Virus record (IMG/VR): IMGVR_UViG_3300036766_001847
Coordinates: 1-53,271 of that record
DNA: 53,271 nucleotides
Source of the DNA: a virus
Direction: 5' to 3' (one strand)
The notes under the pieces are model-generated. The model was not told where the DNA came from and did not search any database. It saw nothing but the letters and a program-made list of their open reading frames with translations. Below, piece by piece: positions 1 through 53,271 of the stretch. A program made the position numbers and the translations under genes. Every line of letters begins with the position of its first letter. Position 1 is the first letter of the stretch.

Positions 1-152
1 CGCAAAAACGCGCAGATCCAAAACTCTAAGGGGGGGTACCGCCGCCAGGGTGACCCCAGGATCGACGAAGCCGAGGGGCCCCGACTCCAGCAAGGGCGCT
101 CGCGTCCTGTGCCCGCCGGCGCGACCGATCGGATTCTCGAGATGAGGGCCCG
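1..152. other. Non-coding left end upstream of terminase; possible cos region
   Basis: No convincing gene is seen here. The stretch holds a run of seven Gs at about 30-36 followed by GTACC, and GC-rich sequence up to the terminase start. In HNH-containing cos phages the packaging site lies between the HNH nuclease and the small terminase gene. Here the HNH gene ends at 53218, so this block plus 53219-53271 would be that interval if the edges join. The cos role is inference; no overhang can be seen in sequence alone. Confidence 0.35.
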
Positions 153-662
153 ATGACGAAGTCTTTGCAGCTTGGGGGCGGCCGACCGCGCAAACCGACC
201 GCGCACAAGGCGCTCGCGGGCACCCTGCGTCCGTCCCGGGCGAACCCGGCGGAGCCGCAGCTGCGGGCGATGCCGATCCCGAGTCCGCCGAGGGACCTGA
301 CGAAGTTCGAGCGCCTCGCGTGGCGCGCGCTGAAGGAGATCGTCGACCCGATGAAGGTCGGCACCGCGGCGGACGTGTTCGCGTTCCGGTCGATGGTGGA
401 GGATGCGGGCATGCTCGCGAGCCTGCGCAAGTCGTTCATCGACTCGGGCGGGCAGCCCGTCTACGTCGAGGAGACGAACGCCGGGCCTCAACTGCGCATG
501 CGGCCCGAGGTGCAGGCGATCCCGACCTACCGAAAGCTCCTCCTGCTGCACATGGCGCGGTGGGGCATCGACCCGGCCGACCGACAGAAGGTGATGACCC
601 TCGGGGACGACGGGCCGAAGGTAGACCCGCTCGCCAAGTTCAGGCTCGGGGGTCCGAAGTGA
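153..662 (+). CDS. terS: Phage terminase small subunit, P27 family
   Basis: 169 residues, with ATG at 153 preceded by a weak GAGGG. It has the layout of P27-type small terminases: a basic N-terminus (GGGRPRKPTAHKALAGT), a helical DNA-binding centre (LTKFERLAWRAL), and a C-terminal segment with EVQAIPTYRKLLLLH. Small terminases recognise the packaging site and recruit the large subunit in the cytoplasm. Its stop overlaps the GTG of the large subunit gene (GTGA at 659-662), so the two are translationally coupled. The family call rests on remembered motifs and the neighbour. Confidence 0.88.
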   Translation: MTKSLQLGGGRPRKPTAHKALAGTLRPSRANPAEPQLRAMPIPSPPRDLTKFERLAWRALKEIVDPMKVGTAADVFAFRSMVEDAGMLASLRKSFIDSGGQPVYVEETNAGPQLRMRPEVQAIPTYRKLLLLHMARWGIDPADRQKVMTLGDDGPKVDPLAKFRLGGPK

Positions 663-2548
663 CGAAGGCCTCGGCGAAGAAAGCGGAGACCGGAAAGGCG
701 CGGCCGCGGCGGAAGGCAAAGCCGGCTCCACACGCATCGGGGTTCCGCAATGTCTACGTTGTGCGCGGAATCCAGTACGCCGAGCAGGTGGTTAGCGGGG
801 AGATCTCCGCCTGTAAGTGGGTGCGGCTCGCCTGCCAGCGTCAGCTCAAGGATCTCGAGCGCTGGCGCGCCGAGGAGGCCTACCCCTTTCGGTTCGACGA
901 GGAGGCCGGGGGCCGCGCGGCTGAGTTCTTCGAGCAGCTCCCGCATACCCAGGGCCCGCTCTCGTTCAAACGCGAGGACGGAAGCTGGAACACCTTGGTC
1001 CTCGAGCCGTGGCAGTGCTTCATCGTCACCACCGTGTACGGCTGGATTCGAAAAGACAGCCCCAAGGAGCGACCGACGCGCCGTTTCACGCGCGTATACG
1101 AGGAGATCCCCAGGTCGAACGGCAAGAGCCTGATGCTCTCGGCCGGCCTGCTCTACTCGTTCTCCGAACGAGAGCAGGGGGTCGAGGCCTACTCGGCGGC
1201 GGTCGATCGCGAGCAGGCGGCGAAGGTCTACGGCGAGGCCACTGCGATGCTGGTCAAGAGGCCGGAGCTCTCCAACGCCCTGGGCCTCGAGACGAGCGCG
1301 CACACCATCTTTCAGAAAGCGACCCATTCGAAGGCGCTTCCGCTCTCCCGCGAGGCGAAAAAGACCGGCGACGGGATGAACATCTACTTCGCTGCGGTGG
1401 ACGAGCTGCACGCGCACCCTACGCGCGAGGTTTGGGACGTGCTCGACACCGGCACCGGCAAGCGCGGGGGCAACGCGCTCATCTGGATCATCACCACCGC
1501 CGGGTTCGACACCGCGGGCGTCTGCTACGAGAAGCGCGGCTACGTGACGAAGGTGCTCGAGGGCATCATCAAGGACGAGACCTGGTTCGCGATCATCTAC
1601 ACGCTCGACGAGGGCGAGGAGTGGGAAGACGAGGAATGCCGCACGGCGTGCGCAGATCACTCGTTCAAGGGCTGTCTTTGGCGGAAGGCGAACCCGAACT
1701 GGGGCGTTTCGGTAGACCCGATCGACTTCGAGTCGAAGATGATGCGCGGCATCCAGGTCGCGTCGGAGCGGAACGGGATTCTCACGAAGCACCTGGGCAT
1801 CTGGTGCAACGCCGACGTGGCATGGATGGACATGCTCGCCTGGGACAAGTGCGCCGACCCGGAGCTGCGGGTGGAGGATTTCGCGCGGCAGCCGTGCGTG
1901 ATCGGGCTGGACCTCGCGAGCAAGATCGACCTGGTCGCCGACGCGAGGCTCTTCTACCGTGACCTCCCCGCGGGAGTGAACGCCAAGGGCGAACCCAAGG
2001 TCGACCGACACTTCTACCTCTTCCTCAAGACCCAGTTGCCCGAGGCGGCGGTCCGCGACAGCAATAACTCGCAGTATGAGGGCTGGGTGCGAGAGGGGTG
2101 GATCCAGGCGACGCCCGGGGACGTGACCGACTTCGATTTGGTCCGCGACGACGTCCTAGCCGCCGCCGATTCCTTCGACCTGCGCGAGATCGCCTTCGAC
2201 CCGTGGCAGGCCACTCAGCTCGCGAACGAGCTCGGGGCCCGTGGGCAGAAGATGGTCGAAGTCCGGCCGACGGTGCAGAACTTCTCCGAGCCGATGAAGG
2301 AACTGGAGGCGCTGGTGCGCGGCGGGCGGTTCCACCACAACGGCAACCCGGCGATGCGGTGGATGGTCTCGAACGTCGTCTGCCACCGCGACGCGAAGGA
2401 CAACATCTACCCGCGCAAGGCGCACAACGAGAACAAGATCGACGGGCCGGTGGCCACCATCATGGCGCTCAACCGCGCGCTGCTCGCGCCGGCCGACGCG
2501 CCCGGCGATTCCTACCTCTCTCGGCGCGACATCGTGGTCCTCGGCTGA
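659..2548 (+). CDS. terL: Phage terminase large subunit
   Basis: 629 residues from GTG 659; the frame is open further upstream but that part is a shadow of the small subunit gene. It is the packaging motor and genome-cutting nuclease. A Walker A-like segment IPRSNGKS lies at about residues 150-157, Walker B YFAAVDEL at 243-250, an ITTAG coupling motif shortly after, and a GLD acidic nuclease motif at D418 followed by further Asp residues. These are typical of the HK97/T5-like TerL ATPase-nuclease. Length is normal. The GTGA overlap with the small subunit decides the start. Confidence 0.93.
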   Translation: MTKASAKKAETGKARPRRKAKPAPHASGFRNVYVVRGIQYAEQVVSGEISACKWVRLACQRQLKDLERWRAEEAYPFRFDEEAGGRAAEFFEQLPHTQGPLSFKREDGSWNTLVLEPWQCFIVTTVYGWIRKDSPKERPTRRFTRVYEEIPRSNGKSLMLSAGLLYSFSEREQGVEAYSAAVDREQAAKVYGEATAMLVKRPELSNALGLETSAHTIFQKATHSKALPLSREAKKTGDGMNIYFAAVDELHAHPTREVWDVLDTGTGKRGGNALIWIITTAGFDTAGVCYEKRGYVTKVLEGIIKDETWFAIIYTLDEGEEWEDEECRTACADHSFKGCLWRKANPNWGVSVDPIDFESKMMRGIQVASERNGILTKHLGIWCNADVAWMDMLAWDKCADPELRVEDFARQPCVIGLDLASKIDLVADARLFYRDLPAGVNAKGEPKVDRHFYLFLKTQLPEAAVRDSNNSQYEGWVREGWIQATPGDVTDFDLVRDDVLAAADSFDLREIAFDPWQATQLANELGARGQKMVEVRPTVQNFSEPMKELEALVRGGRFHHNGNPAMRWMVSNVVCHRDAKDNIYPRKAHNENKIDGPVATIMALNRALLAPADAPGDSYLSRRDIVVLG

Positions 2549-2567
2549 GCGGACAAGGAGCGAACCA

Positions 2568-2786
2568 ATGGCGGACAGAAACAGCGCGGCGATTTTTGGT
2601 GAGGTCTTCAAGGCATGCGCTGCCGAGGGTGAGGCCGGCAAGCGCATCGCGGCGAAGCTGTGGCCGATGTGCAATGAGTTCGACTTCACCGACGACCAAA
2701 TGGACGCGGACGAGGCGCTGCTCGCGCTCGGCCTTGCGCGTCCCGTAGCCGATCGCGACGAGGACGTGATCACGATGCTCCGATAG
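2568..2786 (+). CDS. Small acidic hypothetical protein
   Basis: 72 residues with no family I recognise. Its ATG follows an AAGGAGCG ribosome site by a few bases. The sequence is acidic towards the C-terminus (DDQMDADEALLALG, DRDEDV) and has no membrane segment or cysteine cluster. It lies between the large terminase and a Cys-rich protein on the same strand with short gaps, so it probably belongs to the packaging operon. Coding is supported by the good ribosome site and tight spacing only. Confidence 0.6.
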   Translation: MADRNSAAIFGEVFKACAAEGEAGKRIAAKLWPMCNEFDFTDDQMDADEALLALGLARPVADRDEDVITMLR

Positions 2787-2799
2787 AAAGGCGAAGACG

Positions 2800-3648
2800 A
2801 TGACCCTTTGCACCCCCGACCCGAAGCCCCTCACCATCGCCGAGCTCGACGTCATCGAGTCGAAGGCGCACGCGGCGATCTGCGATCCACAGAACGGCTG
2901 GTATGCGGAAGACGTGCCACGCGTCGTGGCCGAGGTGCGCCGTCTTCACCGCCACTCGGCCGCGGCGATGCTAGCGATGTTCGATCTGACCTACGACCTG
3001 GTCGACGGCCAGCGCGTCTGCCGCAACTGCGGCGCAGAGAAGAACGACTACCACGGCGGACATGTTCCGGGCTGCGAGGTCGGCGATGCGATGGAGGCCG
3101 CGCATGACTTCGTAGTGGGAACGCGCTGCCCATGCTGCGGCCGAAATGGAGAGCCGCGCACGGACGAAGAGGTGAAGACCTCCTCGTGCACCGACTGCGG
3201 CAGGCCTCTTCCCATGAAGTACGCCCCCGGCTGCCGAATGGCAGCGCTGACCCGGCCCCGGCCGCGCATTCGCGATCTGCGCGAAGAGCAACGGCTCCGC
3301 GCCGCTCTCGAAGCCGTCGAGTGGTCCGAAGGTCCCGAGGGCGAGGTATGCGCAGCATGCGAGCGGTACAAGGACGAGGGGGCGCACCGACCCGACTGCA
3401 AGGTCGCCGCGGCGCTCGGCCGGCCGACGCGGAGCGACGCCGAACAGCATGCGCTGAACAAAGCGAAGTGCGACGCCGAGCATGAGCGGATCGACGCAGA
3501 GCTAGCGATCCATGGGAAGCGGCTGAACTGCAACCACCGCTGCGTCACCCCGCGCTTCACTCCGGGCGACCCACCGACGGCTACGGTGGTCTGCACCGAA
3601 TGCGGCGCGGACGTCGGCATTCGGGTCGACGTCGTCGTCGACCCATAG
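2800..3648 (+). CDS. Cys-rich zinc-ribbon protein of unknown function
   Basis: 282 residues beginning at ATG 2800 after GAAAGGCGAAG. At least four CxxC-type clusters are visible (CRNCGAEKN, CPCCGRNG with CTDCGRP, CAACERYKD, and CTECGAD near the end), several followed by H-x-x-x-C, which suggests repeated small zinc-binding modules. No catalytic motif is seen. Similar Cys-rich proteins are common in this phage (39710, 45493, 47421, 48837), so this may be part of a lineage-wide set. Function is not known. Confidence 0.7.
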   Translation: MTLCTPDPKPLTIAELDVIESKAHAAICDPQNGWYAEDVPRVVAEVRRLHRHSAAAMLAMFDLTYDLVDGQRVCRNCGAEKNDYHGGHVPGCEVGDAMEAAHDFVVGTRCPCCGRNGEPRTDEEVKTSSCTDCGRPLPMKYAPGCRMAALTRPRPRIRDLREEQRLRAALEAVEWSEGPEGEVCAACERYKDEGAHRPDCKVAAALGRPTRSDAEQHALNKAKCDAEHERIDAELAIHGKRLNCNHRCVTPRFTPGDPPTATVVCTECGADVGIRVDVVVDP

Positions 3649-3652
3649 CCCA

Positions 3653-3673
3653 GTCCACGACCGAGGGCAGGAT
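3653..3673 (+). promoter_or_regulatory. Late-block motif copy A (GTCCAC-N9-CAGGAT)
   Basis: First of seven copies of a 21-base element consisting of GTCCACG, a CC pair, a GG pair and GAGGAT with fixed internal spacing. Here the right half is CAGGAT. It starts four bases after a TAG stop and ends 11 bases before the ATG of the small membrane gene at 3685, which leads into the portal gene. The element itself is directly seen; its role as promoter or operator is inference. Confidence 0.7.
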
Positions 3674-3684
3674 GTCGGTCGAGC

Positions 3685-3876
3685 ATGAGCCCGACCACCG
3701 ACGCCAGGAAGCCGCCGCGCGCGGCCGCGCTCGTTCGTAGCTTCGTCATCGACGGCTCGATCTTGGCCGGCGCCGGGCTCCTGGGCTACGGGGCCTGGCT
3801 CGCCTACCGCCCGGCTGGGTTTCTCGTCGCCGGCGCGCTCTTCCTCGCTGCAGGGCTGAAGGCAACCCGCAAATGA
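3685..3876 (+). CDS. Small membrane protein
   Basis: 63 residues with a basic N-terminus and two hydrophobic stretches (about residues 24-40 and 44-58, the second FLVAGALFLAAGL). It is likely an inner-membrane peptide with two short segments, or a helical hairpin. It ends in an ATGA overlap with the portal gene at 3873-3876, so it is co-translated with it. A membrane protein immediately ahead of the portal is unusual in HK97-like modules. Function is unknown; superinfection exclusion would only be a guess. Confidence 0.6.
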   Translation: MSPTTDARKPPRAAALVRSFVIDGSILAGAGLLGYGAWLAYRPAGFLVAGALFLAAGLKATRK

Positions 3877-6269
3877 GCCTCTTCGAAACGCTCTTCGGCG
3901 GCCGTCAGGAAGAAAAGGTGGCCGACGCATCGGCCCTCACCTGGACCGAGCTGCTCGGCTTCCCGTCGTCGAAGACCGGCGTCTCGGTGACCTGGCAGAC
4001 CGCCCTGCGGGTCTCGGTCGTCTGGGCCTGCTGCAGGGTGCTCTGCGAGGACGTCGGCAAGGTGCCGCTCAAGCTGATGCGGTCGAACCCCGACGGCTCG
4101 ACGGAGATCTGCCGCACCCATCCGCTGCACCGGGTGCTCTCGAGGAACCCGAACGAGTGGCAGACCTCGATGGAATGGAGGATGACCCAGCTCCTCCACG
4201 CCCTCCTCGCGCGCGGCGGCTACTCCTGGATCAACCGGAGCTCCGAAGGCGAGGTGCTCGAGCTGATTCCGCTGATGCCACAGTTCGTAATCCCGAAGAG
4301 GGACCGGAACTGGAACATCACCTACGAGGTCCGCGACATCGACGGTACGATCGCCATCCTCCCGCGCGAATCCGTGCACGTTCTCCACGGCCTTTCCTGG
4401 GACGGGCTGAACGGGCTCGACGTGACGTACCAGGGCGGCGAGGCCATCGGGCTGTCGATCGCCACCGAGGAGACGCAGGCCCGCCTGCACGGGCAGGGGA
4501 CGCGGCCCGGCGGGGTCATCACGACGACCTCGAAGCTCGACGACAAGCAGATCGACCGCCTCAAGCTGCAGTTCGCGAATAACTACTCGGGCGTGGCCAA
4601 CGCCTTCAAGACGCTGCTGCTCGACAACGGCCTGGAGTTCAAGCCATGGGCGATGAGCGGCGTCGACGCGCAGCACCTCGAGTGCGTTGTGCCCGGCACG
4701 CTGGTCTCGATGGCTGACGGGACGAGACTGCCCGTTGAGGCTCTTCGGGTCGGGGATCGGGTAGTTGGGTGGGCCGATGGCCCGGTTGCGGCTCGCGTTG
4801 CCGCGATCGGCCGGCCGCCCACGAAAGACCTCGTCCGCGTGACGACCGCGCGCGGCCGCACGATCACCTGCTCTTCGGACCACCCCTTCCTTTCGATGAA
4901 GTCGCTGCGCACGCCCGGCTCCCGTCCGGTGAAGAGTCCGCCCGAATGGGTGAAGGCCGGCGAGATCGGCCCGGGCCAGTATGTGCGCGTGGGACTTGGT
5001 CACGTTGCTGCCGACTGCGCCACCCTCGATTCCGACGTCGCCTGGTTTCTTGGGGCGATGGTGGGGAACGGTTACATCCGGGGCGGCGGGTGCTCCTTGT
5101 CCACCATCGATCCGGGCGTCATCGCGAAGGCGGAGGCGGTCGTCCGGAGCCAGGGCGGGTGGCTGAAGCAAAGCAACTCGCGGCCACAGGACTTCTTCAT
5201 CGCCACCGGCGGGAAGGGAACGAGTCGTCGCGGCGGGGCGCTCCGACAGCTTTTCAACCGCGCAGGCCTCGTCGGCTCCCATTCGCACACGAAGCGCGTG
5301 CCGGACATGGTCATGGCGGCCGGACCGACCGCGTGGCGCGCGTTCCTCTCCGGCTACCTCGACACCGATGGCACGATCGGAAAGGTCAAAGGCAAGGCGC
5401 CGCTGGTCTCGTGGGGCAGCACGAGCCGCGCGCTTCTCGACGACAGCCAGCACCTTCTCGCCTCTCTCGGAGTGCAATCGGCGATCTACAAGGTCGGCGC
5501 CGGCGGTCGCCGGATGGTGTGCGGTCAGGAATGCGACACGCAGCCCTCCTGGCAACTCGTCGTCTACGGAGCCTCACAGCTCGCGCAGCTCGCGCGACTT
5601 CTGTCCCCCGCGCATTCCGAGAAGGCGTCGCGACTGGTGGAGGTTGGTTCACACCCGCCAAGCCGGTATGGGCAGAACAACGTCCTCTTCGACCGGGTCC
5701 TCTCGGTCGAGCGACTCGGTCGAGGCGAAACGATCGGCGTCGAGATCGAGGGCATCCACACGCACGTGACGAACGGCCTCGTCACGCACAACACCCGCCG
5801 CCACCAGGTCGAGGAGGTATGCCGCTTCTTCCGCGTGTTCCCGGCGATGGTCGGCTTCAGCGACAAGGCGACCACGTACGCGAGCGCCGACGCCTTCCTC
5901 AACGCCCACGTCACGCACTCGCTGATGCCATGGATCACTCTCTGGGAACAGGCGATCGACCGCGACCTGCTCACCTCGGACGAGATCGAGAACGGTTTTC
6001 ACTCCAAGTTCGTGATGCAGGGCCTTCTGCGCGGCGACGCGAAGAGCCGGGCCCTCTTCTACGAGTCGGCCATCACGAAGGGTTGCTGGATGACCCGGAA
6101 CGAGGCGCGCCGGCTCGAGGACCTCGACCCCATCGACGGCCTCGACGACATGCTGCGGCCGCTCAACATGCAGGCGGAGGCTGACGGTCCGCCTGCGCCG
6201 GGAGACCCCGCGGACCCGGCCGATCCCACGGCGGACGACCCGACCGTTCCCGACCCCGGCGCCGAGTAG
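3873..6269 (+). CDS. HK97-type portal protein interrupted by an intein
   Basis: 798-residue precursor. Residues 1-270 and 641-798 join into a 428-residue HK97-type portal, which forms the dodecameric DNA gateway of the head. Recognisable parts are the N-terminal VWACCRVLCEDVGKVPLKL block, the LIPLMPQFV and HGLSWDGLNGLD segments, and the C-terminal GFSDKATTYASADAF block. Residues 271-640 are an intein that must splice out to give a working portal. The ATG overlaps the previous stop. The C-terminus is Pro/Asp-rich (DPADPADPTADD). Placement between terminase and protease is the standard order. Confidence 0.93.
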   Translation: MSLFETLFGGRQEEKVADASALTWTELLGFPSSKTGVSVTWQTALRVSVVWACCRVLCEDVGKVPLKLMRSNPDGSTEICRTHPLHRVLSRNPNEWQTSMEWRMTQLLHALLARGGYSWINRSSEGEVLELIPLMPQFVIPKRDRNWNITYEVRDIDGTIAILPRESVHVLHGLSWDGLNGLDVTYQGGEAIGLSIATEETQARLHGQGTRPGGVITTTSKLDDKQIDRLKLQFANNYSGVANAFKTLLLDNGLEFKPWAMSGVDAQHLECVVPGTLVSMADGTRLPVEALRVGDRVVGWADGPVAARVAAIGRPPTKDLVRVTTARGRTITCSSDHPFLSMKSLRTPGSRPVKSPPEWVKAGEIGPGQYVRVGLGHVAADCATLDSDVAWFLGAMVGNGYIRGGGCSLSTIDPGVIAKAEAVVRSQGGWLKQSNSRPQDFFIATGGKGTSRRGGALRQLFNRAGLVGSHSHTKRVPDMVMAAGPTAWRAFLSGYLDTDGTIGKVKGKAPLVSWGSTSRALLDDSQHLLASLGVQSAIYKVGAGGRRMVCGQECDTQPSWQLVVYGASQLAQLARLLSPAHSEKASRLVEVGSHPPSRYGQNNVLFDRVLSVERLGRGETIGVEIEGIHTHVTNGLVTHNTRRHQVEEVCRFFRVFPAMVGFSDKATTYASADAFLNAHVTHSLMPWITLWEQAIDRDLLTSDEIENGFHSKFVMQGLLRGDAKSRALFYESAITKGCWMTRNEARRLEDLDPIDGLDDMLRPLNMQAEADGPPAPGDPADPADPTADDPTVPDPGAE
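4683..5792 (+). other. Intein with LAGLIDADG homing endonuclease domain, inside portal
   Basis: 370 residues (271-640 of the precursor). It starts with Cys (CVVPGTLVSMADG, block A), has a block B-like ITCSSDHPFL, and ends GIHTHVTNGLVTHN with terminal His-Asn followed by Thr as the +1 extein residue. These are all hallmarks of a splicing-competent intein. The centre carries two LAGLIDADG-type helices: WFLGAMVGNGYI (about 391-402) and FLSGYLDTDGTI (about 491-502). The first has Asn399 where the metal-binding acidic residue is expected; the second keeps Asp499. Splicing is therefore likely but endonuclease activity is doubtful. Confidence 0.93.
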
Positions 6270-6278
6270 CGGCACCCG

Positions 6279-6593
6279 ATGGCAACGCTCTTCGAGCCCT
6301 TCGAGGTCCGTTTCCCGCAGGACCCGATCGTCGAGGTGAACGAGCCGCGACCTGGGTTGCTGAAGAGGATCGCGCGGTGGTGGGGCGCGATGGCGGATCG
6401 CACCTGCCCGCGCTGCGGCGGCGTCTTCCGGCCGCTCAGCCCCGGTGCGCGCGGTGGCTACTCTCCGAAGCCGCTGTGCCAGGAATGCGACACGCTGGCG
6501 CGAGCGCATCCGCCGCAGGGCGGAAGCGGGCTCGTGCTACCGCGGCCGCTCCCGACATCGCTACCCGGGCCCGGGCGGCGCACGAGCTACTGA
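6279..6593 (+). CDS. Small zinc-ribbon hypothetical protein
   Basis: 104 residues. One four-Cys zinc ribbon is visible in the middle (CPRCGGVFRPL, then CQEC about 28 residues on), followed by a Pro/Gly-rich tail. It lies between portal and protease with ten bases to the portal stop. No family is recognised. The start at ATG 6279 gives the longest sensible product; an internal ATG at 6390 would still include the ribbon. It could bind DNA or protein; nothing in the sequence decides. Confidence 0.6.
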   Translation: MATLFEPFEVRFPQDPIVEVNEPRPGLLKRIARWWGAMADRTCPRCGGVFRPLSPGARGGYSPKPLCQECDTLARAHPPQGGSGLVLPRPLPTSLPGPGRRTSY

Positions 6594-6628
6594 CTCTCCC
6601 CTCCTCAGTCGCCGGGCGCGAAAGAGCT

Positions 6629-6649
6629 GTCCACGGCCCGGGAGAGGAT
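6629..6649 (+). promoter_or_regulatory. Late-block motif copy B (GTCCAC-N9-GAGGAT)
   Basis: Second copy, a perfect match to the consensus, preceded by GCGAAAGAGCT, which is shared with copy C and partly with copy E. It lies in the gap after the zinc-ribbon gene and ends 10 bases before ATG 6660 of the protease gene, so it heads the protease-capsid block. An ATG inside the element (6648) is in frame with the protease, but using it would place the start within the motif. Confidence 0.75.
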
Positions 6650-6659
6650 GCCTCTCGTC

Positions 6660-7406
6660 ATGGACCTCGCAACTCCTCCCGGGTTCGAAGAGCGGCTCGT
6701 CGCCAAGCCATACACGGTCAAGACGACCGACGATCTCGGTTCGTTCGAGGGCCTCGGCGCGGTCTTCAACGACGTCCACCCGACCAGCTCCTGGGCGCTC
6801 CCAGGCGACTGGAAGGACCGCATCATGCCGGGCGCGTTCATGAAGACGCTCGACGCCCAGAAGCGCATGGGCGTGATGCCCGCGATGCTTTTTATGCACG
6901 AGCGGGGCAACGTCGTCGGGGCCTGGCGCGAGATGGGCGAGACCGGCGCGGGCCTCCACGCCTCGGGCCAGTGCTCGCTGAGCGCGAAGACCTCGTCCGG
7001 CGCCGGCATCCACGAGCTGATGAAGATGGGCGCTCTCAACGCCCTGTCGATCGGCTTCCGGGTCCGCAAGGCCGAGGCCGACAACGACAAGAAGATTCGC
7101 TCCATCCTCGACGTCGAGCTCAACGAGCTCTCGATCGTCGACATCCCGGGTATCCCCCGGGCGCGCATCACCGACGTGAAGTCGGGCGGCGCGAAGAGCA
7201 TCAGGTTTCTCGAGATGGTCCTGCGCGACGCCGGCCTATCCCGAGAAGAAGCCAAGGCCGTGTTGGCCCAAGGCTTCGGCGCCCTGCGCGACGTTGCGGC
7301 GCCAGACGACGGCTCGAGCCTGCGCGAAGCAGGTGGGGACGGCGAAACCATCGACGACGCCTTCGTGGCGGGCCTGAAAGAGTTCGCCGCGGCAGTTCAC
7401 CCGTAG
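6660..7406 (+). CDS. Prohead maturation protease, HK97/S78 family
   Basis: 248 residues from ATG 6660; an in-frame ATG at 6648 lies inside the regulatory motif and is less likely. The serine protease triad of the S78 (herpes-like) family can be placed: His80 in FMHERGN, Ser130 in NALSIGF, and an acidic residue in VELNELSIVDIPG. It cleaves the capsid scaffold domain during prohead maturation. The first ~165 residues are the protease; the Gly/Asp-rich tail (about 175-248) may be scaffolding. The major capsid gene follows after 18 bases. Confidence 0.9.
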   Translation: MDLATPPGFEERLVAKPYTVKTTDDLGSFEGLGAVFNDVHPTSSWALPGDWKDRIMPGAFMKTLDAQKRMGVMPAMLFMHERGNVVGAWREMGETGAGLHASGQCSLSAKTSSGAGIHELMKMGALNALSIGFRVRKAEADNDKKIRSILDVELNELSIVDIPGIPRARITDVKSGGAKSIRFLEMVLRDAGLSREEAKAVLAQGFGALRDVAAPDDGSSLREAGGDGETIDDAFVAGLKEFAAAVHP

Positions 7407-7424
7407 GTTTCGGAGCACCCCACC

Positions 7425-8744
7425 ATGGCGGACCAGGACGAAGCGAAGAAGGCCCTCGAAGAGCTGAGCAAGAACTTCAAGGAGTTCCGCGAGGTCAACG
7501 ACAAGCGGCTCGAGGCGCTGAAGGCCGAGCGCGCGACGTCGGACTTCGACGAGAAGCTCGACCGCATCAACGAGTCGATGGCCAAGCAGGAGCGCGTGCA
7601 GCGCGACTTCCTCCGCACCCAGGAAGCGGCCGCCGCCAAGCACGAGGCCGCGGAGGCCGAGTTCAAGGCGCGCCAGCAGGAATCGGAGCGCAAGCTCGAG
7701 GCGCGCGTCAACCGCCTGGTGCTCGGCATCCCGGGCGCCAACGACGGCGAGTCGACCTCCGACGAGAGGTTGAAGCGTCGGGCATACGTGAACTACCTCC
7801 GCAAGGACACCAAGGGCCTGAGCGGCGAGGAGATGAAGGTCCTCGTCGAGGCTGGCGACCCGACCGGCGGCTATCTCGCGCCGCCCACGTTCGTCACCGA
7901 GATCATCAAGGCGGTGGTCCTGTTCTCGCCGATGCGCCCGCTCGTGACCGTGCGCCAGAGCAGCTCGGCCGAACTCCAGCTGCCCAAGAGGACGCAGACC
8001 GCCGCGGCGACCCGCGTCGGCGAGGCGTCGACCCGGACCGAGTCGCAGAACCCCGGATGGGGCCTGCTGAAGATCACATCGCCCGAGATGTACGCCGAGG
8101 CGCGCGTGAGCCAGGCCAACCTCGAGGACTCGGCCTTCAACCTCGAGCAGCTGCTCACCGACGAGTTCTCCGAGCAGTTCGGCGTCAAGGAGGGGGCCGA
8201 GGTCATCAGCGGCACCGGCGTGAATCAGTGCCTGGGCTTCCTCGACGCCAACGCGGCCGGGCCGGGCGTGCCGATCGCCTACACCCCGTCGACCCAGGCG
8301 GCGACCATCGCCAGCGCCGCGGCCGGTAACGCGGGCCAGGGCGACGGGCTCATCGACCTGTTCCACACGGTGAAGACGGCGTATGCCGCCCGCGGCACCT
8401 GGTGCCTGAATCGCAACTCGCTGGGCAAGGTGCGCAGCCTGAAGGACACCCAGGGGCACTACCTCTGGCAGCCGGGCATCGCGACCTCCTCGCCCCCGAC
8501 CATCCTGGGAGCGCCGTACGTCGAATGCCCGGACATGCCGAACGAGGGCGCCAACACCTTCCCGATCGCCTTCGGAGACTGGAAGCGGGCGTACACCCTG
8601 GTCGACCGCATCGAGATGGCCATCGTCCGCGACCCGTACACCGTGGCTTCGTCCGGCCAGGTCAAGTTCTTCGCGCGCCGCCGGGTCGGCGGCCAGGTGG
8701 TCTTGGGAGAGGCCATCAGGTTGTACAAGTGTGCCTCCACGTAG
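7425..8744 (+). CDS. HK97-fold major capsid protein
   Basis: 439 residues. The first ~105 are strongly charged and coiled-coil forming (KKALEELSKNFKEF, KQERVQRDFLRTQEAAAAKHEAA interrupted here and there), matching the delta/scaffold domain removed by the S78 protease. The rest has HK97 capsid landmarks: GGYLAPPTFVTEIIK, LFSPMRPLVTV, the ISGTGVNQ loop, TWCLNRNSLGKVRSLKD and a GAPYVECPDMP segment. Place and order (portal, protease, capsid) are canonical. A strong hairpin follows the stop, consistent with an abundant transcript end or mRNA protection. Confidence 0.95.
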   Translation: MADQDEAKKALEELSKNFKEFREVNDKRLEALKAERATSDFDEKLDRINESMAKQERVQRDFLRTQEAAAAKHEAAEAEFKARQQESERKLEARVNRLVLGIPGANDGESTSDERLKRRAYVNYLRKDTKGLSGEEMKVLVEAGDPTGGYLAPPTFVTEIIKAVVLFSPMRPLVTVRQSSSAELQLPKRTQTAAATRVGEASTRTESQNPGWGLLKITSPEMYAEARVSQANLEDSAFNLEQLLTDEFSEQFGVKEGAEVISGTGVNQCLGFLDANAAGPGVPIAYTPSTQAATIASAAAGNAGQGDGLIDLFHTVKTAYAARGTWCLNRNSLGKVRSLKDTQGHYLWQPGIATSSPPTILGAPYVECPDMPNEGANTFPIAFGDWKRAYTLVDRIEMAIVRDPYTVASSGQVKFFARRRVGGQVVLGEAIRLYKCAST

Positions 8745-8754
8745 TCGACGCCCT

Positions 8755-8788
8755 GATGGGGCGGCCCAGCTGAACCGGCCGCCCCATC
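8755..8788 (+). terminator. Strong hairpin after the capsid gene
   Basis: A perfect 12-bp stem (GATGGGGCGGCC at 8755-8766 with GGCCGCCCCATC at 8777-8788) and a 10-base loop, starting 10 bases after the capsid stop. There is no T-run, so it may act as a leaky terminator or as a stabilising 3' end for capsid mRNA rather than a full stop. Confidence 0.7.
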
Positions 8789-8855
8789 GCCCAGCCCGGA
8801 CCCCCTTTCCCCCAACCCTTTCCAGAACCGCGCAGCACCCCGCGAGGAACCAAAA

Positions 8856-9287
8856 ATGAACATCAAGGACCTGCACAACAATATCAAGATTTCCCCCGCC
8901 ATCGACCCGGCGGCGGTCGTCGCCAGCAACGGCACGAAGACGAGCAACACCATCGACCGCCAGGGCTTCGAGTCGCTCGAGTTCGCCATCATCTCCGGCG
9001 TCCTCACCGACGGCACGTACACGCCGACTCTGTACGAGAGCGACACCGTCGACGGCAACGGCGTCATGACCAGCGAGGCCGCGGTGTCGGCCGCCGGCGA
9101 CATGCTCGGGACCGCGGACGGGGCGACGCTCGTCTACACCACCGATGCCTCGGCGGTGAAGAAGATCGGCTACATCGGGAACAAGCGGTACGTGCGCCTC
9201 AAGGTCGTCCAGAGCGGCTACACCAGCGGCGGATTCGTCTGCGCGGTGGCCATCCAGGGCGGCGCGCGCAACGCCCCCGTCGCGTAG
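8856..9287 (+). CDS. Putative head decoration/accessory protein
   Basis: 143 residues, starting at ATG 8856 after GCGAGGAACC. The sequence is beta-rich with many Thr/Gly/Val (GTYTPTLYESDTVDGNG, KRYVRLKVVQSGYTSGG) and no membrane segment or cysteine pair. Small beta-rich proteins directly after the capsid gene are often capsid stabilising or decoration proteins. That is the basis of the call; no specific family is recognised. Confidence 0.6.
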   Translation: MNIKDLHNNIKISPAIDPAAVVASNGTKTSNTIDRQGFESLEFAIISGVLTDGTYTPTLYESDTVDGNGVMTSEAAVSAAGDMLGTADGATLVYTTDASAVKKIGYIGNKRYVRLKVVQSGYTSGGFVCAVAIQGGARNAPVA

Positions 9288-9305
9288 GCCGGCGGAGTTC
9301 CACCC

Positions 9306-9323
9306 GGGCGGTGAAAGCCGCCC
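9306..9323 (+). terminator. Short GC hairpin between head genes
   Basis: GGGCGG and CCGCCC arms (6 bp) around a six-base loop TGAAAG, shortly after the stop at 9287. No T-tract. It could be a weak terminator or a processing signal; it is recorded because it sits in the 93-base gap before 9381. Confidence 0.35.
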
Positions 9324-9380
9324 CCAGCCCGCCTGGCGCGACGTGCGCCGGGCGGCAGGCTCACCAAGGGACGGCGCGCG

Positions 9381-9833
9381 ATGAGAGTCCGGATGCTCAG
9401 CACGAGGCGGGGCGCCGACGACGGCGTGACGCTCCGCACCTACCACGAGGGGACGGAGCACGACCTCTCGGCCACGCCGCGCGCTCTCGACCTCGCCCAG
9501 GTCTTCATCCGGGAGGGGTGGGCCAAGGAAGTGAAGCCGCCCGCGCCGGTGCCGGTGCCGGTCGAGCGCCTGCCCTTGCTCGCGGAGTATGTCGCGGCCG
9601 GCTACCAGGCCGCCACCTACGAGGCCTTCATCGCCGAGCACACCGCCGCGGCGAAGGCCGCCGGCCGCCGCGTCGAGGTGCGCGAGCTCACCGCCGCCGA
9701 GAAGGCGGAGGACGAGGCGCAGAAGGCGAAGGCCCTCGCGGGCGAGGACGCCCTCGGCAAGGTCGACGAGAAGAAGGCGCCCGACGCCCCGCCCCCGGCC
9801 AAGCCCGACCAGCGCCCGAATCGGCGGAAGTAA
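9381..9833 (+). CDS. Hypothetical head-region protein
   Basis: 150 residues. The N-terminal ~50 form a compact segment ending in DLAQVFIREGWAKEV, reminiscent of small phage proteins placed before the connector genes. The middle repeats an Ala-rich helix (EYVAAGYQAATYEAFIAEHTAAAKAAG), and the C-terminus is charged and Pro-rich (KKAPDAPPPAKPDQRPNRRK), likely disordered. I do not recognise a named family. It stands immediately upstream of the gp6-like connector gene. Confidence 0.6.
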   Translation: MRVRMLSTRRGADDGVTLRTYHEGTEHDLSATPRALDLAQVFIREGWAKEVKPPAPVPVPVERLPLLAEYVAAGYQAATYEAFIAEHTAAAKAAGRRVEVRELTAAEKAEDEAQKAKALAGEDALGKVDEKKAPDAPPPAKPDQRPNRRK

Positions 9834-9836
9834 CCA

Positions 9837-10541
9837 GTGCCCGCCCGGCTCGTCACCGCGCCGGAGACCGAGCCCGTCTCCGTGGCGGAGGCGAAGGCCC
9901 ATCTCCGGCTCGATGCCGACGACGACGACGCGACCGTAGCGGCGCTCATTCAGGCGGCGCGCCAGCATGTCGAGAAGACCTGCCGCCGCGGGCTGGTGAC
10001 CCAGACATGGGAGTTGGTGCTCGAGCGCTTCCCGCTCCGGGTCCTCGACTTCACCCGCTACCACCTCTTCCCTGGGGGCGTCGTCGGCCAGCCTCCCGGG
10101 CTGCTGAGCCACCACTCGCACCCGCGGGACCCCTACGGCTCGTTCGAGCTGCCCGAGGGCGCCCTAGCGAAGCTCGTCGACGGCTCAGGTAACCCCCTGA
10201 GCCCGGTCCTGTCGGTGAAGTACATCGACGGCGCCGGCGTCGAGCAGACCCTCGCCGAGGGCACCGACTACGTGGTGGACAGCGTCGACGAGCCCGGCCG
10301 CGTCCTGCTCGCCTACGGGAAGAGCTGGCCCGCCACCCGCGCGCAGTGGGACGCGGTCAAGGTCCGGTACACCGTGGGGTGGTCGGTGGAGGACGTGCCG
10401 CAGCCGATCAAGTCGGCGATGCTCTTGCTCGTTTCGCAGCTGTACGAGCACCGGACCCCCGAGGTCATCGGCGCCGTCATCTCCAAGGTGCAGTTCGCGG
10501 TGGACAACCTGCTCGCGGGCTACCTTCTGGTGAGGGTGTAG
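9837..10541 (+). CDS. Head-tail connector, gp6-like
   Basis: 234 residues from GTG 9837. The opening (APETEPVSVAEAKAHLRLD, then DDDATVAALIQAARQHVEKTC) is the typical signature of gp6-like/phiE125 gp8-type head-tail connector proteins, and QPIKSAMLLLVSQLYEHR near the C-terminus is the conserved closing helix. These proteins form the ring below the portal. An insertion of about 30 residues (about 70-100) lengthens it beyond the ~100-200 residues usual for the family. Its stop overlaps the next GTG. Confidence 0.85.
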   Translation: MPARLVTAPETEPVSVAEAKAHLRLDADDDDATVAALIQAARQHVEKTCRRGLVTQTWELVLERFPLRVLDFTRYHLFPGGVVGQPPGLLSHHSHPRDPYGSFELPEGALAKLVDGSGNPLSPVLSVKYIDGAGVEQTLAEGTDYVVDSVDEPGRVLLAYGKSWPATRAQWDAVKVRYTVGWSVEDVPQPIKSAMLLLVSQLYEHRTPEVIGAVISKVQFAVDNLLAGYLLVRV

Positions 10542-10888
10542 TGATTCGCGCGGGCCAGATGCGCCAGACCGTGCGGATCGAGCAGCGCTCGAAGTCCCAG
10601 GACGCCGCGGGCGAGCCGCTCGACAGCTGGACCCTCTTCGCCGAGCGCCGGGCGGCCATCCAGCGCGCGCCAGGCAAGGAACTCTGGGCGAGCGGTGAGC
10701 GGCAGGGGCGCGTGCCGACCGTCTTCCGGCTCCGCTACCTCGATGGCGTGCTCCCGGAGATGCGGCTGTTGCTCAAGAAGCCCAAGGGCGAGTGGGCGCT
10801 CTACGACATCGTCTCCGCGACGGACCCTGACGGGCGGCGTGAAGAGCTCATCGTGACCTGCACCGAGTGGGTGGGGGCGAAGCCTTGA
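10541..10888 (+). CDS. Head-tail joining (head closure/adaptor) protein
   Basis: 115 residues from GTG 10541, which overlaps the TAG of the previous gene; the frame is open upstream but that is shadow. The N-terminal GQMRQTVRIEQRSKSQDAAGEPLDSW and the AERRAAIQ segment are characteristic of the phage head-tail joining family (SPP1 gp16-like), small beta-barrel proteins that close the head after packaging. The position, second after the capsid accessory genes, fits. Confidence 0.85.
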   Translation: MIRAGQMRQTVRIEQRSKSQDAAGEPLDSWTLFAERRAAIQRAPGKELWASGERQGRVPTVFRLRYLDGVLPEMRLLLKKPKGEWALYDIVSATDPDGRREELIVTCTEWVGAKP

Positions 10889-10890
10889 GG

Positions 10891-11148
10891 ATGCCGTGGG
10901 CCAGCTGGGCGCGCATTCCGATGCGGGTCTCCGTCAATGGGGGCCGCCATCTCGCGGTGCCCCTTCTGCCGTTTCGCATGCGCTTCAGCTCCGCGAACAA
11001 CGGGACCACGGTCGTGGTTCTCACCGGATGGACCCGGTGGCTCGCCTTCCTCTTTGCCAGGGTGGTTGTGTGGGCGATCGCCTTGCTCGCCCTGGTCTTC
11101 GATTGGAAGGTGGACGTCGAGATTGGGCAGAGCGAGGCCGTCCCGTGA
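10891..11148 (+). CDS. Small single-pass membrane protein in the connector block
   Basis: 85 residues from ATG 10891, with TGAGG just before it. A hydrophobic segment of about 22 residues (WLAFLFARVVVWAIALLALVF) near residues 52-72 is a likely inner-membrane helix, preceded by a basic region. It overlaps the next gene by four bases (GTGA). Membrane proteins are not expected among connector genes, so it may be an inserted cargo gene; no function can be assigned. Codon pattern and overlap support translation. Confidence 0.6.
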   Translation: MPWASWARIPMRVSVNGGRHLAVPLLPFRMRFSSANNGTTVVVLTGWTRWLAFLFARVVVWAIALLALVFDWKVDVEIGQSEAVP

Positions 11149-11645
11149 TCATCGCCAACATCACCGGCGCCAAGGAGCTCGAAGCCCAGCTGCTCGAGCT
11201 GAACAACGTCGCGCTCGCGGTGAAGGTCATCGCCGCGGCGGCGCGGAAGGCCTTCCTGCCGGTCATCGAAGACGCCAGGGGCATGGTGCCCACGGACAGC
11301 ACGGCGCTCAGGGACTCGATCAAGATCACGACCAAGAAGTCTAAGGACGGCGACGCGGTCGTCATCGTTGGGTTGAAGATCGCCGGCCCTAGGCGGAACT
11401 CGAGGAAGTGGTTCGAGCGGCGCAACGCTGGCGAGGAGAAGCTCATCGCGCCGAAATCCCGCTGGCATTTCGTCGAGTTCGGAGCGGCCCACAACGCCGC
11501 GCACCCTTTCATCCGCCCGGCCCTCGACCGGAACGCCACCAAGATCGTCATGCTCCTCAAGGAAGAGCTGGTGAAGGGAATCGCCCGGGCGGTGAAGAAG
11601 CAGGCGCGGGCTGATGCCGGCTGGAAGGTCCGGGTGCTCGAGTGA
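11145..11645 (+). CDS. HK97 gp10-like tail component
   Basis: 166 residues from GTG 11145. Features of the HK97 gp10 family are visible: an N-terminal helix pair around LEAQLLELNN and AVKVIAAAARKAFLPV, the motif VPTDSTALRDSIKI, a beta segment VVIVGLKIAG, and the HFVEFGAAHNAAHPFIRPAL closing block. These proteins sit at the head-tail interface and help terminate or join the tail. Stop and start overlaps on both sides show tight coupling. Confidence 0.88.
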   Translation: MIIANITGAKELEAQLLELNNVALAVKVIAAAARKAFLPVIEDARGMVPTDSTALRDSIKITTKKSKDGDAVVIVGLKIAGPRRNSRKWFERRNAGEEKLIAPKSRWHFVEFGAAHNAAHPFIRPALDRNATKIVMLLKEELVKGIARAVKKQARADAGWKVRVLE

Positions 11646-12016
11646 TGGTCATCGAGGCAGTGCTCGCCGAGCTCGCGAAGGACGCCACCGTGACCGCGCT
11701 GGTGGGGACGAGCGTCTTCCCCCAGGCGGCGCCCGAGGGCGAGCAGCCCCCGCACGTGGTGCTCTCGGTCGTCTCCGACGTCCCTGAGAATTCGTTCACC
11801 GGCACCGAGGCTGACCGGACCCGGAGCATCCGCCTGCAGGTCGACTGCTACGCCAAGGGCTACATCAAGGTCCACCAGGTGGCCGACGCCGTCGCCGCGG
11901 TGCTCGGCGCGCTCGCGCGGCCGGACCTCTCCGCGGTGCGCGAGATAAGCCGGGACCTCTACGACGACCCGACACAGCTGCACCGCGTCTCCTCGGATTT
12001 CTCCGTCACGATGTAG
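11642..12016 (+). CDS. Tail completion protein, DUF3168-like
   Basis: 124 residues; GTG 11642 overlaps the previous stop and an ATG follows at 11645, either giving nearly the same product. It has the DUF3168 pattern: an N-terminal helix, TALVGTSVFPQAAPEGEQPPHVVLSVVS in pieces, a central VDCYAKGYIKVHQVADAV and a C-terminal RVSSDFSV strand. The family is the gp11/gpU-like tail terminator that caps the tail end nearest the head. Its place before the tail tube gene is standard. Confidence 0.85.
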   Translation: MMVIEAVLAELAKDATVTALVGTSVFPQAAPEGEQPPHVVLSVVSDVPENSFTGTEADRTRSIRLQVDCYAKGYIKVHQVADAVAAVLGALARPDLSAVREISRDLYDDPTQLHRVSSDFSVTM

Positions 12017-12029
12017 CGGCGAAAGAGCT

Positions 12030-12050
12030 GTCCACGGCCCGGGCGAGGAT
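12030..12050 (+). promoter_or_regulatory. Late-block motif copy C (GTCCAC-N9-GAGGAT)
   Basis: A perfect consensus copy with the longer GCGAAAGAGCT extension shared with copy B. It starts 13 bases after the tail completion stop and lies 40 bases before the tail tube ATG at 12091, which has its own GGAGG site. The element is therefore not simply a ribosome binding site. Confidence 0.78.
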
Positions 12051-12090
12051 GTTGCCCGCTCGCTCGAAACCGTTCTGGAGGTAGCCCGAG

Positions 12091-12528
12091 ATGACCACGA
12101 AGGCGAAAGCAACGCGGGGGACAAAGCTCCAGCGCGGAGACGGCGCGACCCCGGAGACTTTTACCACCATCGCCGAGGTGAGGTCGTCCAAGGGGCCCAG
12201 CACCAAGGTCGGAACCATCGACGCGACCACGTATGACTCGACGGCCAAGGAGTTCGTCGCCGACATCCCGGACGCGGGCGAGGTCACCTTCGAGCTCAAC
12301 GAAGTTGCCTCCGATGTCCAGCAACAGGGCCTGCAGGCGGACAGGGACGCGGGAACGCTGCGCAACTTCAGGCTGGTCAAGAATGACCATCCGATCGCCC
12401 CGTCCACGACCACGTTCGCGTCCCTCACCATTGGCTATGACCCGGAGGCGCCTGCGGGAGCGCTCTACAAGGCGAGCGTGACCCTGAAGGTCTCGGGACT
12501 GCCGGTCCGCACCTACGCCCCGAGTTAG
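12091..12528 (+). CDS. Major tail tube protein
   Basis: 145 residues; GGAGGT stands nine bases before ATG 12091. The pattern ETFTTIAEVRSSKGPSTKVGTIDATTYDS followed by beta-strands and a C-terminal LTIGYDPEAPAGALYKASVTLKVSG (given here in part) matches lambda gpV-like tail tube proteins, which stack as hexamers into the tail tube. There is no Ig-like C-terminal domain. Context, between completion protein and chaperone, agrees. Confidence 0.88.
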   Translation: MTTKAKATRGTKLQRGDGATPETFTTIAEVRSSKGPSTKVGTIDATTYDSTAKEFVADIPDAGEVTFELNEVASDVQQQGLQADRDAGTLRNFRLVKNDHPIAPSTTTFASLTIGYDPEAPAGALYKASVTLKVSGLPVRTYAPS

Positions 12529-12585
12529 TCGGATACCCGAGCAAACCTCCCGGGTTCGCCCGGCACGCAGACGGAGAACACGACC

Positions 12586-12924
12586 ATGACGCTCCTCCCC
12601 CCAGCCGTTACCGACCGCGTCGGCGTGGACATCGCCGGCGCTGCGGCCACCTCGACCACCGGCGACACCTTCGCCAACAGCGGGTCCGAACTGCTCTTTG
12701 TCAAGAACGGCGCCGGCGCGCCCATCACGCTCACGCTGGACATCCAGTCGAAGCTCGACGGCCAGGCGCTGACCGACCCGGCGCCGAGCCTGACGAACGG
12801 GCACACCTACGTCCTCGGGCCGTTCCCGCCCGCGTACTACAACGACGCCAACGGGCGCGTGAAGGTCACATGCAGCGACGCGACCAGCATCACCCTCAAG
12901 GTCATCAAGCCGGCGACCACCTAG
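12586..12924 (+). CDS. Tail-region paralogue 1 (beta-rich, possible tube decoration)
   Basis: 112 residues, closely related to the next gene: both share a DIxG start, STTGDTFANSG/STGDTFASTG, a VKNGA/VNNAS turn, a long middle, and GPFPPAYYND/GPYPPGIYND before a final strand rich in Val/Thr. The beta-rich 110-residue size suits an Ig-like or jelly-roll decoration. A GC hairpin with a TTCG loop (12550-12563) lies upstream. The function is inferred only from position between tail tube and chaperone. Confidence 0.7.
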   Translation: MTLLPPAVTDRVGVDIAGAAATSTTGDTFANSGSELLFVKNGAGAPITLTLDIQSKLDGQALTDPAPSLTNGHTYVLGPFPPAYYNDANGRVKVTCSDATSITLKVIKPATT

Positions 12925-12952
12925 CCGCCACCGCCTCACCCGGAGAACCGCA

Positions 12953-13297
12953 ATGGCCCTTCTCGACATCGCCGTGGCCGCCCGCGCAGGGGCCGACATC
13001 ACCGGAGTGGTCCCGACGGCTTCGACCGGCGACACCTTCGCCAGCACCGGCGCCGAACTGGTGGTGGTGAACAACGCCAGCGCAAGCCCCATCAACGTCA
13101 CCGCCCACATCCCGACCACGATCGACGGCGCGGCGCCGACCGCGGACCCCGTGCACTCGGTGGGCGCGCACAGCACCTCCATCTTCGGGCCCTACCCCCC
13201 GGGCATCTACAACGACCCGACGACCGGGCTGACGAAGCTCACCTGCTCGGCCGTGACCAACGTCACCGTCGCGGTCGCGAAGGCCGGCTCCGCGTAA
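12953..13297 (+). CDS. Tail-region paralogue 2 (beta-rich, possible tube decoration)
   Basis: 114 residues, a tandem duplicate of the preceding gene with clear colinear similarity across the full length (STGDTFASTGAELVVVNNA, GPYPPGIYNDPTTG, then a Thr/Val-rich final strand). ATG 12953 follows GGAGAACCGCA. The two copies have diverged substantially, so they are likely both functional. They could decorate the tail tube or form a heteromer. No named family is recognised. Confidence 0.7.
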   Translation: MALLDIAVAARAGADITGVVPTASTGDTFASTGAELVVVNNASASPINVTAHIPTTIDGAAPTADPVHSVGAHSTSIFGPYPPGIYNDPTTGLTKLTCSAVTNVTVAVAKAGSA

Positions 13298-13309
13298 CCC
13301 GAGGTACTC

Positions 13310-13705
13310 ATGGACATCCTCACGCAGGAGAAGCTGCTTGCGGTGCAGAACCGCAAGTTCGAGCTCGTCGACGTCCCCGAGCTGGGCGGCAGCGTGCGCC
13401 TCGGCAGTCCGACCGCCGCAACCGTCATCGAGATTCGGCAGCTCGAGCGCCGTCGCGCGAAGGGGGAGGACGTCGAGAAGGACCTGACGTTGCTCCTCAT
13501 CTCGTCCACGGTAGTCGATGGCGTGGGCCGGGCCGTCTTCGACAAGGAGACCGCGGCGGCCTTCCTGGACCGCATCTCGCCGGACACGATGGCGAAGCTC
13601 GTCGAGGAGTCGACGCGCATGATGAAGGGCGCGACCCAGGGCCAGGCCCCGGCGTCCCCCTCCGTGGCCAGCCCGAGCGCGTCCTCGCCCACAGGCTCTG
13701 TCTAA
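13310..13705 (+). CDS. Tail assembly chaperone, gpG-like
   Basis: 131 residues. The body (FELVDVPELGGSVRLGSPTAATVIEIRQLER and VEKDLTLLLISSTVVDG, abbreviated here) is typical of tail assembly chaperones that coat the tape measure during tail assembly. The C-terminal ~25 residues are Ala/Ser/Pro-rich (ASPSVASPSASSP), a flexible end. The stop at 13703-13705 lies within an overlapping -1 frame that encodes a gpT-like domain, so this is the short product of a G/GT pair. Confidence 0.82.
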   Translation: MDILTQEKLLAVQNRKFELVDVPELGGSVRLGSPTAATVIEIRQLERRRAKGEDVEKDLTLLLISSTVVDGVGRAVFDKETAAAFLDRISPDTMAKLVEESTRMMKGATQGQAPASPSVASPSASSPTGSV

Positions 13706-13983
13706 AGCTCGGCTACTGGCCGCACCCGGACTACCTGCTCTCCCTGCTCTCGCCCCGCCAATGGGACGACTGGCGCGAGTACTGGGAGCTCGAGCCCTGG
13801 GGTTTCCCCGCCGAGGACCTCCGGTTGGGCGTGACCTGCGAGACGATCGCACGGTCGGTCGGGTCCGACCTCTCGCGGACGGCCTTCATGGTGCGGCCGC
13901 CCGAGGAGGAAGAGGCCGATCCAGATGAGGACCCCTTCGACGCCTTCTGTGACCTGTTTGACCCGAAGAAGAAGCAAGGGTGA
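13310..13983 (+). CDS. Tail assembly chaperone long form, gpGT-like, by -1 frameshift
   Basis: In the -1 frame beyond the chaperone stop, an uninterrupted reading to TGA 13981-13983 encodes LCLKLGYWPHPDYLLSLLSP, then QWDDWREYWELEPWG, and an acidic end (EEEEADPDEDPFDAF). This matches lambda gpT-like domains. No ATG, GTG or TTG precedes it in that frame after about 13560, so it can only be made as a fusion by ribosomal frameshifting, as in lambda G/GT. The exact slip site is unclear; the C5 run at 13656-13660 is the nearest repetitive stretch, not a textbook heptamer. Confidence 0.75.
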
Positions 13984-13996
13984 GCCGGGCGGACCC

Positions 13997-14017
13997 GTCC
14001 ACGCCCGGGGAGAAGAT
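13997..14017 (+). promoter_or_regulatory. Late-block motif copy D (GTCCAC-N9-GAAGAT)
   Basis: Copy with a one-base variant in the right half (GAAGAT). It lies 13 bases after the end of the chaperone long form and eight bases before the tape measure ATG, making it the only sequence between them. Its GGGGAGAAG part could also serve as ribosome binding site for the tape measure gene. Confidence 0.72.
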
Positions 14018-14025
14018 GAATTCCG

Positions 14026-16563
14026 ATGTCTAAGACCCTCGCCTCTCTTGTCGTGAGCCTCCAGGTCGAGTCCGCGCAGCTGCGCGCCGGGCTCGACAGG
14101 GCGAACGCGGACATCAAGAAGTTCTCTGACGAGGCAGAGGGCGGCTTCACCATCCTCAAGGGGGCGATGGCGGATCTCGCCGCGGAGGGCGTCGAGAAGC
14201 TGCTCGGCTTCGCGGAAGAAGGCGTCAAGTCCTTCATCCGGTTCGACCAGGCGCAGAGGCAGCTCGCGGCCGCCACCGGAGAGAACGCGGAGGCCTTCAC
14301 CGCGCAGGCCGAGGCGCTGCGCGACAACCTCGGGGTGAGCGTCACCTCGGTGATGCACCTCGACATGCTCGCGGCGCGCTACGGCACCAACCACGGGCAG
14401 ATCAGCCAACTCACCAAGGACGTCCTCGACTACTCGGCTGCGACCGGGCACGACGCCAGCCAGGCAATGGAGACGCTCCTCAAGGGCGTCGAGAACGGCG
14501 GGTCCGGCCTGAAGCGGATGGGAATCGCCTACCAGTCGACGGGCGACTCGGCGAAGGACCTCGACCAGGCGATGGCCATTCTCGAGGGCCGCTTCGGGGG
14601 AGCGGCGCAGGTGAACGCCGAGTCTCTCGGCGGCCAGCTCGAGGTGATGAAGGGCCAGATGGAGGCCCTCGGCGAGGCGTTCGGAAAGTTCATTGCCGAC
14701 GTCAACACGAAGCTCGGCGTCCTGAAAGCGTTGACGGAGACCTTCAGGGATCTCCGGACTCTGATGGACTCGAAGTTCACTGGCTTCACCATCGACTCCA
14801 GGGGCATCGGCGCGGACTTCGAGACGCCCGAGCAGCAGAGGCACAACGCGCAGAGCGATGAGGAGGACGTCCTCAAGAAGCAGCAGGCGAAGCTGCAGGA
14901 GGCCCAGGCAAGCGCTGCGCGCGGGATGGGGGCCTCGACCTCCGAGGAGATCGCCGCGCTGAAGAAGTCGGTCGAGGTTCACCAGACGCGACTCGCCGTG
15001 ATGAAGGCCGAAGCGGCGATCTCAGAGGCGCAAGGCAAGGTCGACCCGGACAAGGGGCCGACAAGCCACCACGTAGGAGCGGAGGCCCGCGACCCGACCG
15101 CCCGCATCAAGCGCGCGCTCGAGGCGCAGATGGAGAACGCGCACAAGCTGGCCGTCGAGGCCATCAAGGACCAGGAGGATCAGGAGAAGCGCCAGTTCCG
15201 GATCGACAAGGACCTATTCCAGGCCCAGCTCGAGATGAAGAAGATCCTCGGCGACGCCGACCTCCGGGATGCCCACATCCTCGGCGTCGCAATGCGCAAG
15301 GAGTTCATGGAGTCGCTCGACGTCGCCGGGAAGCTGTGGGGCGGAATGCAAACGACCGTCGGAGGGGCGCCCGGGCACCACAATGCTGCGGTCCTCACGG
15401 TGACCGCGCCGGCCGCTCCGGACGATGTGAGTGGTCCCAGCCCGATCACGAGGGTACAGGCGGCTTTCCTGACCCTGGGCGACATGCTCGGGGGCAAGCT
15501 GGCCGAGCTCGGAGGGACGGTCGGGATGGTCCTCGACCGGGCCGCGCTGTCCCTCAGCCGCGGCGCCGAAGCCGGTGTCGGCTACCTGGTCGACTCCATC
15601 AAGAGCGCGGCAAGCGCGGTCCTGGACGGCGTGATGGGGAGCATGGGCGAGCTCGGAACGCTGATGAGCGGCGTGATGAAGGGCTTCCAGTCGGGCGGCA
15701 TCTGGGGCGCGCTGGCGGCGGCAATCTCCCAAATCATGCAGCACGCACCTTCCTTCGCCACCACGCTCAAGATCGTCTCCGGCATCTTCCAGCAGCTCGG
15801 TTCGAAGCTAGACCGCCTGGCAACGTCGATGCAGCCGTTGATTGCGGCCATCGGGACCGTGATCGGCCAGGTCCTGGACGCGATCGCGCCGGTGCTCAAC
15901 TCCCTGGGCGGTCTTTTCCGGGCACTCATTCCCTGGCTGGCGATGCTGGGGCCGGCCCTCCAGTCGCTGGCTCCGCTCTTCCATGCCATCGCGTGGATTT
16001 TCACCGCGCTCGCGCCGGTGTTGGACAAGCTATTCCAGGCCAGCAAGTGGATGGCGATCGCCACCCTGAACGTCGTCAAGGCGATGGGAGACGCCTGGGA
16101 TTTCATGGTCGTCGAGCTGGCCCAGTTCGCCTGGGGGCTCGGGCTCAATGACCTCGGGAACACGATCCAGGGCCTCTACATCCATATGAACGGGCTCGAC
16201 AAGGCGATCACCGACATGAACGCGGTGACCATCGCCGGTTCCCAGGCGGCAGCCGACAACGCGGCGGCCCAGGATGCGGCCGCCGGCGCGGCGGCGAAGG
16301 CCGCCGGGGGCATGAAGTCGTTCTCGGAGCAGATCGCCAACGGTCCCAGCGGCTGGAACGCCGCCGGCGCGCGCTATGGCGCCGAGGGAACGGGAGGGGG
16401 ATCGCGCTTTGGGATGCCACCCCCTGGCGGAACCGCAGCGCCAGGCGGCGGCCCGGCCGTGCAGGTTATCGTGCACGGCAACGTCTACGCCGACGACCTC
16501 CAGCAGAAGGTGAGCGACGCAGTCCAGAAGCAGTTCTTCTACCTGCACGGGGTGCCCGCGTGA
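14026..16563 (+). CDS. Tail tape measure protein
   Basis: 845 residues, the second-longest gene product here. N-terminal coiled coils (SLQVESAQLRAGLDRANADIKKF) lead into the tape measure core with FDQAQRQLAAATGENAEAF and LKGVENGGSGLKRMGIAYQ; a charged helical region spans about 270-430. A long hydrophobic, Gly/Ala-rich part (about 480-740) contains possible membrane-inserting segments. It sets tail length: at about 1.5 angstrom per residue this predicts a tail near 125 nm (inference). The stop overlaps the next GTG. Confidence 0.9.
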   Translation: MSKTLASLVVSLQVESAQLRAGLDRANADIKKFSDEAEGGFTILKGAMADLAAEGVEKLLGFAEEGVKSFIRFDQAQRQLAAATGENAEAFTAQAEALRDNLGVSVTSVMHLDMLAARYGTNHGQISQLTKDVLDYSAATGHDASQAMETLLKGVENGGSGLKRMGIAYQSTGDSAKDLDQAMAILEGRFGGAAQVNAESLGGQLEVMKGQMEALGEAFGKFIADVNTKLGVLKALTETFRDLRTLMDSKFTGFTIDSRGIGADFETPEQQRHNAQSDEEDVLKKQQAKLQEAQASAARGMGASTSEEIAALKKSVEVHQTRLAVMKAEAAISEAQGKVDPDKGPTSHHVGAEARDPTARIKRALEAQMENAHKLAVEAIKDQEDQEKRQFRIDKDLFQAQLEMKKILGDADLRDAHILGVAMRKEFMESLDVAGKLWGGMQTTVGGAPGHHNAAVLTVTAPAAPDDVSGPSPITRVQAAFLTLGDMLGGKLAELGGTVGMVLDRAALSLSRGAEAGVGYLVDSIKSAASAVLDGVMGSMGELGTLMSGVMKGFQSGGIWGALAAAISQIMQHAPSFATTLKIVSGIFQQLGSKLDRLATSMQPLIAAIGTVIGQVLDAIAPVLNSLGGLFRALIPWLAMLGPALQSLAPLFHAIAWIFTALAPVLDKLFQASKWMAIATLNVVKAMGDAWDFMVVELAQFAWGLGLNDLGNTIQGLYIHMNGLDKAITDMNAVTIAGSQAAADNAAAQDAAAGAAAKAAGGMKSFSEQIANGPSGWNAAGARYGAEGTGGGSRFGMPPPGGTAAPGGGPAVQVIVHGNVYADDLQQKVSDAVQKQFFYLHGVPA

Positions 16564-17321
16564 GCCTCCTCACGATCGCCGGCATCCCCTTCCCAGTCCT
16601 GGGCTCGACGAAGCCCGCGGACGTCAGTCGAGAAATCGGCTCCACATCGGAGGCCCAGAGCGGCGCGATGCGGAAATCCCGCCGGGCAATGAAAGGCGAC
16701 TTCCCGTCCATCGAGTCCCCTGCGATGGCCACGGCGACCGCCTATGCATGGGAGGCGCTCGTTCACGGGATTGGCGAGGCCTGGAGCTTCGACGGCTCGC
16801 TCTACGGGAGCGCGGGGACTGGGCCGAGCAGTTCGACGGGCTGCACCTGCGACACGACGCACGTAAAGTTCGGCGCGAAGGCACTGAAGGTCGCAAGCGG
16901 CGGCGCGTTCGTCGTTCCATGCCCGAGCGTCTGGACCGTTATCTTCTGGTACTGGAATGGCAGCGCGTTTGTCTACGATGTGGGCTCCTCGAATGGCCAT
17001 GGTTGGTACAACGGCGCCCGCAACGACTCGATCGCGGTGTACTTCGCGACGCTCATTTCGGCCGGAAGCCTGACCGTCCCCGATGGCGGCGGGGTCAATA
17101 GCTGGTACGACGACCTGGTCGTACTGCCATACGTCGCGCCCGATGCATGGCCCCCGCTCTGGTACGCGAGCGGGGTAGCCTTCTCGCCCCTGCCGAAGCT
17201 GCTCGTCACGGGTGACCTGGTTCCCGAGGGAACCCGGACGATGTACGGCGACTGCACCCCGTCCGCGCTGAAGGCTGCCACCGTGAGGCGGACGCTCTCG
17301 GTCTCGCTCAAGGAAGCCTGA
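16560..17321 (+). CDS. Distal tail/minor tail protein with inserted jelly-roll region
   Basis: 253 residues from GTG 16560, overlapping the tape measure stop. The N-terminus (LTIAGIPFPVLGSTKPADVSREIG) and C-terminus (KAATVRRTLSVSLKEA) look like one beta-structured tail domain. The centre (about 75-205: STGCTCDTTHVKFGAKALKV, FWYWNGSAFVYDVGSSNG) resembles a concanavalin/LamG-like insert. The position directly after the tape measure is that of the distal tail protein. The domain reading is by pattern only. Confidence 0.65.
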   Translation: MSLLTIAGIPFPVLGSTKPADVSREIGSTSEAQSGAMRKSRRAMKGDFPSIESPAMATATAYAWEALVHGIGEAWSFDGSLYGSAGTGPSSSTGCTCDTTHVKFGAKALKVASGGAFVVPCPSVWTVIFWYWNGSAFVYDVGSSNGHGWYNGARNDSIAVYFATLISAGSLTVPDGGGVNSWYDDLVVLPYVAPDAWPPLWYASGVAFSPLPKLLVTGDLVPEGTRTMYGDCTPSALKAATVRRTLSVSLKEA

Positions 17322-17322
17322 C

Positions 17323-20055
17323 GTGAGAGCCATCACCGACGCCCATGCCGCGGTCCTCGCGCTTCCCCATCGCACCGAGTTCATTCGCGTGCGCGTCCAG
17401 GACGCCGGCGGGGCGTGGCAGGACCTGACCGTCTCCGGCGGAGTCGACTGGCTCGACGAGGTGAGCTGGTCGGGCAATGCGGACAAGCCCTGCCCGTCCG
17501 CCACGGTCATTCTCAAGCGGGAGGTGGGCAAGGCGCTTTCCATGGCCCCGCTGATGGTCGACTCCGCGCTCAACCACGGGTTCGACCCGGCGGCGGCCTA
17601 TTCCCCGCTCATCGCGGACAACCGCGGGGTGAAAATCGAAGCGGCGCTGATGCCCTTCGGCACGAAGCCCGAGAACGTCACCTCGGGTGATTGGGCCCCC
17701 TTCTTCACGGGAGTCATCGACTCGCACGACGCCGGCGCCGGCGACCAGATGAAGGTGGAGATCCGCGGGCTCGCCCGCAGGATGGCGCTCCCGCACGGGT
17801 TCATCCGGAAGGAGCGGGTCTACGCGTACGCCGCGGTGAGCGGCTCGCCGGTCTCGCTCCGAATCTGGGAGCCGAGCACGGCCTACGTGGTCGGCGAGTA
17901 CCTCATTCCGAGCTCGGCGAACCTGACCGGCTACTTCTACAAGTGCACCACCGCCGGGACGTCGGGCACCACCGAGCCGGCCTGGACGGTGCTCGGACCC
18001 TGGAGCGACGGCGGCGCGGTGTGGACCTACCAGGACGCCACGTCGACCGCCGGCTTCGCCATCGAGGCCGTCATCCAGAACATGCTGGACGACAACCTCG
18101 GCGCCGGCGCGGTGGTGCTCTACTGCCCGACCTCGCCCAGCTTCCCCATGTCGCCCTGGAAGCAGGGGCGCGAGGAGTTGCTCGGCGCCATCAGCAAGGC
18201 CGCCATCCAGGCCGCGGGCAGCATCTGCCGGTACCAGTGGCGCGCGGCGACGTCGCAAGAGGAGTTCACCTTCATCACGCCGAACCGCGCCGCCGGCCTC
18301 GGCGACGTGGTTCGCACCTTCACCGCCGACGACTACGAGAAGGTGACGAAGCTACAGGTCGACGGGACGCTCGTCCGCAACAACGTCGACTGCATCTTCT
18401 CCGACGCCTCGGACCTCGACCCCGAGCGCAATCCCGTTAGGAAGCCGGTCAACGCTCAGGACCCGACGAGCATCGCGGCGCATGGCGACCTCTTCATGGA
18501 GCTCACCGAGTCGAGCGCGAGCCACATCGACAGCTCGGCCAAGGCCAGCGCGTTCGCTGCTGCCGCGGTGGCCGACCTGAAGGAGCCGGGCGCAGACCAG
18601 AGCATCGACTTCACGGACAGCTTCCTCTTCGCCGAGCTCGGGGACTACTACACGTTCGCGGCCGACAACCTGCACTACTCGACCGACCAGCAGCGCGCGG
18701 TCTACGGATTCACCCACACCGCACGCGGCGGGACCATCCGCACCAGCATCGATACCCGCGGGAAGCCGAGCATCGGGGTGCTGACCTGGATTCGGTGCCA
18801 GGCGGTGCCGAGCCTCGCCGGTCGGGACGTCCACCAAATGCAGCTCTTCGGGACGCTGCTGCCGCCGGTCATCACCGCATCGCCGATGGTGGGCGGGGCG
18901 CACCTCGAAATCAGCATCACGCCCGACAAGTTGGCGCTGCCCATCGAACATGAGTTCCACCTCTCGAAGACGGCGGGCTTCGAGCCTGACTCGACGACGC
19001 TTGTGGCCGTCGGGAGCCAGCGCACCATTGACATCGGCAACCTGATTCCAGGCGAGGACTACAAGCTGCGGACCATCCAGCGCGGGCGCAACGATTCGAA
19101 GATCGTCCGCGGGCTGCCCGGGCCGGAGCTGAGTTTCACGGCGGGCCGGGCGAGCGCGGGGCACATCATCAGCCGTCTGGACACGAGCAGGAAGCCGCTC
19201 AACGGCTCGTTTGAGACGAGGATCGACCCGACGGGGCTGCCCGACTACTGGCAGTGGACCGGCGGCGGGACGTCGTCGGCCGCGCTGATGATCGACGGCA
19301 ATGCCGCTGCCGGCACCAACTACATGCGGCTGATCAACGATGCCGGCCATGAGGTCGTGCTCTACTCGGCTCTGTACGAGGTGCGGGGCGGAGCGAACTA
19401 CCGCATCGACGTGTGGCACAAAGCCGCGACCGCTCCGAGCACGTTCTTCTTCTACGCGGTCTGGTACGACCAGACGGCGACCGAAGATGATCACAGCACC
19501 GGCGTCCTCTCGACCGATCGCCAGGACTTCGACGCGGCTACCGCGTGGGCTTGCCAGTCGTTCTTCGTGCCCGTGCCATCGGGCGCGCGCTTCGGGCGGA
19601 TCGCGGTTCACATGACCGACGCCGCCTCGCGGACGGTCTACATCGACAACGTGCGAAGCGAGGAACAGCTCGACGTGTTCGATCTGCCGGCGCATGCGAG
19701 CAGCCACCAGTACGGCGGAAGCGACCCGCTCACTCCCGAGGCGTGGATCGGCGTCTCTGGAGGAATTGGCTTCGCGAACTCGTGGGTAAATTACGGCCCC
19801 GGCTATCCGAGTGCCGCATACTGCAAGGACGCAGGGGGATTCGTCCATCTGACCGGACTGGTGAAGTCGGGGACCGTCGGCGCGACGATTTTCACGCTGC
19901 CCGCTGGCTACAGACCATCCAATCAACTGTCATTTGCTTGTGTCTCCAATAGCGCGTTCGGACAGCTCGTCATCAACAGTTCCGGGACGGTATTCGTGTA
20001 CATTGGCAACAACACGAGCGTCTCGCTAGATGGCGTCACCTTCGACACGCGCTGA
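17323..20055 (+). CDS. Tail tip/hub protein with C-terminal receptor-binding-like domains
   Basis: 910 residues from GTG 17323. Residues 1-500 look like a tail hub (RTEFIRVRVQDAGGAWQDL, ATVILKREVGKAL, VGEY and KCTTAG segments, then a long beta region). About 500-600 resembles a fibronectin type III module (FHLSKTAGFEP, LIPGEDYKLRTIQRGR). About 610-770 is a carbohydrate-binding-like jelly roll (NGSFETRIDPTGLPDYWQW, YIDNVRSEEQL). HASSHQYGGSDPL, a common tail-fibre motif, opens a C-terminal beta domain (780-910). It likely contacts the host surface. Confidence 0.78.
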   Translation: MRAITDAHAAVLALPHRTEFIRVRVQDAGGAWQDLTVSGGVDWLDEVSWSGNADKPCPSATVILKREVGKALSMAPLMVDSALNHGFDPAAAYSPLIADNRGVKIEAALMPFGTKPENVTSGDWAPFFTGVIDSHDAGAGDQMKVEIRGLARRMALPHGFIRKERVYAYAAVSGSPVSLRIWEPSTAYVVGEYLIPSSANLTGYFYKCTTAGTSGTTEPAWTVLGPWSDGGAVWTYQDATSTAGFAIEAVIQNMLDDNLGAGAVVLYCPTSPSFPMSPWKQGREELLGAISKAAIQAAGSICRYQWRAATSQEEFTFITPNRAAGLGDVVRTFTADDYEKVTKLQVDGTLVRNNVDCIFSDASDLDPERNPVRKPVNAQDPTSIAAHGDLFMELTESSASHIDSSAKASAFAAAAVADLKEPGADQSIDFTDSFLFAELGDYYTFAADNLHYSTDQQRAVYGFTHTARGGTIRTSIDTRGKPSIGVLTWIRCQAVPSLAGRDVHQMQLFGTLLPPVITASPMVGGAHLEISITPDKLALPIEHEFHLSKTAGFEPDSTTLVAVGSQRTIDIGNLIPGEDYKLRTIQRGRNDSKIVRGLPGPELSFTAGRASAGHIISRLDTSRKPLNGSFETRIDPTGLPDYWQWTGGGTSSAALMIDGNAAAGTNYMRLINDAGHEVVLYSALYEVRGGANYRIDVWHKAATAPSTFFFYAVWYDQTATEDDHSTGVLSTDRQDFDAATAWACQSFFVPVPSGARFGRIAVHMTDAASRTVYIDNVRSEEQLDVFDLPAHASSHQYGGSDPLTPEAWIGVSGGIGFANSWVNYGPGYPSAAYCKDAGGFVHLTGLVKSGTVGATIFTLPAGYRPSNQLSFACVSNSAFGQLVINSSGTVFVYIGNNTSVSLDGVTFDTR

Positions 20056-20069
20056 TCCGCCACCGACCC

Positions 20070-20471
20070 CTATTGAGCTGGTGCGGCGCTGGCGAGGGCA
20101 GCCTTGCAGTCGGTCCGGCCGGCTGCCGTCGTGCAGACGTATGGCTTGCCGCAAGCGGTGAACCGGTACGCGCGCTCGTCTCCACGCGTCCATGCAGCGG
20201 TTTCGACCAGGTGAATGCTGGCCGACGGGCAGCTCGTCTCCAGCGCCAGGCGGTCTGCGGAGATCTTCTGCGCGGTGCGCTCCGTGGATTCCGGCGTCTC
20301 GGAGCACGCGTCAGGGAAGGCCGCCTGCGAACTCGAGCGGCAGAGGAACTGCCGGTCACAGAGGTTCACGGACCAAATGCGAGAGCCGGTGTCGACCTCG
20401 GCGCCGTCCTTTGCGCACTTGGTCTGCTGGGCCACGATGTCGATCGCGGTTTCTTCTGCGACCCCCGCCAT
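20070..20471 (-). CDS. Minus-strand Cys-rich protein, probable truncated exported protein (moron-like)
   Basis: 133 residues from ATG 20471, the only leftward gene in the late region. Eight or so Cys residues and the C-terminal RAYRFTACGKPYVCTTAAGRTDCKA resemble the CGK-x-Y-x-C ending seen in myxobacterial secreted and lipoproteins. Upstream in the same frame are open codons, then one TGA (about 20526-20528), then a hydrophobic VGWALALVLWRGQIAPA that would make a fitting signal peptide. The gene therefore looks like an exported protein cut from its signal by a single stop. Its site between tail tip and exported genes suggests acquired cargo. Confidence 0.55.
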   Translation of the reverse strand: MAGVAEETAIDIVAQQTKCAKDGAEVDTGSRIWSVNLCDRQFLCRSSSQAAFPDACSETPESTERTAQKISADRLALETSCPSASIHLVETAAWTRGDERAYRFTACGKPYVCTTAAGRTDCKAALASAAPAQ

Positions 20472-20587
20472 CTCCCGGGCTCGCGCCTTTTCCTTCTCGG
20501 CCCGCCCCTGCGGGAATCCGGAGGGTCATGCGGGAGCAATCTGCCCCCGCCACAGGACCAGCGCAAGCGCCCACCCCACGAAGAGCT

Positions 20588-20608
20588 GTCCACGCCAGAG
20601 GTGAGGAT
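20588..20608 (+). promoter_or_regulatory. Late-block motif copy E (GTCCAC-N9-GAGGAT)
   Basis: This copy has the AAGAGCT extension on its left. It lies 24 bases before ATG 20633 of the first exported protein, which has its own GGAGG site. It thus heads the transcription unit that contains the phage sigma factor. An ATG within the element (20607) opens another frame that lacks coding character. Confidence 0.75.
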
Positions 20609-20632
20609 GCGAGCCACTCGGAGGTTGTCCGC

Positions 20633-21484
20633 ATGCGCCGCCTCGCCCCCTTCCTCGCCCTCGCCCTGGTGCTCGCCGCCGATCTGGCCTGGGCGGCCAG
20701 CTCGTTCTCTCGATACGAAACCGGGGTGGCGACAACTCGAGCTGCGCCGACGGACGCTGGCGAGGGCGTGCCGGTGCAAAGCCCCGGCGGCCTCTACGCC
20801 GTCACCACCGCCTGTTCGGCGATGGTCTGCGCAGAGCCGGGGGTCACCATCCAGGGCGGCCCGCTGGCGTTCTGGCAGTATGGCCCAGCGAACACCTGGT
20901 CGCCCTCGCCGTCACTCGACGTGGTGCTACCCGACGCAGGCACCAGGTGCGCCACCGCCGAGCCGGTGCCCATCACGTACACGCACGGCCTGATGCTCTG
21001 GCAGCCGAAGGGCCTCAGCCTCGGCGGAGCCACCGATGGCGGCAACACGGTCAGCATCTACTACCAGTGCCTCACTGACGGCCCAGGAGCGCAGCCGCCG
21101 CGACCGCAGAGCACCGCGGTGACCGTGGGCAACCTCGCCGAGGACTCCGCGAATCGGCCGTACGTGTTGCCCATCCAGGCGCTCTGCAGCGCCTACGCCC
21201 AGACCGTGCAGGCTGTGAGCGATGCCGGAGTCTCCGTCCCGAACTCGGCCCAGCCCGGGCGCCGCGGTGTCACGATCTGCAACTCGACCGAGAATACCGG
21301 TGCGCCGAAGTTGAAGTGCTTGGTCAATCCAGACGCGGGTCAGCCCGCAATGGGTCTCACCCAGCCGGGCGACGTTCTCGCTGTCGGCGACTGTGCCACC
21401 TATCCGGTGGATTCGACCGTCCCGGTGAAGTGCGTGAGCGACACCGCCAATACCGCGGCGGCAGCGACGGAGTGCATGCCGTGA
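20633..21484 (+). CDS. Exported hypothetical protein
   Basis: 283 residues from ATG 20633 (GGAGG nine bases upstream). A clear signal peptide, RRLAPFLALALVLAADLAWA, ends in an AWA cleavage site at about residue 22. The mature part is beta-rich with paired Cys. A C-terminal block GRRGVTICNSTENTGAPKLKC followed by a Gly/Asp turn is also seen, in altered form, in the next protein. Such blocks resemble the phage structural 'xVxIxN' surface domain. A signal peptide on a phage structural-type protein is odd. Function is unknown. Confidence 0.65.
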   Translation: MRRLAPFLALALVLAADLAWAASSFSRYETGVATTRAAPTDAGEGVPVQSPGGLYAVTTACSAMVCAEPGVTIQGGPLAFWQYGPANTWSPSPSLDVVLPDAGTRCATAEPVPITYTHGLMLWQPKGLSLGGATDGGNTVSIYYQCLTDGPGAQPPRPQSTAVTVGNLAEDSANRPYVLPIQALCSAYAQTVQAVSDAGVSVPNSAQPGRRGVTICNSTENTGAPKLKCLVNPDAGQPAMGLTQPGDVLAVGDCATYPVDSTVPVKCVSDTANTAAAATECMP

Positions 21485-23043
21485 GGAAGTGGCTACTCGG
21501 CATCTCCATCGGCCTCGCGCTCGCCAGCGCTGCGGCGGTGGGCGGCGATCTCCTGATGAGCGCCCCCGGTATGGTGCGCCATTCCGCGAACGCAGCGGCG
21601 CGGGGCTGCGACGTCACCATCACGTCGCCGGCGCTCGACGTCGGGCGCAAGGCCTTCGTGCGCAGCACCGATTCTCTCGGGCTGGCCTTCTCTGGGCTGG
21701 CGCAACACTGCCCGAGCTCCACCATCAGCTACTACCAGCAGGTCGGCGACGGGGGCGAGACGCTGGTCGACGCGGGCACCACCTCCGCCACCGGCGGCTG
21801 GACCTTCAGCCTTGCGGCGACGGACCAGACGTCGACCGTCTTTTCGGCGCGGATGACGTCCGGCGCGCTCACCACCCAAGCCCAGGCCGTCATCGACGCC
21901 GACACCCGGCTCCCGAAGGTGGTCATCGCCTCCCCGGCGCCCGATAGCGCGAGCGTGCTGCGCGTGGTGGCGCCCCTGTGGGACGCGGGCTGTGGAGGGG
22001 GTAACCAGCACGTCATCGACGGAGAGCCCGGGTGGGTCGCGGACACCAGCTGCGCCGATGGCGGCCAGGTGGCGCCCGACATCACGGTCACCGGGGCTTC
22101 GGGGGGCTGGCTGTCGGTCAGCTACGCCGGGACGCCGGTGATCGACGCGGGCATCAACGCCACGCCTAAGCACTTCACCTCGGCCGATCTCGGCGTCTGG
22201 ACCCTGCCCGACCTCACCCGCGGAGACTTGGTCATCACCGCGACCAACGACGCCGGGTCGACGTCGCGCACGCTGCTCACCCGGGTGCTCGCCACCAGCC
22301 CGGCGCCGGTGCTCGGGCCCGACGGCGGGCAGCCATCGGCCGAGCTGCTCGAAGCGCGCGCGGCGAAGGTGAGGCTCTCGTACGTCCTGCCGACCGTGCC
22401 CGCGGGTCTCGACTCGACCACCGAAGTGGCCTGGACCATCAGCGCTCGCCTGGGGGCCTCGCCGACCTACCTCTCGCGCACGAACGTCCTCGTCACCACC
22501 AGCCCGACGGCGATCGCCGACCCGGCGACCGCAGGCCGATCGGCGGTCGCCATTCACAATTGCGCGACGACCGCAGATGGTGGTGGCACCCTCTGGTGCT
22601 CTACCAGCCCGAGCGTCGCTGTCGATGCCGGGGTCCGTATTCCCTTCACCGTGAGCGCCACCTGCAGCTCGACCGACGGAAGCTCCGTGCCCTACCTGTT
22701 CGACACAACGGCGGGGGGTGATGGCGGGCTCGGATGGAACGGGCTCAACTGCGGCGGATTCTCTGGGCCGAATGCAACGCTTTACTGTGTGTCCGAGACG
22801 GGCACCTCTCGCGCGTGGCCGCAGGATCACGGCATCTGCCAAGCGCTCACCGCCACCAACTACATCGGCGGCAACCCACCGATGTGGCAGCGCAGTATCG
22901 ACTGCGCGCTCGATGACGCCGCAGCCTCGCCGCAGGTCTGGGACTGCCAGGGGACGAAGCTCAACGCCGGCCAGACCCGCAGCGTCACGCTCACGCTGCC
23001 GCCGCTGAACACCTACTTCTTCTTGGTGCGCGCGGTCTACTGA
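21481..23043 (+). CDS. Large exported hypothetical protein
   Basis: 520 residues from GTG 21481, which overlaps the previous TGA; the longer upstream frame is shadow. VRKWLLGISIGLALASAAA is a signal peptide or anchor. The mature part shows repeated Ig-like beta segments (ITSPALDVGRKAFVRS, VVIASPAPDSASVLRV) in the first 300 residues, then a Cys-rich domain with GRSAVAIHNCATTADGGGTLWC that parallels the end of the preceding protein. The C-terminus TLTLPPLNTYFFLVRAVY is hydrophobic. It could be displayed on the cell surface or periplasm; no known family. Confidence 0.62.
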   Translation: MRKWLLGISIGLALASAAAVGGDLLMSAPGMVRHSANAAARGCDVTITSPALDVGRKAFVRSTDSLGLAFSGLAQHCPSSTISYYQQVGDGGETLVDAGTTSATGGWTFSLAATDQTSTVFSARMTSGALTTQAQAVIDADTRLPKVVIASPAPDSASVLRVVAPLWDAGCGGGNQHVIDGEPGWVADTSCADGGQVAPDITVTGASGGWLSVSYAGTPVIDAGINATPKHFTSADLGVWTLPDLTRGDLVITATNDAGSTSRTLLTRVLATSPAPVLGPDGGQPSAELLEARAAKVRLSYVLPTVPAGLDSTTEVAWTISARLGASPTYLSRTNVLVTTSPTAIADPATAGRSAVAIHNCATTADGGGTLWCSTSPSVAVDAGVRIPFTVSATCSSTDGSSVPYLFDTTAGGDGGLGWNGLNCGGFSGPNATLYCVSETGTSRAWPQDHGICQALTATNYIGGNPPMWQRSIDCALDDAAASPQVWDCQGTKLNAGQTRSVTLTLPPLNTYFFLVRAVY

Positions 23044-23729
23044 TGCTCTCTCTTCTCGCCCTCCTTCTCGCCGCGGCCCCCGGGGGCGCCCGCCTCGACT
23101 TCGACCCGCAGACGCCGGACGTGGCGGCTGTGAGCGTGGAGCGCGCAGCCGGCGATGGGCGCTGGCACCAGGTGGCGCTCCTGCGCGTGGCGGCCGGCCG
23201 GAGGCTGGTCTACGAGGACCCGGCGGCACCTCCAGGGGCTCGCTACAGGGTGGCGGCACTGGACGCGGTCGGGAACGTGTCGGCACCTCGCGAGCTGCCC
23301 GCCGCGGCCCCTGGCTGCAGCTGGCGGGGCGCCGGGCCCGAGGTCCCCATCTCCTGCGAGCGCGCGTGCGACTGCGCCGCGGCCGGCGCCCGCCTCACCG
23401 CCGCGCGGGTCGAGCTTCTGCGCTACGGCCTGGTCGACGCCCTGGGCCTGGCGGCCGCGCTGGCGGGCCTCGAGGTGCACGTGGTCTCCGCGCCGTCGAT
23501 GCGCGCGCCTGGCGGCGAGGACGCCAGGGGCATCTACCTGCCGGCCGATCACCAGGTGGTCCTCGCCAGGGATATGAGCGCCGCGCTTCACGAGCTGCTC
23601 CACGCCTACTTCCACTTCCGCGGCCACGTCACCGCGCCCAGCGAGCACCCCGAGTGGGCCTCGGACGGGGCGCTGCGCGAGGTGGACCTGCGCTTCCAGG
23701 CCCGGTTCCGGACCCATCCCCTGCCATGA
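23043..23729 (+). CDS. Exported protein with HExxH motif, putative metallopeptidase
   Basis: 228 residues. A short signal peptide (LSLLALLLAAAPGGA) precedes a fibronectin-like segment (about 17-85), then a domain with four Cys (CSW, CERACDC) and the zinc motif HELLH at 183-187 in SAALHELLHAYFHFRGH. HPEWASDGALREVD follows 17 residues later and offers Glu/Asp as a possible third ligand. This is the pattern of a small zincin. The substrate is unknown; envelope or cell-wall proteins are plausible for an exported phage enzyme. It overlaps the sigma factor gene by four bases. Confidence 0.55.
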   Translation: MLSLLALLLAAAPGGARLDFDPQTPDVAAVSVERAAGDGRWHQVALLRVAAGRRLVYEDPAAPPGARYRVAALDAVGNVSAPRELPAAAPGCSWRGAGPEVPISCERACDCAAAGARLTAARVELLRYGLVDALGLAAALAGLEVHVVSAPSMRAPGGEDARGIYLPADHQVVLARDMSAALHELLHAYFHFRGHVTAPSEHPEWASDGALREVDLRFQARFRTHPLP

Positions 23730-24499
23730 CCGACGCCGAGCTGGCCCTCGCAATCCGCAGCGGGTCGCGCTCAGCCCTGGGCGAGGCCTACGTCAGCTGG
23801 CTGCCCTTCGTGCGCAAGCTGCTCTCGGAGCGCCGCGAGACGGTCGACGTGGATGACCTGGTACAGGAGACATTCCTTGGTCTCCCGGGAGAGCTGCGTC
23901 GCCGGTACGATGGCCGGCGGCGCCTAGGGCATCACGTGAAGCGGGCGGTCATGCGCGCGCGCACAATCCACCGCGCCCGGACGGCCACGGGGGGGCCCGT
24001 GATCGCTTGTCGCGCTCCCCTCGAAGACGCGCTCGATGTGCCGGACCGCGGCCGAGAGCCCGAGGGCGAGCTACTGCTTCGCGAGCGCGCGCGGGCCCTC
24101 GCCGAGCTCGTCGACCAGCTCCGTGAACCATACCGCTCTGCCTTCGTGGGTCGGGTCGTCGATCACCAGCGCGCCGCCGACGTGGCCGATGCGGAGGGGA
24201 TCTCGACCAACCTCGCTAACCTCCGCGTGAGCAGGGCGTTCGGGCAGCTCGAGCGGATGGCGCGCGGCACAGTGCTAGGGCCGGCCTTCCGCCGACTCCG
24301 CCGGCCCGCGCAGAAGAATCGCGACGTCGACTGGTCTGCCGTCCGCTCGCTCCTGGCCGATGGGGCGTGGCACTCGCACCATGAGCTCAAGACGGCAGGG
24401 AACTGCGATCGCCTGCCATGGCCGGCGATCGGCGTGGTTGTCGACCGGACCGGGTTCGGCTGCGCCGGCGGCAGCTATCGCCTTCGAAGGCTCCAGTGA
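23726..24499 (+). CDS. Sigma-70 family (ECF-like) RNA polymerase sigma factor
   Basis: 257 residues from ATG 23726, overlapping the previous stop. Region 2 is seen at about 14-65 with the classic DVDDLVQETFL (41-51), and region 4 at about 118-180 (LVDQLREPYRSAFVGRVV, then DVADAEGISTNLANLRVSRAFGQL in parts, a helix-turn-helix). A basic linker (VKRAVMRARTIHRAR) lies between. A C-terminal ~65 residues (DWSAVRSLLADGAWHSHHEL) look like an added winged-helix. It would redirect host RNA polymerase. The seven-copy motif in the window is an attractive target (inference). Confidence 0.8.
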   Translation: MTDAELALAIRSGSRSALGEAYVSWLPFVRKLLSERRETVDVDDLVQETFLGLPGELRRRYDGRRRLGHHVKRAVMRARTIHRARTATGGPVIACRAPLEDALDVPDRGREPEGELLLRERARALAELVDQLREPYRSAFVGRVVDHQRAADVADAEGISTNLANLRVSRAFGQLERMARGTVLGPAFRRLRRPAQKNRDVDWSAVRSLLADGAWHSHHELKTAGNCDRLPWPAIGVVVDRTGFGCAGGSYRLRRLQ

Positions 24500-24987
24500 C
24501 GAAGACCCTGATCACCGCCGGCCACCTCGTCGTCGGGCTCCAGGTAGCTTCGCTTTCGGCGTGTGCACCGCTGCCCTGCTTCTTCTGCCCGAATCTCCCG
24601 AAGCCGACATGCACGACGCCGTGCGGCCTTGGCCTCTTCGACTCGGCCGATTGCGCGTCGCTCAACCGCCGCGAGCTCGCCGCCGCCCAGGCGCTGAAGC
24701 CCGTTCTCCACATCGACACCTGCGCCGCGCTATCAGGCTGGAAGGTCCAGACGATGCCGACCGAGAGCTGGGACGCCGCGTACGTCAGCCGCGACAAGTA
24801 TGTCACCGGGCACGTCGCGGGGCAGACGCTGTGCGAGCTGCGCGTCATGCGTCTCGGGCCGAGCTTTGCCGCGCTGGCGCACGAGGCCGTGCACGCATCA
24901 GAGTGCCCGGTGGTGTCGGACTGCTCGACGTGGTCGCTCGAGCGCCTCCAGGCCGTCGAAGCAGCGAATGCGGCGGTGACGCCGTGA
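24496..24987 (+). CDS. Lipoprotein with HExxH motif
   Basis: 163 residues from GTG 24496, overlapping the sigma stop (GTGA). The N-terminus has a lipoprotein signal with lipobox SLSAC at about 19-23, so it would be anchored by Cys23. The mature part is Cys-rich. SFAALAHEAVHASECP contains HEAVH at 129-133, a zinc-peptidase signature; further Cys could form disulphides. It is the second HExxH protein in the operon, on the other side of the sigma gene. Function is unknown. Confidence 0.6.
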   Translation: MTKTLITAGHLVVGLQVASLSACAPLPCFFCPNLPKPTCTTPCGLGLFDSADCASLNRRELAAAQALKPVLHIDTCAALSGWKVQTMPTESWDAAYVSRDKYVTGHVAGQTLCELRVMRLGPSFAALAHEAVHASECPVVSDCSTWSLERLQAVEAANAAVTP

Positions 24988-25014
24988 CCCAGGGTCCCCA
25001 GAGGAGGTAGCTCG

Positions 25015-26529
25015 ATGCTCGCGACAACTCGCACCACGAAGGGGCTCGGCAACGCGGTGGTCTACGCGCGCTTCCGTGATGTCCTCTGCGGCTACTGGGA
25101 CCAACTCGCCGGGACCTTCGTCCCCGTCGAGAACAGCAACTGCGCGTTCGCCATGGTCGAGTCTGGCGACACGGACCCGGGGACATCTCGTTACCAGTCG
25201 AACATCGTTACGCCGACGGGTTCCTGCCTCGTCGAGTACGTCCGCTCCACGGACTCAGTGGTGCTCGGCGACGAGCGTGTTCCGGTGCTGACGGACGTCT
25301 ATGCGGTCGTCCAGGCGACGGCGTCCAACCTGGTGGCCGCCCGCGACGATCTGCACACTGCGCTCGCGGCGATCGTGCTCTGTGAAGGGGCGCTGAACTT
25401 CGACGTCGGCTACGACGCTGGCGTTGCACTCTCGCGCCTGAGCCCAGCGAGCCTGAACAGCAACCTCTACTGGAAGAACGCCCGAGGCGAGACCGTTCTC
25501 GGAAGCGTCGCCGTCGATGGCGCGTTCGTCGGGTGCGCGCTCTATATCGCGAGCGGCACGGGGGCCGGGCAGTTGCGGACGGTCCTCGGCTACGCCTCCA
25601 CGGACGAGGTCTTCTTTCACGCTCCGTGGGACGTGATGCCGGACGAGAATTCCGAGGTGCAGTTGCTGACGGGGAACTCGCCGTTGCGCGCCAGCCGCAT
25701 CGAGTCGGGGCTCGTCGTGGCGGTCAACGCCAACGCTCCTTGGAAGGACGTCACGCTCGACAAGGACGGCTCGTTCGCGAACAAGCTCCTGAGGCTCACC
25801 GGCGGCGCCGCGGCCGGGCAGATGCGGCTCATCCTCGGCTGGAACAACGACACGAGGGTCGCGCACATCTCGGGGAGCGGGCTCGACGTCCAGCCCGAGA
25901 CGAGCACGACCTATGAAGTCCTGGACATCGACACGCCTGCCGTGGCGATTCCGCCGGCGCTCGGATCCGGGCCCGAGCTGCTCACGGTCACCGTGCTCGG
26001 ACCTGGCGCCGCACCGGTCGCAGCGGTCAAGGTGAGCGCCTACGCGGCCGTCGGAGGGGCGTTGCTGGGCCAGGGCATCACCGACGGGAACGGCGTGGCC
26101 GTCCTCGCGCCTGGCGCCGGCGAGCTGCAGGTGGCGGCCAGCGCACCCGGGCTCATGTTCTCGGTCGCACCGGTGACTGTGACCCCAGGCGTCAACGGAG
26201 CGGCGACCCTGATCGGCTCGGCGGCCAGCCTCCCCGCGGCGACGGACCCTGCCCTCTGCACGCTCTACATGGACCTGCGCGCCTTCGGCTCCGCCGCCGC
26301 CGGAGTGGTGGGCACGCTCGAGCTGGCCAAGATTCCGCAGGTGTTCTCCGCGACGTACCAGTCGGGAGAGGTGCACTCCGCCACGTCGGACGGAACCGGC
26401 CGGCTGACCTGGGCGGACGTCCCGCGCGGCGCGCGCGTCATCGTCCGGGTGCCCGCCTATCTCATCCAAAAGCAGGGGCTGGTGCCCGCCACCGAGACCG
26501 CCGAGGTGAGCGCCCTGGCCTCAATCTGA
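25015..26529 (+). CDS. Large appendage/tail-fibre-like protein
   Basis: 504 residues; AGAGGAGGTAG provides a strong ribosome site nine bases before ATG 25015. There is no signal peptide. The N-terminal half holds repeated beta-turn units (LYIASGTGAGQLRTVLGY and LRLTGGAAAGQMRLILGW are internal repeats of the same motif). About 320-400 is an Ig/carboxypeptidase-regulatory-like domain (VAAVKVSAYAAVGGALLGQG, TDGNGVAVL). The repeat 'GxGAGQxRxILGY' is typical of phage tail fibre stretches. Virion appendage is the likely role. Confidence 0.6.
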   Translation: MLATTRTTKGLGNAVVYARFRDVLCGYWDQLAGTFVPVENSNCAFAMVESGDTDPGTSRYQSNIVTPTGSCLVEYVRSTDSVVLGDERVPVLTDVYAVVQATASNLVAARDDLHTALAAIVLCEGALNFDVGYDAGVALSRLSPASLNSNLYWKNARGETVLGSVAVDGAFVGCALYIASGTGAGQLRTVLGYASTDEVFFHAPWDVMPDENSEVQLLTGNSPLRASRIESGLVVAVNANAPWKDVTLDKDGSFANKLLRLTGGAAAGQMRLILGWNNDTRVAHISGSGLDVQPETSTTYEVLDIDTPAVAIPPALGSGPELLTVTVLGPGAAPVAAVKVSAYAAVGGALLGQGITDGNGVAVLAPGAGELQVAASAPGLMFSVAPVTVTPGVNGAATLIGSAASLPAATDPALCTLYMDLRAFGSAAAGVVGTLELAKIPQVFSATYQSGEVHSATSDGTGRLTWADVPRGARVIVRVPAYLIQKQGLVPATETAEVSALASI

Positions 26530-26540
26530 CCGGCTGACCT

Positions 26541-26561
26541 GTCCACGTCCGGGGCGACTAT
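26541..26561 (+). promoter_or_regulatory. Late-block motif copy F (GTCCAC-N9-GACTAT)
   Basis: The most divergent right half (GACTAT) with an intact left half. It starts 12 bases after the appendage stop and ends seven bases before GTG 26569. It stands at the head of the lysis region. Confidence 0.65.
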
Positions 26562-26568
26562 CGCTCCA

Positions 26569-26690
26569 GTGATTGCCCAGCTCGTCAACGCGGCGTGGCA
26601 GGTCAAGCTCGCGCTGGGCCTCGGCGCCGCCCTGGGACGCCAGACCGCATCGAGTACGCGAACGGCAAGCCCCCGGGGAGCAGGCCGTGA
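26569..26690 (+). pseudogene. Small gene apparently split by a one-base frame change
   Basis: From GTG 26569 the frame reads VIAQLVNAAWQVKLALGLGAALG and then degenerates. One base back, the -1 frame reads TPDRIEYANGKPPGSRP and stops at TGA 26688-26690, overlapping the next GTG in the usual GTGA fashion. The two halves together make a sensible protein of about 40 residues. A lost G in the GGG at about 26635 would explain it. Real mutation, frameshifting or sequencing error are all possible. Confidence 0.4.
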
Positions 26691-26848
26691 CCGAAGACCG
26701 CCGCCTGCGCTGCTACCTCTGCGGTCGCCGTGGCGCCGTCGTCACTGGCGAGGGCAGAGAGCAGCGCATCGTCTGTCCGATTTCAGAGCGCGAGGCCTGC
26801 CTCCACCTGGTGGCGGAGCGGGCACGAAAGGAGCGCGGTCATGACTGA
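26687..26848 (+). CDS. Short zinc-ribbon protein
   Basis: 53 residues from GTG 26687. The sequence has one CYLC, a GRRGAVVTGEG turn and a later CPI...AC pair, consistent with a mini zinc ribbon. It overlaps the next gene by eight bases and the previous stop by GTGA. It lies in the run of tiny genes ahead of the lysin. No function is known. Confidence 0.5.
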   Translation: MTEDRRLRCYLCGRRGAVVTGEGREQRIVCPISEREACLHLVAERARKERGHD

Positions 26849-27113
26849 CGCCTTCGACCCCGAGCGCTGCCCCGGCTGCCCAGCTTCGCGCGAGAACGCC
26901 CGCCGTGGCCGTCAGATGGAGGAACGCCAGGAGCGGCAAGACGGCTTCCTTCTCGAGGTGCGCCATGCACTGGCGGAGGTGCAAAAGGCGCAGGTAGAGG
27001 GGCGGAGGGAGTCGCGCGACGCGCTCGAGCGCCTTGAGGGCATCATGCGCGAGGTGCTCGGCGCGGTGCGGCCGGCGGTCGAGGCGACTAAGGTTCAGCA
27101 GGTGCCCGCGTGA
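26841..27113 (+). CDS. Small coiled-coil protein
   Basis: 90 residues from ATG 26841. An N-terminal CPGC pair is followed by a long charged helix (QMEERQERQDGFLLEVRHAL, KAQVEGRRESRDALERLEG) predicted to form a coiled coil. The GTGA overlap with the following membrane protein, which also ends in a coiled coil, suggests the two interact. No family is recognised. Confidence 0.55.
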   Translation: MTDAFDPERCPGCPASRENARRGRQMEERQERQDGFLLEVRHALAEVQKAQVEGRRESRDALERLEGIMREVLGAVRPAVEATKVQQVPA

Positions 27114-27556
27114 GCGACGCTGAGCACGACGGCGCCCCCTACCGGCCGATCCCGCCGGCCAAGGAGCCGATCACCAACCCCGGCGTAGCAATCGCGACGC
27201 TGAAGGCCCAAGCGAAATCGGCCGAGCAGGCGCTGAAGAAGACCGTGCGCGGAAATCGGATCAACCTCGGGCTGGTGCTCGCGGTGCTGACCGTCACGGG
27301 CGGGGCCTTCATCTGGATTCTCGGGGAGGCTCGGGCGCGGGCCGAGACGGTGATGGTGCCGGTCGTCAAAGACGTCGCGGACCTCAAAGCCTGGGCCAAA
27401 ACGCACGAGGCGGCGCAGGCTGAGACGCAGAAGCAGAACGTGCACGAGCTCGAGCGCGCGAACGACAAGATCGACGCGCTGCTGATTCACTTCGGCGTGC
27501 CCCAGCCACCGCCCAGAGAGGTGGTCGACTCGGGCCGCCAGGACGGTGGGCCGTGA
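27110..27556 (+). CDS. Single-pass membrane protein with coiled coil (lysis accessory candidate)
   Basis: 148 residues from GTG 27110. A membrane helix lies at about 53-71 (LGLVLAVLTVTGGAFIWIL), followed by a periplasmic-side coiled coil (DLKAWAKTHEAAQAETQKQNV) and a Pro-rich end. The layout resembles inner-membrane spanin or Rz-like proteins, although those usually have the helix at the very N-terminus. It lies two small genes upstream of the lysin. Another possibility is a tail-tip or DNA-entry partner. Confidence 0.5.
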   Translation: MSDAEHDGAPYRPIPPAKEPITNPGVAIATLKAQAKSAEQALKKTVRGNRINLGLVLAVLTVTGGAFIWILGEARARAETVMVPVVKDVADLKAWAKTHEAAQAETQKQNVHELERANDKIDALLIHFGVPQPPPREVVDSGRQDGGP

Positions 27557-27702
27557 CCGACCCCGCCCCAAGGCCCGCGTTGACGCGCGAGAAGCTCGCC
27601 GAACTGCTCCACGAAGGCGTGGCGCTGGCGCTCATTCTGCGCAAGCGGATTGAGCCGATGAAGAGGCTGACCGCCGAGGACTTCGCGAGGGTCTGCCGGT
27701 GA
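27553..27702 (+). CDS. Tiny helical protein
   Basis: 49 residues from GTG 27553 to TGA 27702, with GTGA overlaps at both ends. The sequence is amphipathic (TREKLAELLHEGVALALILRK) with a closing LTAEDFARVCR. The double overlap and lack of alternative frames argue it is translated. Function is unknown. Confidence 0.5.
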   Translation: MTDPAPRPALTREKLAELLHEGVALALILRKRIEPMKRLTAEDFARVCR

Positions 27703-28238
27703 GCGGCCCCATCATCCCGGCCGAGGCATGGAAGCCGGCGACGCCCACCCTTACCTGCACCGAGGCGTGCCGCTCGTGGGCCCACTACATCGGCGCGGCG
27801 ATGCAGTTCCGCGTCATGTCCGAGCCCCGCTACCAGCCGAACCAGCCCGCCATCGGCCAGACGCATTGCAACAGCTACGCTTGGGACGTCACCTCGGCGA
27901 TGGGCTGCGAGGTGCCGCATTGGGTCGACGACTCAGGGGCCCCGTGTGCGGTAGGCCAGGGCCGCGAGCTCTCGGCTAACGCCATGCTCGACTGGCTCCG
28001 CACGTCGGGAGCCGAGCGGGGCTGGCGCGAGGTGTCCGACGTCGAGGCCGAGTTGCAGGCGGCTCAGGGGCACCCGACGCTGGCGCTGCTTCATGAGGTT
28101 CCGCACGGCCATGTCGCCGTAGTCCTGCCCGCCCGCGTAGGGCTCCGGATTGCCCAGGCCGGCGCCAGGTGCCTCTGGGATGAGCCGATCGCCTCTGGAT
28201 TCGGAAGCAAGAAGCCAACGTTTTTCTCTCACGCATAG
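27699..28238 (+). CDS. Putative cysteine/histidine peptidoglycan hydrolase (endolysin)
   Basis: 179 residues from GTG 27699. GQTHCNSYAWDVTSAMG (Cys57) followed by HGHVAVVLP (His138) is the Cys...His arrangement of CHAP/NlpC-like amidases: Cys at a helix start after a loop, His in a 'GHVAxV' strand. There is no signal peptide, so release would need a holin. No cell-wall binding domain is obvious. The context (holin candidate and spanin-like genes downstream) supports a lysin. The family call is by motif only. Confidence 0.62.
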   Translation: MSGPIIPAEAWKPATPTLTCTEACRSWAHYIGAAMQFRVMSEPRYQPNQPAIGQTHCNSYAWDVTSAMGCEVPHWVDDSGAPCAVGQGRELSANAMLDWLRTSGAERGWREVSDVEAELQAAQGHPTLALLHEVPHGHVAVVLPARVGLRIAQAGARCLWDEPIASGFGSKKPTFFSHA

Positions 28239-28249
28239 GAGCCGCACCC

Positions 28250-28516
28250 ATGCACTACCGCAACGGCAGAGAAGCGAAGAACGGTGACCTCGTGGTCCTC
28301 ATCTAGCCGACCTACGGGCATCCGGTCGTCGGCATCCTCTACGACGCCGTGGCCGGCAACGACTACTGCAACGGGAAGATCGCGCCGGTCGCCCCGAACG
28401 ACCCGTGCCCGAACCTGAAGGAGTGCCTGCACCTCGACGACGCGCTCGCCGTGCTCAATGGCGACGTGCCGTCGGTCGTGATGCCCGACGCGCCACCGGC
28501 CGCCGCCGCGAAGTAG
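28250..28516 (+). pseudogene. Small phage protein gene interrupted by in-frame TAG
   Basis: From ATG 28250 (GGAGCCGCACCC upstream) the frame encodes 18 residues (MHYRNGREAKNGDLVVLI), then TAG at 28304-28306, then an uninterrupted 69 residues (TYGHPVVGILYDAVAGNDYC, KIAPVAPNDPCPNLKECLHLDD in parts) to TAG 28514-28516. Both halves belong to one small phage protein type that I recognise from lysis regions (NGREAKxGDxVV...GxLxDxxAGxxxCNGKxAP). TAG is a normal stop elsewhere in the window, so this is a mutation, a suppressed codon or a sequence error. Confidence 0.7.
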
Positions 28517-28543
28517 CCACCCTCAACCCAAGGAGCCGCAACC

Positions 28544-28762
28544 ATGACGCCAGAAACCCCGGGCCGAGAGCCCACCGAGCCGATCATGCAGTTCTTCAGC
28601 TACGCGCACCTTCCCGCGCACCTGCAGCCGGTATCGGCCCCCTTCGGCCTGCTCGCCAACGAACTCGTCGAGAAGCTGCCGCGGAATCCGGAGCGCTCGA
28701 CCGCCCTGCGCAAGCTGCTCGAGGCCAAGGACGCCGCGGTTCGGGCGCTGCTGTTCAAGTAG
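28544..28762 (+). CDS. Conserved small phage protein of the lysis region
   Basis: 72 residues, with AAGGAGCC ahead of ATG 28544. The MQFFSYAHLPAHLQPVSAPFG start and the ERSTALRKLLEAKDAAVRAL end are a pattern I recognise as a widespread small phage protein found near lysis genes. No function is established. An internal ATG at 28586 (MQFF) matches the usual family start, so the first 14 residues may not be translated. Confidence 0.7.
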   Translation: MTPETPGREPTEPIMQFFSYAHLPAHLQPVSAPFGLLANELVEKLPRNPERSTALRKLLEAKDAAVRALLFK

Positions 28763-28792
28763 TCCACCCAAGCCCGACTCCCAAGGAGACCC

Positions 28793-29437
28793 ATGCTTCT
28801 GACCCTGCTCTGCCTCATGCTGTTCGCCCCGATCGCCTTCCGCATCCTCGCCAGCGGCCGTCCGCGGCTGCTCGTGTCGTCGATCGCGATGGCGCTGCTC
28901 TTCCTCTTCGCCCCCGCGGTCACGCTCGCCCAGGACGTCGCCGCGACGGCGCCGGCGGGCCTCGGGGCCATCTGGGTCTCGGCACTGGCTTGGCTCCTGA
29001 CGCCGGCGGGGCTCTCCACCGCGATCGCCGTCCTCGGGGGCGGAGCCACCCTCATCTTCGGGGGCAAGGCGATCGTCTGGGAGCTGCGGTTCGCGAAGTT
29101 CGTCAAGAACGCGTTCAACGTCGTCGAGGACCTCAACACCGACCCGGCCCTGGTGGGCAAGCTCGACAAGGAGGCGGCCGGCCTGAAGGCGCTGAACGAC
29201 CTGATGGTGGCGAAGGGCTGGCGCCCGCCTACCGCCGACGAGCAGGCCCAGGCCAAGCTCGCCTTCAGGGTGATGAACGGCGAAGCCGAGGCGGCCACCG
29301 CCGTCCAGGCCAACGCCCTGATCGCCGCGGCCCAGGCCTCGGGCCAGAAGGCCGCCGACAAGGTGGTGACCCCCGGGGACGCCCTGAAGGCCCTCACCGA
29401 CCTGGTCGCCCAGAAGACTCCGGCGCAGGCGCCGTGA
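28793..29437 (+). CDS. Multi-pass membrane protein, holin candidate
   Basis: 214 residues; AAGGAGACCC precedes ATG 28793. Hydrophobic segments lie at about 1-18 (a signal or helix), 28-46, 56-72 and 77-92 (GLSTAIAVLGGGATLIFGG). The cytoplasmic-type C-terminal half is a soluble helical region (VEDLNTDPALVGKLDKEA, ADEQAQAKLAFRVM). The membrane N-terminus plus helical tail resembles some long phage holins. The position one gene after the lysin block supports this, but it is not diagnostic. Confidence 0.5.
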   Translation: MLLTLLCLMLFAPIAFRILASGRPRLLVSSIAMALLFLFAPAVTLAQDVAATAPAGLGAIWVSALAWLLTPAGLSTAIAVLGGGATLIFGGKAIVWELRFAKFVKNAFNVVEDLNTDPALVGKLDKEAAGLKALNDLMVAKGWRPPTADEQAQAKLAFRVMNGEAEAATAVQANALIAAAQASGQKAADKVVTPGDALKALTDLVAQKTPAQAP

Positions 29438-29796
29438 GGCTGCTCGCCCTGGCGCTGGCGCTCAGCTGCTCGAGCGCGCTCGCCGAGGTCCCCGACGGGG
29501 GGGCGGATATCCCTCCCCCGCCGCCCGTCCTGCTCGTCTCCGGTCGGGTGGTCGCGGTCGATGGCGGGGTGATCGACGTGGAGCCAATGAGCGCCTACCT
29601 CCCGCCGGCGACGCTGATGGCCGAGGGGAAGGCGGTGGCCGACCTGCAGGCCCGAAACGATTCGCTCACATCAGGACTGCGCGCCCTCCCGATGCCCGTA
29701 GTCGTTGGAGGGGTGAGCACCATCTCCACGGCGATCACCGTCGGCGTGGCGCTGCTCCTGCACTTCTTGCCACCGAAGGCGCCCCCAAAGCAGTAA
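29434..29796 (+). CDS. Small exported/membrane protein, spanin-like candidate
   Basis: 120 residues from GTG 29434, overlapping the holin-candidate stop. The N-terminus VRLLALALALSCSSALA is a signal peptide, and LALSC could act as a weak lipobox. A Pro-rich stretch (DIPPPPPV) follows, and a C-terminal hydrophobic helix at about 92-112 (TISTAITVGVALLLHFL). A protein anchored at both ends after a holin candidate suggests a unimolecular-spanin-like role in outer-membrane disruption. This is inference from topology. Confidence 0.45.
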   Translation: MRLLALALALSCSSALAEVPDGGADIPPPPPVLLVSGRVVAVDGGVIDVEPMSAYLPPATLMAEGKAVADLQARNDSLTSGLRALPMPVVVGGVSTISTAITVGVALLLHFLPPKAPPKQ

Positions 29797-29805
29797 GCTG
29801 CTTGC

Positions 29806-29902
29806 CACGCGGTGGGGGAGCCTGGACGTCCCCGCCGGGCTCTCCTGGGACGAAGTTGAGCCCAGGGCCTGGAGATCGCAGGTTCAAATCCTGCCCGCGC
29901 GA
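29806..29902 (+). tRNA. tRNA-like element with irregular anticodon arm
   Basis: The 3' part is a textbook T-arm: GCAGG, loop TTCAAAT, CCTGC (29878-29894), then acceptor strand CCGCGCG and A. Upstream, CACGCGG (29806-29812) pairs with the acceptor at six of seven positions, and a D-arm GGGG/CCCC with a TGGA-containing loop fits. The anticodon region is wrong: GGGCTC and GAGCCC pair around a 15-base loop, and no standard seven-base loop forms. CCA is not encoded. It could be a degenerate tRNA, a split remnant or a captured host tRNA 3' end. Confidence 0.42.
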
Positions 29903-29930
29903 TTGGGCCCAAACCAGCGCAGCACCCGTG

Positions 29931-29960
29931 CCCCCGGGGCGACCTCGGGGGTTTCGTTTT
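29931..29960 (+). terminator. Intrinsic terminator after the lysis region
   Basis: Stem CCCCCGGG (29931-29938) with CCTCGGGGG pairing partner ending at 29951 (eight pairs, one G-U), short loop GCGAC, followed by TTTCGTTTT. This is a good rho-independent terminator for rightward transcription coming from the late genes and tRNA-like element, just ahead of the converging leftward operon. Confidence 0.78.
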
Positions 29961-30037
29961 GCGGGCTGACGCACAACGGCCCCGGTTACCCGAGGCCGCC
30001 ACCGCTCTTAACGGTGTCTACGCTGTCTTGCCGGGCG

Positions 30038-30220
30038 TTACCCGGCGCGGTGCATGGCGCCCTCCGGCGCGGCGAAGCGCGGCCGCTCTGGTTCCTTGGC
30101 CACCACCCAACGCTCCTCGAGCACTTCGTGCCCGAGAGCGCGAAGTTTCCGGATCACCGCTTCGCGCAGGGGCGTGGTGCGGGTCGAGAAAAAGAGGAGT
30201 TTCTTTGGGCGATCGTCCAT
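30038..30220 (-). CDS. Small hypothetical protein, last gene of the leftward operon
   Basis: 60 residues from ATG 30220 with AGGA eight bases upstream. The sequence KKLLFFSTRTTPLREAVIRKLRALGHEVLEER (in parts) has a beta-alpha character. Its stop lies in a GCCGGG/CCCGGC hairpin at 30030-30046. Good ribosome site and sensible composition support coding. No family is recognised. Confidence 0.5.
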   Translation of the reverse strand: MDDRPKKLLFFSTRTTPLREAVIRKLRALGHEVLEERWVVAKEPERPRFAAPEGAMHRAG

Positions 30221-30263
30221 GTCCAGATCCTATCTCGCGGGCCGCGACGAACGGGCCGGGCGG

Positions 30264-30560
30264 CTACGACTCGTGTTCAGTGACGGTCGGCTTCGCGCCC
30301 TTCGACTCCATGAACGGAACGAGGACCCTGACGAAACAGTCCGGGCAGACGTCGAAGCCGATCTCCCTGATGCTGCCTCCGCCGTCCGGGTAACTCGTCC
30401 CGGCCTCGTGCCTGACCTCGACGACCGTCCCGTCGGTCTCGTAATAACCAGCGCCCCACTTGCTTCCGGGCACCTTCGCCTCTTTGCCGCAGAGATCGCA
30501 GATCTGAAGCGTTGTTTCCGTCCATTCGTGCGTCTTCGTGACCTTGTGCTCTTTTCGCAT
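30264..30560 (-). CDS. Small zinc-binding protein
   Basis: 98 residues. Two CxxC pairs (CDLCGKE at about 21-25 and CPDC at about 72-75) frame a beta-rich core (YYETDGTVVEVRHEAG). This looks like a treble-clef or zinc-ribbon protein of the kind common in phage early regions. ATG 30560 is preceded by GAGAGAGA. Leftward, with neighbours on both sides in the same direction. Function is unknown. Confidence 0.65.
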   Translation of the reverse strand: MRKEHKVTKTHEWTETTLQICDLCGKEAKVPGSKWGAGYYETDGTVVEVRHEAGTSYPDGGGSIREIGFDVCPDCFVRVLVPFMESKGAKPTVTEHES

Positions 30561-30586
30561 CGTCTCTCTCTGCCCGCGTTGACGGG

Positions 30587-31024
30587 CTACCGTCGCCCAG
30601 CAGGTCCCATGCCGGTGGCGATGGCGTCGTCGCTATGCTCGCCGCAGTAGTACCATCGCAGATCTCCCTGACCCGCCTTGAGCCATTCGGTCAGGAGTTC
30701 GGGCGACCCGGCAAAGGCGCTCGCGCTGCACCCCGGGTGGTCGCAATGGTAGACGGTTAGCGACCGGACGGACGTCGCCGCGGCGCGCGTTGCGGCGGCG
30801 ATGATCTTCGCTTCCCGCTCGGGCGTCACCACGGCAAGCGTCTCGTCGGCGCGGGCAGAAAGGAAAGCGACGATCTCTTCGCGCGCCGCCCGAACTGCAG
30901 AGGCCCCGACGGCGCGAAGTCTCCTCACCTCCGCCACCAGTTGTAGCGCGGGCTCGCACATCTCCTCCGAGCCGAGGAGGTGCTGTGCCCGCGCCTCGAT
31001 CTTGTCCAGTTCCTTGTCGGTCAT
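30587..31024 (-). CDS. Hypothetical protein with C-terminal Cys/His cluster
   Basis: 145 residues from ATG 31024, chosen because ATGA overlaps the stop of the gene upstream; the frame continues further but with poor coding character. The N-terminal half is helical (TDKELDKIEARAQHLLGSEE, AAREEIVAFLSARADETLA). The C-terminal part has YHCDHPGCSASAF and YYCGEHSDD, a zinc-binding arrangement. Similar sequences occur in actinophage and myxophage small proteins, but I cannot name a family. Confidence 0.65.
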   Translation of the reverse strand: MTDKELDKIEARAQHLLGSEEMCEPALQLVAEVRRLRAVGASAVRAAREEIVAFLSARADETLAVVTPEREAKIIAAATRAAATSVRSLTVYHCDHPGCSASAFAGSPELLTEWLKAGQGDLRWYYCGEHSDDAIATGMGPAGRR

Positions 31025-31254
31025 GACCGCGCCAGTACCTTCAACGCCTCGCGAGCCTTGCGCAACTTCTCGTCCGCACCACAGTCGCACGGCGGAACCC
31101 TCTCGCCATGGCGGGTGTAGGACCCCGGGTCGTACCTCGCGCACATACATCCCCGAGCCGCGCCGGTCGGTATGCGGTCGTGCCGGCTCGAGCCTTGCGC
31201 GGCAACTCGATTGACCGCCCATTTCGCCCAGCGCAGCGCTTCGGCTTTCGTCAC
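31021..31254 (-). CDS. Hypothetical protein
   Basis: 77 residues, ATG 31254. A basic helical N-terminus (KAEALRWAKWAVNRVAAQG), two Cys pairs (CMC, CDC) and a C-terminal helix EKLRKAREALKVLARS. It overlaps the next gene by ATGA. Unknown function; it may bind zinc through the CxC pairs. Confidence 0.55.
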   Translation of the reverse strand: MTKAEALRWAKWAVNRVAAQGSSRHDRIPTGAARGCMCARYDPGSYTRHGERVPPCDCGADEKLRKAREALKVLARS

Positions 31255-31355
31255 GCCCCTACCCTACCTCTCCCGGACCTCTTCGGAAGCGCCGCGTGCT
31301 ACCCACGCGCCGAGACCACCGCGATCGGATGCGAACGGCCCATTCGTCTTGGCGC

Positions 31356-31577
31356 TCAGGCTTCAACAGCTCGACCAGCGCCCGCTGCGTCGAGCCGGCC
31401 CCAGGAGCGCTCGGCGTAGCCCCGCGCCGGGTCCCGTCCCTTCCCGGCGCCCGCCGCGACCAGGCACCGCTCCGCAATCTCGTTGACGTTGTGGGTGATG
31501 TTCTCGTCCACCACGTCAGCGCCGGAGCGGTGGCACGTCGGGCACTCCGGCTCGCTCATCGACATCTCGAAGCTCAC
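31356..31577 (-). CDS. Small protein with CxxC motif
   Basis: 73 residues from GTG 31577, supported by GGAGG five bases ahead and a GTGA overlap with the previous stop. It opens VSFEMSMSEPECPTCHRSG with one zinc-type CPTCH, followed by NITHNVNEIAERCLVAAGAG and an Arg/Gly-rich end. The NITHNV region resembles a conserved small phage protein that I cannot name. About 100 bases without a clear gene follow before 31254. Confidence 0.5.
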   Translation of the reverse strand: MSFEMSMSEPECPTCHRSGADVVDENITHNVNEIAERCLVAAGAGKGRDPARGYAERSWGRLDAAGAGRAVEA

Positions 31578-31765
31578 CTTGGCCTCCGGGCCTTCGGAAG
31601 CGAGCTTGGCCCGCGCTCGATCCGGAGCTCGATACCGCGGCCGCAGAAGTGGCACACCCGCCCGTGGATCTCGAAGTCGGTGCGGCTTTGGATGCGCCGA
31701 AGGGCCACCACGTTCCCGCACCCACAGAAGACCACCTGCGGCGAAAGCCCGCTCTTCGTCCCCAT
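31574..31765 (-). CDS. Small zinc-finger protein
   Basis: 63 residues from ATG 31765, with GAAGGAAGG upstream. FCGCGNVVALRR and HGRVCHFCGRGIELR give a four-Cys zinc finger. The long upstream extension of the frame is a shadow of the HTH and HerA genes. Overlaps at both ends place it in the same transcript. Likely nucleic-acid or protein binding; no family call. Confidence 0.58.
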   Translation of the reverse strand: MGTKSGLSPQVVFCGCGNVVALRRIQSRTDFEIHGRVCHFCGRGIELRIERGPSSLPKARRPR

Positions 31766-31974
31766 CACCGCACCTTCCTTCCGTCGCCGACCCGCGCGCC
31801 GGCCGCGCGGAGCCACTCGCCCACCGCGGTATTGTGGACGCCGAGTCGCTGAGCGCTCGCCGAGCGGGTCAGCTCCGGGTCGGCCGCGAGCTCGACGGCC
31901 CGCTTCCTCTTCGCCTCGAGCTGCTCGAGCCGGAAGCTGCGCTGCGCCAGGATGTCTGGGTTGTCGCGGGCCAT
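31765..31974 (-). CDS. Helix-turn-helix protein next to HerA-like ATPase
   Basis: 69 residues, ATG 31974 overlapping the ATPase stop. The N-terminal half is a charged helix (FRLEQLEAKRKRAVELAADPE) and the C-terminal half reads like a small HTH (LTRSASAQRLGVHNTAVGEWLRAAG) with a basic tail. It could be a DNA-binding subunit working with the ATPase, or a small regulator. The coupling with the ATPase is the only functional clue. Confidence 0.6.
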   Translation of the reverse strand: MARDNPDILAQRSFRLEQLEAKRKRAVELAADPELTRSASAQRLGVHNTAVGEWLRAAGARVGDGRKVR

Positions 31975-33704
31975 CAGGGCCTCCCATCGAAGAGAAGATC
32001 GGAGGCACCCAGCCTTCCGGCGCCGGCGTCAGCGACCAGCTGCCGGGCGCGGAGCCGCTGCAGGTAGGTGTCCCTGCTCGACCGCTGGTAGTTGGTGACC
32101 GTCGAGATGTGCTCCCGCTCAACCGACCCCGGCCAGGCCGCCACCAGGACCTCGAGCACCGCGCGCTCGCCCGTGGGCAGCCGCCCGCGCCAGTGCTCGA
32201 GCAGGGCCCCGCCGGTGGGGAGTGGAGCGAAGTCGGGCCCCAACGCCTCGATCCCGGCCGCGGTGACGACGATCCGCTCCCCCGCCTCAACGAGTCCCTG
32301 CTCGCGGAGGCGCTGCAGGTAGGTGTCGCGGCTGCTGCGCTTGTAGCCAGTGAGCACCCCGAGCTGCTCGCGCGTCACGCCGCCGTCATGCTGGGCCACC
32401 GCGGTGAGCACCGCGCGCTCCCCCTTCGGAAGCGACCCCGGGCCCGGCGCGCCGGCGGCGTGGGCGGGGCGAGGCGCCGCCGTTCTGGCGGGAAGAGCTC
32501 GGGCGGCCGGTCGGGAGGCTGGCGGGACTGGACTCGGCCGGCTCATCGCCTGCGCGACGCAGCTTGCCAGCCGCTTCGTGGTGGTCTCGAGTACCAGCGC
32601 GGCCTCTGCCGCCTCCTGCGATGCCCGTTCAGCCGCGCCGGCGGCGAGCTTCAGCTCGGCGAGCTGAGCCGCCTCGATCACCGGCACCCTCACCTCGAGG
32701 GGCGCCGTCGGGGCCGCGGGGCGCGCGGCAACCTGCCGCTCGAGCTCGGCGATGCGCTTCCGCAAGAGCGCCGGGTCGCTCGCCTTCGCGCGCTCGAGTG
32801 TCGCCGCCATCTGCCGCCGTAGCGCCTCAAGGTCGACGTCGGCGCGCTGCTTCGGCTCGATGCGTGTCTCGCCCGGCTCCGGGGTCGCGCCGGAGTCGAA
32901 CGTCTCGATGCGGTCGATGTGGACGCGCTTGAAGATTCCCTCGTCCGAAGGCCAGCCCGGCGACCACACCCAGGCGTCGCCCCGCGGAAGCGACGGCAAC
33001 GACTGCATCAGCGTGGTCCGCTGCTCCGGCGACCCGTGCACTTCTATCCACGCGTCCATGGCGGCGAGGTCCTGCGGCGCGATCGTCCTCATCGCGATCA
33101 TCACCTGGGCCTGCGTCAGCACGTTCTTGTTCAGCACGGCCGACCGCTGTGTGACGAGCGTGCAGCCGATGCCGCGCTGCCGGCCGCGGCGCACGATGTC
33201 CTCGATCGCTCCGAGCATCCGCTCCGTGCCCTTCGGCGGCTTTTGTGGCGCGATAGCGTCGGCCTCGTCGACGAAGAGCATGACCGGCGTGCGGAACTGC
33301 TCGCGGGCCTTGAGCCGGTAGAACGTCTCGAGAAAAGCCGTCATGAACGTGGCGACCTCGTGCTTCCGGAGGAGCGAGAGGTCGATGACGACGCTCACGC
33401 GCTCCTCAACGACGAGCTTCGCGACGAGCTCGCCAGAGCCGGTGTCGAGCGGCAGGTCGCCGTGCTCGCCGCCGAGAATGAGGCAGCCGATCCCCGACCC
33501 CTTTCCGTCCGCCGAGGACCTCACCCCCCAATGGTCGCCCTTGGGGTCCACGTCGACGACCTGCATCCCCGCCTTGAAGAGGCGCTCAAGGAGGAGGCGA
33601 AGCGTGAACGTCTTGCCTGAGCCTTTGCGCGCGAGGATCGCAAAGGTCTGCGTCACAGCGTCGAGCGGGAGCGCCAGGTCGGCCGAGAGATGCAGTTGCT
33701 TCAT
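31974..33704 (-). CDS. HerA/FtsK-like P-loop ATPase with two C-terminal winged helices
   Basis: 576 residues, ATG 33704 with TTGAGGAGAACCCG upstream. Walker A RKGSGKT at 26-32, Walker B PVMLFVDEAD at about 140-149, and LVTQR at 183-187 place it in the HerA/DUF87 group of hexameric DNA pumps. A coiled coil covers about 285-375. A Pro/Ala linker leads to two similar wHTH units, each with GERAVL at the start and SSRDTYLQRLR at the end (about 430-490 and 515-560). It may move or sort DNA at replication, recombination or entry. Confidence 0.8.
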   Translation of the reverse strand: MKQLHLSADLALPLDAVTQTFAILARKGSGKTFTLRLLLERLFKAGMQVVDVDPKGDHWGVRSSADGKGSGIGCLILGGEHGDLPLDTGSGELVAKLVVEERVSVVIDLSLLRKHEVATFMTAFLETFYRLKAREQFRTPVMLFVDEADAIAPQKPPKGTERMLGAIEDIVRRGRQRGIGCTLVTQRSAVLNKNVLTQAQVMIAMRTIAPQDLAAMDAWIEVHGSPEQRTTLMQSLPSLPRGDAWVWSPGWPSDEGIFKRVHIDRIETFDSGATPEPGETRIEPKQRADVDLEALRRQMAATLERAKASDPALLRKRIAELERQVAARPAAPTAPLEVRVPVIEAAQLAELKLAAGAAERASQEAAEAALVLETTTKRLASCVAQAMSRPSPVPPASRPAARALPARTAAPRPAHAAGAPGPGSLPKGERAVLTAVAQHDGGVTREQLGVLTGYKRSSRDTYLQRLREQGLVEAGERIVVTAAGIEALGPDFAPLPTGGALLEHWRGRLPTGERAVLEVLVAAWPGSVEREHISTVTNYQRSSRDTYLQRLRARQLVADAGAGRLGASDLLFDGRP

Positions 33705-33878
33705 CGGGTTCTCCTCAAAAGTGCGGCGCCGGCGACGGCTGACCAGAGACCCGTCGCCCGGGTGATCCGACCCCTGTATGTATCGGCGGTGCCCGGTGTG
33801 CCGCTGGAAGTCAAAGGACGTTCACCGTGACCGGACCGTCGCCCCAGACGTCACGGCGGTGGAGCACGAGCGCGGCGA
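33705..33878 (-). other. Intergenic stretch with an orphan reading frame
   Basis: On the minus strand a frame ending at 33811 reads WADPNGQVRILRFKGPERLD and then EIIAALVLHRRDVWGDGPVTVNVL, which looks coding, but no ATG, GTG or TTG opens it; upstream it overlaps the 3' end of the methyltransferase gene in another frame. It may be the true end of a neighbouring gene after a frame change, or chance. The rest (33705-33810) holds the ribosome site of the ATPase gene and nothing else recognised. Confidence 0.3.
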
Positions 33879-35774
33879 TTATCTCGTCGAGCCTCTCCGG
33901 CCCCTTGAACCGAAGAATGCGAACCTGGCCGTTGGGGTCGGCCCATCCACCGCGGTGCGCGCCAGGGCGCCGCGCAACCCCGGTTTCTTCTTCGGCCGCT
34001 TCGGAGGCTTGCCCCCGATGCGCGACCGGCCGGCACTCCTCGAGCCCAGCGCGGCCTTCCATTTTTCGAAGTCCTCCGGCGTGATGACGTAGCTCGGAGC
34101 GACTCCGGCCCGATTGCAGTCGAAGCAGAGAGGAAGGGCGACCGTGCCCTCCCGGCTGCCGGCGTGAACCCACCCGCAACCGCCCTTCTCTGGGTTGTTG
34201 CGGGCCCGGGTGATGCCGCAGTGCGAGCAGACGTCCTCTCCGCGCCTGTAAGCCTCGAGCGAGGCGGTCACCTGCTCGGCCGACCCGGCCTCGAACCCAG
34301 CTGTCGGGTTGGCGGCGTTCGTGCGCTCGTATTCTCGCTGCGCCAGCGTGGCGAGGCCCTGGTGCTGGTCGCATAGCGCGCTGGCCGTCTCGGTCTTGCA
34401 GCCCTTCACCGAGCACCGCTTGTGGAGGGGCGGCTTCTTCGCCCTGGGCGGCACCGGAAGGCCCGCGAGCAACTTCTCCCTCGCCTCATGGACCGCGTCG
34501 GCGGCGGCATCGCCGGGGGCGATCGAGGACGGCCGCGCCTGCTTTGGCGCCTCGGGTCCCGAGGTGACCCATCCGTCCCGCGCCGCCCGGGCGTACATCT
34601 CGAGGCGGCTGCGGCCCGGGCAGAGCTTCTCCACCATCTCGTAGAACTCCGCCGGTTTCTCGCTGTGCATCCGGCGCACGGCCGCGATGAAGGTGGTCTC
34701 GTTCGTGAGGTTCAGGAGGGGGTTGCCCCTGATCGCCAGCACGCAGTGCTCGGTGATGTTCCGCAGGTAGCGGCCGACCCCCATCCGGTCTTTCTTCCAG
34801 GTCAGCAGCGTCTTCGGGGTGAACCCCCAGCCCTTCAAAACCTGCTGCACGGGGGCGCGGAGGTCGACCAGGTGGCTGTTCGTAGTCCAGAGCCACAGCA
34901 CGCAGTCCTTGTCGGCCGGGGGCTTCACAGCGGCGATCTGGTCGATCGTCATCGCCGGGTACGGCAGGCCGCCGCGCGCATCGTCGCTGCCGTCGAGCTG
35001 GTCCTCGAAGGGCCAGGGAGGGTCGGCGGAGATCACCTCGAAGGCTCCCTCGGGCGGACGGTAGGCGGCGATCTGCGTCAGCTGGCGCGACTTCTTCACC
35101 GTCTTGCTGGCGCGGTTCAGCGTCAGCTCCCCGGACTTCACCTTCTCGGCCAGCGCCGGCGAGTCCCTCCTGAGTTGCTTCGCCAGCTCGACCTGGCGCG
35201 CGCCGACGCCCGTTGCCGCCGCGGCATGCCGAGCGGCCTTCCCCGACTCGACCGGTGAGGGCGCCTTGTTCTTCCAGGTCCGGAGCCCGTTCGAATGCGC
35301 CCCGGAGTGCCCAGCGTCGTGGATGCAGGGCGCGCCGCCGTCCTTCATGCCGCAGGCGCCCGGCATCGCTTGGCGCGACTTCGCGCTGACTGATTTCCGA
35401 TCGCCGCCGGCCGCGCGCTGCCGGTCCTTGGCCTCGGCCTCGAAGAGGGGAAGAGCCTCGGCGGCGATCATCGCCAGCTGGCTGGGGGCGAGGTGTCGCC
35501 GGCGGACGTTAAGGCTCATCACGTGGGCCGTGGGGCTGATCTCCCCGTTGGCGCCCGGAGCCCAGGAGGTGATCCTCGGCTTGACGCCGAGCCGCTCGCA
35601 GACGAGCAGGCGGTTCCGGCCGTCGAGCACCTTGCCCCCGAAGAGCTCGATCGCCTGAAGCTGGCCATTGGCCCGAATGTCGGCGCCGAGCTGCTCGAGC
35701 TCGGGCTCGGTCATCAGGGGGAAGAGACTCGCCGCGGGGTGGACGTCGTAGCTGCCGATCTTCTCGAGCTTCAT
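33879..35774 (-). CDS. ParB-like domain fused to MT-A70 adenine DNA methyltransferase
   Basis: 631 residues. Residues 1-100 are ParB/sulfiredoxin-like (LGADIRANGQLQAIELFGGK, VLDGRNRL). A helical HTH-type middle (about 180-235: ARQVELAKQL, GELTLNRASKTV) leads to an MT-A70-type N6-adenine methyltransferase with catalytic DPPW at 251-254, LWLWTTNSHL and RGNPLL. C-terminal zinc clusters (CSVKGCKTE...CDQH, about 454-471; CSHCG...CFDC, about 516-553) end in a basic tail. Such ParB-MTase fusions modify phage DNA. The last ~50 residues are low in coding quality, see the next stretch. Confidence 0.85.
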   Translation of the reverse strand: MKLEKIGSYDVHPAASLFPLMTEPELEQLGADIRANGQLQAIELFGGKVLDGRNRLLVCERLGVKPRITSWAPGANGEISPTAHVMSLNVRRRHLAPSQLAMIAAEALPLFEAEAKDRQRAAGGDRKSVSAKSRQAMPGACGMKDGGAPCIHDAGHSGAHSNGLRTWKNKAPSPVESGKAARHAAAATGVGARQVELAKQLRRDSPALAEKVKSGELTLNRASKTVKKSRQLTQIAAYRPPEGAFEVISADPPWPFEDQLDGSDDARGGLPYPAMTIDQIAAVKPPADKDCVLWLWTTNSHLVDLRAPVQQVLKGWGFTPKTLLTWKKDRMGVGRYLRNITEHCVLAIRGNPLLNLTNETTFIAAVRRMHSEKPAEFYEMVEKLCPGRSRLEMYARAARDGWVTSGPEAPKQARPSSIAPGDAAADAVHEAREKLLAGLPVPPRAKKPPLHKRCSVKGCKTETASALCDQHQGLATLAQREYERTNAANPTAGFEAGSAEQVTASLEAYRRGEDVCSHCGITRARNNPEKGGCGWVHAGSREGTVALPLCFDCNRAGVAPSYVITPEDFEKWKAALGSRSAGRSRIGGKPPKRPKKKPGLRGALARTAVDGPTPTARFAFFGSRGRRGSTR

Positions 35775-35803
35775 GGTGGTGGTCTCCGAAAGTGCGCGCC
35801 CAA

Positions 35804-35831
35804 CCGGAGAGGGGGGGGGGGGGATCTCCGG
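35804..35831. repeat. G13 tract flanked by an inverted repeat
   Basis: Thirteen consecutive Gs (35811-35823) lie between CCGGAGA (35804-35810) and TCTCCGG (35825-35831), in the 93-base leader of the ParB-MT-A70 gene. In the transcript this is a seven-bp stem holding a C13 loop; the DNA strand could form a quadruplex-type structure. Long mononucleotide runs slip readily, so expression of the methyltransferase could vary. Confidence 0.7.
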
Positions 35832-35867
35832 CCGAGCGCGCGTGGCACGCGGAAAGCTGGCGCGCCG

Positions 35868-36122
35868 TCAGCGGTGAACGTGGGTAATGCGAGGGGTCGC
35901 CTCCCCGGCGGCCTCAAGGACGTGAAGGATCGCCAGCTCGAGCGCGTTCTCGGACGAGCGAACGAGGGCGGCCCAGGCGCTATCGGCCTCGCCGCGGGCG
36001 CACGCGATCTGGAATTCTTCGCGCACATCGTCGCGGTGCCGACGCGCGGTGGCGAGCTCGGCGATGGCTCGGAGGAGAAGATCGCCGACCAGCTTCACCT
36101 CGATGGTCCCGAGATCAGCCAC
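35868..36122 (-). CDS. Small helical protein, leftward operon
   Basis: 84 residues from ATG 36122. The sequence is helical and acidic (VKLVGDLLLRAIAELATARR, ENALELAILHVLEAAGEA). It overlaps the upstream gene by eight bases. No motif is recognised. The GC-rich leader with the G13 tract lies downstream of it, ahead of the methyltransferase gene. Confidence 0.55.
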   Translation of the reverse strand: MADLGTIEVKLVGDLLLRAIAELATARRHRDDVREEFQIACARGEADSAWAALVRSSENALELAILHVLEAAGEATPRITHVHR

Positions 36123-36426
36123 GGTACGTGCTCTCTTGCGGTGAGGCGGTGGGGGCGCTGACGGTGGCCGCGGCGAGCCGAGCCTCGAAGAGCGGGCCAG
36201 AGAGGCTGTCGAGGTCGAGCTTCCTCTTCGCGGCCCCGTCCCTGACTCGGTACCAGCTGGCGTGCACGCGGTCGTAGAGCTTGCCGATCAGGCTCCCGAG
36301 CGTCGCCGCGCCGGCGATGCTGGACAGCTCGGACTGGGCCCGCCCGAGTTCTTCTTGGGCGCGCTGGATGTGCTGCAGCGCCCGCTGGACCCTGGCCCGG
36401 GCCTCGGTCTCGGTCGCGGCGCTCAC
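36115..36426 (-). CDS. Coiled-coil hypothetical protein
   Basis: 103 residues from GTG 36426, which overlaps the stop of the gene before it. The N-terminal half is a coiled coil (ARARVQRALQHIQRAQEELG, AQSELSSIAGAAT); the second half has a basic patch (YRVRDGAAKRKLDLD). The frame runs further upstream but only as shadow of other genes. No family is recognised. Confidence 0.55.
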   Translation of the reverse strand: MSAATETEARARVQRALQHIQRAQEELGRAQSELSSIAGAATLGSLIGKLYDRVHASWYRVRDGAAKRKLDLDSLSGPLFEARLAAATVSAPTASPQESTYRG

Positions 36427-36554
36427 CGGGTCACCGCCTGCAGCTCGGCCCAGAGGCGCTGCTCGCGCCAGTGAAGGTAGAGGCTGCTGGGCTGCTGGAG
36501 GTAATCCCAGGCCGCCCGGTTCCACGCATCGAGGGCAAGAGCGAAGCGGCTCAA
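36423..36554 (-). CDS. Very small protein with TTG start
   Basis: 43 residues. TTG 36554 stands seven bases after GGAGG and overlaps the previous stop (TTGA). The product, SRFALALDAWNRAAWDYLQQPS and a Trp-rich end (LHWREQRLWAEL), is amphipathic. The overlap at both ends is the reason to accept so short a gene. Function is unknown. Confidence 0.5.
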   Translation of the reverse strand: MSRFALALDAWNRAAWDYLQQPSSLYLHWREQRLWAELQAVTR

Positions 36555-36727
36555 GGGTGCGCCTCCACAAGGAGGCAGGACCCGGTCCGCACGTCGTAGA
36601 GCTCGAGGCTGTCCCAGCTCGGGCCCGCCCCGGCAAGCGCCTCGAAGTACGCCTCGAGCCGGTTCGACGCCTTGACGAGACTGGTCCGGGCAGAGCCATG
36701 CCCGGTGACAACGATGAAGAAGCGCAC
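36551..36727 (-). CDS. First gene of the leftward operon, small protein
   Basis: 58 residues from GTG 36727, with GGGAGG eight bases ahead. VRFFIVVTGHGSARTSLVKA then NRLEAYFEALAGAG and a final SLELYDVRTGSCLLVEAHP gives a compact alpha/beta peptide. It is the first gene after the leftward promoter at 36858-36886 (about 130-base leader). Conserved-looking, but not assigned. Confidence 0.55.
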   Translation of the reverse strand: MRFFIVVTGHGSARTSLVKASNRLEAYFEALAGAGPSWDSLELYDVRTGSCLLVEAHP

Positions 36728-36857
36728 GAGAGCCTCCCTTGACTGAATCGCCTGCCCCTGCTCGCTGCTCGGCGTTGCGACTCCGCCTCCGAAGAGGCTG
36801 GCTCCCCACCACCAACACACCCGGCCGCCGCTGCTGCGCCACCGACCAACAAGAAAG

Positions 36858-36886
36858 GTTCTAGCACCGCTTTCCGGTGCGGTCAA
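36858..36886 (-). promoter_or_regulatory. Leftward sigma-70-type promoter
   Basis: On the minus strand: -35 TTGACC (36886-36881), exactly 17 bases, -10 TAGAAC (36863-36858). The spacer is itself an inverted repeat (GCACCG/CGGTGC). It would drive the leftward operon from 36727 downward. This is a strong match for a bacterial housekeeping promoter. Confidence 0.72.
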
Positions 36887-36893
36887 CCGCACC
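36876..36893. promoter_or_regulatory. 18-bp palindromic operator between divergent promoters
   Basis: GGTGCGGT, CA, ACCGCACC: a perfect palindrome with eight-bp arms that covers the -35 element of the leftward promoter. Related half-sites (ACCGCA) recur in the rightward promoter spacer at 36903-36908. It is a likely binding site for the ribbon-helix-helix protein encoded at 36976 (inference from position). Confidence 0.65.
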
Positions 36894-36897
36894 GAGG

Positions 36898-36926
36898 TTG
36901 ACACCGCAATGCGACTCGCGTACTAG
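36898..36926 (+). promoter_or_regulatory. Rightward sigma-70-type promoter
   Basis: -35 TTGACA (36898-36903, consensus), 17-base spacer, -10 TACTAG (36921-36926, weaker). The predicted start near 36933 leaves about 43 bases to the regulator ATG at 36976. With the leftward promoter only 12 bases away, this forms a compact divergent switch. Confidence 0.72.
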
Positions 36927-36975
36927 TGCTATCCGGTCGTGCAGTTGTGAACCGCGGAAAGAGGTGCGACGTTCG

Positions 36976-37281
36976 ATGGAAGCCTCCGTCGCCATGCCCC
37001 CGTACTACTCCCCGAAAGAGCGGACTCAGCCGCTCACCATTCGGATTCCCGAGAGCCTCAAGCGTGAGCTTGAGGAGATCTCGGAGATCTGGACGGCAGT
37101 CGAAGAGCGGGCCGGGAGCGGCGAGAAGGTCTCCGTCAACAACGTCATCGTCAGACTTCTGCGCGTCGGGGTCGATGGTGTCTGGGGAGAGTTCGGAACC
37201 AAGCCTCATCCGCACGACGAGAAGGAGAAGAAGGCTCTCGTCGAGAGGATGGTCCGAGCGGTCGCCGAGTCGAAGCAGTAG
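36976..37281 (+). CDS. Ribbon-helix-helix-type regulator
   Basis: 101 residues from ATG 36976; a second ATG at 36994 is possible. The core QPLTIRIPESLKRELEEISE (one strand, then a helix) and VSVNNVIVRLLRVGVDGVW (second helix) is the ribbon-helix-helix fold of Arc/CopG-like repressors, extended by about 13 residues (TAVEERAGSGEK) between helices. It is the first rightward gene after the divergent promoters with palindromes, so it is the best candidate for the repressor of the switch. Confidence 0.65.
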   Translation: MEASVAMPPYYSPKERTQPLTIRIPESLKRELEEISEIWTAVEERAGSGEKVSVNNVIVRLLRVGVDGVWGEFGTKPHPHDEKEKKALVERMVRAVAESKQ

Positions 37282-37356
37282 GCGAAGGCGGAGGGGTTTC
37301 CTTGAGTTCCTGTTTGCTGGCGCATCTGCGTCAGATCGGCTTGCTACAAGCTAGGT

Positions 37357-37372
37357 CTGAACGCGGGTTCAG
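37357..37372. promoter_or_regulatory. Palindrome upstream of the excisionase-like gene
   Basis: CTGAAC, GCGG, GTTCAG (six-bp arms) in the 129-base gap between the regulator and 37411; TGAAC recurs six bases later. It may be an operator, or a short hairpin. TTGCTACAAG at 37341-37350, just upstream, matches the arm-type repeats found around attP. Confidence 0.45.
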
Positions 37373-37410
37373 CATGAACGGTCGCACCCGCTCGGGCGAG
37401 GAGTCTTTCG

Positions 37411-37722
37411 ATGAGCATCAAGCTGGAGCGGGCGATGGAGAGGATGCGGGCGGAGTTCGAGCGCCTGCGCGAGCAAATTGCGGCTCCGGATGTTCGCCTG
37501 TTCTCTCTGAAAGACGCAGCGCGCGTGCTCGACGTGAGCCTCTCGACCCTCGTCCAGATGATCCGAGCGCAGAAGATCCTTCCGGTGAAGTTGGGCGGAA
37601 GGCGAATGGTCCCGGCCTCGGAGATTCGTCGCCTGTCCATCGAGGGGGACCGTGGCCCGAGCCGCAGGTCCAAGGCCACGGTGCGGCCACGGCGAAGGGC
37701 GCGCGCGGTGCGCAAGCAGTAG
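37411..37722 (+). CDS. Helix-turn-helix (excisionase/MerR-like) protein
   Basis: 103 residues; GAGGAG lies about eight bases ahead of ATG 37411. A coiled-coil N-terminus (LERAMERMRAEFERLREQ) leads to FSLKDAARVLDVSLSTLVQM, IRAQKILPVKLGGRRMVPASEIRR in parts, the typical DNA-binding domain of excisionase-type proteins. The C-terminal 30 residues are very basic. It is the first of two such proteins before the integrase and may be the directionality factor or a regulator. Confidence 0.75.
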   Translation: MSIKLERAMERMRAEFERLREQIAAPDVRLFSLKDAARVLDVSLSTLVQMIRAQKILPVKLGGRRMVPASEIRRLSIEGDRGPSRRSKATVRPRRRARAVRKQ

Positions 37723-37762
37723 TCCGAAGCGCCGGTTCGGCTGCGCCTGGTCGGGGTGCTCC

Positions 37763-38113
37763 ATGACCCTCGACGAGGTGATCAGGCAGGTGGTGCGGGA
37801 AGAGGTCCGCACAGTTGTGCGCGAGGAACTCGGCGCGCTCCGCGAGGCCGCCCCGGCCGAGCCGGGTCCCGAGCGGGCGACCGAGCTGCTCGACGTCGCC
37901 GGCGTGGCCAAGCTGTGCCACGCGACGGCGGGCACGGTGAGGACGTGGATTCAGTCTGGTCGGCTGGCTGCCCGGAAGGCGGGCCACCGCTACCTGGTGC
38001 GGCCGGTGGACGTGGAGCGGTTCCTCTCGGCGCGCCTCGCCGGCGAGCCGGACGTCGAGGGGCAGGTGTCGAGCATTCTGGATCGGCTCGGGGACAGGAG
38101 CACCCATGGGTAG
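37763..38113 (+). CDS. Second excisionase-like helix-turn-helix protein
   Basis: 116 residues from ATG 37763; the longer upstream frame is shadow. The N-terminal helix is Val/Glu-rich (VIRQVVREEVRTVVREELG), then a DNA-binding domain ELLDVAGVAKLCHATAGTVR, TWIQSGRLAARKAGHRYLVR in parts, of the MerR/excisionase type. It overlaps the integrase gene by eight bases, suggesting coupled translation. Either this or the previous gene would be Xis. Confidence 0.75.
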   Translation: MTLDEVIRQVVREEVRTVVREELGALREAAPAEPGPERATELLDVAGVAKLCHATAGTVRTWIQSGRLAARKAGHRYLVRPVDVERFLSARLAGEPDVEGQVSSILDRLGDRSTHG

Positions 38114-39713
38114 CGTCTACCGGAGGGGCAGGAAGCTGTGGCTGCGCTTCAAGGGGCCCGATGGGAAGTGGACCCAGGTCGGCACCGACTTCCTCGTCGG
38201 CCAGGAGCGCCAGGCTCGCGTCGCGCTCGAGAAGCTCGAGAAGCGCATCACCGCGGGGCTGGGCCAGGGGAACATCGGCGGGCCGCTCACCGTCGCGCGC
38301 TTCGTGCCGACCTGGCTCGCCGAGAGGAAGCTGCAGGTCGAGGACTGGAAAGGCGACGAGGCCAAGCTGCAGCAGCACGTGCTCCCCGCCATCGGCCGCT
38401 TCCGCCTGGACCAGGTGCGCCCGCGCCACCTCGTCGAGCTGATGCTGAAGCTCCGCGGCGAGCTCGCGCCCAAGACCGTCTACAACGTCTATTCAGTGGT
38501 CTGCGCCCTCTTCCGGGACGCGCTGCTCGCGGACCTCGTCCCGGCCTCGCCGTGCGTGCTCACGCGGCGCCAGCTCGGGGCGAAGGTCGACTCCGATCCG
38601 GAGTGGCGCTCGACCGCCATCTACAGCCGGGACGAGATCGAGCAGCTCATCTCCGACCCGCGCGTCCCGGCCGACCGGCGGGTGCTCTACGGGCTCGAGG
38701 GGCTGGCGGCGCTTCGCCACGGCGAGGCCGCGGGGCTGCGCTGGCGGCACTACGACGCCTCGGCCACGCCGCTCGGCATGCTGACCGTGGCGACCTCGTA
38801 CGACAAGGGCCGCACCAAGACCAAGATGCCGCGCTTCATGCCGGTGCACCCCGCCCTCGCCGCGCTGCTCGCCGAGTGGAAGCTGACCGGCTGGGAAAAG
38901 ATGTTCGGCCGCGCGCCCGGGCCCGACGACCTGGTGGTGCCCCTCGAGCCGGAGGCCAAGCGCCCGGGCGGCATCCGCCTCAAGAACAACTCCCGCGACC
39001 GCCTCATCATCGACCTGGCGGCCCTGGGCCTTCGCCACCGGCGTGGGCACGACCTGCGGCGCACGCTGATCTCCCTCGCCCGCTCCGACGGCGCCCTTCG
39101 GGACATCCTCCGGCGCGGCACGCACCAGGCCTCGAAGGAGGTCATCGAGGGCTACACCACCTTCGAGTGGGAGGTCCTCTGCCGGGAGGTCTCGAAGCTG
39201 CGGATCCAGCGCCGCGGGCTTGCCCGGGTGGTGGCGCTGACCCGCGCCGTGGGGGCCCCGGAGGGCCTTGCTACAGTCCTTGCTACAGCCTCCAGCCAAC
39301 CGGCCGAGATCACGGCCGAAGAAGAGTGCACGAGCCGGGAATCGAACGCGGGTGGCACACCTCGGACGACCAGCGGATCAGCGGAGTCCACGTCATCACC
39401 GCCAGACGTTCCGGGCGGTTGCGCGGGCGGCTCCGAGCCCGGAACCTCGGATGATGATGGAGAACCCCCGAGTAGACGTAGCAACGTAGCAAGCCAAGAG
39501 GTGCGCCTCGAAGCGCCGGGCGGTTGGAAGGCGGCGGCGAAGCACTTCTCCGAGCAGATCCTCGGCATCGACGACGGGCTGCAGAGCGGTGAGCCGGACG
39601 CCGAGGTGACGGTCCAGGGCGACGACTGGCAGGAGCTCGTCGCGCTGGCGATCCGCGTCGCGCGCGCGAACGGCGATCCGCGCTTCGGCGGCCCGAAGGG
39701 CGGTGGCAGGTGA
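38106..39713 (+). CDS. int: Tyrosine integrase with internal attP
   Basis: 535 residues. An N-terminal arm-binding part is followed by a SAM-like core domain (RFVPTWLAERKLQ, KTVYNVYSVVCALFRDAL), then the catalytic domain with R204 (ALRHGEA), H315xxR318 (GHDLRRT), H340 and nucleophile Y350 (IEGYTTF). About 185 residues follow the tyrosine, unusually long, with a Ser/Gly/Pro-rich linker and then WKAAAKHFSEQILGID. The DNA of this tail contains the probable attP core and arm sites. Myxococcus phage Mx8 has the same arrangement and a similar integrase length. Confidence 0.92.
   Translation: MGSVYRRGRKLWLRFKGPDGKWTQVGTDFLVGQERQARVALEKLEKRITAGLGQGNIGGPLTVARFVPTWLAERKLQVEDWKGDEAKLQQHVLPAIGRFRLDQVRPRHLVELMLKLRGELAPKTVYNVYSVVCALFRDALLADLVPASPCVLTRRQLGAKVDSDPEWRSTAIYSRDEIEQLISDPRVPADRRVLYGLEGLAALRHGEAAGLRWRHYDASATPLGMLTVATSYDKGRTKTKMPRFMPVHPALAALLAEWKLTGWEKMFGRAPGPDDLVVPLEPEAKRPGGIRLKNNSRDRLIIDLAALGLRHRRGHDLRRTLISLARSDGALRDILRRGTHQASKEVIEGYTTFEWEVLCREVSKLRIQRRGLARVVALTRAVGAPEGLATVLATASSQPAEITAEEECTSRESNAGGTPRTTSGSAESTSSPPDVPGGCAGGSEPGTSDDDGEPPSRRSNVASQEVRLEAPGGWKAAAKHFSEQILGIDDGLQSGEPDAEVTVQGDDWQELVALAIRVARANGDPRFGGPKGGGR
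39266..39493 (+). other. attP: Probable attP: tRNA-derived core flanked by arm-type repeats
   Basis: Core 39326-39346 is, on the minus strand, TTCGATTCCCGGCTCGTGCAC in order TTCGATT loop, CCCGG stem strand and CTCGTGC acceptor strand of a tRNA 3' end. Left of it are two direct copies of CCTTGCTACAG (39266-39276, 39278-39288). Right of it are two inverted copies (GTAGCAA at 39478-39484, GTAGCAAG at 39486-39493). A further TTGCTACA lies at 37341. Paired repeats either side of a tRNA-like core are what an integrase attachment site looks like. Confidence 0.78.
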
Positions 39714-40297
39714 GCGACCCGATCTCGGCGGTTGAGCCGTACGAGCAGCCGAAGACCCAGTGCCCGCGGTGCCTCGCGTGGGTCGAGGACTTCGACGGCT
39801 TCGGCGTGCTGGCCCACACCAAGGACGCGTACCCCGACGGCTGCGGCTACTGCTCGCACCCTTCGCTGACGGGCGGGGTGTGCGGCATCTGCGGCGCCCG
39901 CCCGGAGACCGCGGCCACCGGCGACGTCGCCACGGCTGCCATGGCGACGGTGAAGGGGAGCGTCGCCGAGAAGAAGAGCGTCGTGCGCCTCCGGCTCGGG
40001 CGCACCGCCCGGGACTTCAAGCTCGAGGTCGATGGGCAAGAGGTCCGGCGCGTCCGGTCGATCACCATCCGCGCGGCGGTCCACGAGGTCGCCTCGGTTG
40101 AGGTCGTCACCCTTCCGGAGGGCGTCGAGGTGGAGGCCTCGGGCGTCGTGGTTCGGAGGCTCGAGCCGGGCGGCGGCGACTTCACCGCGGAGGAGATCTC
40201 CAAGCATCAGCAGGAGCGCTCGGGCGTGTGCGACGCAGCCTGCCGCCTCTGCCGCGGCTTCGCCCTTCTCGCGCTCGCTCGGGAGCGTGGCCAGTGA
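39710..40297 (+). CDS. Zinc-finger early protein
   Basis: 195 residues from GTG 39710, overlapping the integrase stop. CPRCLAWVEDFDGFGVLAHT with a later CGYC and CGIC give zinc-binding sites in the first 65 residues. A beta-rich middle (VVRLRLGRTARDFKLEVDGQ) and a C-terminal CDAACRLC complete it. DFDGFGVLAH followed by a Cys pair is a pattern also seen in other phages' early proteins. Function is not known. Confidence 0.6.
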   Translation: MSDPISAVEPYEQPKTQCPRCLAWVEDFDGFGVLAHTKDAYPDGCGYCSHPSLTGGVCGICGARPETAATGDVATAAMATVKGSVAEKKSVVRLRLGRTARDFKLEVDGQEVRRVRSITIRAAVHEVASVEVVTLPEGVEVEASGVVVRRLEPGGGDFTAEEISKHQQERSGVCDAACRLCRGFALLALARERGQ

Positions 40298-40557
40298 AGA
40301 TCTCCCGCGCCGCATACGAGCGGCTGATGCAGAAGATCGGGCCGCTCACCGATCGGGACGTGCTGCTGGTCACCGTGCCGAAGAACGTCGGCGAGACGTG
40401 GGTCCGCACCATGGCTGTTCGCCTCCGCGAGACCTTCGGAGCCGCGGGTCTGAAGACCCCCGTCTTTCTCGTCGCCAGCGACTTCAAGGTCGAGCTGATG
40501 AGTCCCGAGCGTCGGAGGCTGATGGCGGCCGAGCTTCTGCGAGGGCTGACCCCATGA
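40294..40557 (+). CDS. Hypothetical early protein
   Basis: 87 residues from GTG 40294. It has an alpha/beta pattern with VLLVTVPKNVGETWVRTMAV, then FLVASDFKVELMSPERRRLM. The overlap by GTGA on the left and ATGA on the right places it in a long early operon. No family is recognised. Confidence 0.55.
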   Translation: MKISRAAYERLMQKIGPLTDRDVLLVTVPKNVGETWVRTMAVRLRETFGAAGLKTPVFLVASDFKVELMSPERRRLMAAELLRGLTP

Positions 40558-40928
40558 AGGGTTCCGAGCACCTCGAGAGCGCCCTCCGCCAGGTACGCGG
40601 CGCGTTCGGTTCGATCGTCGAGGCCAAGGACGGCCACCCGATGAGCGACTCCCTGCGCGAGCTGCTGCTTTCGCGCACCTCGGTGCTCTGCGAGCTCGAG
40701 AGCGACCTGCTCAACGACATCGCCGCCCAGCAGCGGCACGAAGCGACCTTCCCGGAACCACGACGGGAAGCAGGGCCACTGCGCGTGCCCAGCAGTGCGG
40801 CGATGACCTCTCCCGCCGAGAACGCGCAGACCGCGAATCCGAGCGCATCGGACCTGTTGCCGGGCGGAGCACGCACCGAGGGCGCGGCCGGCACCGCGGA
40901 CCCTCACTCACCGGCGGGTGCCGCGTGA
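40554..40928 (+). CDS. Hypothetical early protein with disordered tail
   Basis: 124 residues from ATG 40554. The first ~65 residues are helical (EHLESALRQVRGAFGSIVEA, ELLLSRTSVLCELESDLLND); the rest is Ala/Pro/Ser-rich and probably unstructured. Its end overlaps the DUF4031 gene. No function is inferred. Confidence 0.5.
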   Translation: MKGSEHLESALRQVRGAFGSIVEAKDGHPMSDSLRELLLSRTSVLCELESDLLNDIAAQQRHEATFPEPRREAGPLRVPSSAAMTSPAENAQTANPSASDLLPGGARTEGAAGTADPHSPAGAA

Positions 40929-41218
40929 TCGTCCTCGACGCTCCGGCGCAGCGCGGCTGGTACCACGGCCCGTCCTCGCACCTGATCTCCGACCTGGCCG
41001 GCGGGCCCGGGTCGGCCGAGCTCGCCGCCTTCGCCGCGCGCCTCGGTCTCAACCCCAAGTGGCTCCAGGAGGCAGGGAGCCCGAAGGAACACTACGACTT
41101 GACCAAGCGCCGCGCGGCGCTGGCCGTCGAGTTCGGGGCCCGAATGCTGGAGCGGGTCGACTTTGTCGCGGTCCTCCTGGCGAAGCGCACCGCGATGGCC
41201 GCGACGGAGGCCGCCTGA
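40925..41218 (+). CDS. DUF4031 family protein
   Basis: 97 residues from GTG 40925. The pattern (SSHLISDLAGGPGSAELAAF then RLGLNPKWLQ and HYDLTKRRAALAVEFGA) matches DUF4031, a small family found in phages and bacteria. The conserved HYDLT motif suggests a catalytic or metal site, but no activity is established. It overlaps both neighbours. Confidence 0.8.
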   Translation: MIVLDAPAQRGWYHGPSSHLISDLAGGPGSAELAAFAARLGLNPKWLQEAGSPKEHYDLTKRRAALAVEFGARMLERVDFVAVLLAKRTAMAATEAA

Positions 41219-41373
41219 TGTCGCGCGCGCTCGAGTGGCTCGTCTACCAGGCGTTCCTCTCGAGCGTCTTCATCGACGACCTGCGCACCGCCTGGCGAGT
41301 GCACCACTGCAAGGTGAAGGGCTGCATCGAGTGCGCCGCGTGGCGCGCCGAACACGAGCGGAGGGACGCCTGA
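41218..41373 (+). CDS. Small Cys-containing protein
   Basis: 51 residues from ATG 41218, TGATG-coupled to both neighbours. It contains HHCKVKGCIECAAWRAEHE, a compact four-ligand zinc-type cluster. Unknown function. Confidence 0.5.
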   Translation: MSRALEWLVYQAFLSSVFIDDLRTAWRVHHCKVKGCIECAAWRAEHERRDA

Positions 41374-41540
41374 TGGACGCCACCAACATCATCCTCGGCC
41401 TGCTCGCCGTGACGGCGATCATCGTCGGGATTCGCGCGGGCCTGAAGGTGAAGGGGCCGGTGTACGTGCACCGGAGGTGCTTCGACCGGAGCTGCTCGCT
41501 GTGCTCGAAGTGGGCGCAGGGCCAGGGGCGGGGCGCATGA
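41373..41540 (+). CDS. Small membrane protein with Cys-rich tail
   Basis: 55 residues from ATG 41373. One N-terminal membrane helix (NIILGLLAVTAIIVGIRAG) and a short tail with CFDRSCSLCSKW, possibly a zinc site. It overlaps the C5 methyltransferase gene by four bases. Unknown function. Confidence 0.52.
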   Translation: MDATNIILGLLAVTAIIVGIRAGLKVKGPVYVHRRCFDRSCSLCSKWAQGQGRGA

Positions 41541-43351
41541 GCGGCCTGATCGTCGACCTGTTCGCCGGCGGTGGTGGCGCCTCCGCCGGGATCGAGGCCG
41601 CCACCGGCGCGACGGTGGACATCGCCATCAACCACAGCGCGACGGCCCTGGCGGTCCACAAGGCGAACCACCCCGGCACCCGCCACCTCGAAGCCGACAT
41701 CTGGGAGGTGCACCCGCTGAAGGCCACCAGCGGCCGGCCGGTTCGCTTGCTCTGGGCTTCGCCCGACTGCACCCAGTTCTCGGTGGCGAAGGGCGGCAAG
41801 CCGCGGAAACAGAACATCCGCTCGCTCGCCTGGGCCGTGGTGCGCTGGGCGAAGGACGTCCGCCCGTCGGTGATCTGCCTGGAGAACGTCGCCGAGTTCC
41901 GCGGCTGGGGCCCGCTCGACCCCGAGGGGAAGCCGATCAAGGCCCGGATGGGGGAGACCTTCCGCCGCTGGAAGGCCCAGCTCGAGCGCCTCGGCTACGT
42001 GGTGGACTACCGGGTGCTCGACGCGAGTCTCTACGGCGCGCCAACCCGCCGGCGGCGGCTCTTCCTGGTGGCGCGGTGCGACGGCCAGCCGATCTGCTGG
42101 CCCGATCCGACGCACGGCCCGGGGCTCTTGCCGGTGCACACCGCGGCGGAGTGCATCGACTGGTCCCTTCCCTGCCCGAGCATCTTCGAGCGCAAGCGGC
42201 CGCTCGCCGAGAAGACGCTCTGGCGCATCGCCCAGGGCATCCGGCGGTTCGTGCTCGAGAGCACCCGGCCGTTCATCATCCGGACCGATCACCACCAGAG
42301 CCACGCGACCAACGCGTTCGATCCCGCCCAGCCCCTTGGCACGATCACCTCGGCGAACGGCCACGCGGTGGTCGCGCCCCACCTGGTGAAGGTGAACCAC
42401 GGGAAGCGCGAAGCGAGGGGCGAGCAGCTCGACCTTCCGCTCTCGACCGTCACGGCGACCCAGCGCGGGCATGCCCTCGTCACGCCGCTGATGGTCCAGG
42501 TCGACCACGGCGACGACGCCAGGACGGGCGAGCGCTTCCACTCGGCTTGCCAGCCGCTCGGCGTGGTCACCGCGACCGGTAACAGCCACGCCGTGATCGC
42601 CCCGGTGCTGGCGACCATCGACCAGCAGGGCACGGGCGACCGGAGCTCGACGTCGGCCGATGCTCCCCTTCCCACCACGGTGACCAAGAACCGGCACGTG
42701 CTGATCGCCCCCACGATGGTGCAGACCTCGTACGGCGAGAGGAAGGGTCAGCGCCCGCGCTACCTTGACCTGCACCAGCCGCTCGGGACGGTAGTCGCCC
42801 AGGGGCAGAAGCACGCGTTGGTATCGGCTTTCCTGGCGAAGCACTTCGGTGGCGTCGTGGGAGTGCCCTTCGACGGCCGGCCGCTCGACACCATCACCAG
42901 CCAGGATCACCACGCCCTCGCCGCGGTGAACCTGGTGAAGCTCCGCGGGCAGTGCAACGGCGCCGGCGTCGACGAGCCGATGCCGACCGTCACCGCCTCG
43001 GGGATGCACGTCGCCCAGGTCCGGGCCTTCCTGACCGCCTACTACGGCGAGGACGGCACCTCGGGCCAGGAGGTCCTCGAGCCGATGCGGACCATTACGG
43101 CCAAGCACCGTCTCGGGCTGGTGACGGTCGAGGGCACCGAGTACCAGATCGTCGACATCGGCATGCGCATGCTCGAGCCCCACGAGCTGCTGCGCGCGCA
43201 GTTCGGCCGGTTCGCCGCCTCGTACGACCTCTCGGCGGCGACGACCAAGTCCGCCCAGGTGCGGCTCATCGGGAACAGCGTCTGTCCCGAGGTCGCCGAG
43301 GCCGTGGTGGGCGCGAACCTCCCACGCGGGAAGGCGAGGGCCGCCGCGTGA
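41537..43351 (+). CDS. C5-cytosine DNA methyltransferase with eight internal repeats
   Basis: 604 residues from ATG 41537. Motif I DLFAGGGGASAGIEAA (7-22), catalytic Cys78 in SPDCTQFS (the usual Pro before Cys is Asp), ENV 116-118, TRRRRLFLVA and C-terminal GNSVCP. Between residues 266 and 530, where a target recognition domain would be, lie eight repeats of 32-39 residues, each with PLxTVTAxxxHALV-like cores at 266, 301, 340, 378, 415, 449, 481 and 516. It methylates phage DNA, probably to evade restriction. Confidence 0.9.
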   Translation: MSGLIVDLFAGGGGASAGIEAATGATVDIAINHSATALAVHKANHPGTRHLEADIWEVHPLKATSGRPVRLLWASPDCTQFSVAKGGKPRKQNIRSLAWAVVRWAKDVRPSVICLENVAEFRGWGPLDPEGKPIKARMGETFRRWKAQLERLGYVVDYRVLDASLYGAPTRRRRLFLVARCDGQPICWPDPTHGPGLLPVHTAAECIDWSLPCPSIFERKRPLAEKTLWRIAQGIRRFVLESTRPFIIRTDHHQSHATNAFDPAQPLGTITSANGHAVVAPHLVKVNHGKREARGEQLDLPLSTVTATQRGHALVTPLMVQVDHGDDARTGERFHSACQPLGVVTATGNSHAVIAPVLATIDQQGTGDRSSTSADAPLPTTVTKNRHVLIAPTMVQTSYGERKGQRPRYLDLHQPLGTVVAQGQKHALVSAFLAKHFGGVVGVPFDGRPLDTITSQDHHALAAVNLVKLRGQCNGAGVDEPMPTVTASGMHVAQVRAFLTAYYGEDGTSGQEVLEPMRTITAKHRLGLVTVEGTEYQIVDIGMRMLEPHELLRAQFGRFAASYDLSAATTKSAQVRLIGNSVCPEVAEAVVGANLPRGKARAAA

Positions 43352-44130
43352 ACCAGCGCTGGAACACCGGCCGGGACAGCTACCGCCCCGCGGGCGAGCC
43401 GATCCGCACCACCGACTACGAGGTGTCGGAGATCGCCGGCGACACCGCGGCGAAGGCCTTCGTCCTCGCGCACCACTACTCGGGCAGCCTCCCCGCGACC
43501 CGGTGGCGCTTCGGCCTCTACCGCGCGGGCGACCTGGTGGGTGTCGCGGTCTTCTCGGTCCCGACGAACCCGAAGGCATTGCGGCCGCTCCCGGGCGACG
43601 CGGACTCGTCGACGGAGCTCGGCCGCTTCGTCCTGCTCGACGACGTCCCGGGCAACGGAGAGACCTGGTTCTTGGGCCGCTGCTTCGAGGCGCTCCGCCA
43701 CAAGGGGCTGACCGGGGTCGTGTCGTTCAGCGACCCGGTGGAGCGCACCAGCGCGTCCGGCGCGCGGGTGTTCCCGGGCCACGTCGGGACCATCTACCAG
43801 GCGCACAACGCGGTGTACCTCGGCCGGGCCACGGCCCGGACCCTGCACCTGCTGCCCAACGGAACGGTTCTTTCGCCGAGGAGCCTCCAGAAGATTCGCG
43901 CCCAGGAGCGCGGCTGGCGGTACGCGATCGAGCAGCTCGTCACCGCGGGCGCGCCGGCCCCGGTTCTGAGCGACGACCTCCGCCCCTGGCTTGGCCGCGC
44001 GCTCGCCGCGGTGACCCGCACCATCCGCCACGGCGGCAATCACAAGTACGTCTGGGCGCTCGACCGGCGCGCGCGCCGCGGCCTGCCCGCCTCCCTGCCC
44101 TACCCGAAGTTCGCGAGGCCCGCCGCCTAA
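43348..44130 (+). CDS. Mom-like DNA hypermodification protein (GNAT-type fold)
   Basis: 260 residues from GTG 43348, coupled to the methyltransferase. FVLAHHYSGSLPATRWRFGL, YRAGDLVGVAVF, the ELGRFVLLDDVPGNGETWFL block and GHVGTIYQAHNAVYLGRAT resemble the Mom family of phage Mu, which adds a carbamoylmethyl-type group to adenines and has an acetyltransferase-like fold. A C-terminal HGGNHKYVWAL completes the pattern. Its neighbour is a DNA methyltransferase, fitting a DNA-protection role. Confidence 0.72.
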   Translation: MNQRWNTGRDSYRPAGEPIRTTDYEVSEIAGDTAAKAFVLAHHYSGSLPATRWRFGLYRAGDLVGVAVFSVPTNPKALRPLPGDADSSTELGRFVLLDDVPGNGETWFLGRCFEALRHKGLTGVVSFSDPVERTSASGARVFPGHVGTIYQAHNAVYLGRATARTLHLLPNGTVLSPRSLQKIRAQERGWRYAIEQLVTAGAPAPVLSDDLRPWLGRALAAVTRTIRHGGNHKYVWALDRRARRGLPASLPYPKFARPAA

Positions 44131-44159
44131 CCCCCTTCCCCGCAGCCCCAGGAGCAACC

Positions 44160-44555
44160 GTGACCACGAAGCAGACCCAAGCCCCCGAACCCGCCGAGAC
44201 GGAAGAACAGGCCGAGCAGGACACCTTCGCCAAGGTGGTCGAGGCGATCGACTCGCTCGAATCGGAGCCGAGCCGGCACCTGTCGATCCAGATCGACGAG
44301 TGCGTCCGCGACGCCGTGCGGGCGGCGCAGACCAGCAACCAGAAGGCGAGCGTCACCGTCGTCCTGAAGATCAGCCCCGGCCCCGAGCGCCGGGTCTCCT
44401 TCGCGGCGAACGTCAAGGCGCAGATCCCGCGCCCTCCCGTCTCCGCCGCGACCCTCTACGCCGACGCCGAGGGGAACGTGCACGCCTCGGACCCCAAGCA
44501 GCACCACCTCGAGTTCTACGACGCCACCTCGCAGCACCCCAAGAAAGAGAGCTGA
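44160..44555 (+). CDS. Early hypothetical protein upstream of DUF2303
   Basis: 131 residues from GTG 44160, with CAGGAGCAACC just before it. An acidic disordered N-terminus (TQAPEPAETEEQAEQ) leads to DTFAKVVEAIDSLESEPSRH and a beta region (KASVTVVLKISPGPERRVSF). It is a frequent companion of DUF2303 proteins in phage early operons by my recollection; function is unknown. Short gap (29 bases) after the Mom-like gene. Confidence 0.6.
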   Translation: MTTKQTQAPEPAETEEQAEQDTFAKVVEAIDSLESEPSRHLSIQIDECVRDAVRAAQTSNQKASVTVVLKISPGPERRVSFAANVKAQIPRPPVSAATLYADAEGNVHASDPKQHHLEFYDATSQHPKKES

Positions 44556-44558
44556 GCT

Positions 44559-45485
44559 ATGGAAACACCCAACTCCGCAGGACTGGCCGAAGCGCTAAAG
44601 CAGCTGATCTCGACCGTGCAGGCCGCCGCGCACGTGAATGTCGAGACCCTCACCGTCGATGACGGGCGCGGCGGGAAGCTGGGGGTGCCGGTAGCGATGC
44701 TCCCGACCACGGACGGGGGGATGACGGCGCAGTCGCTCCTTGGCGCTGTCGAGGCCGGGCAGTTGGTGGCAACGAGACTGCGTCTGGCCACCGCCGATGG
44801 CCCCGACCGGCGCACCGGCGTGGCGAAGCTCCAGTCGCTCGAGTCGTTCATCGCCCACGCGAACCGCTTCAAGGCCGAGTGCTCGGCTGTGTGGGCCGAC
44901 AGCAAGGCGCGGCTGCTCGTCTCGGTGCTCGACTACCACCCGGCCGGCCCGCTCACGAAGCCGAAGTGGGGGACGCACCGCGGGCAGTACCCGTGCCCGC
45001 TCTCCGAGGCGTGGCTGGCCTGGGGCGGCGTCGACGGCCGGGTGCTCAGCCAGGAGGCCTTCTCGGACCTTCTCGACAGCCGCGACCAGGAACTCGCCGG
45101 CGGGAAGCTGCCGAACGGGACCGAGGCCCCAACCCCGGCGTTCCTCATCACCCTGGCCAACAACCTCGAGGTGTACTCGACGGCGAACGCCAAGCGGGAG
45201 CGCGACGTTAACACCGGGAAGGTGCGCGTCTCCTTCTCCGAGGAAAAGGGCATCGTCGGGAGTGTGCAGCCGCCGCCGGCCTTCCTCGTGAACATCCCAA
45301 TCTTCCAGGACGGAGGGCCGCTGCCGCTCGAGGTGCGTCTGCGGGTCGTCATCGACGGGGGGCACGCGAAGTTCGCCGTTCAGATCCACGCGGCCGGCGA
45401 CATCCTGCGCACGGCCTTCGAGGGCCTCTGCGACAAGGTCGCGAGCGAGACCGCCCTGCCTGTCTTCGTGGGCGTTCCGGAATAG
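44559..45485 (+). CDS. DUF2303 family (YfdQ-like) protein
   Basis: 308 residues. The central block HANRFKAECSAVWADSKARL, SVLDYHPAGPLTKPKWGTHR and LSEAWLAWGGVDGRVLSQEA is diagnostic of DUF2303/YfdQ proteins from prophages. These are often near recombination or replication genes; no biochemical role is known. Only three bases separate it from the previous stop. Confidence 0.85.
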   Translation: METPNSAGLAEALKQLISTVQAAAHVNVETLTVDDGRGGKLGVPVAMLPTTDGGMTAQSLLGAVEAGQLVATRLRLATADGPDRRTGVAKLQSLESFIAHANRFKAECSAVWADSKARLLVSVLDYHPAGPLTKPKWGTHRGQYPCPLSEAWLAWGGVDGRVLSQEAFSDLLDSRDQELAGGKLPNGTEAPTPAFLITLANNLEVYSTANAKRERDVNTGKVRVSFSEEKGIVGSVQPPPAFLVNIPIFQDGGPLPLEVRLRVVIDGGHAKFAVQIHAAGDILRTAFEGLCDKVASETALPVFVGVPE

Positions 45486-45492
45486 GGCCCGC

Positions 45493-45819
45493 ATGACCTG
45501 CCTCGGCCCCGTCACAGACTCCCACGCGGAGATGGCCTGCTCGACCTGCGGCGCGAAGGTTTGGCACTTCGCGTATCAGGTGGGCGGGGCCTTTCTGTGG
45601 CGGGCCGTCGAGCACCAGGCGACCTGCGGCCGCACCTGCTCGAACGGCTACACCGAGGGGCACGGCCACCAGCAGCTCGCCCACGCCGACCTTCACTGGC
45701 CCGGGTGCGGCCAGTGCGATCGGCTCGAGGTCGACCGGCTCAAGGGGATGATCGACAAGGAGCGCCGCCCCATCGTCCCCGAGAGCCGCTGGCCCTGGCC
45801 GTTCGGGGGCCGGCGGTGA
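45493..45819 (+). CDS. Zinc-finger-like hypothetical protein
   Basis: 108 residues. CSTCGAKVWHFAYQVGGAFL, HQATCGRTCSNG and CGQCDRLE provide three Cys clusters with interspersed His, suggesting more than one zinc. A basic, Trp/Pro-rich end (ESRWPWPFGGRR). It overlaps the next GTG. Function is unknown. Confidence 0.58.
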   Translation: MTCLGPVTDSHAEMACSTCGAKVWHFAYQVGGAFLWRAVEHQATCGRTCSNGYTEGHGHQQLAHADLHWPGCGQCDRLEVDRLKGMIDKERRPIVPESRWPWPFGGRR

Positions 45820-46013
45820 GCGCGAGGACCGTCGATAAGAATCTCGTGCGGGCGGCGTTTCGAGAGGCCGGCGCGCTTCTCTCTTCCGACTGCGACAGCG
45901 CTGACCTTCAATGCGAATCCGATCTTCCCCCGGAGGAAGCCGACACGGTGCGCGAGTTGATCCGCGCAATCGCCGAGGACCTGATGCGCAAGGGCGAAGG
46001 CGGCGGCCGGTGA
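45816..46013 (+). CDS. Small acidic hypothetical protein
   Basis: 65 residues from GTG 45816. Helical and acidic (DLPPEEADTVRELIRAIAED) with three Cys. GTGA overlaps at both ends support expression. No family. Confidence 0.5.
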   Translation: MSARTVDKNLVRAAFREAGALLSSDCDSADLQCESDLPPEEADTVRELIRAIAEDLMRKGEGGGR

Positions 46014-46324
46014 GCGCCGCCCTCAAGAGAATCCGGGCGTCCTGTGTCGCCCGGGCGAAGAACCGCTGCGAGTGCGGTTGCAACAGGTGGATTACCGCCG
46101 AGACCTGCCACCTGGACCACAAGTTCGGGAGAGCCCGCGAGGAGTCGGTCGAGAGCTGCTGGGCGCTGAGCATCGAATGCGACGACGAGCGCACCCGCAA
46201 CTACCCGTCCGCCGCAATCTGGTGGGCTCGGTACGCGCTGCACTGTCTGAAGCATCGGTACTGGAGCCACCTCGAGCGGGCCCTCACCGCGGTGCAGACC
46301 CAGGAAGCGAAGGGGTTCGCGTGA
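46010..46324 (+). CDS. HNH-like zinc protein
   Basis: 104 residues from GTG 46010. The sequence CVARAKNRCECGCNRWITAE then CHLDHKFGR and WALSIECDDERTRNYP resembles a degenerate HNH nuclease fold: Cys pair, HLDH, and a helix with Asn/Arg. A catalytic His and an Asp are present in CHLDH. It stands directly before an adenine methyltransferase, an order also seen in restriction-like pairs. Activity is uncertain. Confidence 0.6.
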   Translation: MSAALKRIRASCVARAKNRCECGCNRWITAETCHLDHKFGRAREESVESCWALSIECDDERTRNYPSAAIWWARYALHCLKHRYWSHLERALTAVQTQEAKGFA

Positions 46325-47424
46325 AGCTGGCGGAACTCAAGGCGCCCTTCCCGTGGTTCGGCGGCAAGTCGCGCGCCGCGGCCCTGGTCTGGGCGGCGTT
46401 CGGCGACGTGCCGAACTACGTCGAGCCGTTCGCGGGAAGCCTCGCGGTGCTGCTCGGCCGACCGACGCCGGCGCGCATCGAGACCGTCAACGACCTCGAC
46501 TGCTACCTCTCGAACTTCTGGCGAGCGCTGAGCGGGGGGGGGGCTGACGTGGTGGCCTCTTACGCCGACTGGCCCGTCAACGAGGCCGACCTACACGCCC
46601 GGCACCGGTGGCTGGTCGACCAGGTCGCCTTCCGGGAGCGGATGCACTCGGACCCCGACTATTACGACGCCAGGGTGGCAGGCTGGTGGGTGTGGGGCCT
46701 GTGCCAGTGGATAGGCGGCGGGTGGTGCGCCGGCTCGAACTGGGACGACCTCGAGGAGCGACCTCGAGGCCGGAACACCGCCGGCGAAGCCCGTCGGCCG
46801 AACCTCTACGCGAGCAACGGGGTGCTGGGCCAGCGGCTGCGCAAGCGCGACCTCGAGGGCGCTTCGACATGGCGAAAGCGGCCCCAACTTGGCACCGGCC
46901 GCGGGGTGGCCCGCCAGCTGCCGATGCTGCGCGGGGACTCGGGTGCGGCCGGCGCCGGCGTCCACGCGACGGGCCGCGCCGGTGCCGTGCAGGAGTGGCT
47001 GCGGTCCCTTTCCGACCGTCTCCGGTACGTGCGCGTCTGCTGCGGCGACTGGCTCCGGGTGCTCGGGCGCACCCCCACCGAGCGCATCGGGACCACCGGC
47101 GTGATGCTCGACCCGCCGTACGGCCGCGCCGCCGGTCGCGACCCGAGCCTTTACTCGCGGGAGAGCCTCGACGTGGCCGCCCGGGTGCGTGAATGGGCCC
47201 TCGAGCACGCCGCCAACCCGCGCCTTCGCATCGCCCTCTGTGGGTACGAGGGCGAGCACGAGATGCCCGAGAGCTGGCAATGCGTCTCGTGGAAGGCCGC
47301 CGGCGGCTTCGCCGCGGCCGCGGGCAACACCGAGAACAGCAAGCGCGAGCGGATTTGGTTCTCGCCGGCGTGTAACCGGCTCGGTTCGCACGGGCCGCTC
47401 TTCGACCAGGTCGTCACCGGATGA
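46321..47424 (+). CDS. D12-class N6-adenine DNA methyltransferase with internal G10 tract
   Basis: 367 residues from GTG 46321. PFPWFGGKSR at the N-terminus (SAM-binding region), YVEPFAGSLAVLLGR, and the catalytic VMLDPPYG are the motifs of D12/Dam-type enzymes. A homopolymer of ten Gs encodes G72-G74 in LSGGGADVV, placed so that a one-base length change would break the frame. Typical D12 enzymes are 260-300 residues; this has an inserted variable region (about 150-245). It probably protects phage DNA. Confidence 0.88.
   Translation: MKLAELKAPFPWFGGKSRAAALVWAAFGDVPNYVEPFAGSLAVLLGRPTPARIETVNDLDCYLSNFWRALSGGGADVVASYADWPVNEADLHARHRWLVDQVAFRERMHSDPDYYDARVAGWWVWGLCQWIGGGWCAGSNWDDLEERPRGRNTAGEARRPNLYASNGVLGQRLRKRDLEGASTWRKRPQLGTGRGVARQLPMLRGDSGAAGAGVHATGRAGAVQEWLRSLSDRLRYVRVCCGDWLRVLGRTPTERIGTTGVMLDPPYGRAAGRDPSLYSRESLDVAARVREWALEHAANPRLRIALCGYEGEHEMPESWQCVSWKAAGGFAAAAGNTENSKRERIWFSPACNRLGSHGPLFDQVVTG
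46534..46543 (+). repeat. G10 homopolymer inside the D12 methyltransferase gene
   Basis: Ten consecutive Gs (46534-46543), in frame as three glycines. It is one of the longest G runs in the window and the only such run within a gene that I noticed. In bacteria, poly-G tracts of this length in methyltransferase genes are the classic basis of phase variation. Confidence 0.85.
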
Positions 47425-47858
47425 ACGAAGTCCCGGAGGGGAACATGCCGCAGCTCGAACCACCGAAGTGCGACCACAAGGGAGGAGACCGCTACTGGTG
47501 CGCCACCTGCAGGCCCTCGAGGCAGCTCTACGACGGGACCACGGGCATCGGTTGCGCCACGGTGCCGACCGAAGGGTTCCGGGACCCAGAGACCGGACTG
47601 CCGATCATCGGACGGCCGACCGGCCCAAGCATGGTTCGGCTCGACATCCCCGGCGGGAAGCCGTGCGAGAAGTGCGGCGGGGCGGCCTACGCCGAGCTGA
47701 AGGTGAGTCGTGGCGGCTGGCAGGCCGGGAGTGGCTACTGGCACGCCGCGGACTGCGCGACCCACTTCTGCCCGCACGGGGTCCGCTGGGCCACCGAGGA
47801 GTGCGCGAGGTGCGAGGCCGAGCGCATGGCCGAATGCGAGGGGGACGACGGTGGGTGA
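47421..47858 (+). CDS. Zinc-ribbon early protein
   Basis: 145 residues. CDHKGGDRYWCATC at the N-terminus, CEKCGG in the middle and CPHGVRWATEECARCEAE near the C-terminus make three Cys/His clusters. The middle (PETGLPIIGRPTGPSMVRLD) is beta-rich. It overlaps both neighbours. No family is recognised. Confidence 0.58.
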   Translation: MNEVPEGNMPQLEPPKCDHKGGDRYWCATCRPSRQLYDGTTGIGCATVPTEGFRDPETGLPIIGRPTGPSMVRLDIPGGKPCEKCGGAAYAELKVSRGGWQAGSGYWHAADCATHFCPHGVRWATEECARCEAERMAECEGDDGG

Positions 47859-48840
47859 GACGACGAAGATCTCCTGGTGCGACTCCACCTTCAACCCCTG
47901 GGTGGGCTGCACCAAGGTGAGCCCCGGGTGCACCAACTGCTACGCCGAGGTGCAGGACCATCGCTGGGGGCATGACCGATGGGGCCCGGGCAAGGCGCGC
48001 GAGCTCACCAGCAAGGCGAACTGGGCGCTGCCCATCCGGTGGAACGCCGCCGCGGCGAAGGCCGGAGTCCGCCGGCGGGTGTTCTGCGGGAGCCTCTGCG
48101 ACGTCTTCGACCCGGAGGCCCCGGTCGGAGGGCGCGCGCGGCTCTGGGATCTGATTCACGCCACCGATCACCTGGACTGGCTGCTCCTCACGAAGCGCCC
48201 GGAGCGCTTCGGGCCGGAGTTGCCGCTCGGGTGGCACGAACTTGGGTGGCCGCGCAACGTGTGGCTTGGCGTCACCGTCGAGAACCAGGAGCAGGCCGAG
48301 AAACGCATTCCCCTTCTTCTGGAGCAAGACGCGGTGGTGCGGTTCCTGTCTTGTGAGCCGATGCTTGAAGACGTTGGGTTAAATCGCCACCTCGGCATCT
48401 ACACGCACAGCGGCACCCCGTGCTGCATCGATCGGCCCGGTTACCACGCGCTCGCCGCGACCGACCGGGGCGGGCCGGGAAGGACCGGAATCGACTGGGT
48501 CATCGTCGGCGGCGAGAGCGGCTCGCGGGCGCGATCGTTCAGGCCGGCGTGGGCGCGAGGCATCCGCGACCAGTGCAAGGCGGCCGGGGTGCGCTTCTTC
48601 ATGAAGCAACTCGGCGCGCACGTCATCGACCGCAACGACGCCGGGTTCGACGGCGAACCGGGCGATTCGTGGAACCTCAAGGGCGAGTTCGGGCGCGTCG
48701 AGGAGGACCTCGACGGCACGCGCGACGGGTACCAGGGAGCTCCGGTCCGCGTTCACCTGAAGGACGCGCGCCACGGCGGCGACATCGAGGAATTCCCGCC
48801 GGACCTCCGCGTGCGGCAGTTCCCGGAGGTGCGCCGGTGA
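47851..48840 (+). CDS. Gp37/Gp68-like (DUF5131) protein
   Basis: 329 residues from GTG 47851. It opens KISWCDSTFNPWVGCTKVSP with GCTNCYAE, the CxxxxxxxCxxC signature of phage Gp37/DUF5131 proteins, which resembles an iron-sulphur or radical-SAM-like site. Other landmarks are FCGSLCDVFD, WLLLTKRPER, NVWLGVTVENQEQAEKRIP, and the WVIVGGESGSRARSF block. An insert (about 170-200) with CC precedes the latter. The function of the family is not settled. Confidence 0.88.
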   Translation: MGETTKISWCDSTFNPWVGCTKVSPGCTNCYAEVQDHRWGHDRWGPGKARELTSKANWALPIRWNAAAAKAGVRRRVFCGSLCDVFDPEAPVGGRARLWDLIHATDHLDWLLLTKRPERFGPELPLGWHELGWPRNVWLGVTVENQEQAEKRIPLLLEQDAVVRFLSCEPMLEDVGLNRHLGIYTHSGTPCCIDRPGYHALAATDRGGPGRTGIDWVIVGGESGSRARSFRPAWARGIRDQCKAAGVRFFMKQLGAHVIDRNDAGFDGEPGDSWNLKGEFGRVEEDLDGTRDGYQGAPVRVHLKDARHGGDIEEFPPDLRVRQFPEVRR

Positions 48841-49034
48841 TCTGCCCACACTGCCGTCTGCATTTCGGCCCCGGCGGCCACGAAAACCAGATCTACTGCT
48901 CCGAGCGGTGCGAGCGCGCTGCAGCGGAGGCACGTCGCCAGCGGAAGAGGCAGCCATCGCCGCGGTTCGGGAAGAAGGGCGGCCTCACGCCCGAGCAGAT
49001 CGCCTGTCGTCGAGCAGTGGGGCTTCCGGTATGA
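48837..49034 (+). CDS. Small zinc-finger protein
   Basis: 65 residues from GTG 48837. CPHCRLHFGPGGHENQIYCS then ERCERAAAEARRQRKRQ is a single zinc finger of the kind found in small DNA-binding phage proteins, with a basic C-terminal half. GTGA overlap with DUF5131 upstream. Confidence 0.58.
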   Translation: MICPHCRLHFGPGGHENQIYCSERCERAAAEARRQRKRQPSPRFGKKGGLTPEQIACRRAVGLPV

Positions 49035-49411
49035 GCTGGTCAGAGATCGACGCGCTCAAGGAGGTCTACCGGGTGGTGCGCAAGCCCACCGCGTGGCTGA
49101 GTCTGCACAACCGCGGCATCAAGCACCAGAAGCCCTTCGCCTCGGTGGTCCTCGAGTACCCAGGCAGCCGGGCCGGCTACACCTGCCGGGTCCGCTGGGA
49201 CGCCGAGCGCCGCGAGCTGGTCTTCACGCTGATGCTGAGGAAGCCGATCCTCTGCCGGGCGATACCACTGCGGAGCATCCCCAACGCGACCGAGCCTCTC
49301 GAGGTCGCCAACCGCTCGCGCCGGGACTCGTGGGGCCGCCTCTCGCTCGACCAGCTTGCGACCCTGCTGATCGCGTTCACCACCGCCTACCCCCTGGTGG
49401 ACCTTGGCTGA
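49031..49411 (+). CDS. Early hypothetical protein
   Basis: 126 residues from ATG 49031. The N-terminal SWSEIDALKEVYRVVRKPTA and central VVLEYPGSRAGYTCRVRWDA then LVFTLMLRKPILCRAI suggest an alpha/beta fold. No motif is recognised. It overlaps the ASCH gene by eight bases. Confidence 0.55.
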   Translation: MSWSEIDALKEVYRVVRKPTAWLSLHNRGIKHQKPFASVVLEYPGSRAGYTCRVRWDAERRELVFTLMLRKPILCRAIPLRSIPNATEPLEVANRSRRDSWGRLSLDQLATLLIAFTTAYPLVDLG

Positions 49412-49961
49412 CCGCCCCCTCGCCCCGCACGACGTCGAGCGGCACCTCATCCTGGGCCTCACGGTGCGCAACCCTTGGGCATGGGGCCTGGCGAAGGCGA
49501 TCAAGCCCCTCGAGAACCGCACCTGGGCGCCCCCGAAGGTCTGCCTGGGCAGGTACATCGCCATCCACGCCGGAAAGACGCTCGACGCCGAGGACGGCAT
49601 CGCCGCCTTTCGAGACTGCCTCAACCACCCGCTGGTGAAGCCGAAGGTGCTCGAGCGCCTGGGCGACGACGGGCACGTGAGCCTGGCGATGATGCCCATG
49701 GCGAGCGTGTTGGGGGTCGGCCGGCTCGCCAAGGTAGTCGAGGACCCGGACGAGCTCACCCCCGAGCAACGCGTGTGGTGGGCGGGCCCGAGGGTTCGAA
49801 CCCCGGGGCAGCCCCACTTCGGCTGGCTCTTCGACGACGTCGTGGAATTCCCCCCGGTGCCCTGCAGGGGCTTTCAGAAACTCTGGGCCCTCCCACGGGA
49901 TGTGCTGGACCTGGTTCGTCCGAGGTACTTGGCCGCGCGAGCGGCGAGGAAGGTCGCCTGA
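49404..49961 (+). CDS. ASCH-domain-like protein
   Basis: 185 residues; the start is TTG 49404, the only one that keeps the conserved N-terminus. LTVRNPWAWGLAKAIKPLEN, RTWAPPKVCLGRYIAIHAGK and the C-terminal ALPRDVLDLV match the ASCH/PUA-like fold, which binds RNA or modified nucleobases. In phages with modified DNA, such domains may read or process modified bases. The overlap with both neighbours supports the assignment. Confidence 0.75.
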   Translation: MADRPLAPHDVERHLILGLTVRNPWAWGLAKAIKPLENRTWAPPKVCLGRYIAIHAGKTLDAEDGIAAFRDCLNHPLVKPKVLERLGDDGHVSLAMMPMASVLGVGRLAKVVEDPDELTPEQRVWWAGPRVRTPGQPHFGWLFDDVVEFPPVPCRGFQKLWALPRDVLDLVRPRYLAARAARKVA

Positions 49962-50713
49962 TGCACCTCCCGTTCACACAGATCGCTTCGGAAGTCGTCG
50001 ACCAGTCGGCGGCCGAACTCGCCGCGTTCCTGGCCATCGAGGAGACCACGGCCCTGGGGCAGCTCGTGTTCCTTTTCCAGGGCGCGCTGTCGCGGGTGCC
50101 TGAAGGCGAAATGCCCTCCGACCATGACCTGGTGGCCGGCCGTGCCGCGACGCGCCTGGTGGCCGCCTGGGCCCACCACCGGGGAGATCCGGAGGTGTTC
50201 GCCGACGCCTGCGAGCAGCTGAGCCACCCGGTGCTCGAACGCACCAAGGACGGCCTCCGCCTTCGAGGCCTGGACCGCTACGACCGGGTCATCAAGGAGC
50301 AACGCGCGCGTTCACAGAAGGCAAGGACTGCGGCAGCAGCCCGCTGGCAGACCCCGAGCAATGCCGGGAGCAGTGCTCAAGCATCGCCCGAGCAAAGCGC
50401 AAGCAGTGCTCCGCGATGCCTAGAGCGAGATGAAGATGAAGACGGAGAAGAAGACGTAGATCACGATCGCAGTAGTAGTTCCGGTACGAGGGGCTGTGGA
50501 AAACCTGTGGACGACGGTGGAAAACCGCCCGACCCGCCCGTCGGCTCTGGACAGGACGACCGCCCGGCGCGCCCGCCGCCGCGCTGGCTGAAGGCGATCG
50601 AGGTCCTCGACGGCGAAACCGAGGACGAGGCGCAGGCCCGCGTCGACGGCGTAGACCCGCCGATCGCTCCGCGCCAACTGGCGCCAACCGATCCGCCAGG
50701 GGGCTCGCCGTGA
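49961..50713 (+). CDS. Hypothetical early protein, possible replication protein
   Basis: 250 residues from ATG 49961; upstream codons in frame are shadow of the ASCH gene. Residues 1-125 are a helical domain (AAELAAFLAIEETTALGQLV, LVAAWAHHRGDPEVFADACE) ending in DRYDRVIKEQRARSQKARTA, a layout seen in phage replication-initiator N-terminal domains. The rest is acidic and disordered (RDEDEDGEEDVDHDRSSSSG). Its base composition dips at 50400-50500. The functional guess is weak. Confidence 0.5.
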   Translation: MHLPFTQIASEVVDQSAAELAAFLAIEETTALGQLVFLFQGALSRVPEGEMPSDHDLVAGRAATRLVAAWAHHRGDPEVFADACEQLSHPVLERTKDGLRLRGLDRYDRVIKEQRARSQKARTAAAARWQTPSNAGSSAQASPEQSASSAPRCLERDEDEDGEEDVDHDRSSSSGTRGCGKPVDDGGKPPDPPVGSGQDDRPARPPPRWLKAIEVLDGETEDEAQARVDGVDPPIAPRQLAPTDPPGGSP

Positions 50714-51206
50714 CCTGGGGCCCCTGCTTCGTGCACCTGACCGCGCCATGGCCGCCCACCGGGGACAAGTACTGGCGGGTCGCGCGAAACCGGATGTACG
50801 TCTCTCCGGAGGGGAAGGCCTACCGGGCCCTGCTCGCCCGGCTCTTCCCGAAGCAACTGCCGCTACTCGGCGACCTGGTGATGAGCGCCACCCTGTACCG
50901 TCCGGCCGCCTCCGGCGACCTAGGGAATCGGCTGAAGGTCCTCGAAGATGCGCTCGAGGGCATCGCCTACCTGGGCGTCGCGCGCTCGCCCGCGACCGCG
51001 ATGTCTGGCGTTCCGACGAAGATCCGCGGCACCCGCGGGTCGAGCTCCATTTCGCCGGCGCGGCCTTTGGCACGCGCGAGCAGGTCTGTGCGGCCGCCCA
51101 GGCCAAGCACGTGGCGATCGTGAAGCGCCGTGCCACCTTGCGACGGAAGCGGTTCGCGCGCGCGCTCGCGGGCCACGCGCGGCTTCGCTCGGGGGTCTAC
51201 CGGTGA
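50710..51206 (+). pseudogene. RusA-like Holliday junction resolvase, frame broken
   Basis: From GTG 50710, WGPCFVHLTAPWPPTGDKYW, MYVSPEGKAYRALLARLFP and GDLGNRLKVLEDALEGIAYLG are clear RusA landmarks (about 90 residues). Then the frame runs into Ser/Pro/Arg-rich nonsense, while the -1 frame continues with DVWRSDEDPRHPRVELHF and FGTREQVCAAAQAKHVAIVK to TGA 51204-51206, which overlaps the next GTG. The break is at about 50975-50995. Either one base is missing (mutation or error) or the ribosome shifts -1. The usual active-site Asp is replaced or lost around the break. Confidence 0.72.
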
Positions 51207-51517
51207 GCCGGATCGACGGGGTCGACGACGAGCTCGAGCAGCGCTCTTGGCCGACCTGCCCAGGGTGCGGCGCGCGGGTCTACGACGAGTTCGCGCGGTC
51301 CCAGGGTTGCGTCGAGGAACACCAGGTCGGCTGCGGCCGAGGCATCGAGCGGTTGCTCGAGGTGCGCTTCGGTGCATTCGAGAACCGGCGCATGCTTCTG
51401 AACGACCCGTCGGGTCAGGACCTGCTCGTCGAGCTCCGCCAGCTCCACGTCGACCTCGTCGAGCAGCTCCGCGCGAAGGAACCCGTGGCAGAGGAGGAGA
51501 GCGCCGATGGCGCCTGA
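51203..51517 (+). CDS. Hypothetical zinc-site protein
   Basis: 104 residues from GTG 51203, overlapping the true end of the RusA frame. CPGCGARVYDEFARSQGCVE and a later HQVGCGRGIERLLEVRFG form a likely zinc site; the C-terminus is a helical LLVELRQLHVDLVEQLRAKE. No family. Confidence 0.55.
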   Translation: MSRIDGVDDELEQRSWPTCPGCGARVYDEFARSQGCVEEHQVGCGRGIERLLEVRFGAFENRRMLLNDPSGQDLLVELRQLHVDLVEQLRAKEPVAEEESADGA

Positions 51518-51610
51518 GCTCGTGATGGCCTTCCTGCTCGGGATGTACTTCGCCTGGTGGCTGCGATGGGCGTGGCGGGTGACGCGCGCGCGCTGGCACG
51601 GTGGTGGTGA
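51507..51610 (+). CDS. Small membrane protein, 3' end uncertain
   Basis: ATG 51507 opens APELVMAFLLGMYFAWWLRW followed by AWRVTRARWHGGG, one N-terminal membrane helix and a basic tail. The frame stays open to 52349, but after about 51610 it overlaps another convincing small gene and its sequence loses coding character. A one-base frame change near the GGTGGTGGT at 51601-51609 would end it at TGA 51608-51610 in the usual GTGA overlap. The extent given here follows that reading. Confidence 0.45.
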
Positions 51611-51762
51611 ACCGCCCGGAACGTCGAATTGCCGGGCGCGGCGCCTGGCGGCGCAGTGTGCTCGCCTCCGCCGACATGGGGATCGAGCTCGCCGAAGCAA
51701 ACACCCTCTTCTTCGAGGCGTTCTCGGGCGGGAAGCGGCCGTGGTGCGCATGGAGGCAATAG
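51607..51762 (+). CDS. Small phage protein (GIELAEANTLFFEAF type)
   Basis: From GTG 51607 (51601 and 51604 are alternatives) to TAG 51760-51762, about 51 residues. The C-terminal GIELAEANTLFFEAFSGGKR then PWCAWRQ has strong coding character and is in a different frame from the open reading around it. GGAGG in its last codons serves the next gene. Function is unknown. Confidence 0.5.
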   Translation: MNRPERRIAGRGAWRRSVLASADMGIELAEANTLFFEAFSGGKRPWCAWRQ

Positions 51763-51764
51763 CG

Positions 51765-52349
51765 ATGAGGCCAGGGACGGAAGAACCGATGATCTCCGCA
51801 GCGCTCCGCGACCTGCCTCTTGCTGCCGAGGCGGCCGACTACGAGGACGGCGTCGCTTACTGCTCAGGTCCCGAGTGCGATCGGCCGGTGTTTCGTCTAG
51901 GACTGTGCGAGGGGCATTGCAAGCAGCGGCAACGCCAGAAGCCTCTCGCGCCGCTGGCTGAGAAGCTCACCCCGCGCCAGCGGTTCTACGAGGCGATCAC
52001 CGCGTGGGCCGAGTGCGACTCGGGCGACGATGAGGCCTATGCCGAGGCCGAGCGCTCGGTCGAGTACGCGGCCCGCCAGGCGTTCGGGAAGAAGAACGCC
52101 GGCGAGGCGATCCGGAAGGGCATGGCGGCGGCGCGCGCGCGCGGTGTTCGCGTCGGTCGCCCGCCCAAGCTCGCCCAGAAGGAAGCCCAAGCGCTGGTGC
52201 TGAAGACGGGAAGCTTCCGCGCCGCGGCCAAGAAGTTGGGCGTGCACTGGATCACCGTCTGGCGCGCCATTCGCCGCGCCGCGGTTGCGCAAAGCGACCT
52301 TTTGCAATCGCCGCCGAGTGGTCCACGACCGCGGCGAGGATCTCGGTGA
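51765..52349 (+). CDS. Helix-turn-helix protein with resolvase-type C-terminus
   Basis: 194 residues from ATG 51765, chosen for GGAGG eight bases upstream and because it follows the previous stop by two bases. It has a small Cys cluster (CSGPECDRP...CEGHC, about 33-53), a long helical middle and a C-terminal GVRVGRPPKL followed by SFRAAAKKLGVHWITVWRAI. This is the HTH found at the ends of resolvase-like proteins, without a resolvase domain. Its last residues are encoded by motif copy G. A regulator of late genes is possible. Confidence 0.65.
   Translation: MRPGTEEPMISAALRDLPLAAEAADYEDGVAYCSGPECDRPVFRLGLCEGHCKQRQRQKPLAPLAEKLTPRQRFYEAITAWAECDSGDDEAYAEAERSVEYAARQAFGKKNAGEAIRKGMAAARARGVRVGRPPKLAQKEAQALVLKTGSFRAAAKKLGVHWITVWRAIRRAAVAQSDLLQSPPSGPRPRRGSR
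52321..52341 (+). promoter_or_regulatory. Late-block motif copy G (GTCCAC-N9-GAGGAT)
   Basis: Seventh copy, perfect in both halves, overlapping the last ten codons of the HTH gene and ending seven bases before ATG 52349 of the HNH-kinase gene. Across the genome join it would head the packaging block (HNH, then terminase). Confidence 0.72.
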
Positions 52350-53218
52350 TGCCGACCGCACCTCCTCACCCATGCGCCCAACCGGGGTGCCCGACGCTGG
52401 TGCCCCGCGGGCATGCGCGGTGCGAGCCGTGCGCCCGCCAGCGGTTCGCTGAAGACCGTGACCGACGCGGGACATCGGCAGGGCGCGGATACGGCGGGCG
52501 CTGGCGCAAGGCACGGTTGCTCTACCTCCTTTCGAACCCGCTCTGCATTCAGTGCGAGGGGTACGGGCGCGTCGTACCCGCAGTTGCCGTCGACCACATC
52601 ACCCCGCACCGCGGCGATCAGGATCTCTTCTGGGATGAGGGCAACTGGCAGCCGCTGTGCCTGAAGTGCCACAACGTCAAGACCGCCACCGAGGACGGCG
52701 GGTTCGGTTCGGCGGCCGTGTTGCCCCCAGGCATGCGGCCTTCCCTCGTTCCGCTCACGGTGGTGGCAGGCGCGCCCGCGAGCGGCAAGAGCACGCTGGT
52801 CCAGGGCGTGGCGGTCGACGGCGACCTGGTCCTCGACCTCGACGCCATCCGGGCACGCCTGTCCGGTCGCCCCATCTACGAGGCGGGAGAGGAGACCTAC
52901 CGGCCCGCAATGGCGGAGCGCAACGCCCAGCTCAAGCAGCTCGGCCACCCTCAGGCCCGCTGGTCCAGGGCGTGGCTCATCGCCTCGGCGCCCTCGCCTG
53001 CCGCCCGGCGCTGGTGGCGCCGGAAGGCGGGCGCGCGCATGGTGGTGATCACCACCCCCCTCGAGACCTGCCTGCAGCGCATCGCCGCCGACCCCCGCCG
53101 GCGGGACAAGGAGCGGCACCTGCGCGCCGCGCGCGAGTGGTGGAGCGCCTACCGGCCAGCACCAGAGGACGAGAGCGACGGCGAGTGGAGGGCACTCCCT
53201 GAGGCCAAGTATGGGTAA
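52349..53218 (+). CDS. HNH endonuclease fused to P-loop kinase-like domain
   Basis: 289 residues from ATG 52349 (GTG three bases upstream also possible). Residues 60-112 are a zinc-bound HNH nuclease: CIQC (66-69), VDHITPH (His83), N99 in EGNWQPLC, CLKCHNVK (104-111). Residues 135-289 are a P-loop domain with Walker A GAPASGKST (141-149), DLVLDLDAIRARL (Walker B-type) and a late Arg-rich lid (ADPRRRDKERHLRAAR), most like polynucleotide or zeta-type kinases. Next to terminase, HNH proteins assist cos cleavage; the kinase could repair ends. Confidence 0.82.
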   Translation: MPTAPPHPCAQPGCPTLVPRGHARCEPCARQRFAEDRDRRGTSAGRGYGGRWRKARLLYLLSNPLCIQCEGYGRVVPAVAVDHITPHRGDQDLFWDEGNWQPLCLKCHNVKTATEDGGFGSAAVLPPGMRPSLVPLTVVAGAPASGKSTLVQGVAVDGDLVLDLDAIRARLSGRPIYEAGEETYRPAMAERNAQLKQLGHPQARWSRAWLIASAPSPAARRWWRRKAGARMVVITTPLETCLQRIAADPRRRDKERHLRAAREWWSAYRPAPEDESDGEWRALPEAKYG

Positions 53219-53271
53219 GCAGGGATGTGGGTGGGGGGAGTCCACTTCTCAAGGCCCCTCTGGACGAAGAC
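53219..53271. other. Right-end intergenic stretch
   Basis: 53 bases with no gene. It contains a G-rich patch (TGGGTGGGGGGAG) and ends within the window edge. It contains a GTCCAC (53239-53244) without the right half of the late motif. With 1-152 it would form the gap between the HNH and terminase genes if the edges join. Confidence 0.4.

Follow-up and report, generated by a model that had tools for sequence, protein, structure and literature searches.

GTCCAC-headed elements ahead of the late gene blocks of a probable myxobacteriophage are candidate activator-dependent late promoters

The occurrence of seven copies of a 21-nt element, each ahead of a block of late genes in a single phage genome, raises the question of what this element does and which protein reads it. 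The DNA that we analyzed, a 53,271-nt IMG/VR virus record (the window), belongs by its gene content to a temperate tailed phage. Its late genes follow the order terminase, portal, protease, HK97-type capsid, adaptors, tail tube, tape measure and exported proteins, past which lie a leftward early region, an integrase, and then a rightward early/middle operon that ends with g77 and an HNH gene; the portal gene carries an intein-like insert. The ends of the window seem to join, in which case the copy at 52321 would head an HNH-small terminase-large terminase block. The host is probably a myxobacterium, judging from g77, from the Mx8-like integrase, which is 39% identical to Mx8 Int, and from a G+C content of 69%; a terminase scan of the genome collection returned no myxobacterial prophage. 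The seven copies, found at exactly the positions and on the strand initially annotated, and the gene of the candidate activator are as follows.

3653..3673, plus strand: copy and proposed promoter of the membrane peptide-portal block; ATG at 3685 (T21+12)
6629..6649, plus strand: copy and proposed promoter of the protease-capsid block; ATG at 6660 (T21+11)
12030..12050, plus strand: copy and proposed promoter of the tail tube block; ATG at 12091, own GGAGG, 41-nt gap
13997..14017, plus strand: copy and proposed promoter of the tape measure block; ATG at 14026 (T21+9)
20588..20608, plus strand: copy and proposed promoter of the post-tail (exported protein) operon; ATG at 20633, own GGAGG
26541..26561, plus strand: copy and proposed promoter of the last late block; GTG at 26569 (T21+8)
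52321..52341, plus strand: copy GTCCACGACCGCGGCGAGGAT and proposed promoter of the HNH-terminase block; ATG at 52349 (T21+8)
51789..52349, plus strand: g77, zinc/helix-turn-helix (HTH) protein, candidate trans-acting late activator

When both strands were scored with a motif matrix, the copies reached 27.0–29.6 bits, compared with 14.6 bits for the runner-up anywhere in the 53 kb; as the matrix was built from these same seven copies, the meaningful quantity is the gap to the runner-up site. The initial annotation had proposed a dedicated late-gene start signal that heads the late blocks and is missing from the early and leftward regions, and had named many equally good copies inside genes or on the other strand as the outcome that would speak against it. 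Our scan found none that came near, and the placement, the single strand and the conservation described below all bear the proposal out. The consensus GTCCACGnCnnnGGnnAnnAT matched seven times in the window, never on the minus strand, and did not occur in 200 first-order simulated sequences. Only 7.3% of the window is non-genic by gene prediction, and six of the seven copies lie there, while the copy at 52321 overlaps the 3′ end of the preceding gene, g77. The bases first reported as invariant (GTCCACG, C9, GG at 13–14, A17 and AT at 20–21) are indeed so, and the A at −4 and the C at −2 of the motif are each found in six of seven copies; to the invariant bases we add a G at −5 that is present in all seven. 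The distances from the motif end to the start codon are, in copy order, 12, 11, 41, 9, 25, 8 and 8. No terminators stood out between the blocks in the region 2500–21000, and the proposed promoters would thus probably boost successive blocks of one continuous late region.

The element had been thought unrelated to any known sequence, a view not supported by a motif search of related phages, in which we found GTCCAC-N10-A-N3-T at late block heads of nine related IMG/VR contigs and of two Myxococcus phages, Mx8 and Mx9, which are closely related and so counted once. Contig L125, the closest terminase relative of the window (71%), carries GTCCACGCTGAGCCCTACCCT ahead of its membrane peptide gene, in the place of the window copy at 3653, and, following its portal gene in the place of the copy at 6629, GAGCTGTCCACGGCCACC, which the contig end truncates. 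With the portal as query, only L125 and a single distant relative were recovered, and more relatives were gathered via capsid and tail tube alignments; most close relatives carry the pattern ahead of the tail tube gene as well as at the heads of other blocks. Counterparts of the window copies were located at these positions.

Window 3653: L125 3064 (GTG at T21+7); G016 2756
Window 6629: G001 4090; G016 4171; G017 3904; L125 4542 (contig end cuts motif)
Window 12030, tail tube head with motif: L304, L305, L306, L307, L308, L309, L314, L318
Window 13997, tape measure head: G012 10949 (ATG at T21+8)
Window 20588: G012 17274; G016 18912; G017 18160; G001 19038
Window 52321: G016 41065 (ATG at T21+8); Mx8 18216, ahead of the terminase operon

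Over whole records, the ratio of matches on the late strand to those on the other strand was 9:0 in G012, 6:0 in G016, 4:0 in G017, 3:0 in G011 and in G015, 2:1 in G013, and 4:0 in G001, where one copy lies antisense within early genes. Heads deviating from the pattern were seen at G013 5132, G015 8916 and G012 23629. In Mx8 and Mx9, the pattern separates p41 from the terminase operon and recurs directly ahead of the tail fibre gene p64, in Mx8 exactly 7 nt before the p64 ATG, the A of which is position 36781 of AF396866; the remaining Mx8 matches are all intragenic and on the opposite strand. An exact-pattern scan of viral contigs was uninformative by itself, as it gave at least 117 single matches, many of them antisense inside genes or attributable to chance, and a brute-force repeat search of Mx8 and Mx9 was swamped by codon bias.

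Most of the relatives' sites had been picked with A17 and T21 required, which inflates the logo, and we therefore compared every GTCCAC at gene heads with those in gene bodies, a test free of that bias that took in all GTCCAC in the contigs except those of the window and Mx9. A17 and T21 together accompanied GTCCAC in 26 of 36 cases at gene heads and in 7 of 162 inside genes (p = 3e-18; T21 singly, p = 8e-16; A17 singly, p = 7e-11), and no other A-N3-T offset from GTCCAC gave a peak in this set. This enrichment at a sole offset indicates two conserved parts at a fixed distance, namely GTCCAC and an xAxxxT hexamer (proposed positions −12 to −7). No hexamer is commoner upstream of the relatives' genes than GTCCAC (30 observed, 2.0 expected), around which T at −1 of the motif and G7 are favored; the right half takes forms in relatives that include TACCCT, TACGTT, TACGGT and GACGCT. 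The dyad, the GG at 13–14 and GAGGAT are confined to the window copies; the imperfect dyad noted in the initial annotation is thus real in the window, but it is not kept in relatives and was rejected as an essential or functional feature. The L221/L222 lineage lacks GTCCAC at these heads, and two of the same heads carry TTGACG-16-TAGAAT and TTGACT-17-TAGGCT, which supports a promoter reading with the right half as the −10.

Counting start codons that open a frame of at least 40 codons, we found one at T21+7 in 9 of 40 curated sites and at T21+8 in 11 of 40, whereas start-codon spacing was flat at intragenic controls (p = 9e-7, for a control set that is imperfectly matched). With one start assigned per site, the gap was 7–14 bases in 28 of 38 cases and 25–47 bases in 10 of 38, the longer gaps belonging to two window copies and eight copies in relatives. 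A Shine-Dalgarno sequence was present in the gap of 3 of 28 short-gap genes, compared with 9 of 10 long-gap genes; among other genes the figure was 147 of 248. If T21 corresponds to −7, then the short-gap start codons would coincide with +1 or follow it by a few bases, as expected of leaderless or near-leaderless messages.

We consider it probable that the copies are activator-dependent late promoters, in which GTCCAC(G) would be bound by a phage activator, likely g77, next to a weak −10, and from which leaderless or near-leaderless mRNAs would be made. T21 would be −7 and A17 −11, and positions 16–21 (GAGGAT and variants) would form a weak xAxxxT −10 read by the host housekeeping RNA polymerase. 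The invariant GTCCAC(G), lying nine bases ahead of the −10, would then occupy −27 to −21 in place of a canonical −35, and is most likely a binding site for an activator that the phage itself would encode and produce as the early/middle phase draws to a close. From the sequence we infer a transcription start about 7–8 bases past T21, either coinciding with the start codon or preceding it by a few bases, by which most late messages would be leaderless or nearly so; the tail tube block and some others would have longer leaders with a Shine-Dalgarno sequence. The putative −10 is of sigma-70 type, with the A at −11 and the T at −7 enriched at heads (the pair with p = 3e-18 above) and with a start-codon peak at T21+7/+8, where a hexamer of this type would lie 6–9 bases upstream of the transcription start; against the reading, it usually has G rather than T at −12. 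A canonical −35 (TTGACA, 16–18 spacing) showed no conservation in 41 sites, a consensus promoter scan of the late region 2500–21000 found no −35 of TTGACA type, and the extended −10 TGn at −15/−14 was absent, positions 13–14 being GG in the window and unconserved elsewhere; this lack of canonical −35 and extended −10 features counts against the reading and makes use by the host RNA polymerase a presumption. A sigma-54 promoter, which needs GG at −24 and GC at −12, was rejected, the conserved bases being CC at −25/−24 and A at −11. Among the predicted genes of the window, of which a part were profiled, there is no unassigned ORF of the size of a T7-like single-subunit polymerase.

The best candidate for the activator is g77, the HTH protein that had been named among several possible binders and that emerged from comparison with the relatives. 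It has a zinc-knuckle-like N-terminus (C-x4-C ... G-x-C-x2-H), a helical middle and a resolvase/invertase-type HTH at the C-terminus, and it matches Pfam HTH_Tnp_ISL3 (28.4 bits) and PHROG 125 invertase (1.2e-6). Its relatives in G016 (1.8e-29), Mx8 (p41, 1.5e-8), Mx9 (p69, 1.2e-8) and G001 (4e-5) lie, as does g77, just upstream of HNH/terminase genes. Among non-structural window proteins, only g77 and the product of the adjoining HNH gene g78 recur in the motif-bearing contigs that cover the region, and g77 is the only regulator-like protein matched in all of G016, G001, Mx8 and Mx9; the other window proteins matched in Mx8 are the integrase and a weak excisionase-like protein. The family has in common the C-x4-C ... 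G-x-C-x2-H knuckle, of which the first cysteine pair is incomplete with the annotated start of the Mx9 relative, and a helical stretch. The invertase-type HTH is an addition in g77 and the G016 protein, and the absence of this C-terminal domain from Mx8 p41 and the G001 homologue means that the shared part of the family may not be the DNA-binding part. A single-sequence query with g77 found no viral relative, an alignment query with its N-terminal part matched only the G016 and Mx8 records, and a structure predicted from three sequences was of low confidence (pLDDT 67), its HTH-like Foldseek matches being at chance level. At the proposed promoters, g77 would recruit or stabilize the host RNA polymerase at the poor −10, and the first late promoter would overlap the end of its own gene.

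The same promoter could instead have its GTCCAC read by a host factor, be it a sigma other than the housekeeping one or some other regulator of the host, which would fit the missing canonical −35 and the presence of the element in morphologically different phages (the siphophage-type window and the podophage Mx8) that possibly share only a host. We regard this as unlikely, given that in Mx4, which like Mx8 grows on M. xanthus, a scan of 50 of the 57 kb, late genes included, showed A17/T21 at none of 33 GTCCAC on the late (plus) strand and no homologue of g77, and that the g77 family is common to the motif-bearing phages covering the region; the lack of both pattern and g77 relative in Mx4 favors a phage factor, a comparison that involves few phages. 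That the reader is instead the phage's own sigma factor, as the initial annotation had entertained, with the motif as its own −35/−10, seems highly improbable. The gene in question, g28 (23726–24499), is encoded within a late block and weakly matches sigma region 4 (Pfam 22 bits, below the cut-off; PHROG sigma 6e-4), but it was rejected as the motif reader since no other motif-bearing contig has a homologue; it would also be made from the very promoter that it is meant to start, and the spacing of ECF/sigma-70 promoters is 16–17, far from the nine bases here.

Still less probable is an element that acts in RNA, as a ribosome-binding or translational control site, even though the window right half, GGNGAGGAT, resembles a Shine-Dalgarno sequence 8–12 bases before five start codons. 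The relatives keep A17 and T21 and not GAGG (TACCCT, GACGCT, TACGTT), nine of the ten long-gap copies have a separate Shine-Dalgarno sequence, and the 7–8 spacing equals the distance from −7 to +1; the Shine-Dalgarno reading was rejected, in keeping with the first impression, drawn from the separate GGAGG at 12030 and 20588, that this is not merely a ribosome site. The least probable of these readings makes the motif either a repressor operator or stoperator or else a boundary at which modules recombine and are exchanged: the copies do sit at module boundaries of mosaic genomes, but they keep a single orientation and a fixed start-codon spacing, do not mark every boundary, and are absent from the early and leftward regions.

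The activator-dependent promoters that we propose can be set beside several known systems. T4 middle promoters combine a MotA box with sigma appropriation (PMC7403470). The present element would resemble them in that the box of a phage activator takes over from the −35 and keeps a constant spacing to the −10. The box sequence, its position and the gene class differ, however, the MotA box being at about −30 and ours at −27 to −21, and no MotA or AsiA homologues were found among the window hits. The start-associated sequences of cluster K mycobacteriophages (SAS/ESAS, GGGATAGGAGCCC) are linked with translation starts and, in part, with inverted repeats (PMC3203893). Like these, the element is a short repeat that keeps one orientation, closely precedes many gene starts and is conserved among relatives on different genes, and to this extent the initially noted likeness to stoperators and start-associated sequences holds. 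It does not extend beyond placement, as the element, GTCCAC-N10-A-N3-T, does not match the cluster K SAS consensus and is bipartite and promoter-like, with a putative −10 and leaderless spacing. Ogr and Delta of P2 and P4 are zinc-binding late activators with sites near −55 that are TGT-N12-ACA dyads; g77 would likewise be a small zinc-binding phage protein turning on several late operons, although its box would sit in the −35/−10 spacer. RinA, ArpU and lambda Q are regulators encoded just upstream of terminase, as g77 is encoded directly ahead of the late operon, but we saw no sequence relation between them and g77, with its zinc knuckle and resolvase-type HTH. Overall, the placement of the element resembles that of the SAS repeats and its proposed logic that of T4 middle promoters; its sequence and geometry match neither.

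In the open literature searched, which takes in few subscription papers, we found no description of Mx8 late promoters, and a 2018 review does not mention promoters or transcription; how late genes are switched on in myxophages, Mx8 included, thus seems undescribed so far. We take the element to represent a phage-specific late promoter family. More tentatively, and with somewhat less than even confidence, we suggest a new promoter class spread widely among myxobacterial phages, sipho- and podophages alike, in which a small zinc/HTH protein of the p41/g77 family would act on GTCCACG within the −35/−10 spacer to yield leaderless or near-leaderless late mRNAs. For Mx8, a widely used transducing phage, this gives exact predicted promoter positions, ahead of p42 and p64, and a candidate activator, p41. 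The family would exemplify the systematic use of leaderless late mRNAs, provides a handle for finding the late operons of uncultured relatives, and may offer an inducible promoter for myxobacterial genetics.

The portal gene of the window (3873-6269) contains an intein-like insert, about 385 residues long, which begins with CVVPGTLVSMADG and ends with VTHN, followed by T; the portals of relatives are 410-425 aa long and lack such an insert. Some genes of the window and of G016, a related phage contig, lie on the minus strand:

Window 33879-35774, minus strand: gene of the leftward region with a ParB-like start, followed by an adenine methyltransferase domain of the MT-A70 type
Window 20070-20471, minus strand: small gene that separates the tail module from the late block after it
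G016 18513-18767, minus strand: small gene in the corresponding position

A homologue of the methyltransferase gene is present in G016, and the small gene, found at the same place in both phages, may be a moron that is expressed from the prophage. G016 also encodes, at 44-289 and directly upstream of its small terminase gene, a second short protein with the type of zinc knuckle seen in g77, the candidate late activator.

In L218, another related contig, the positions before 616 and before 7737 share an element of their own, TTTCAGATTCC.GATT, which precedes TAG-type -10-like boxes. Because this element stands at the same block heads (the starts of late gene blocks), upstream boxes seem to differ between phage lineages.
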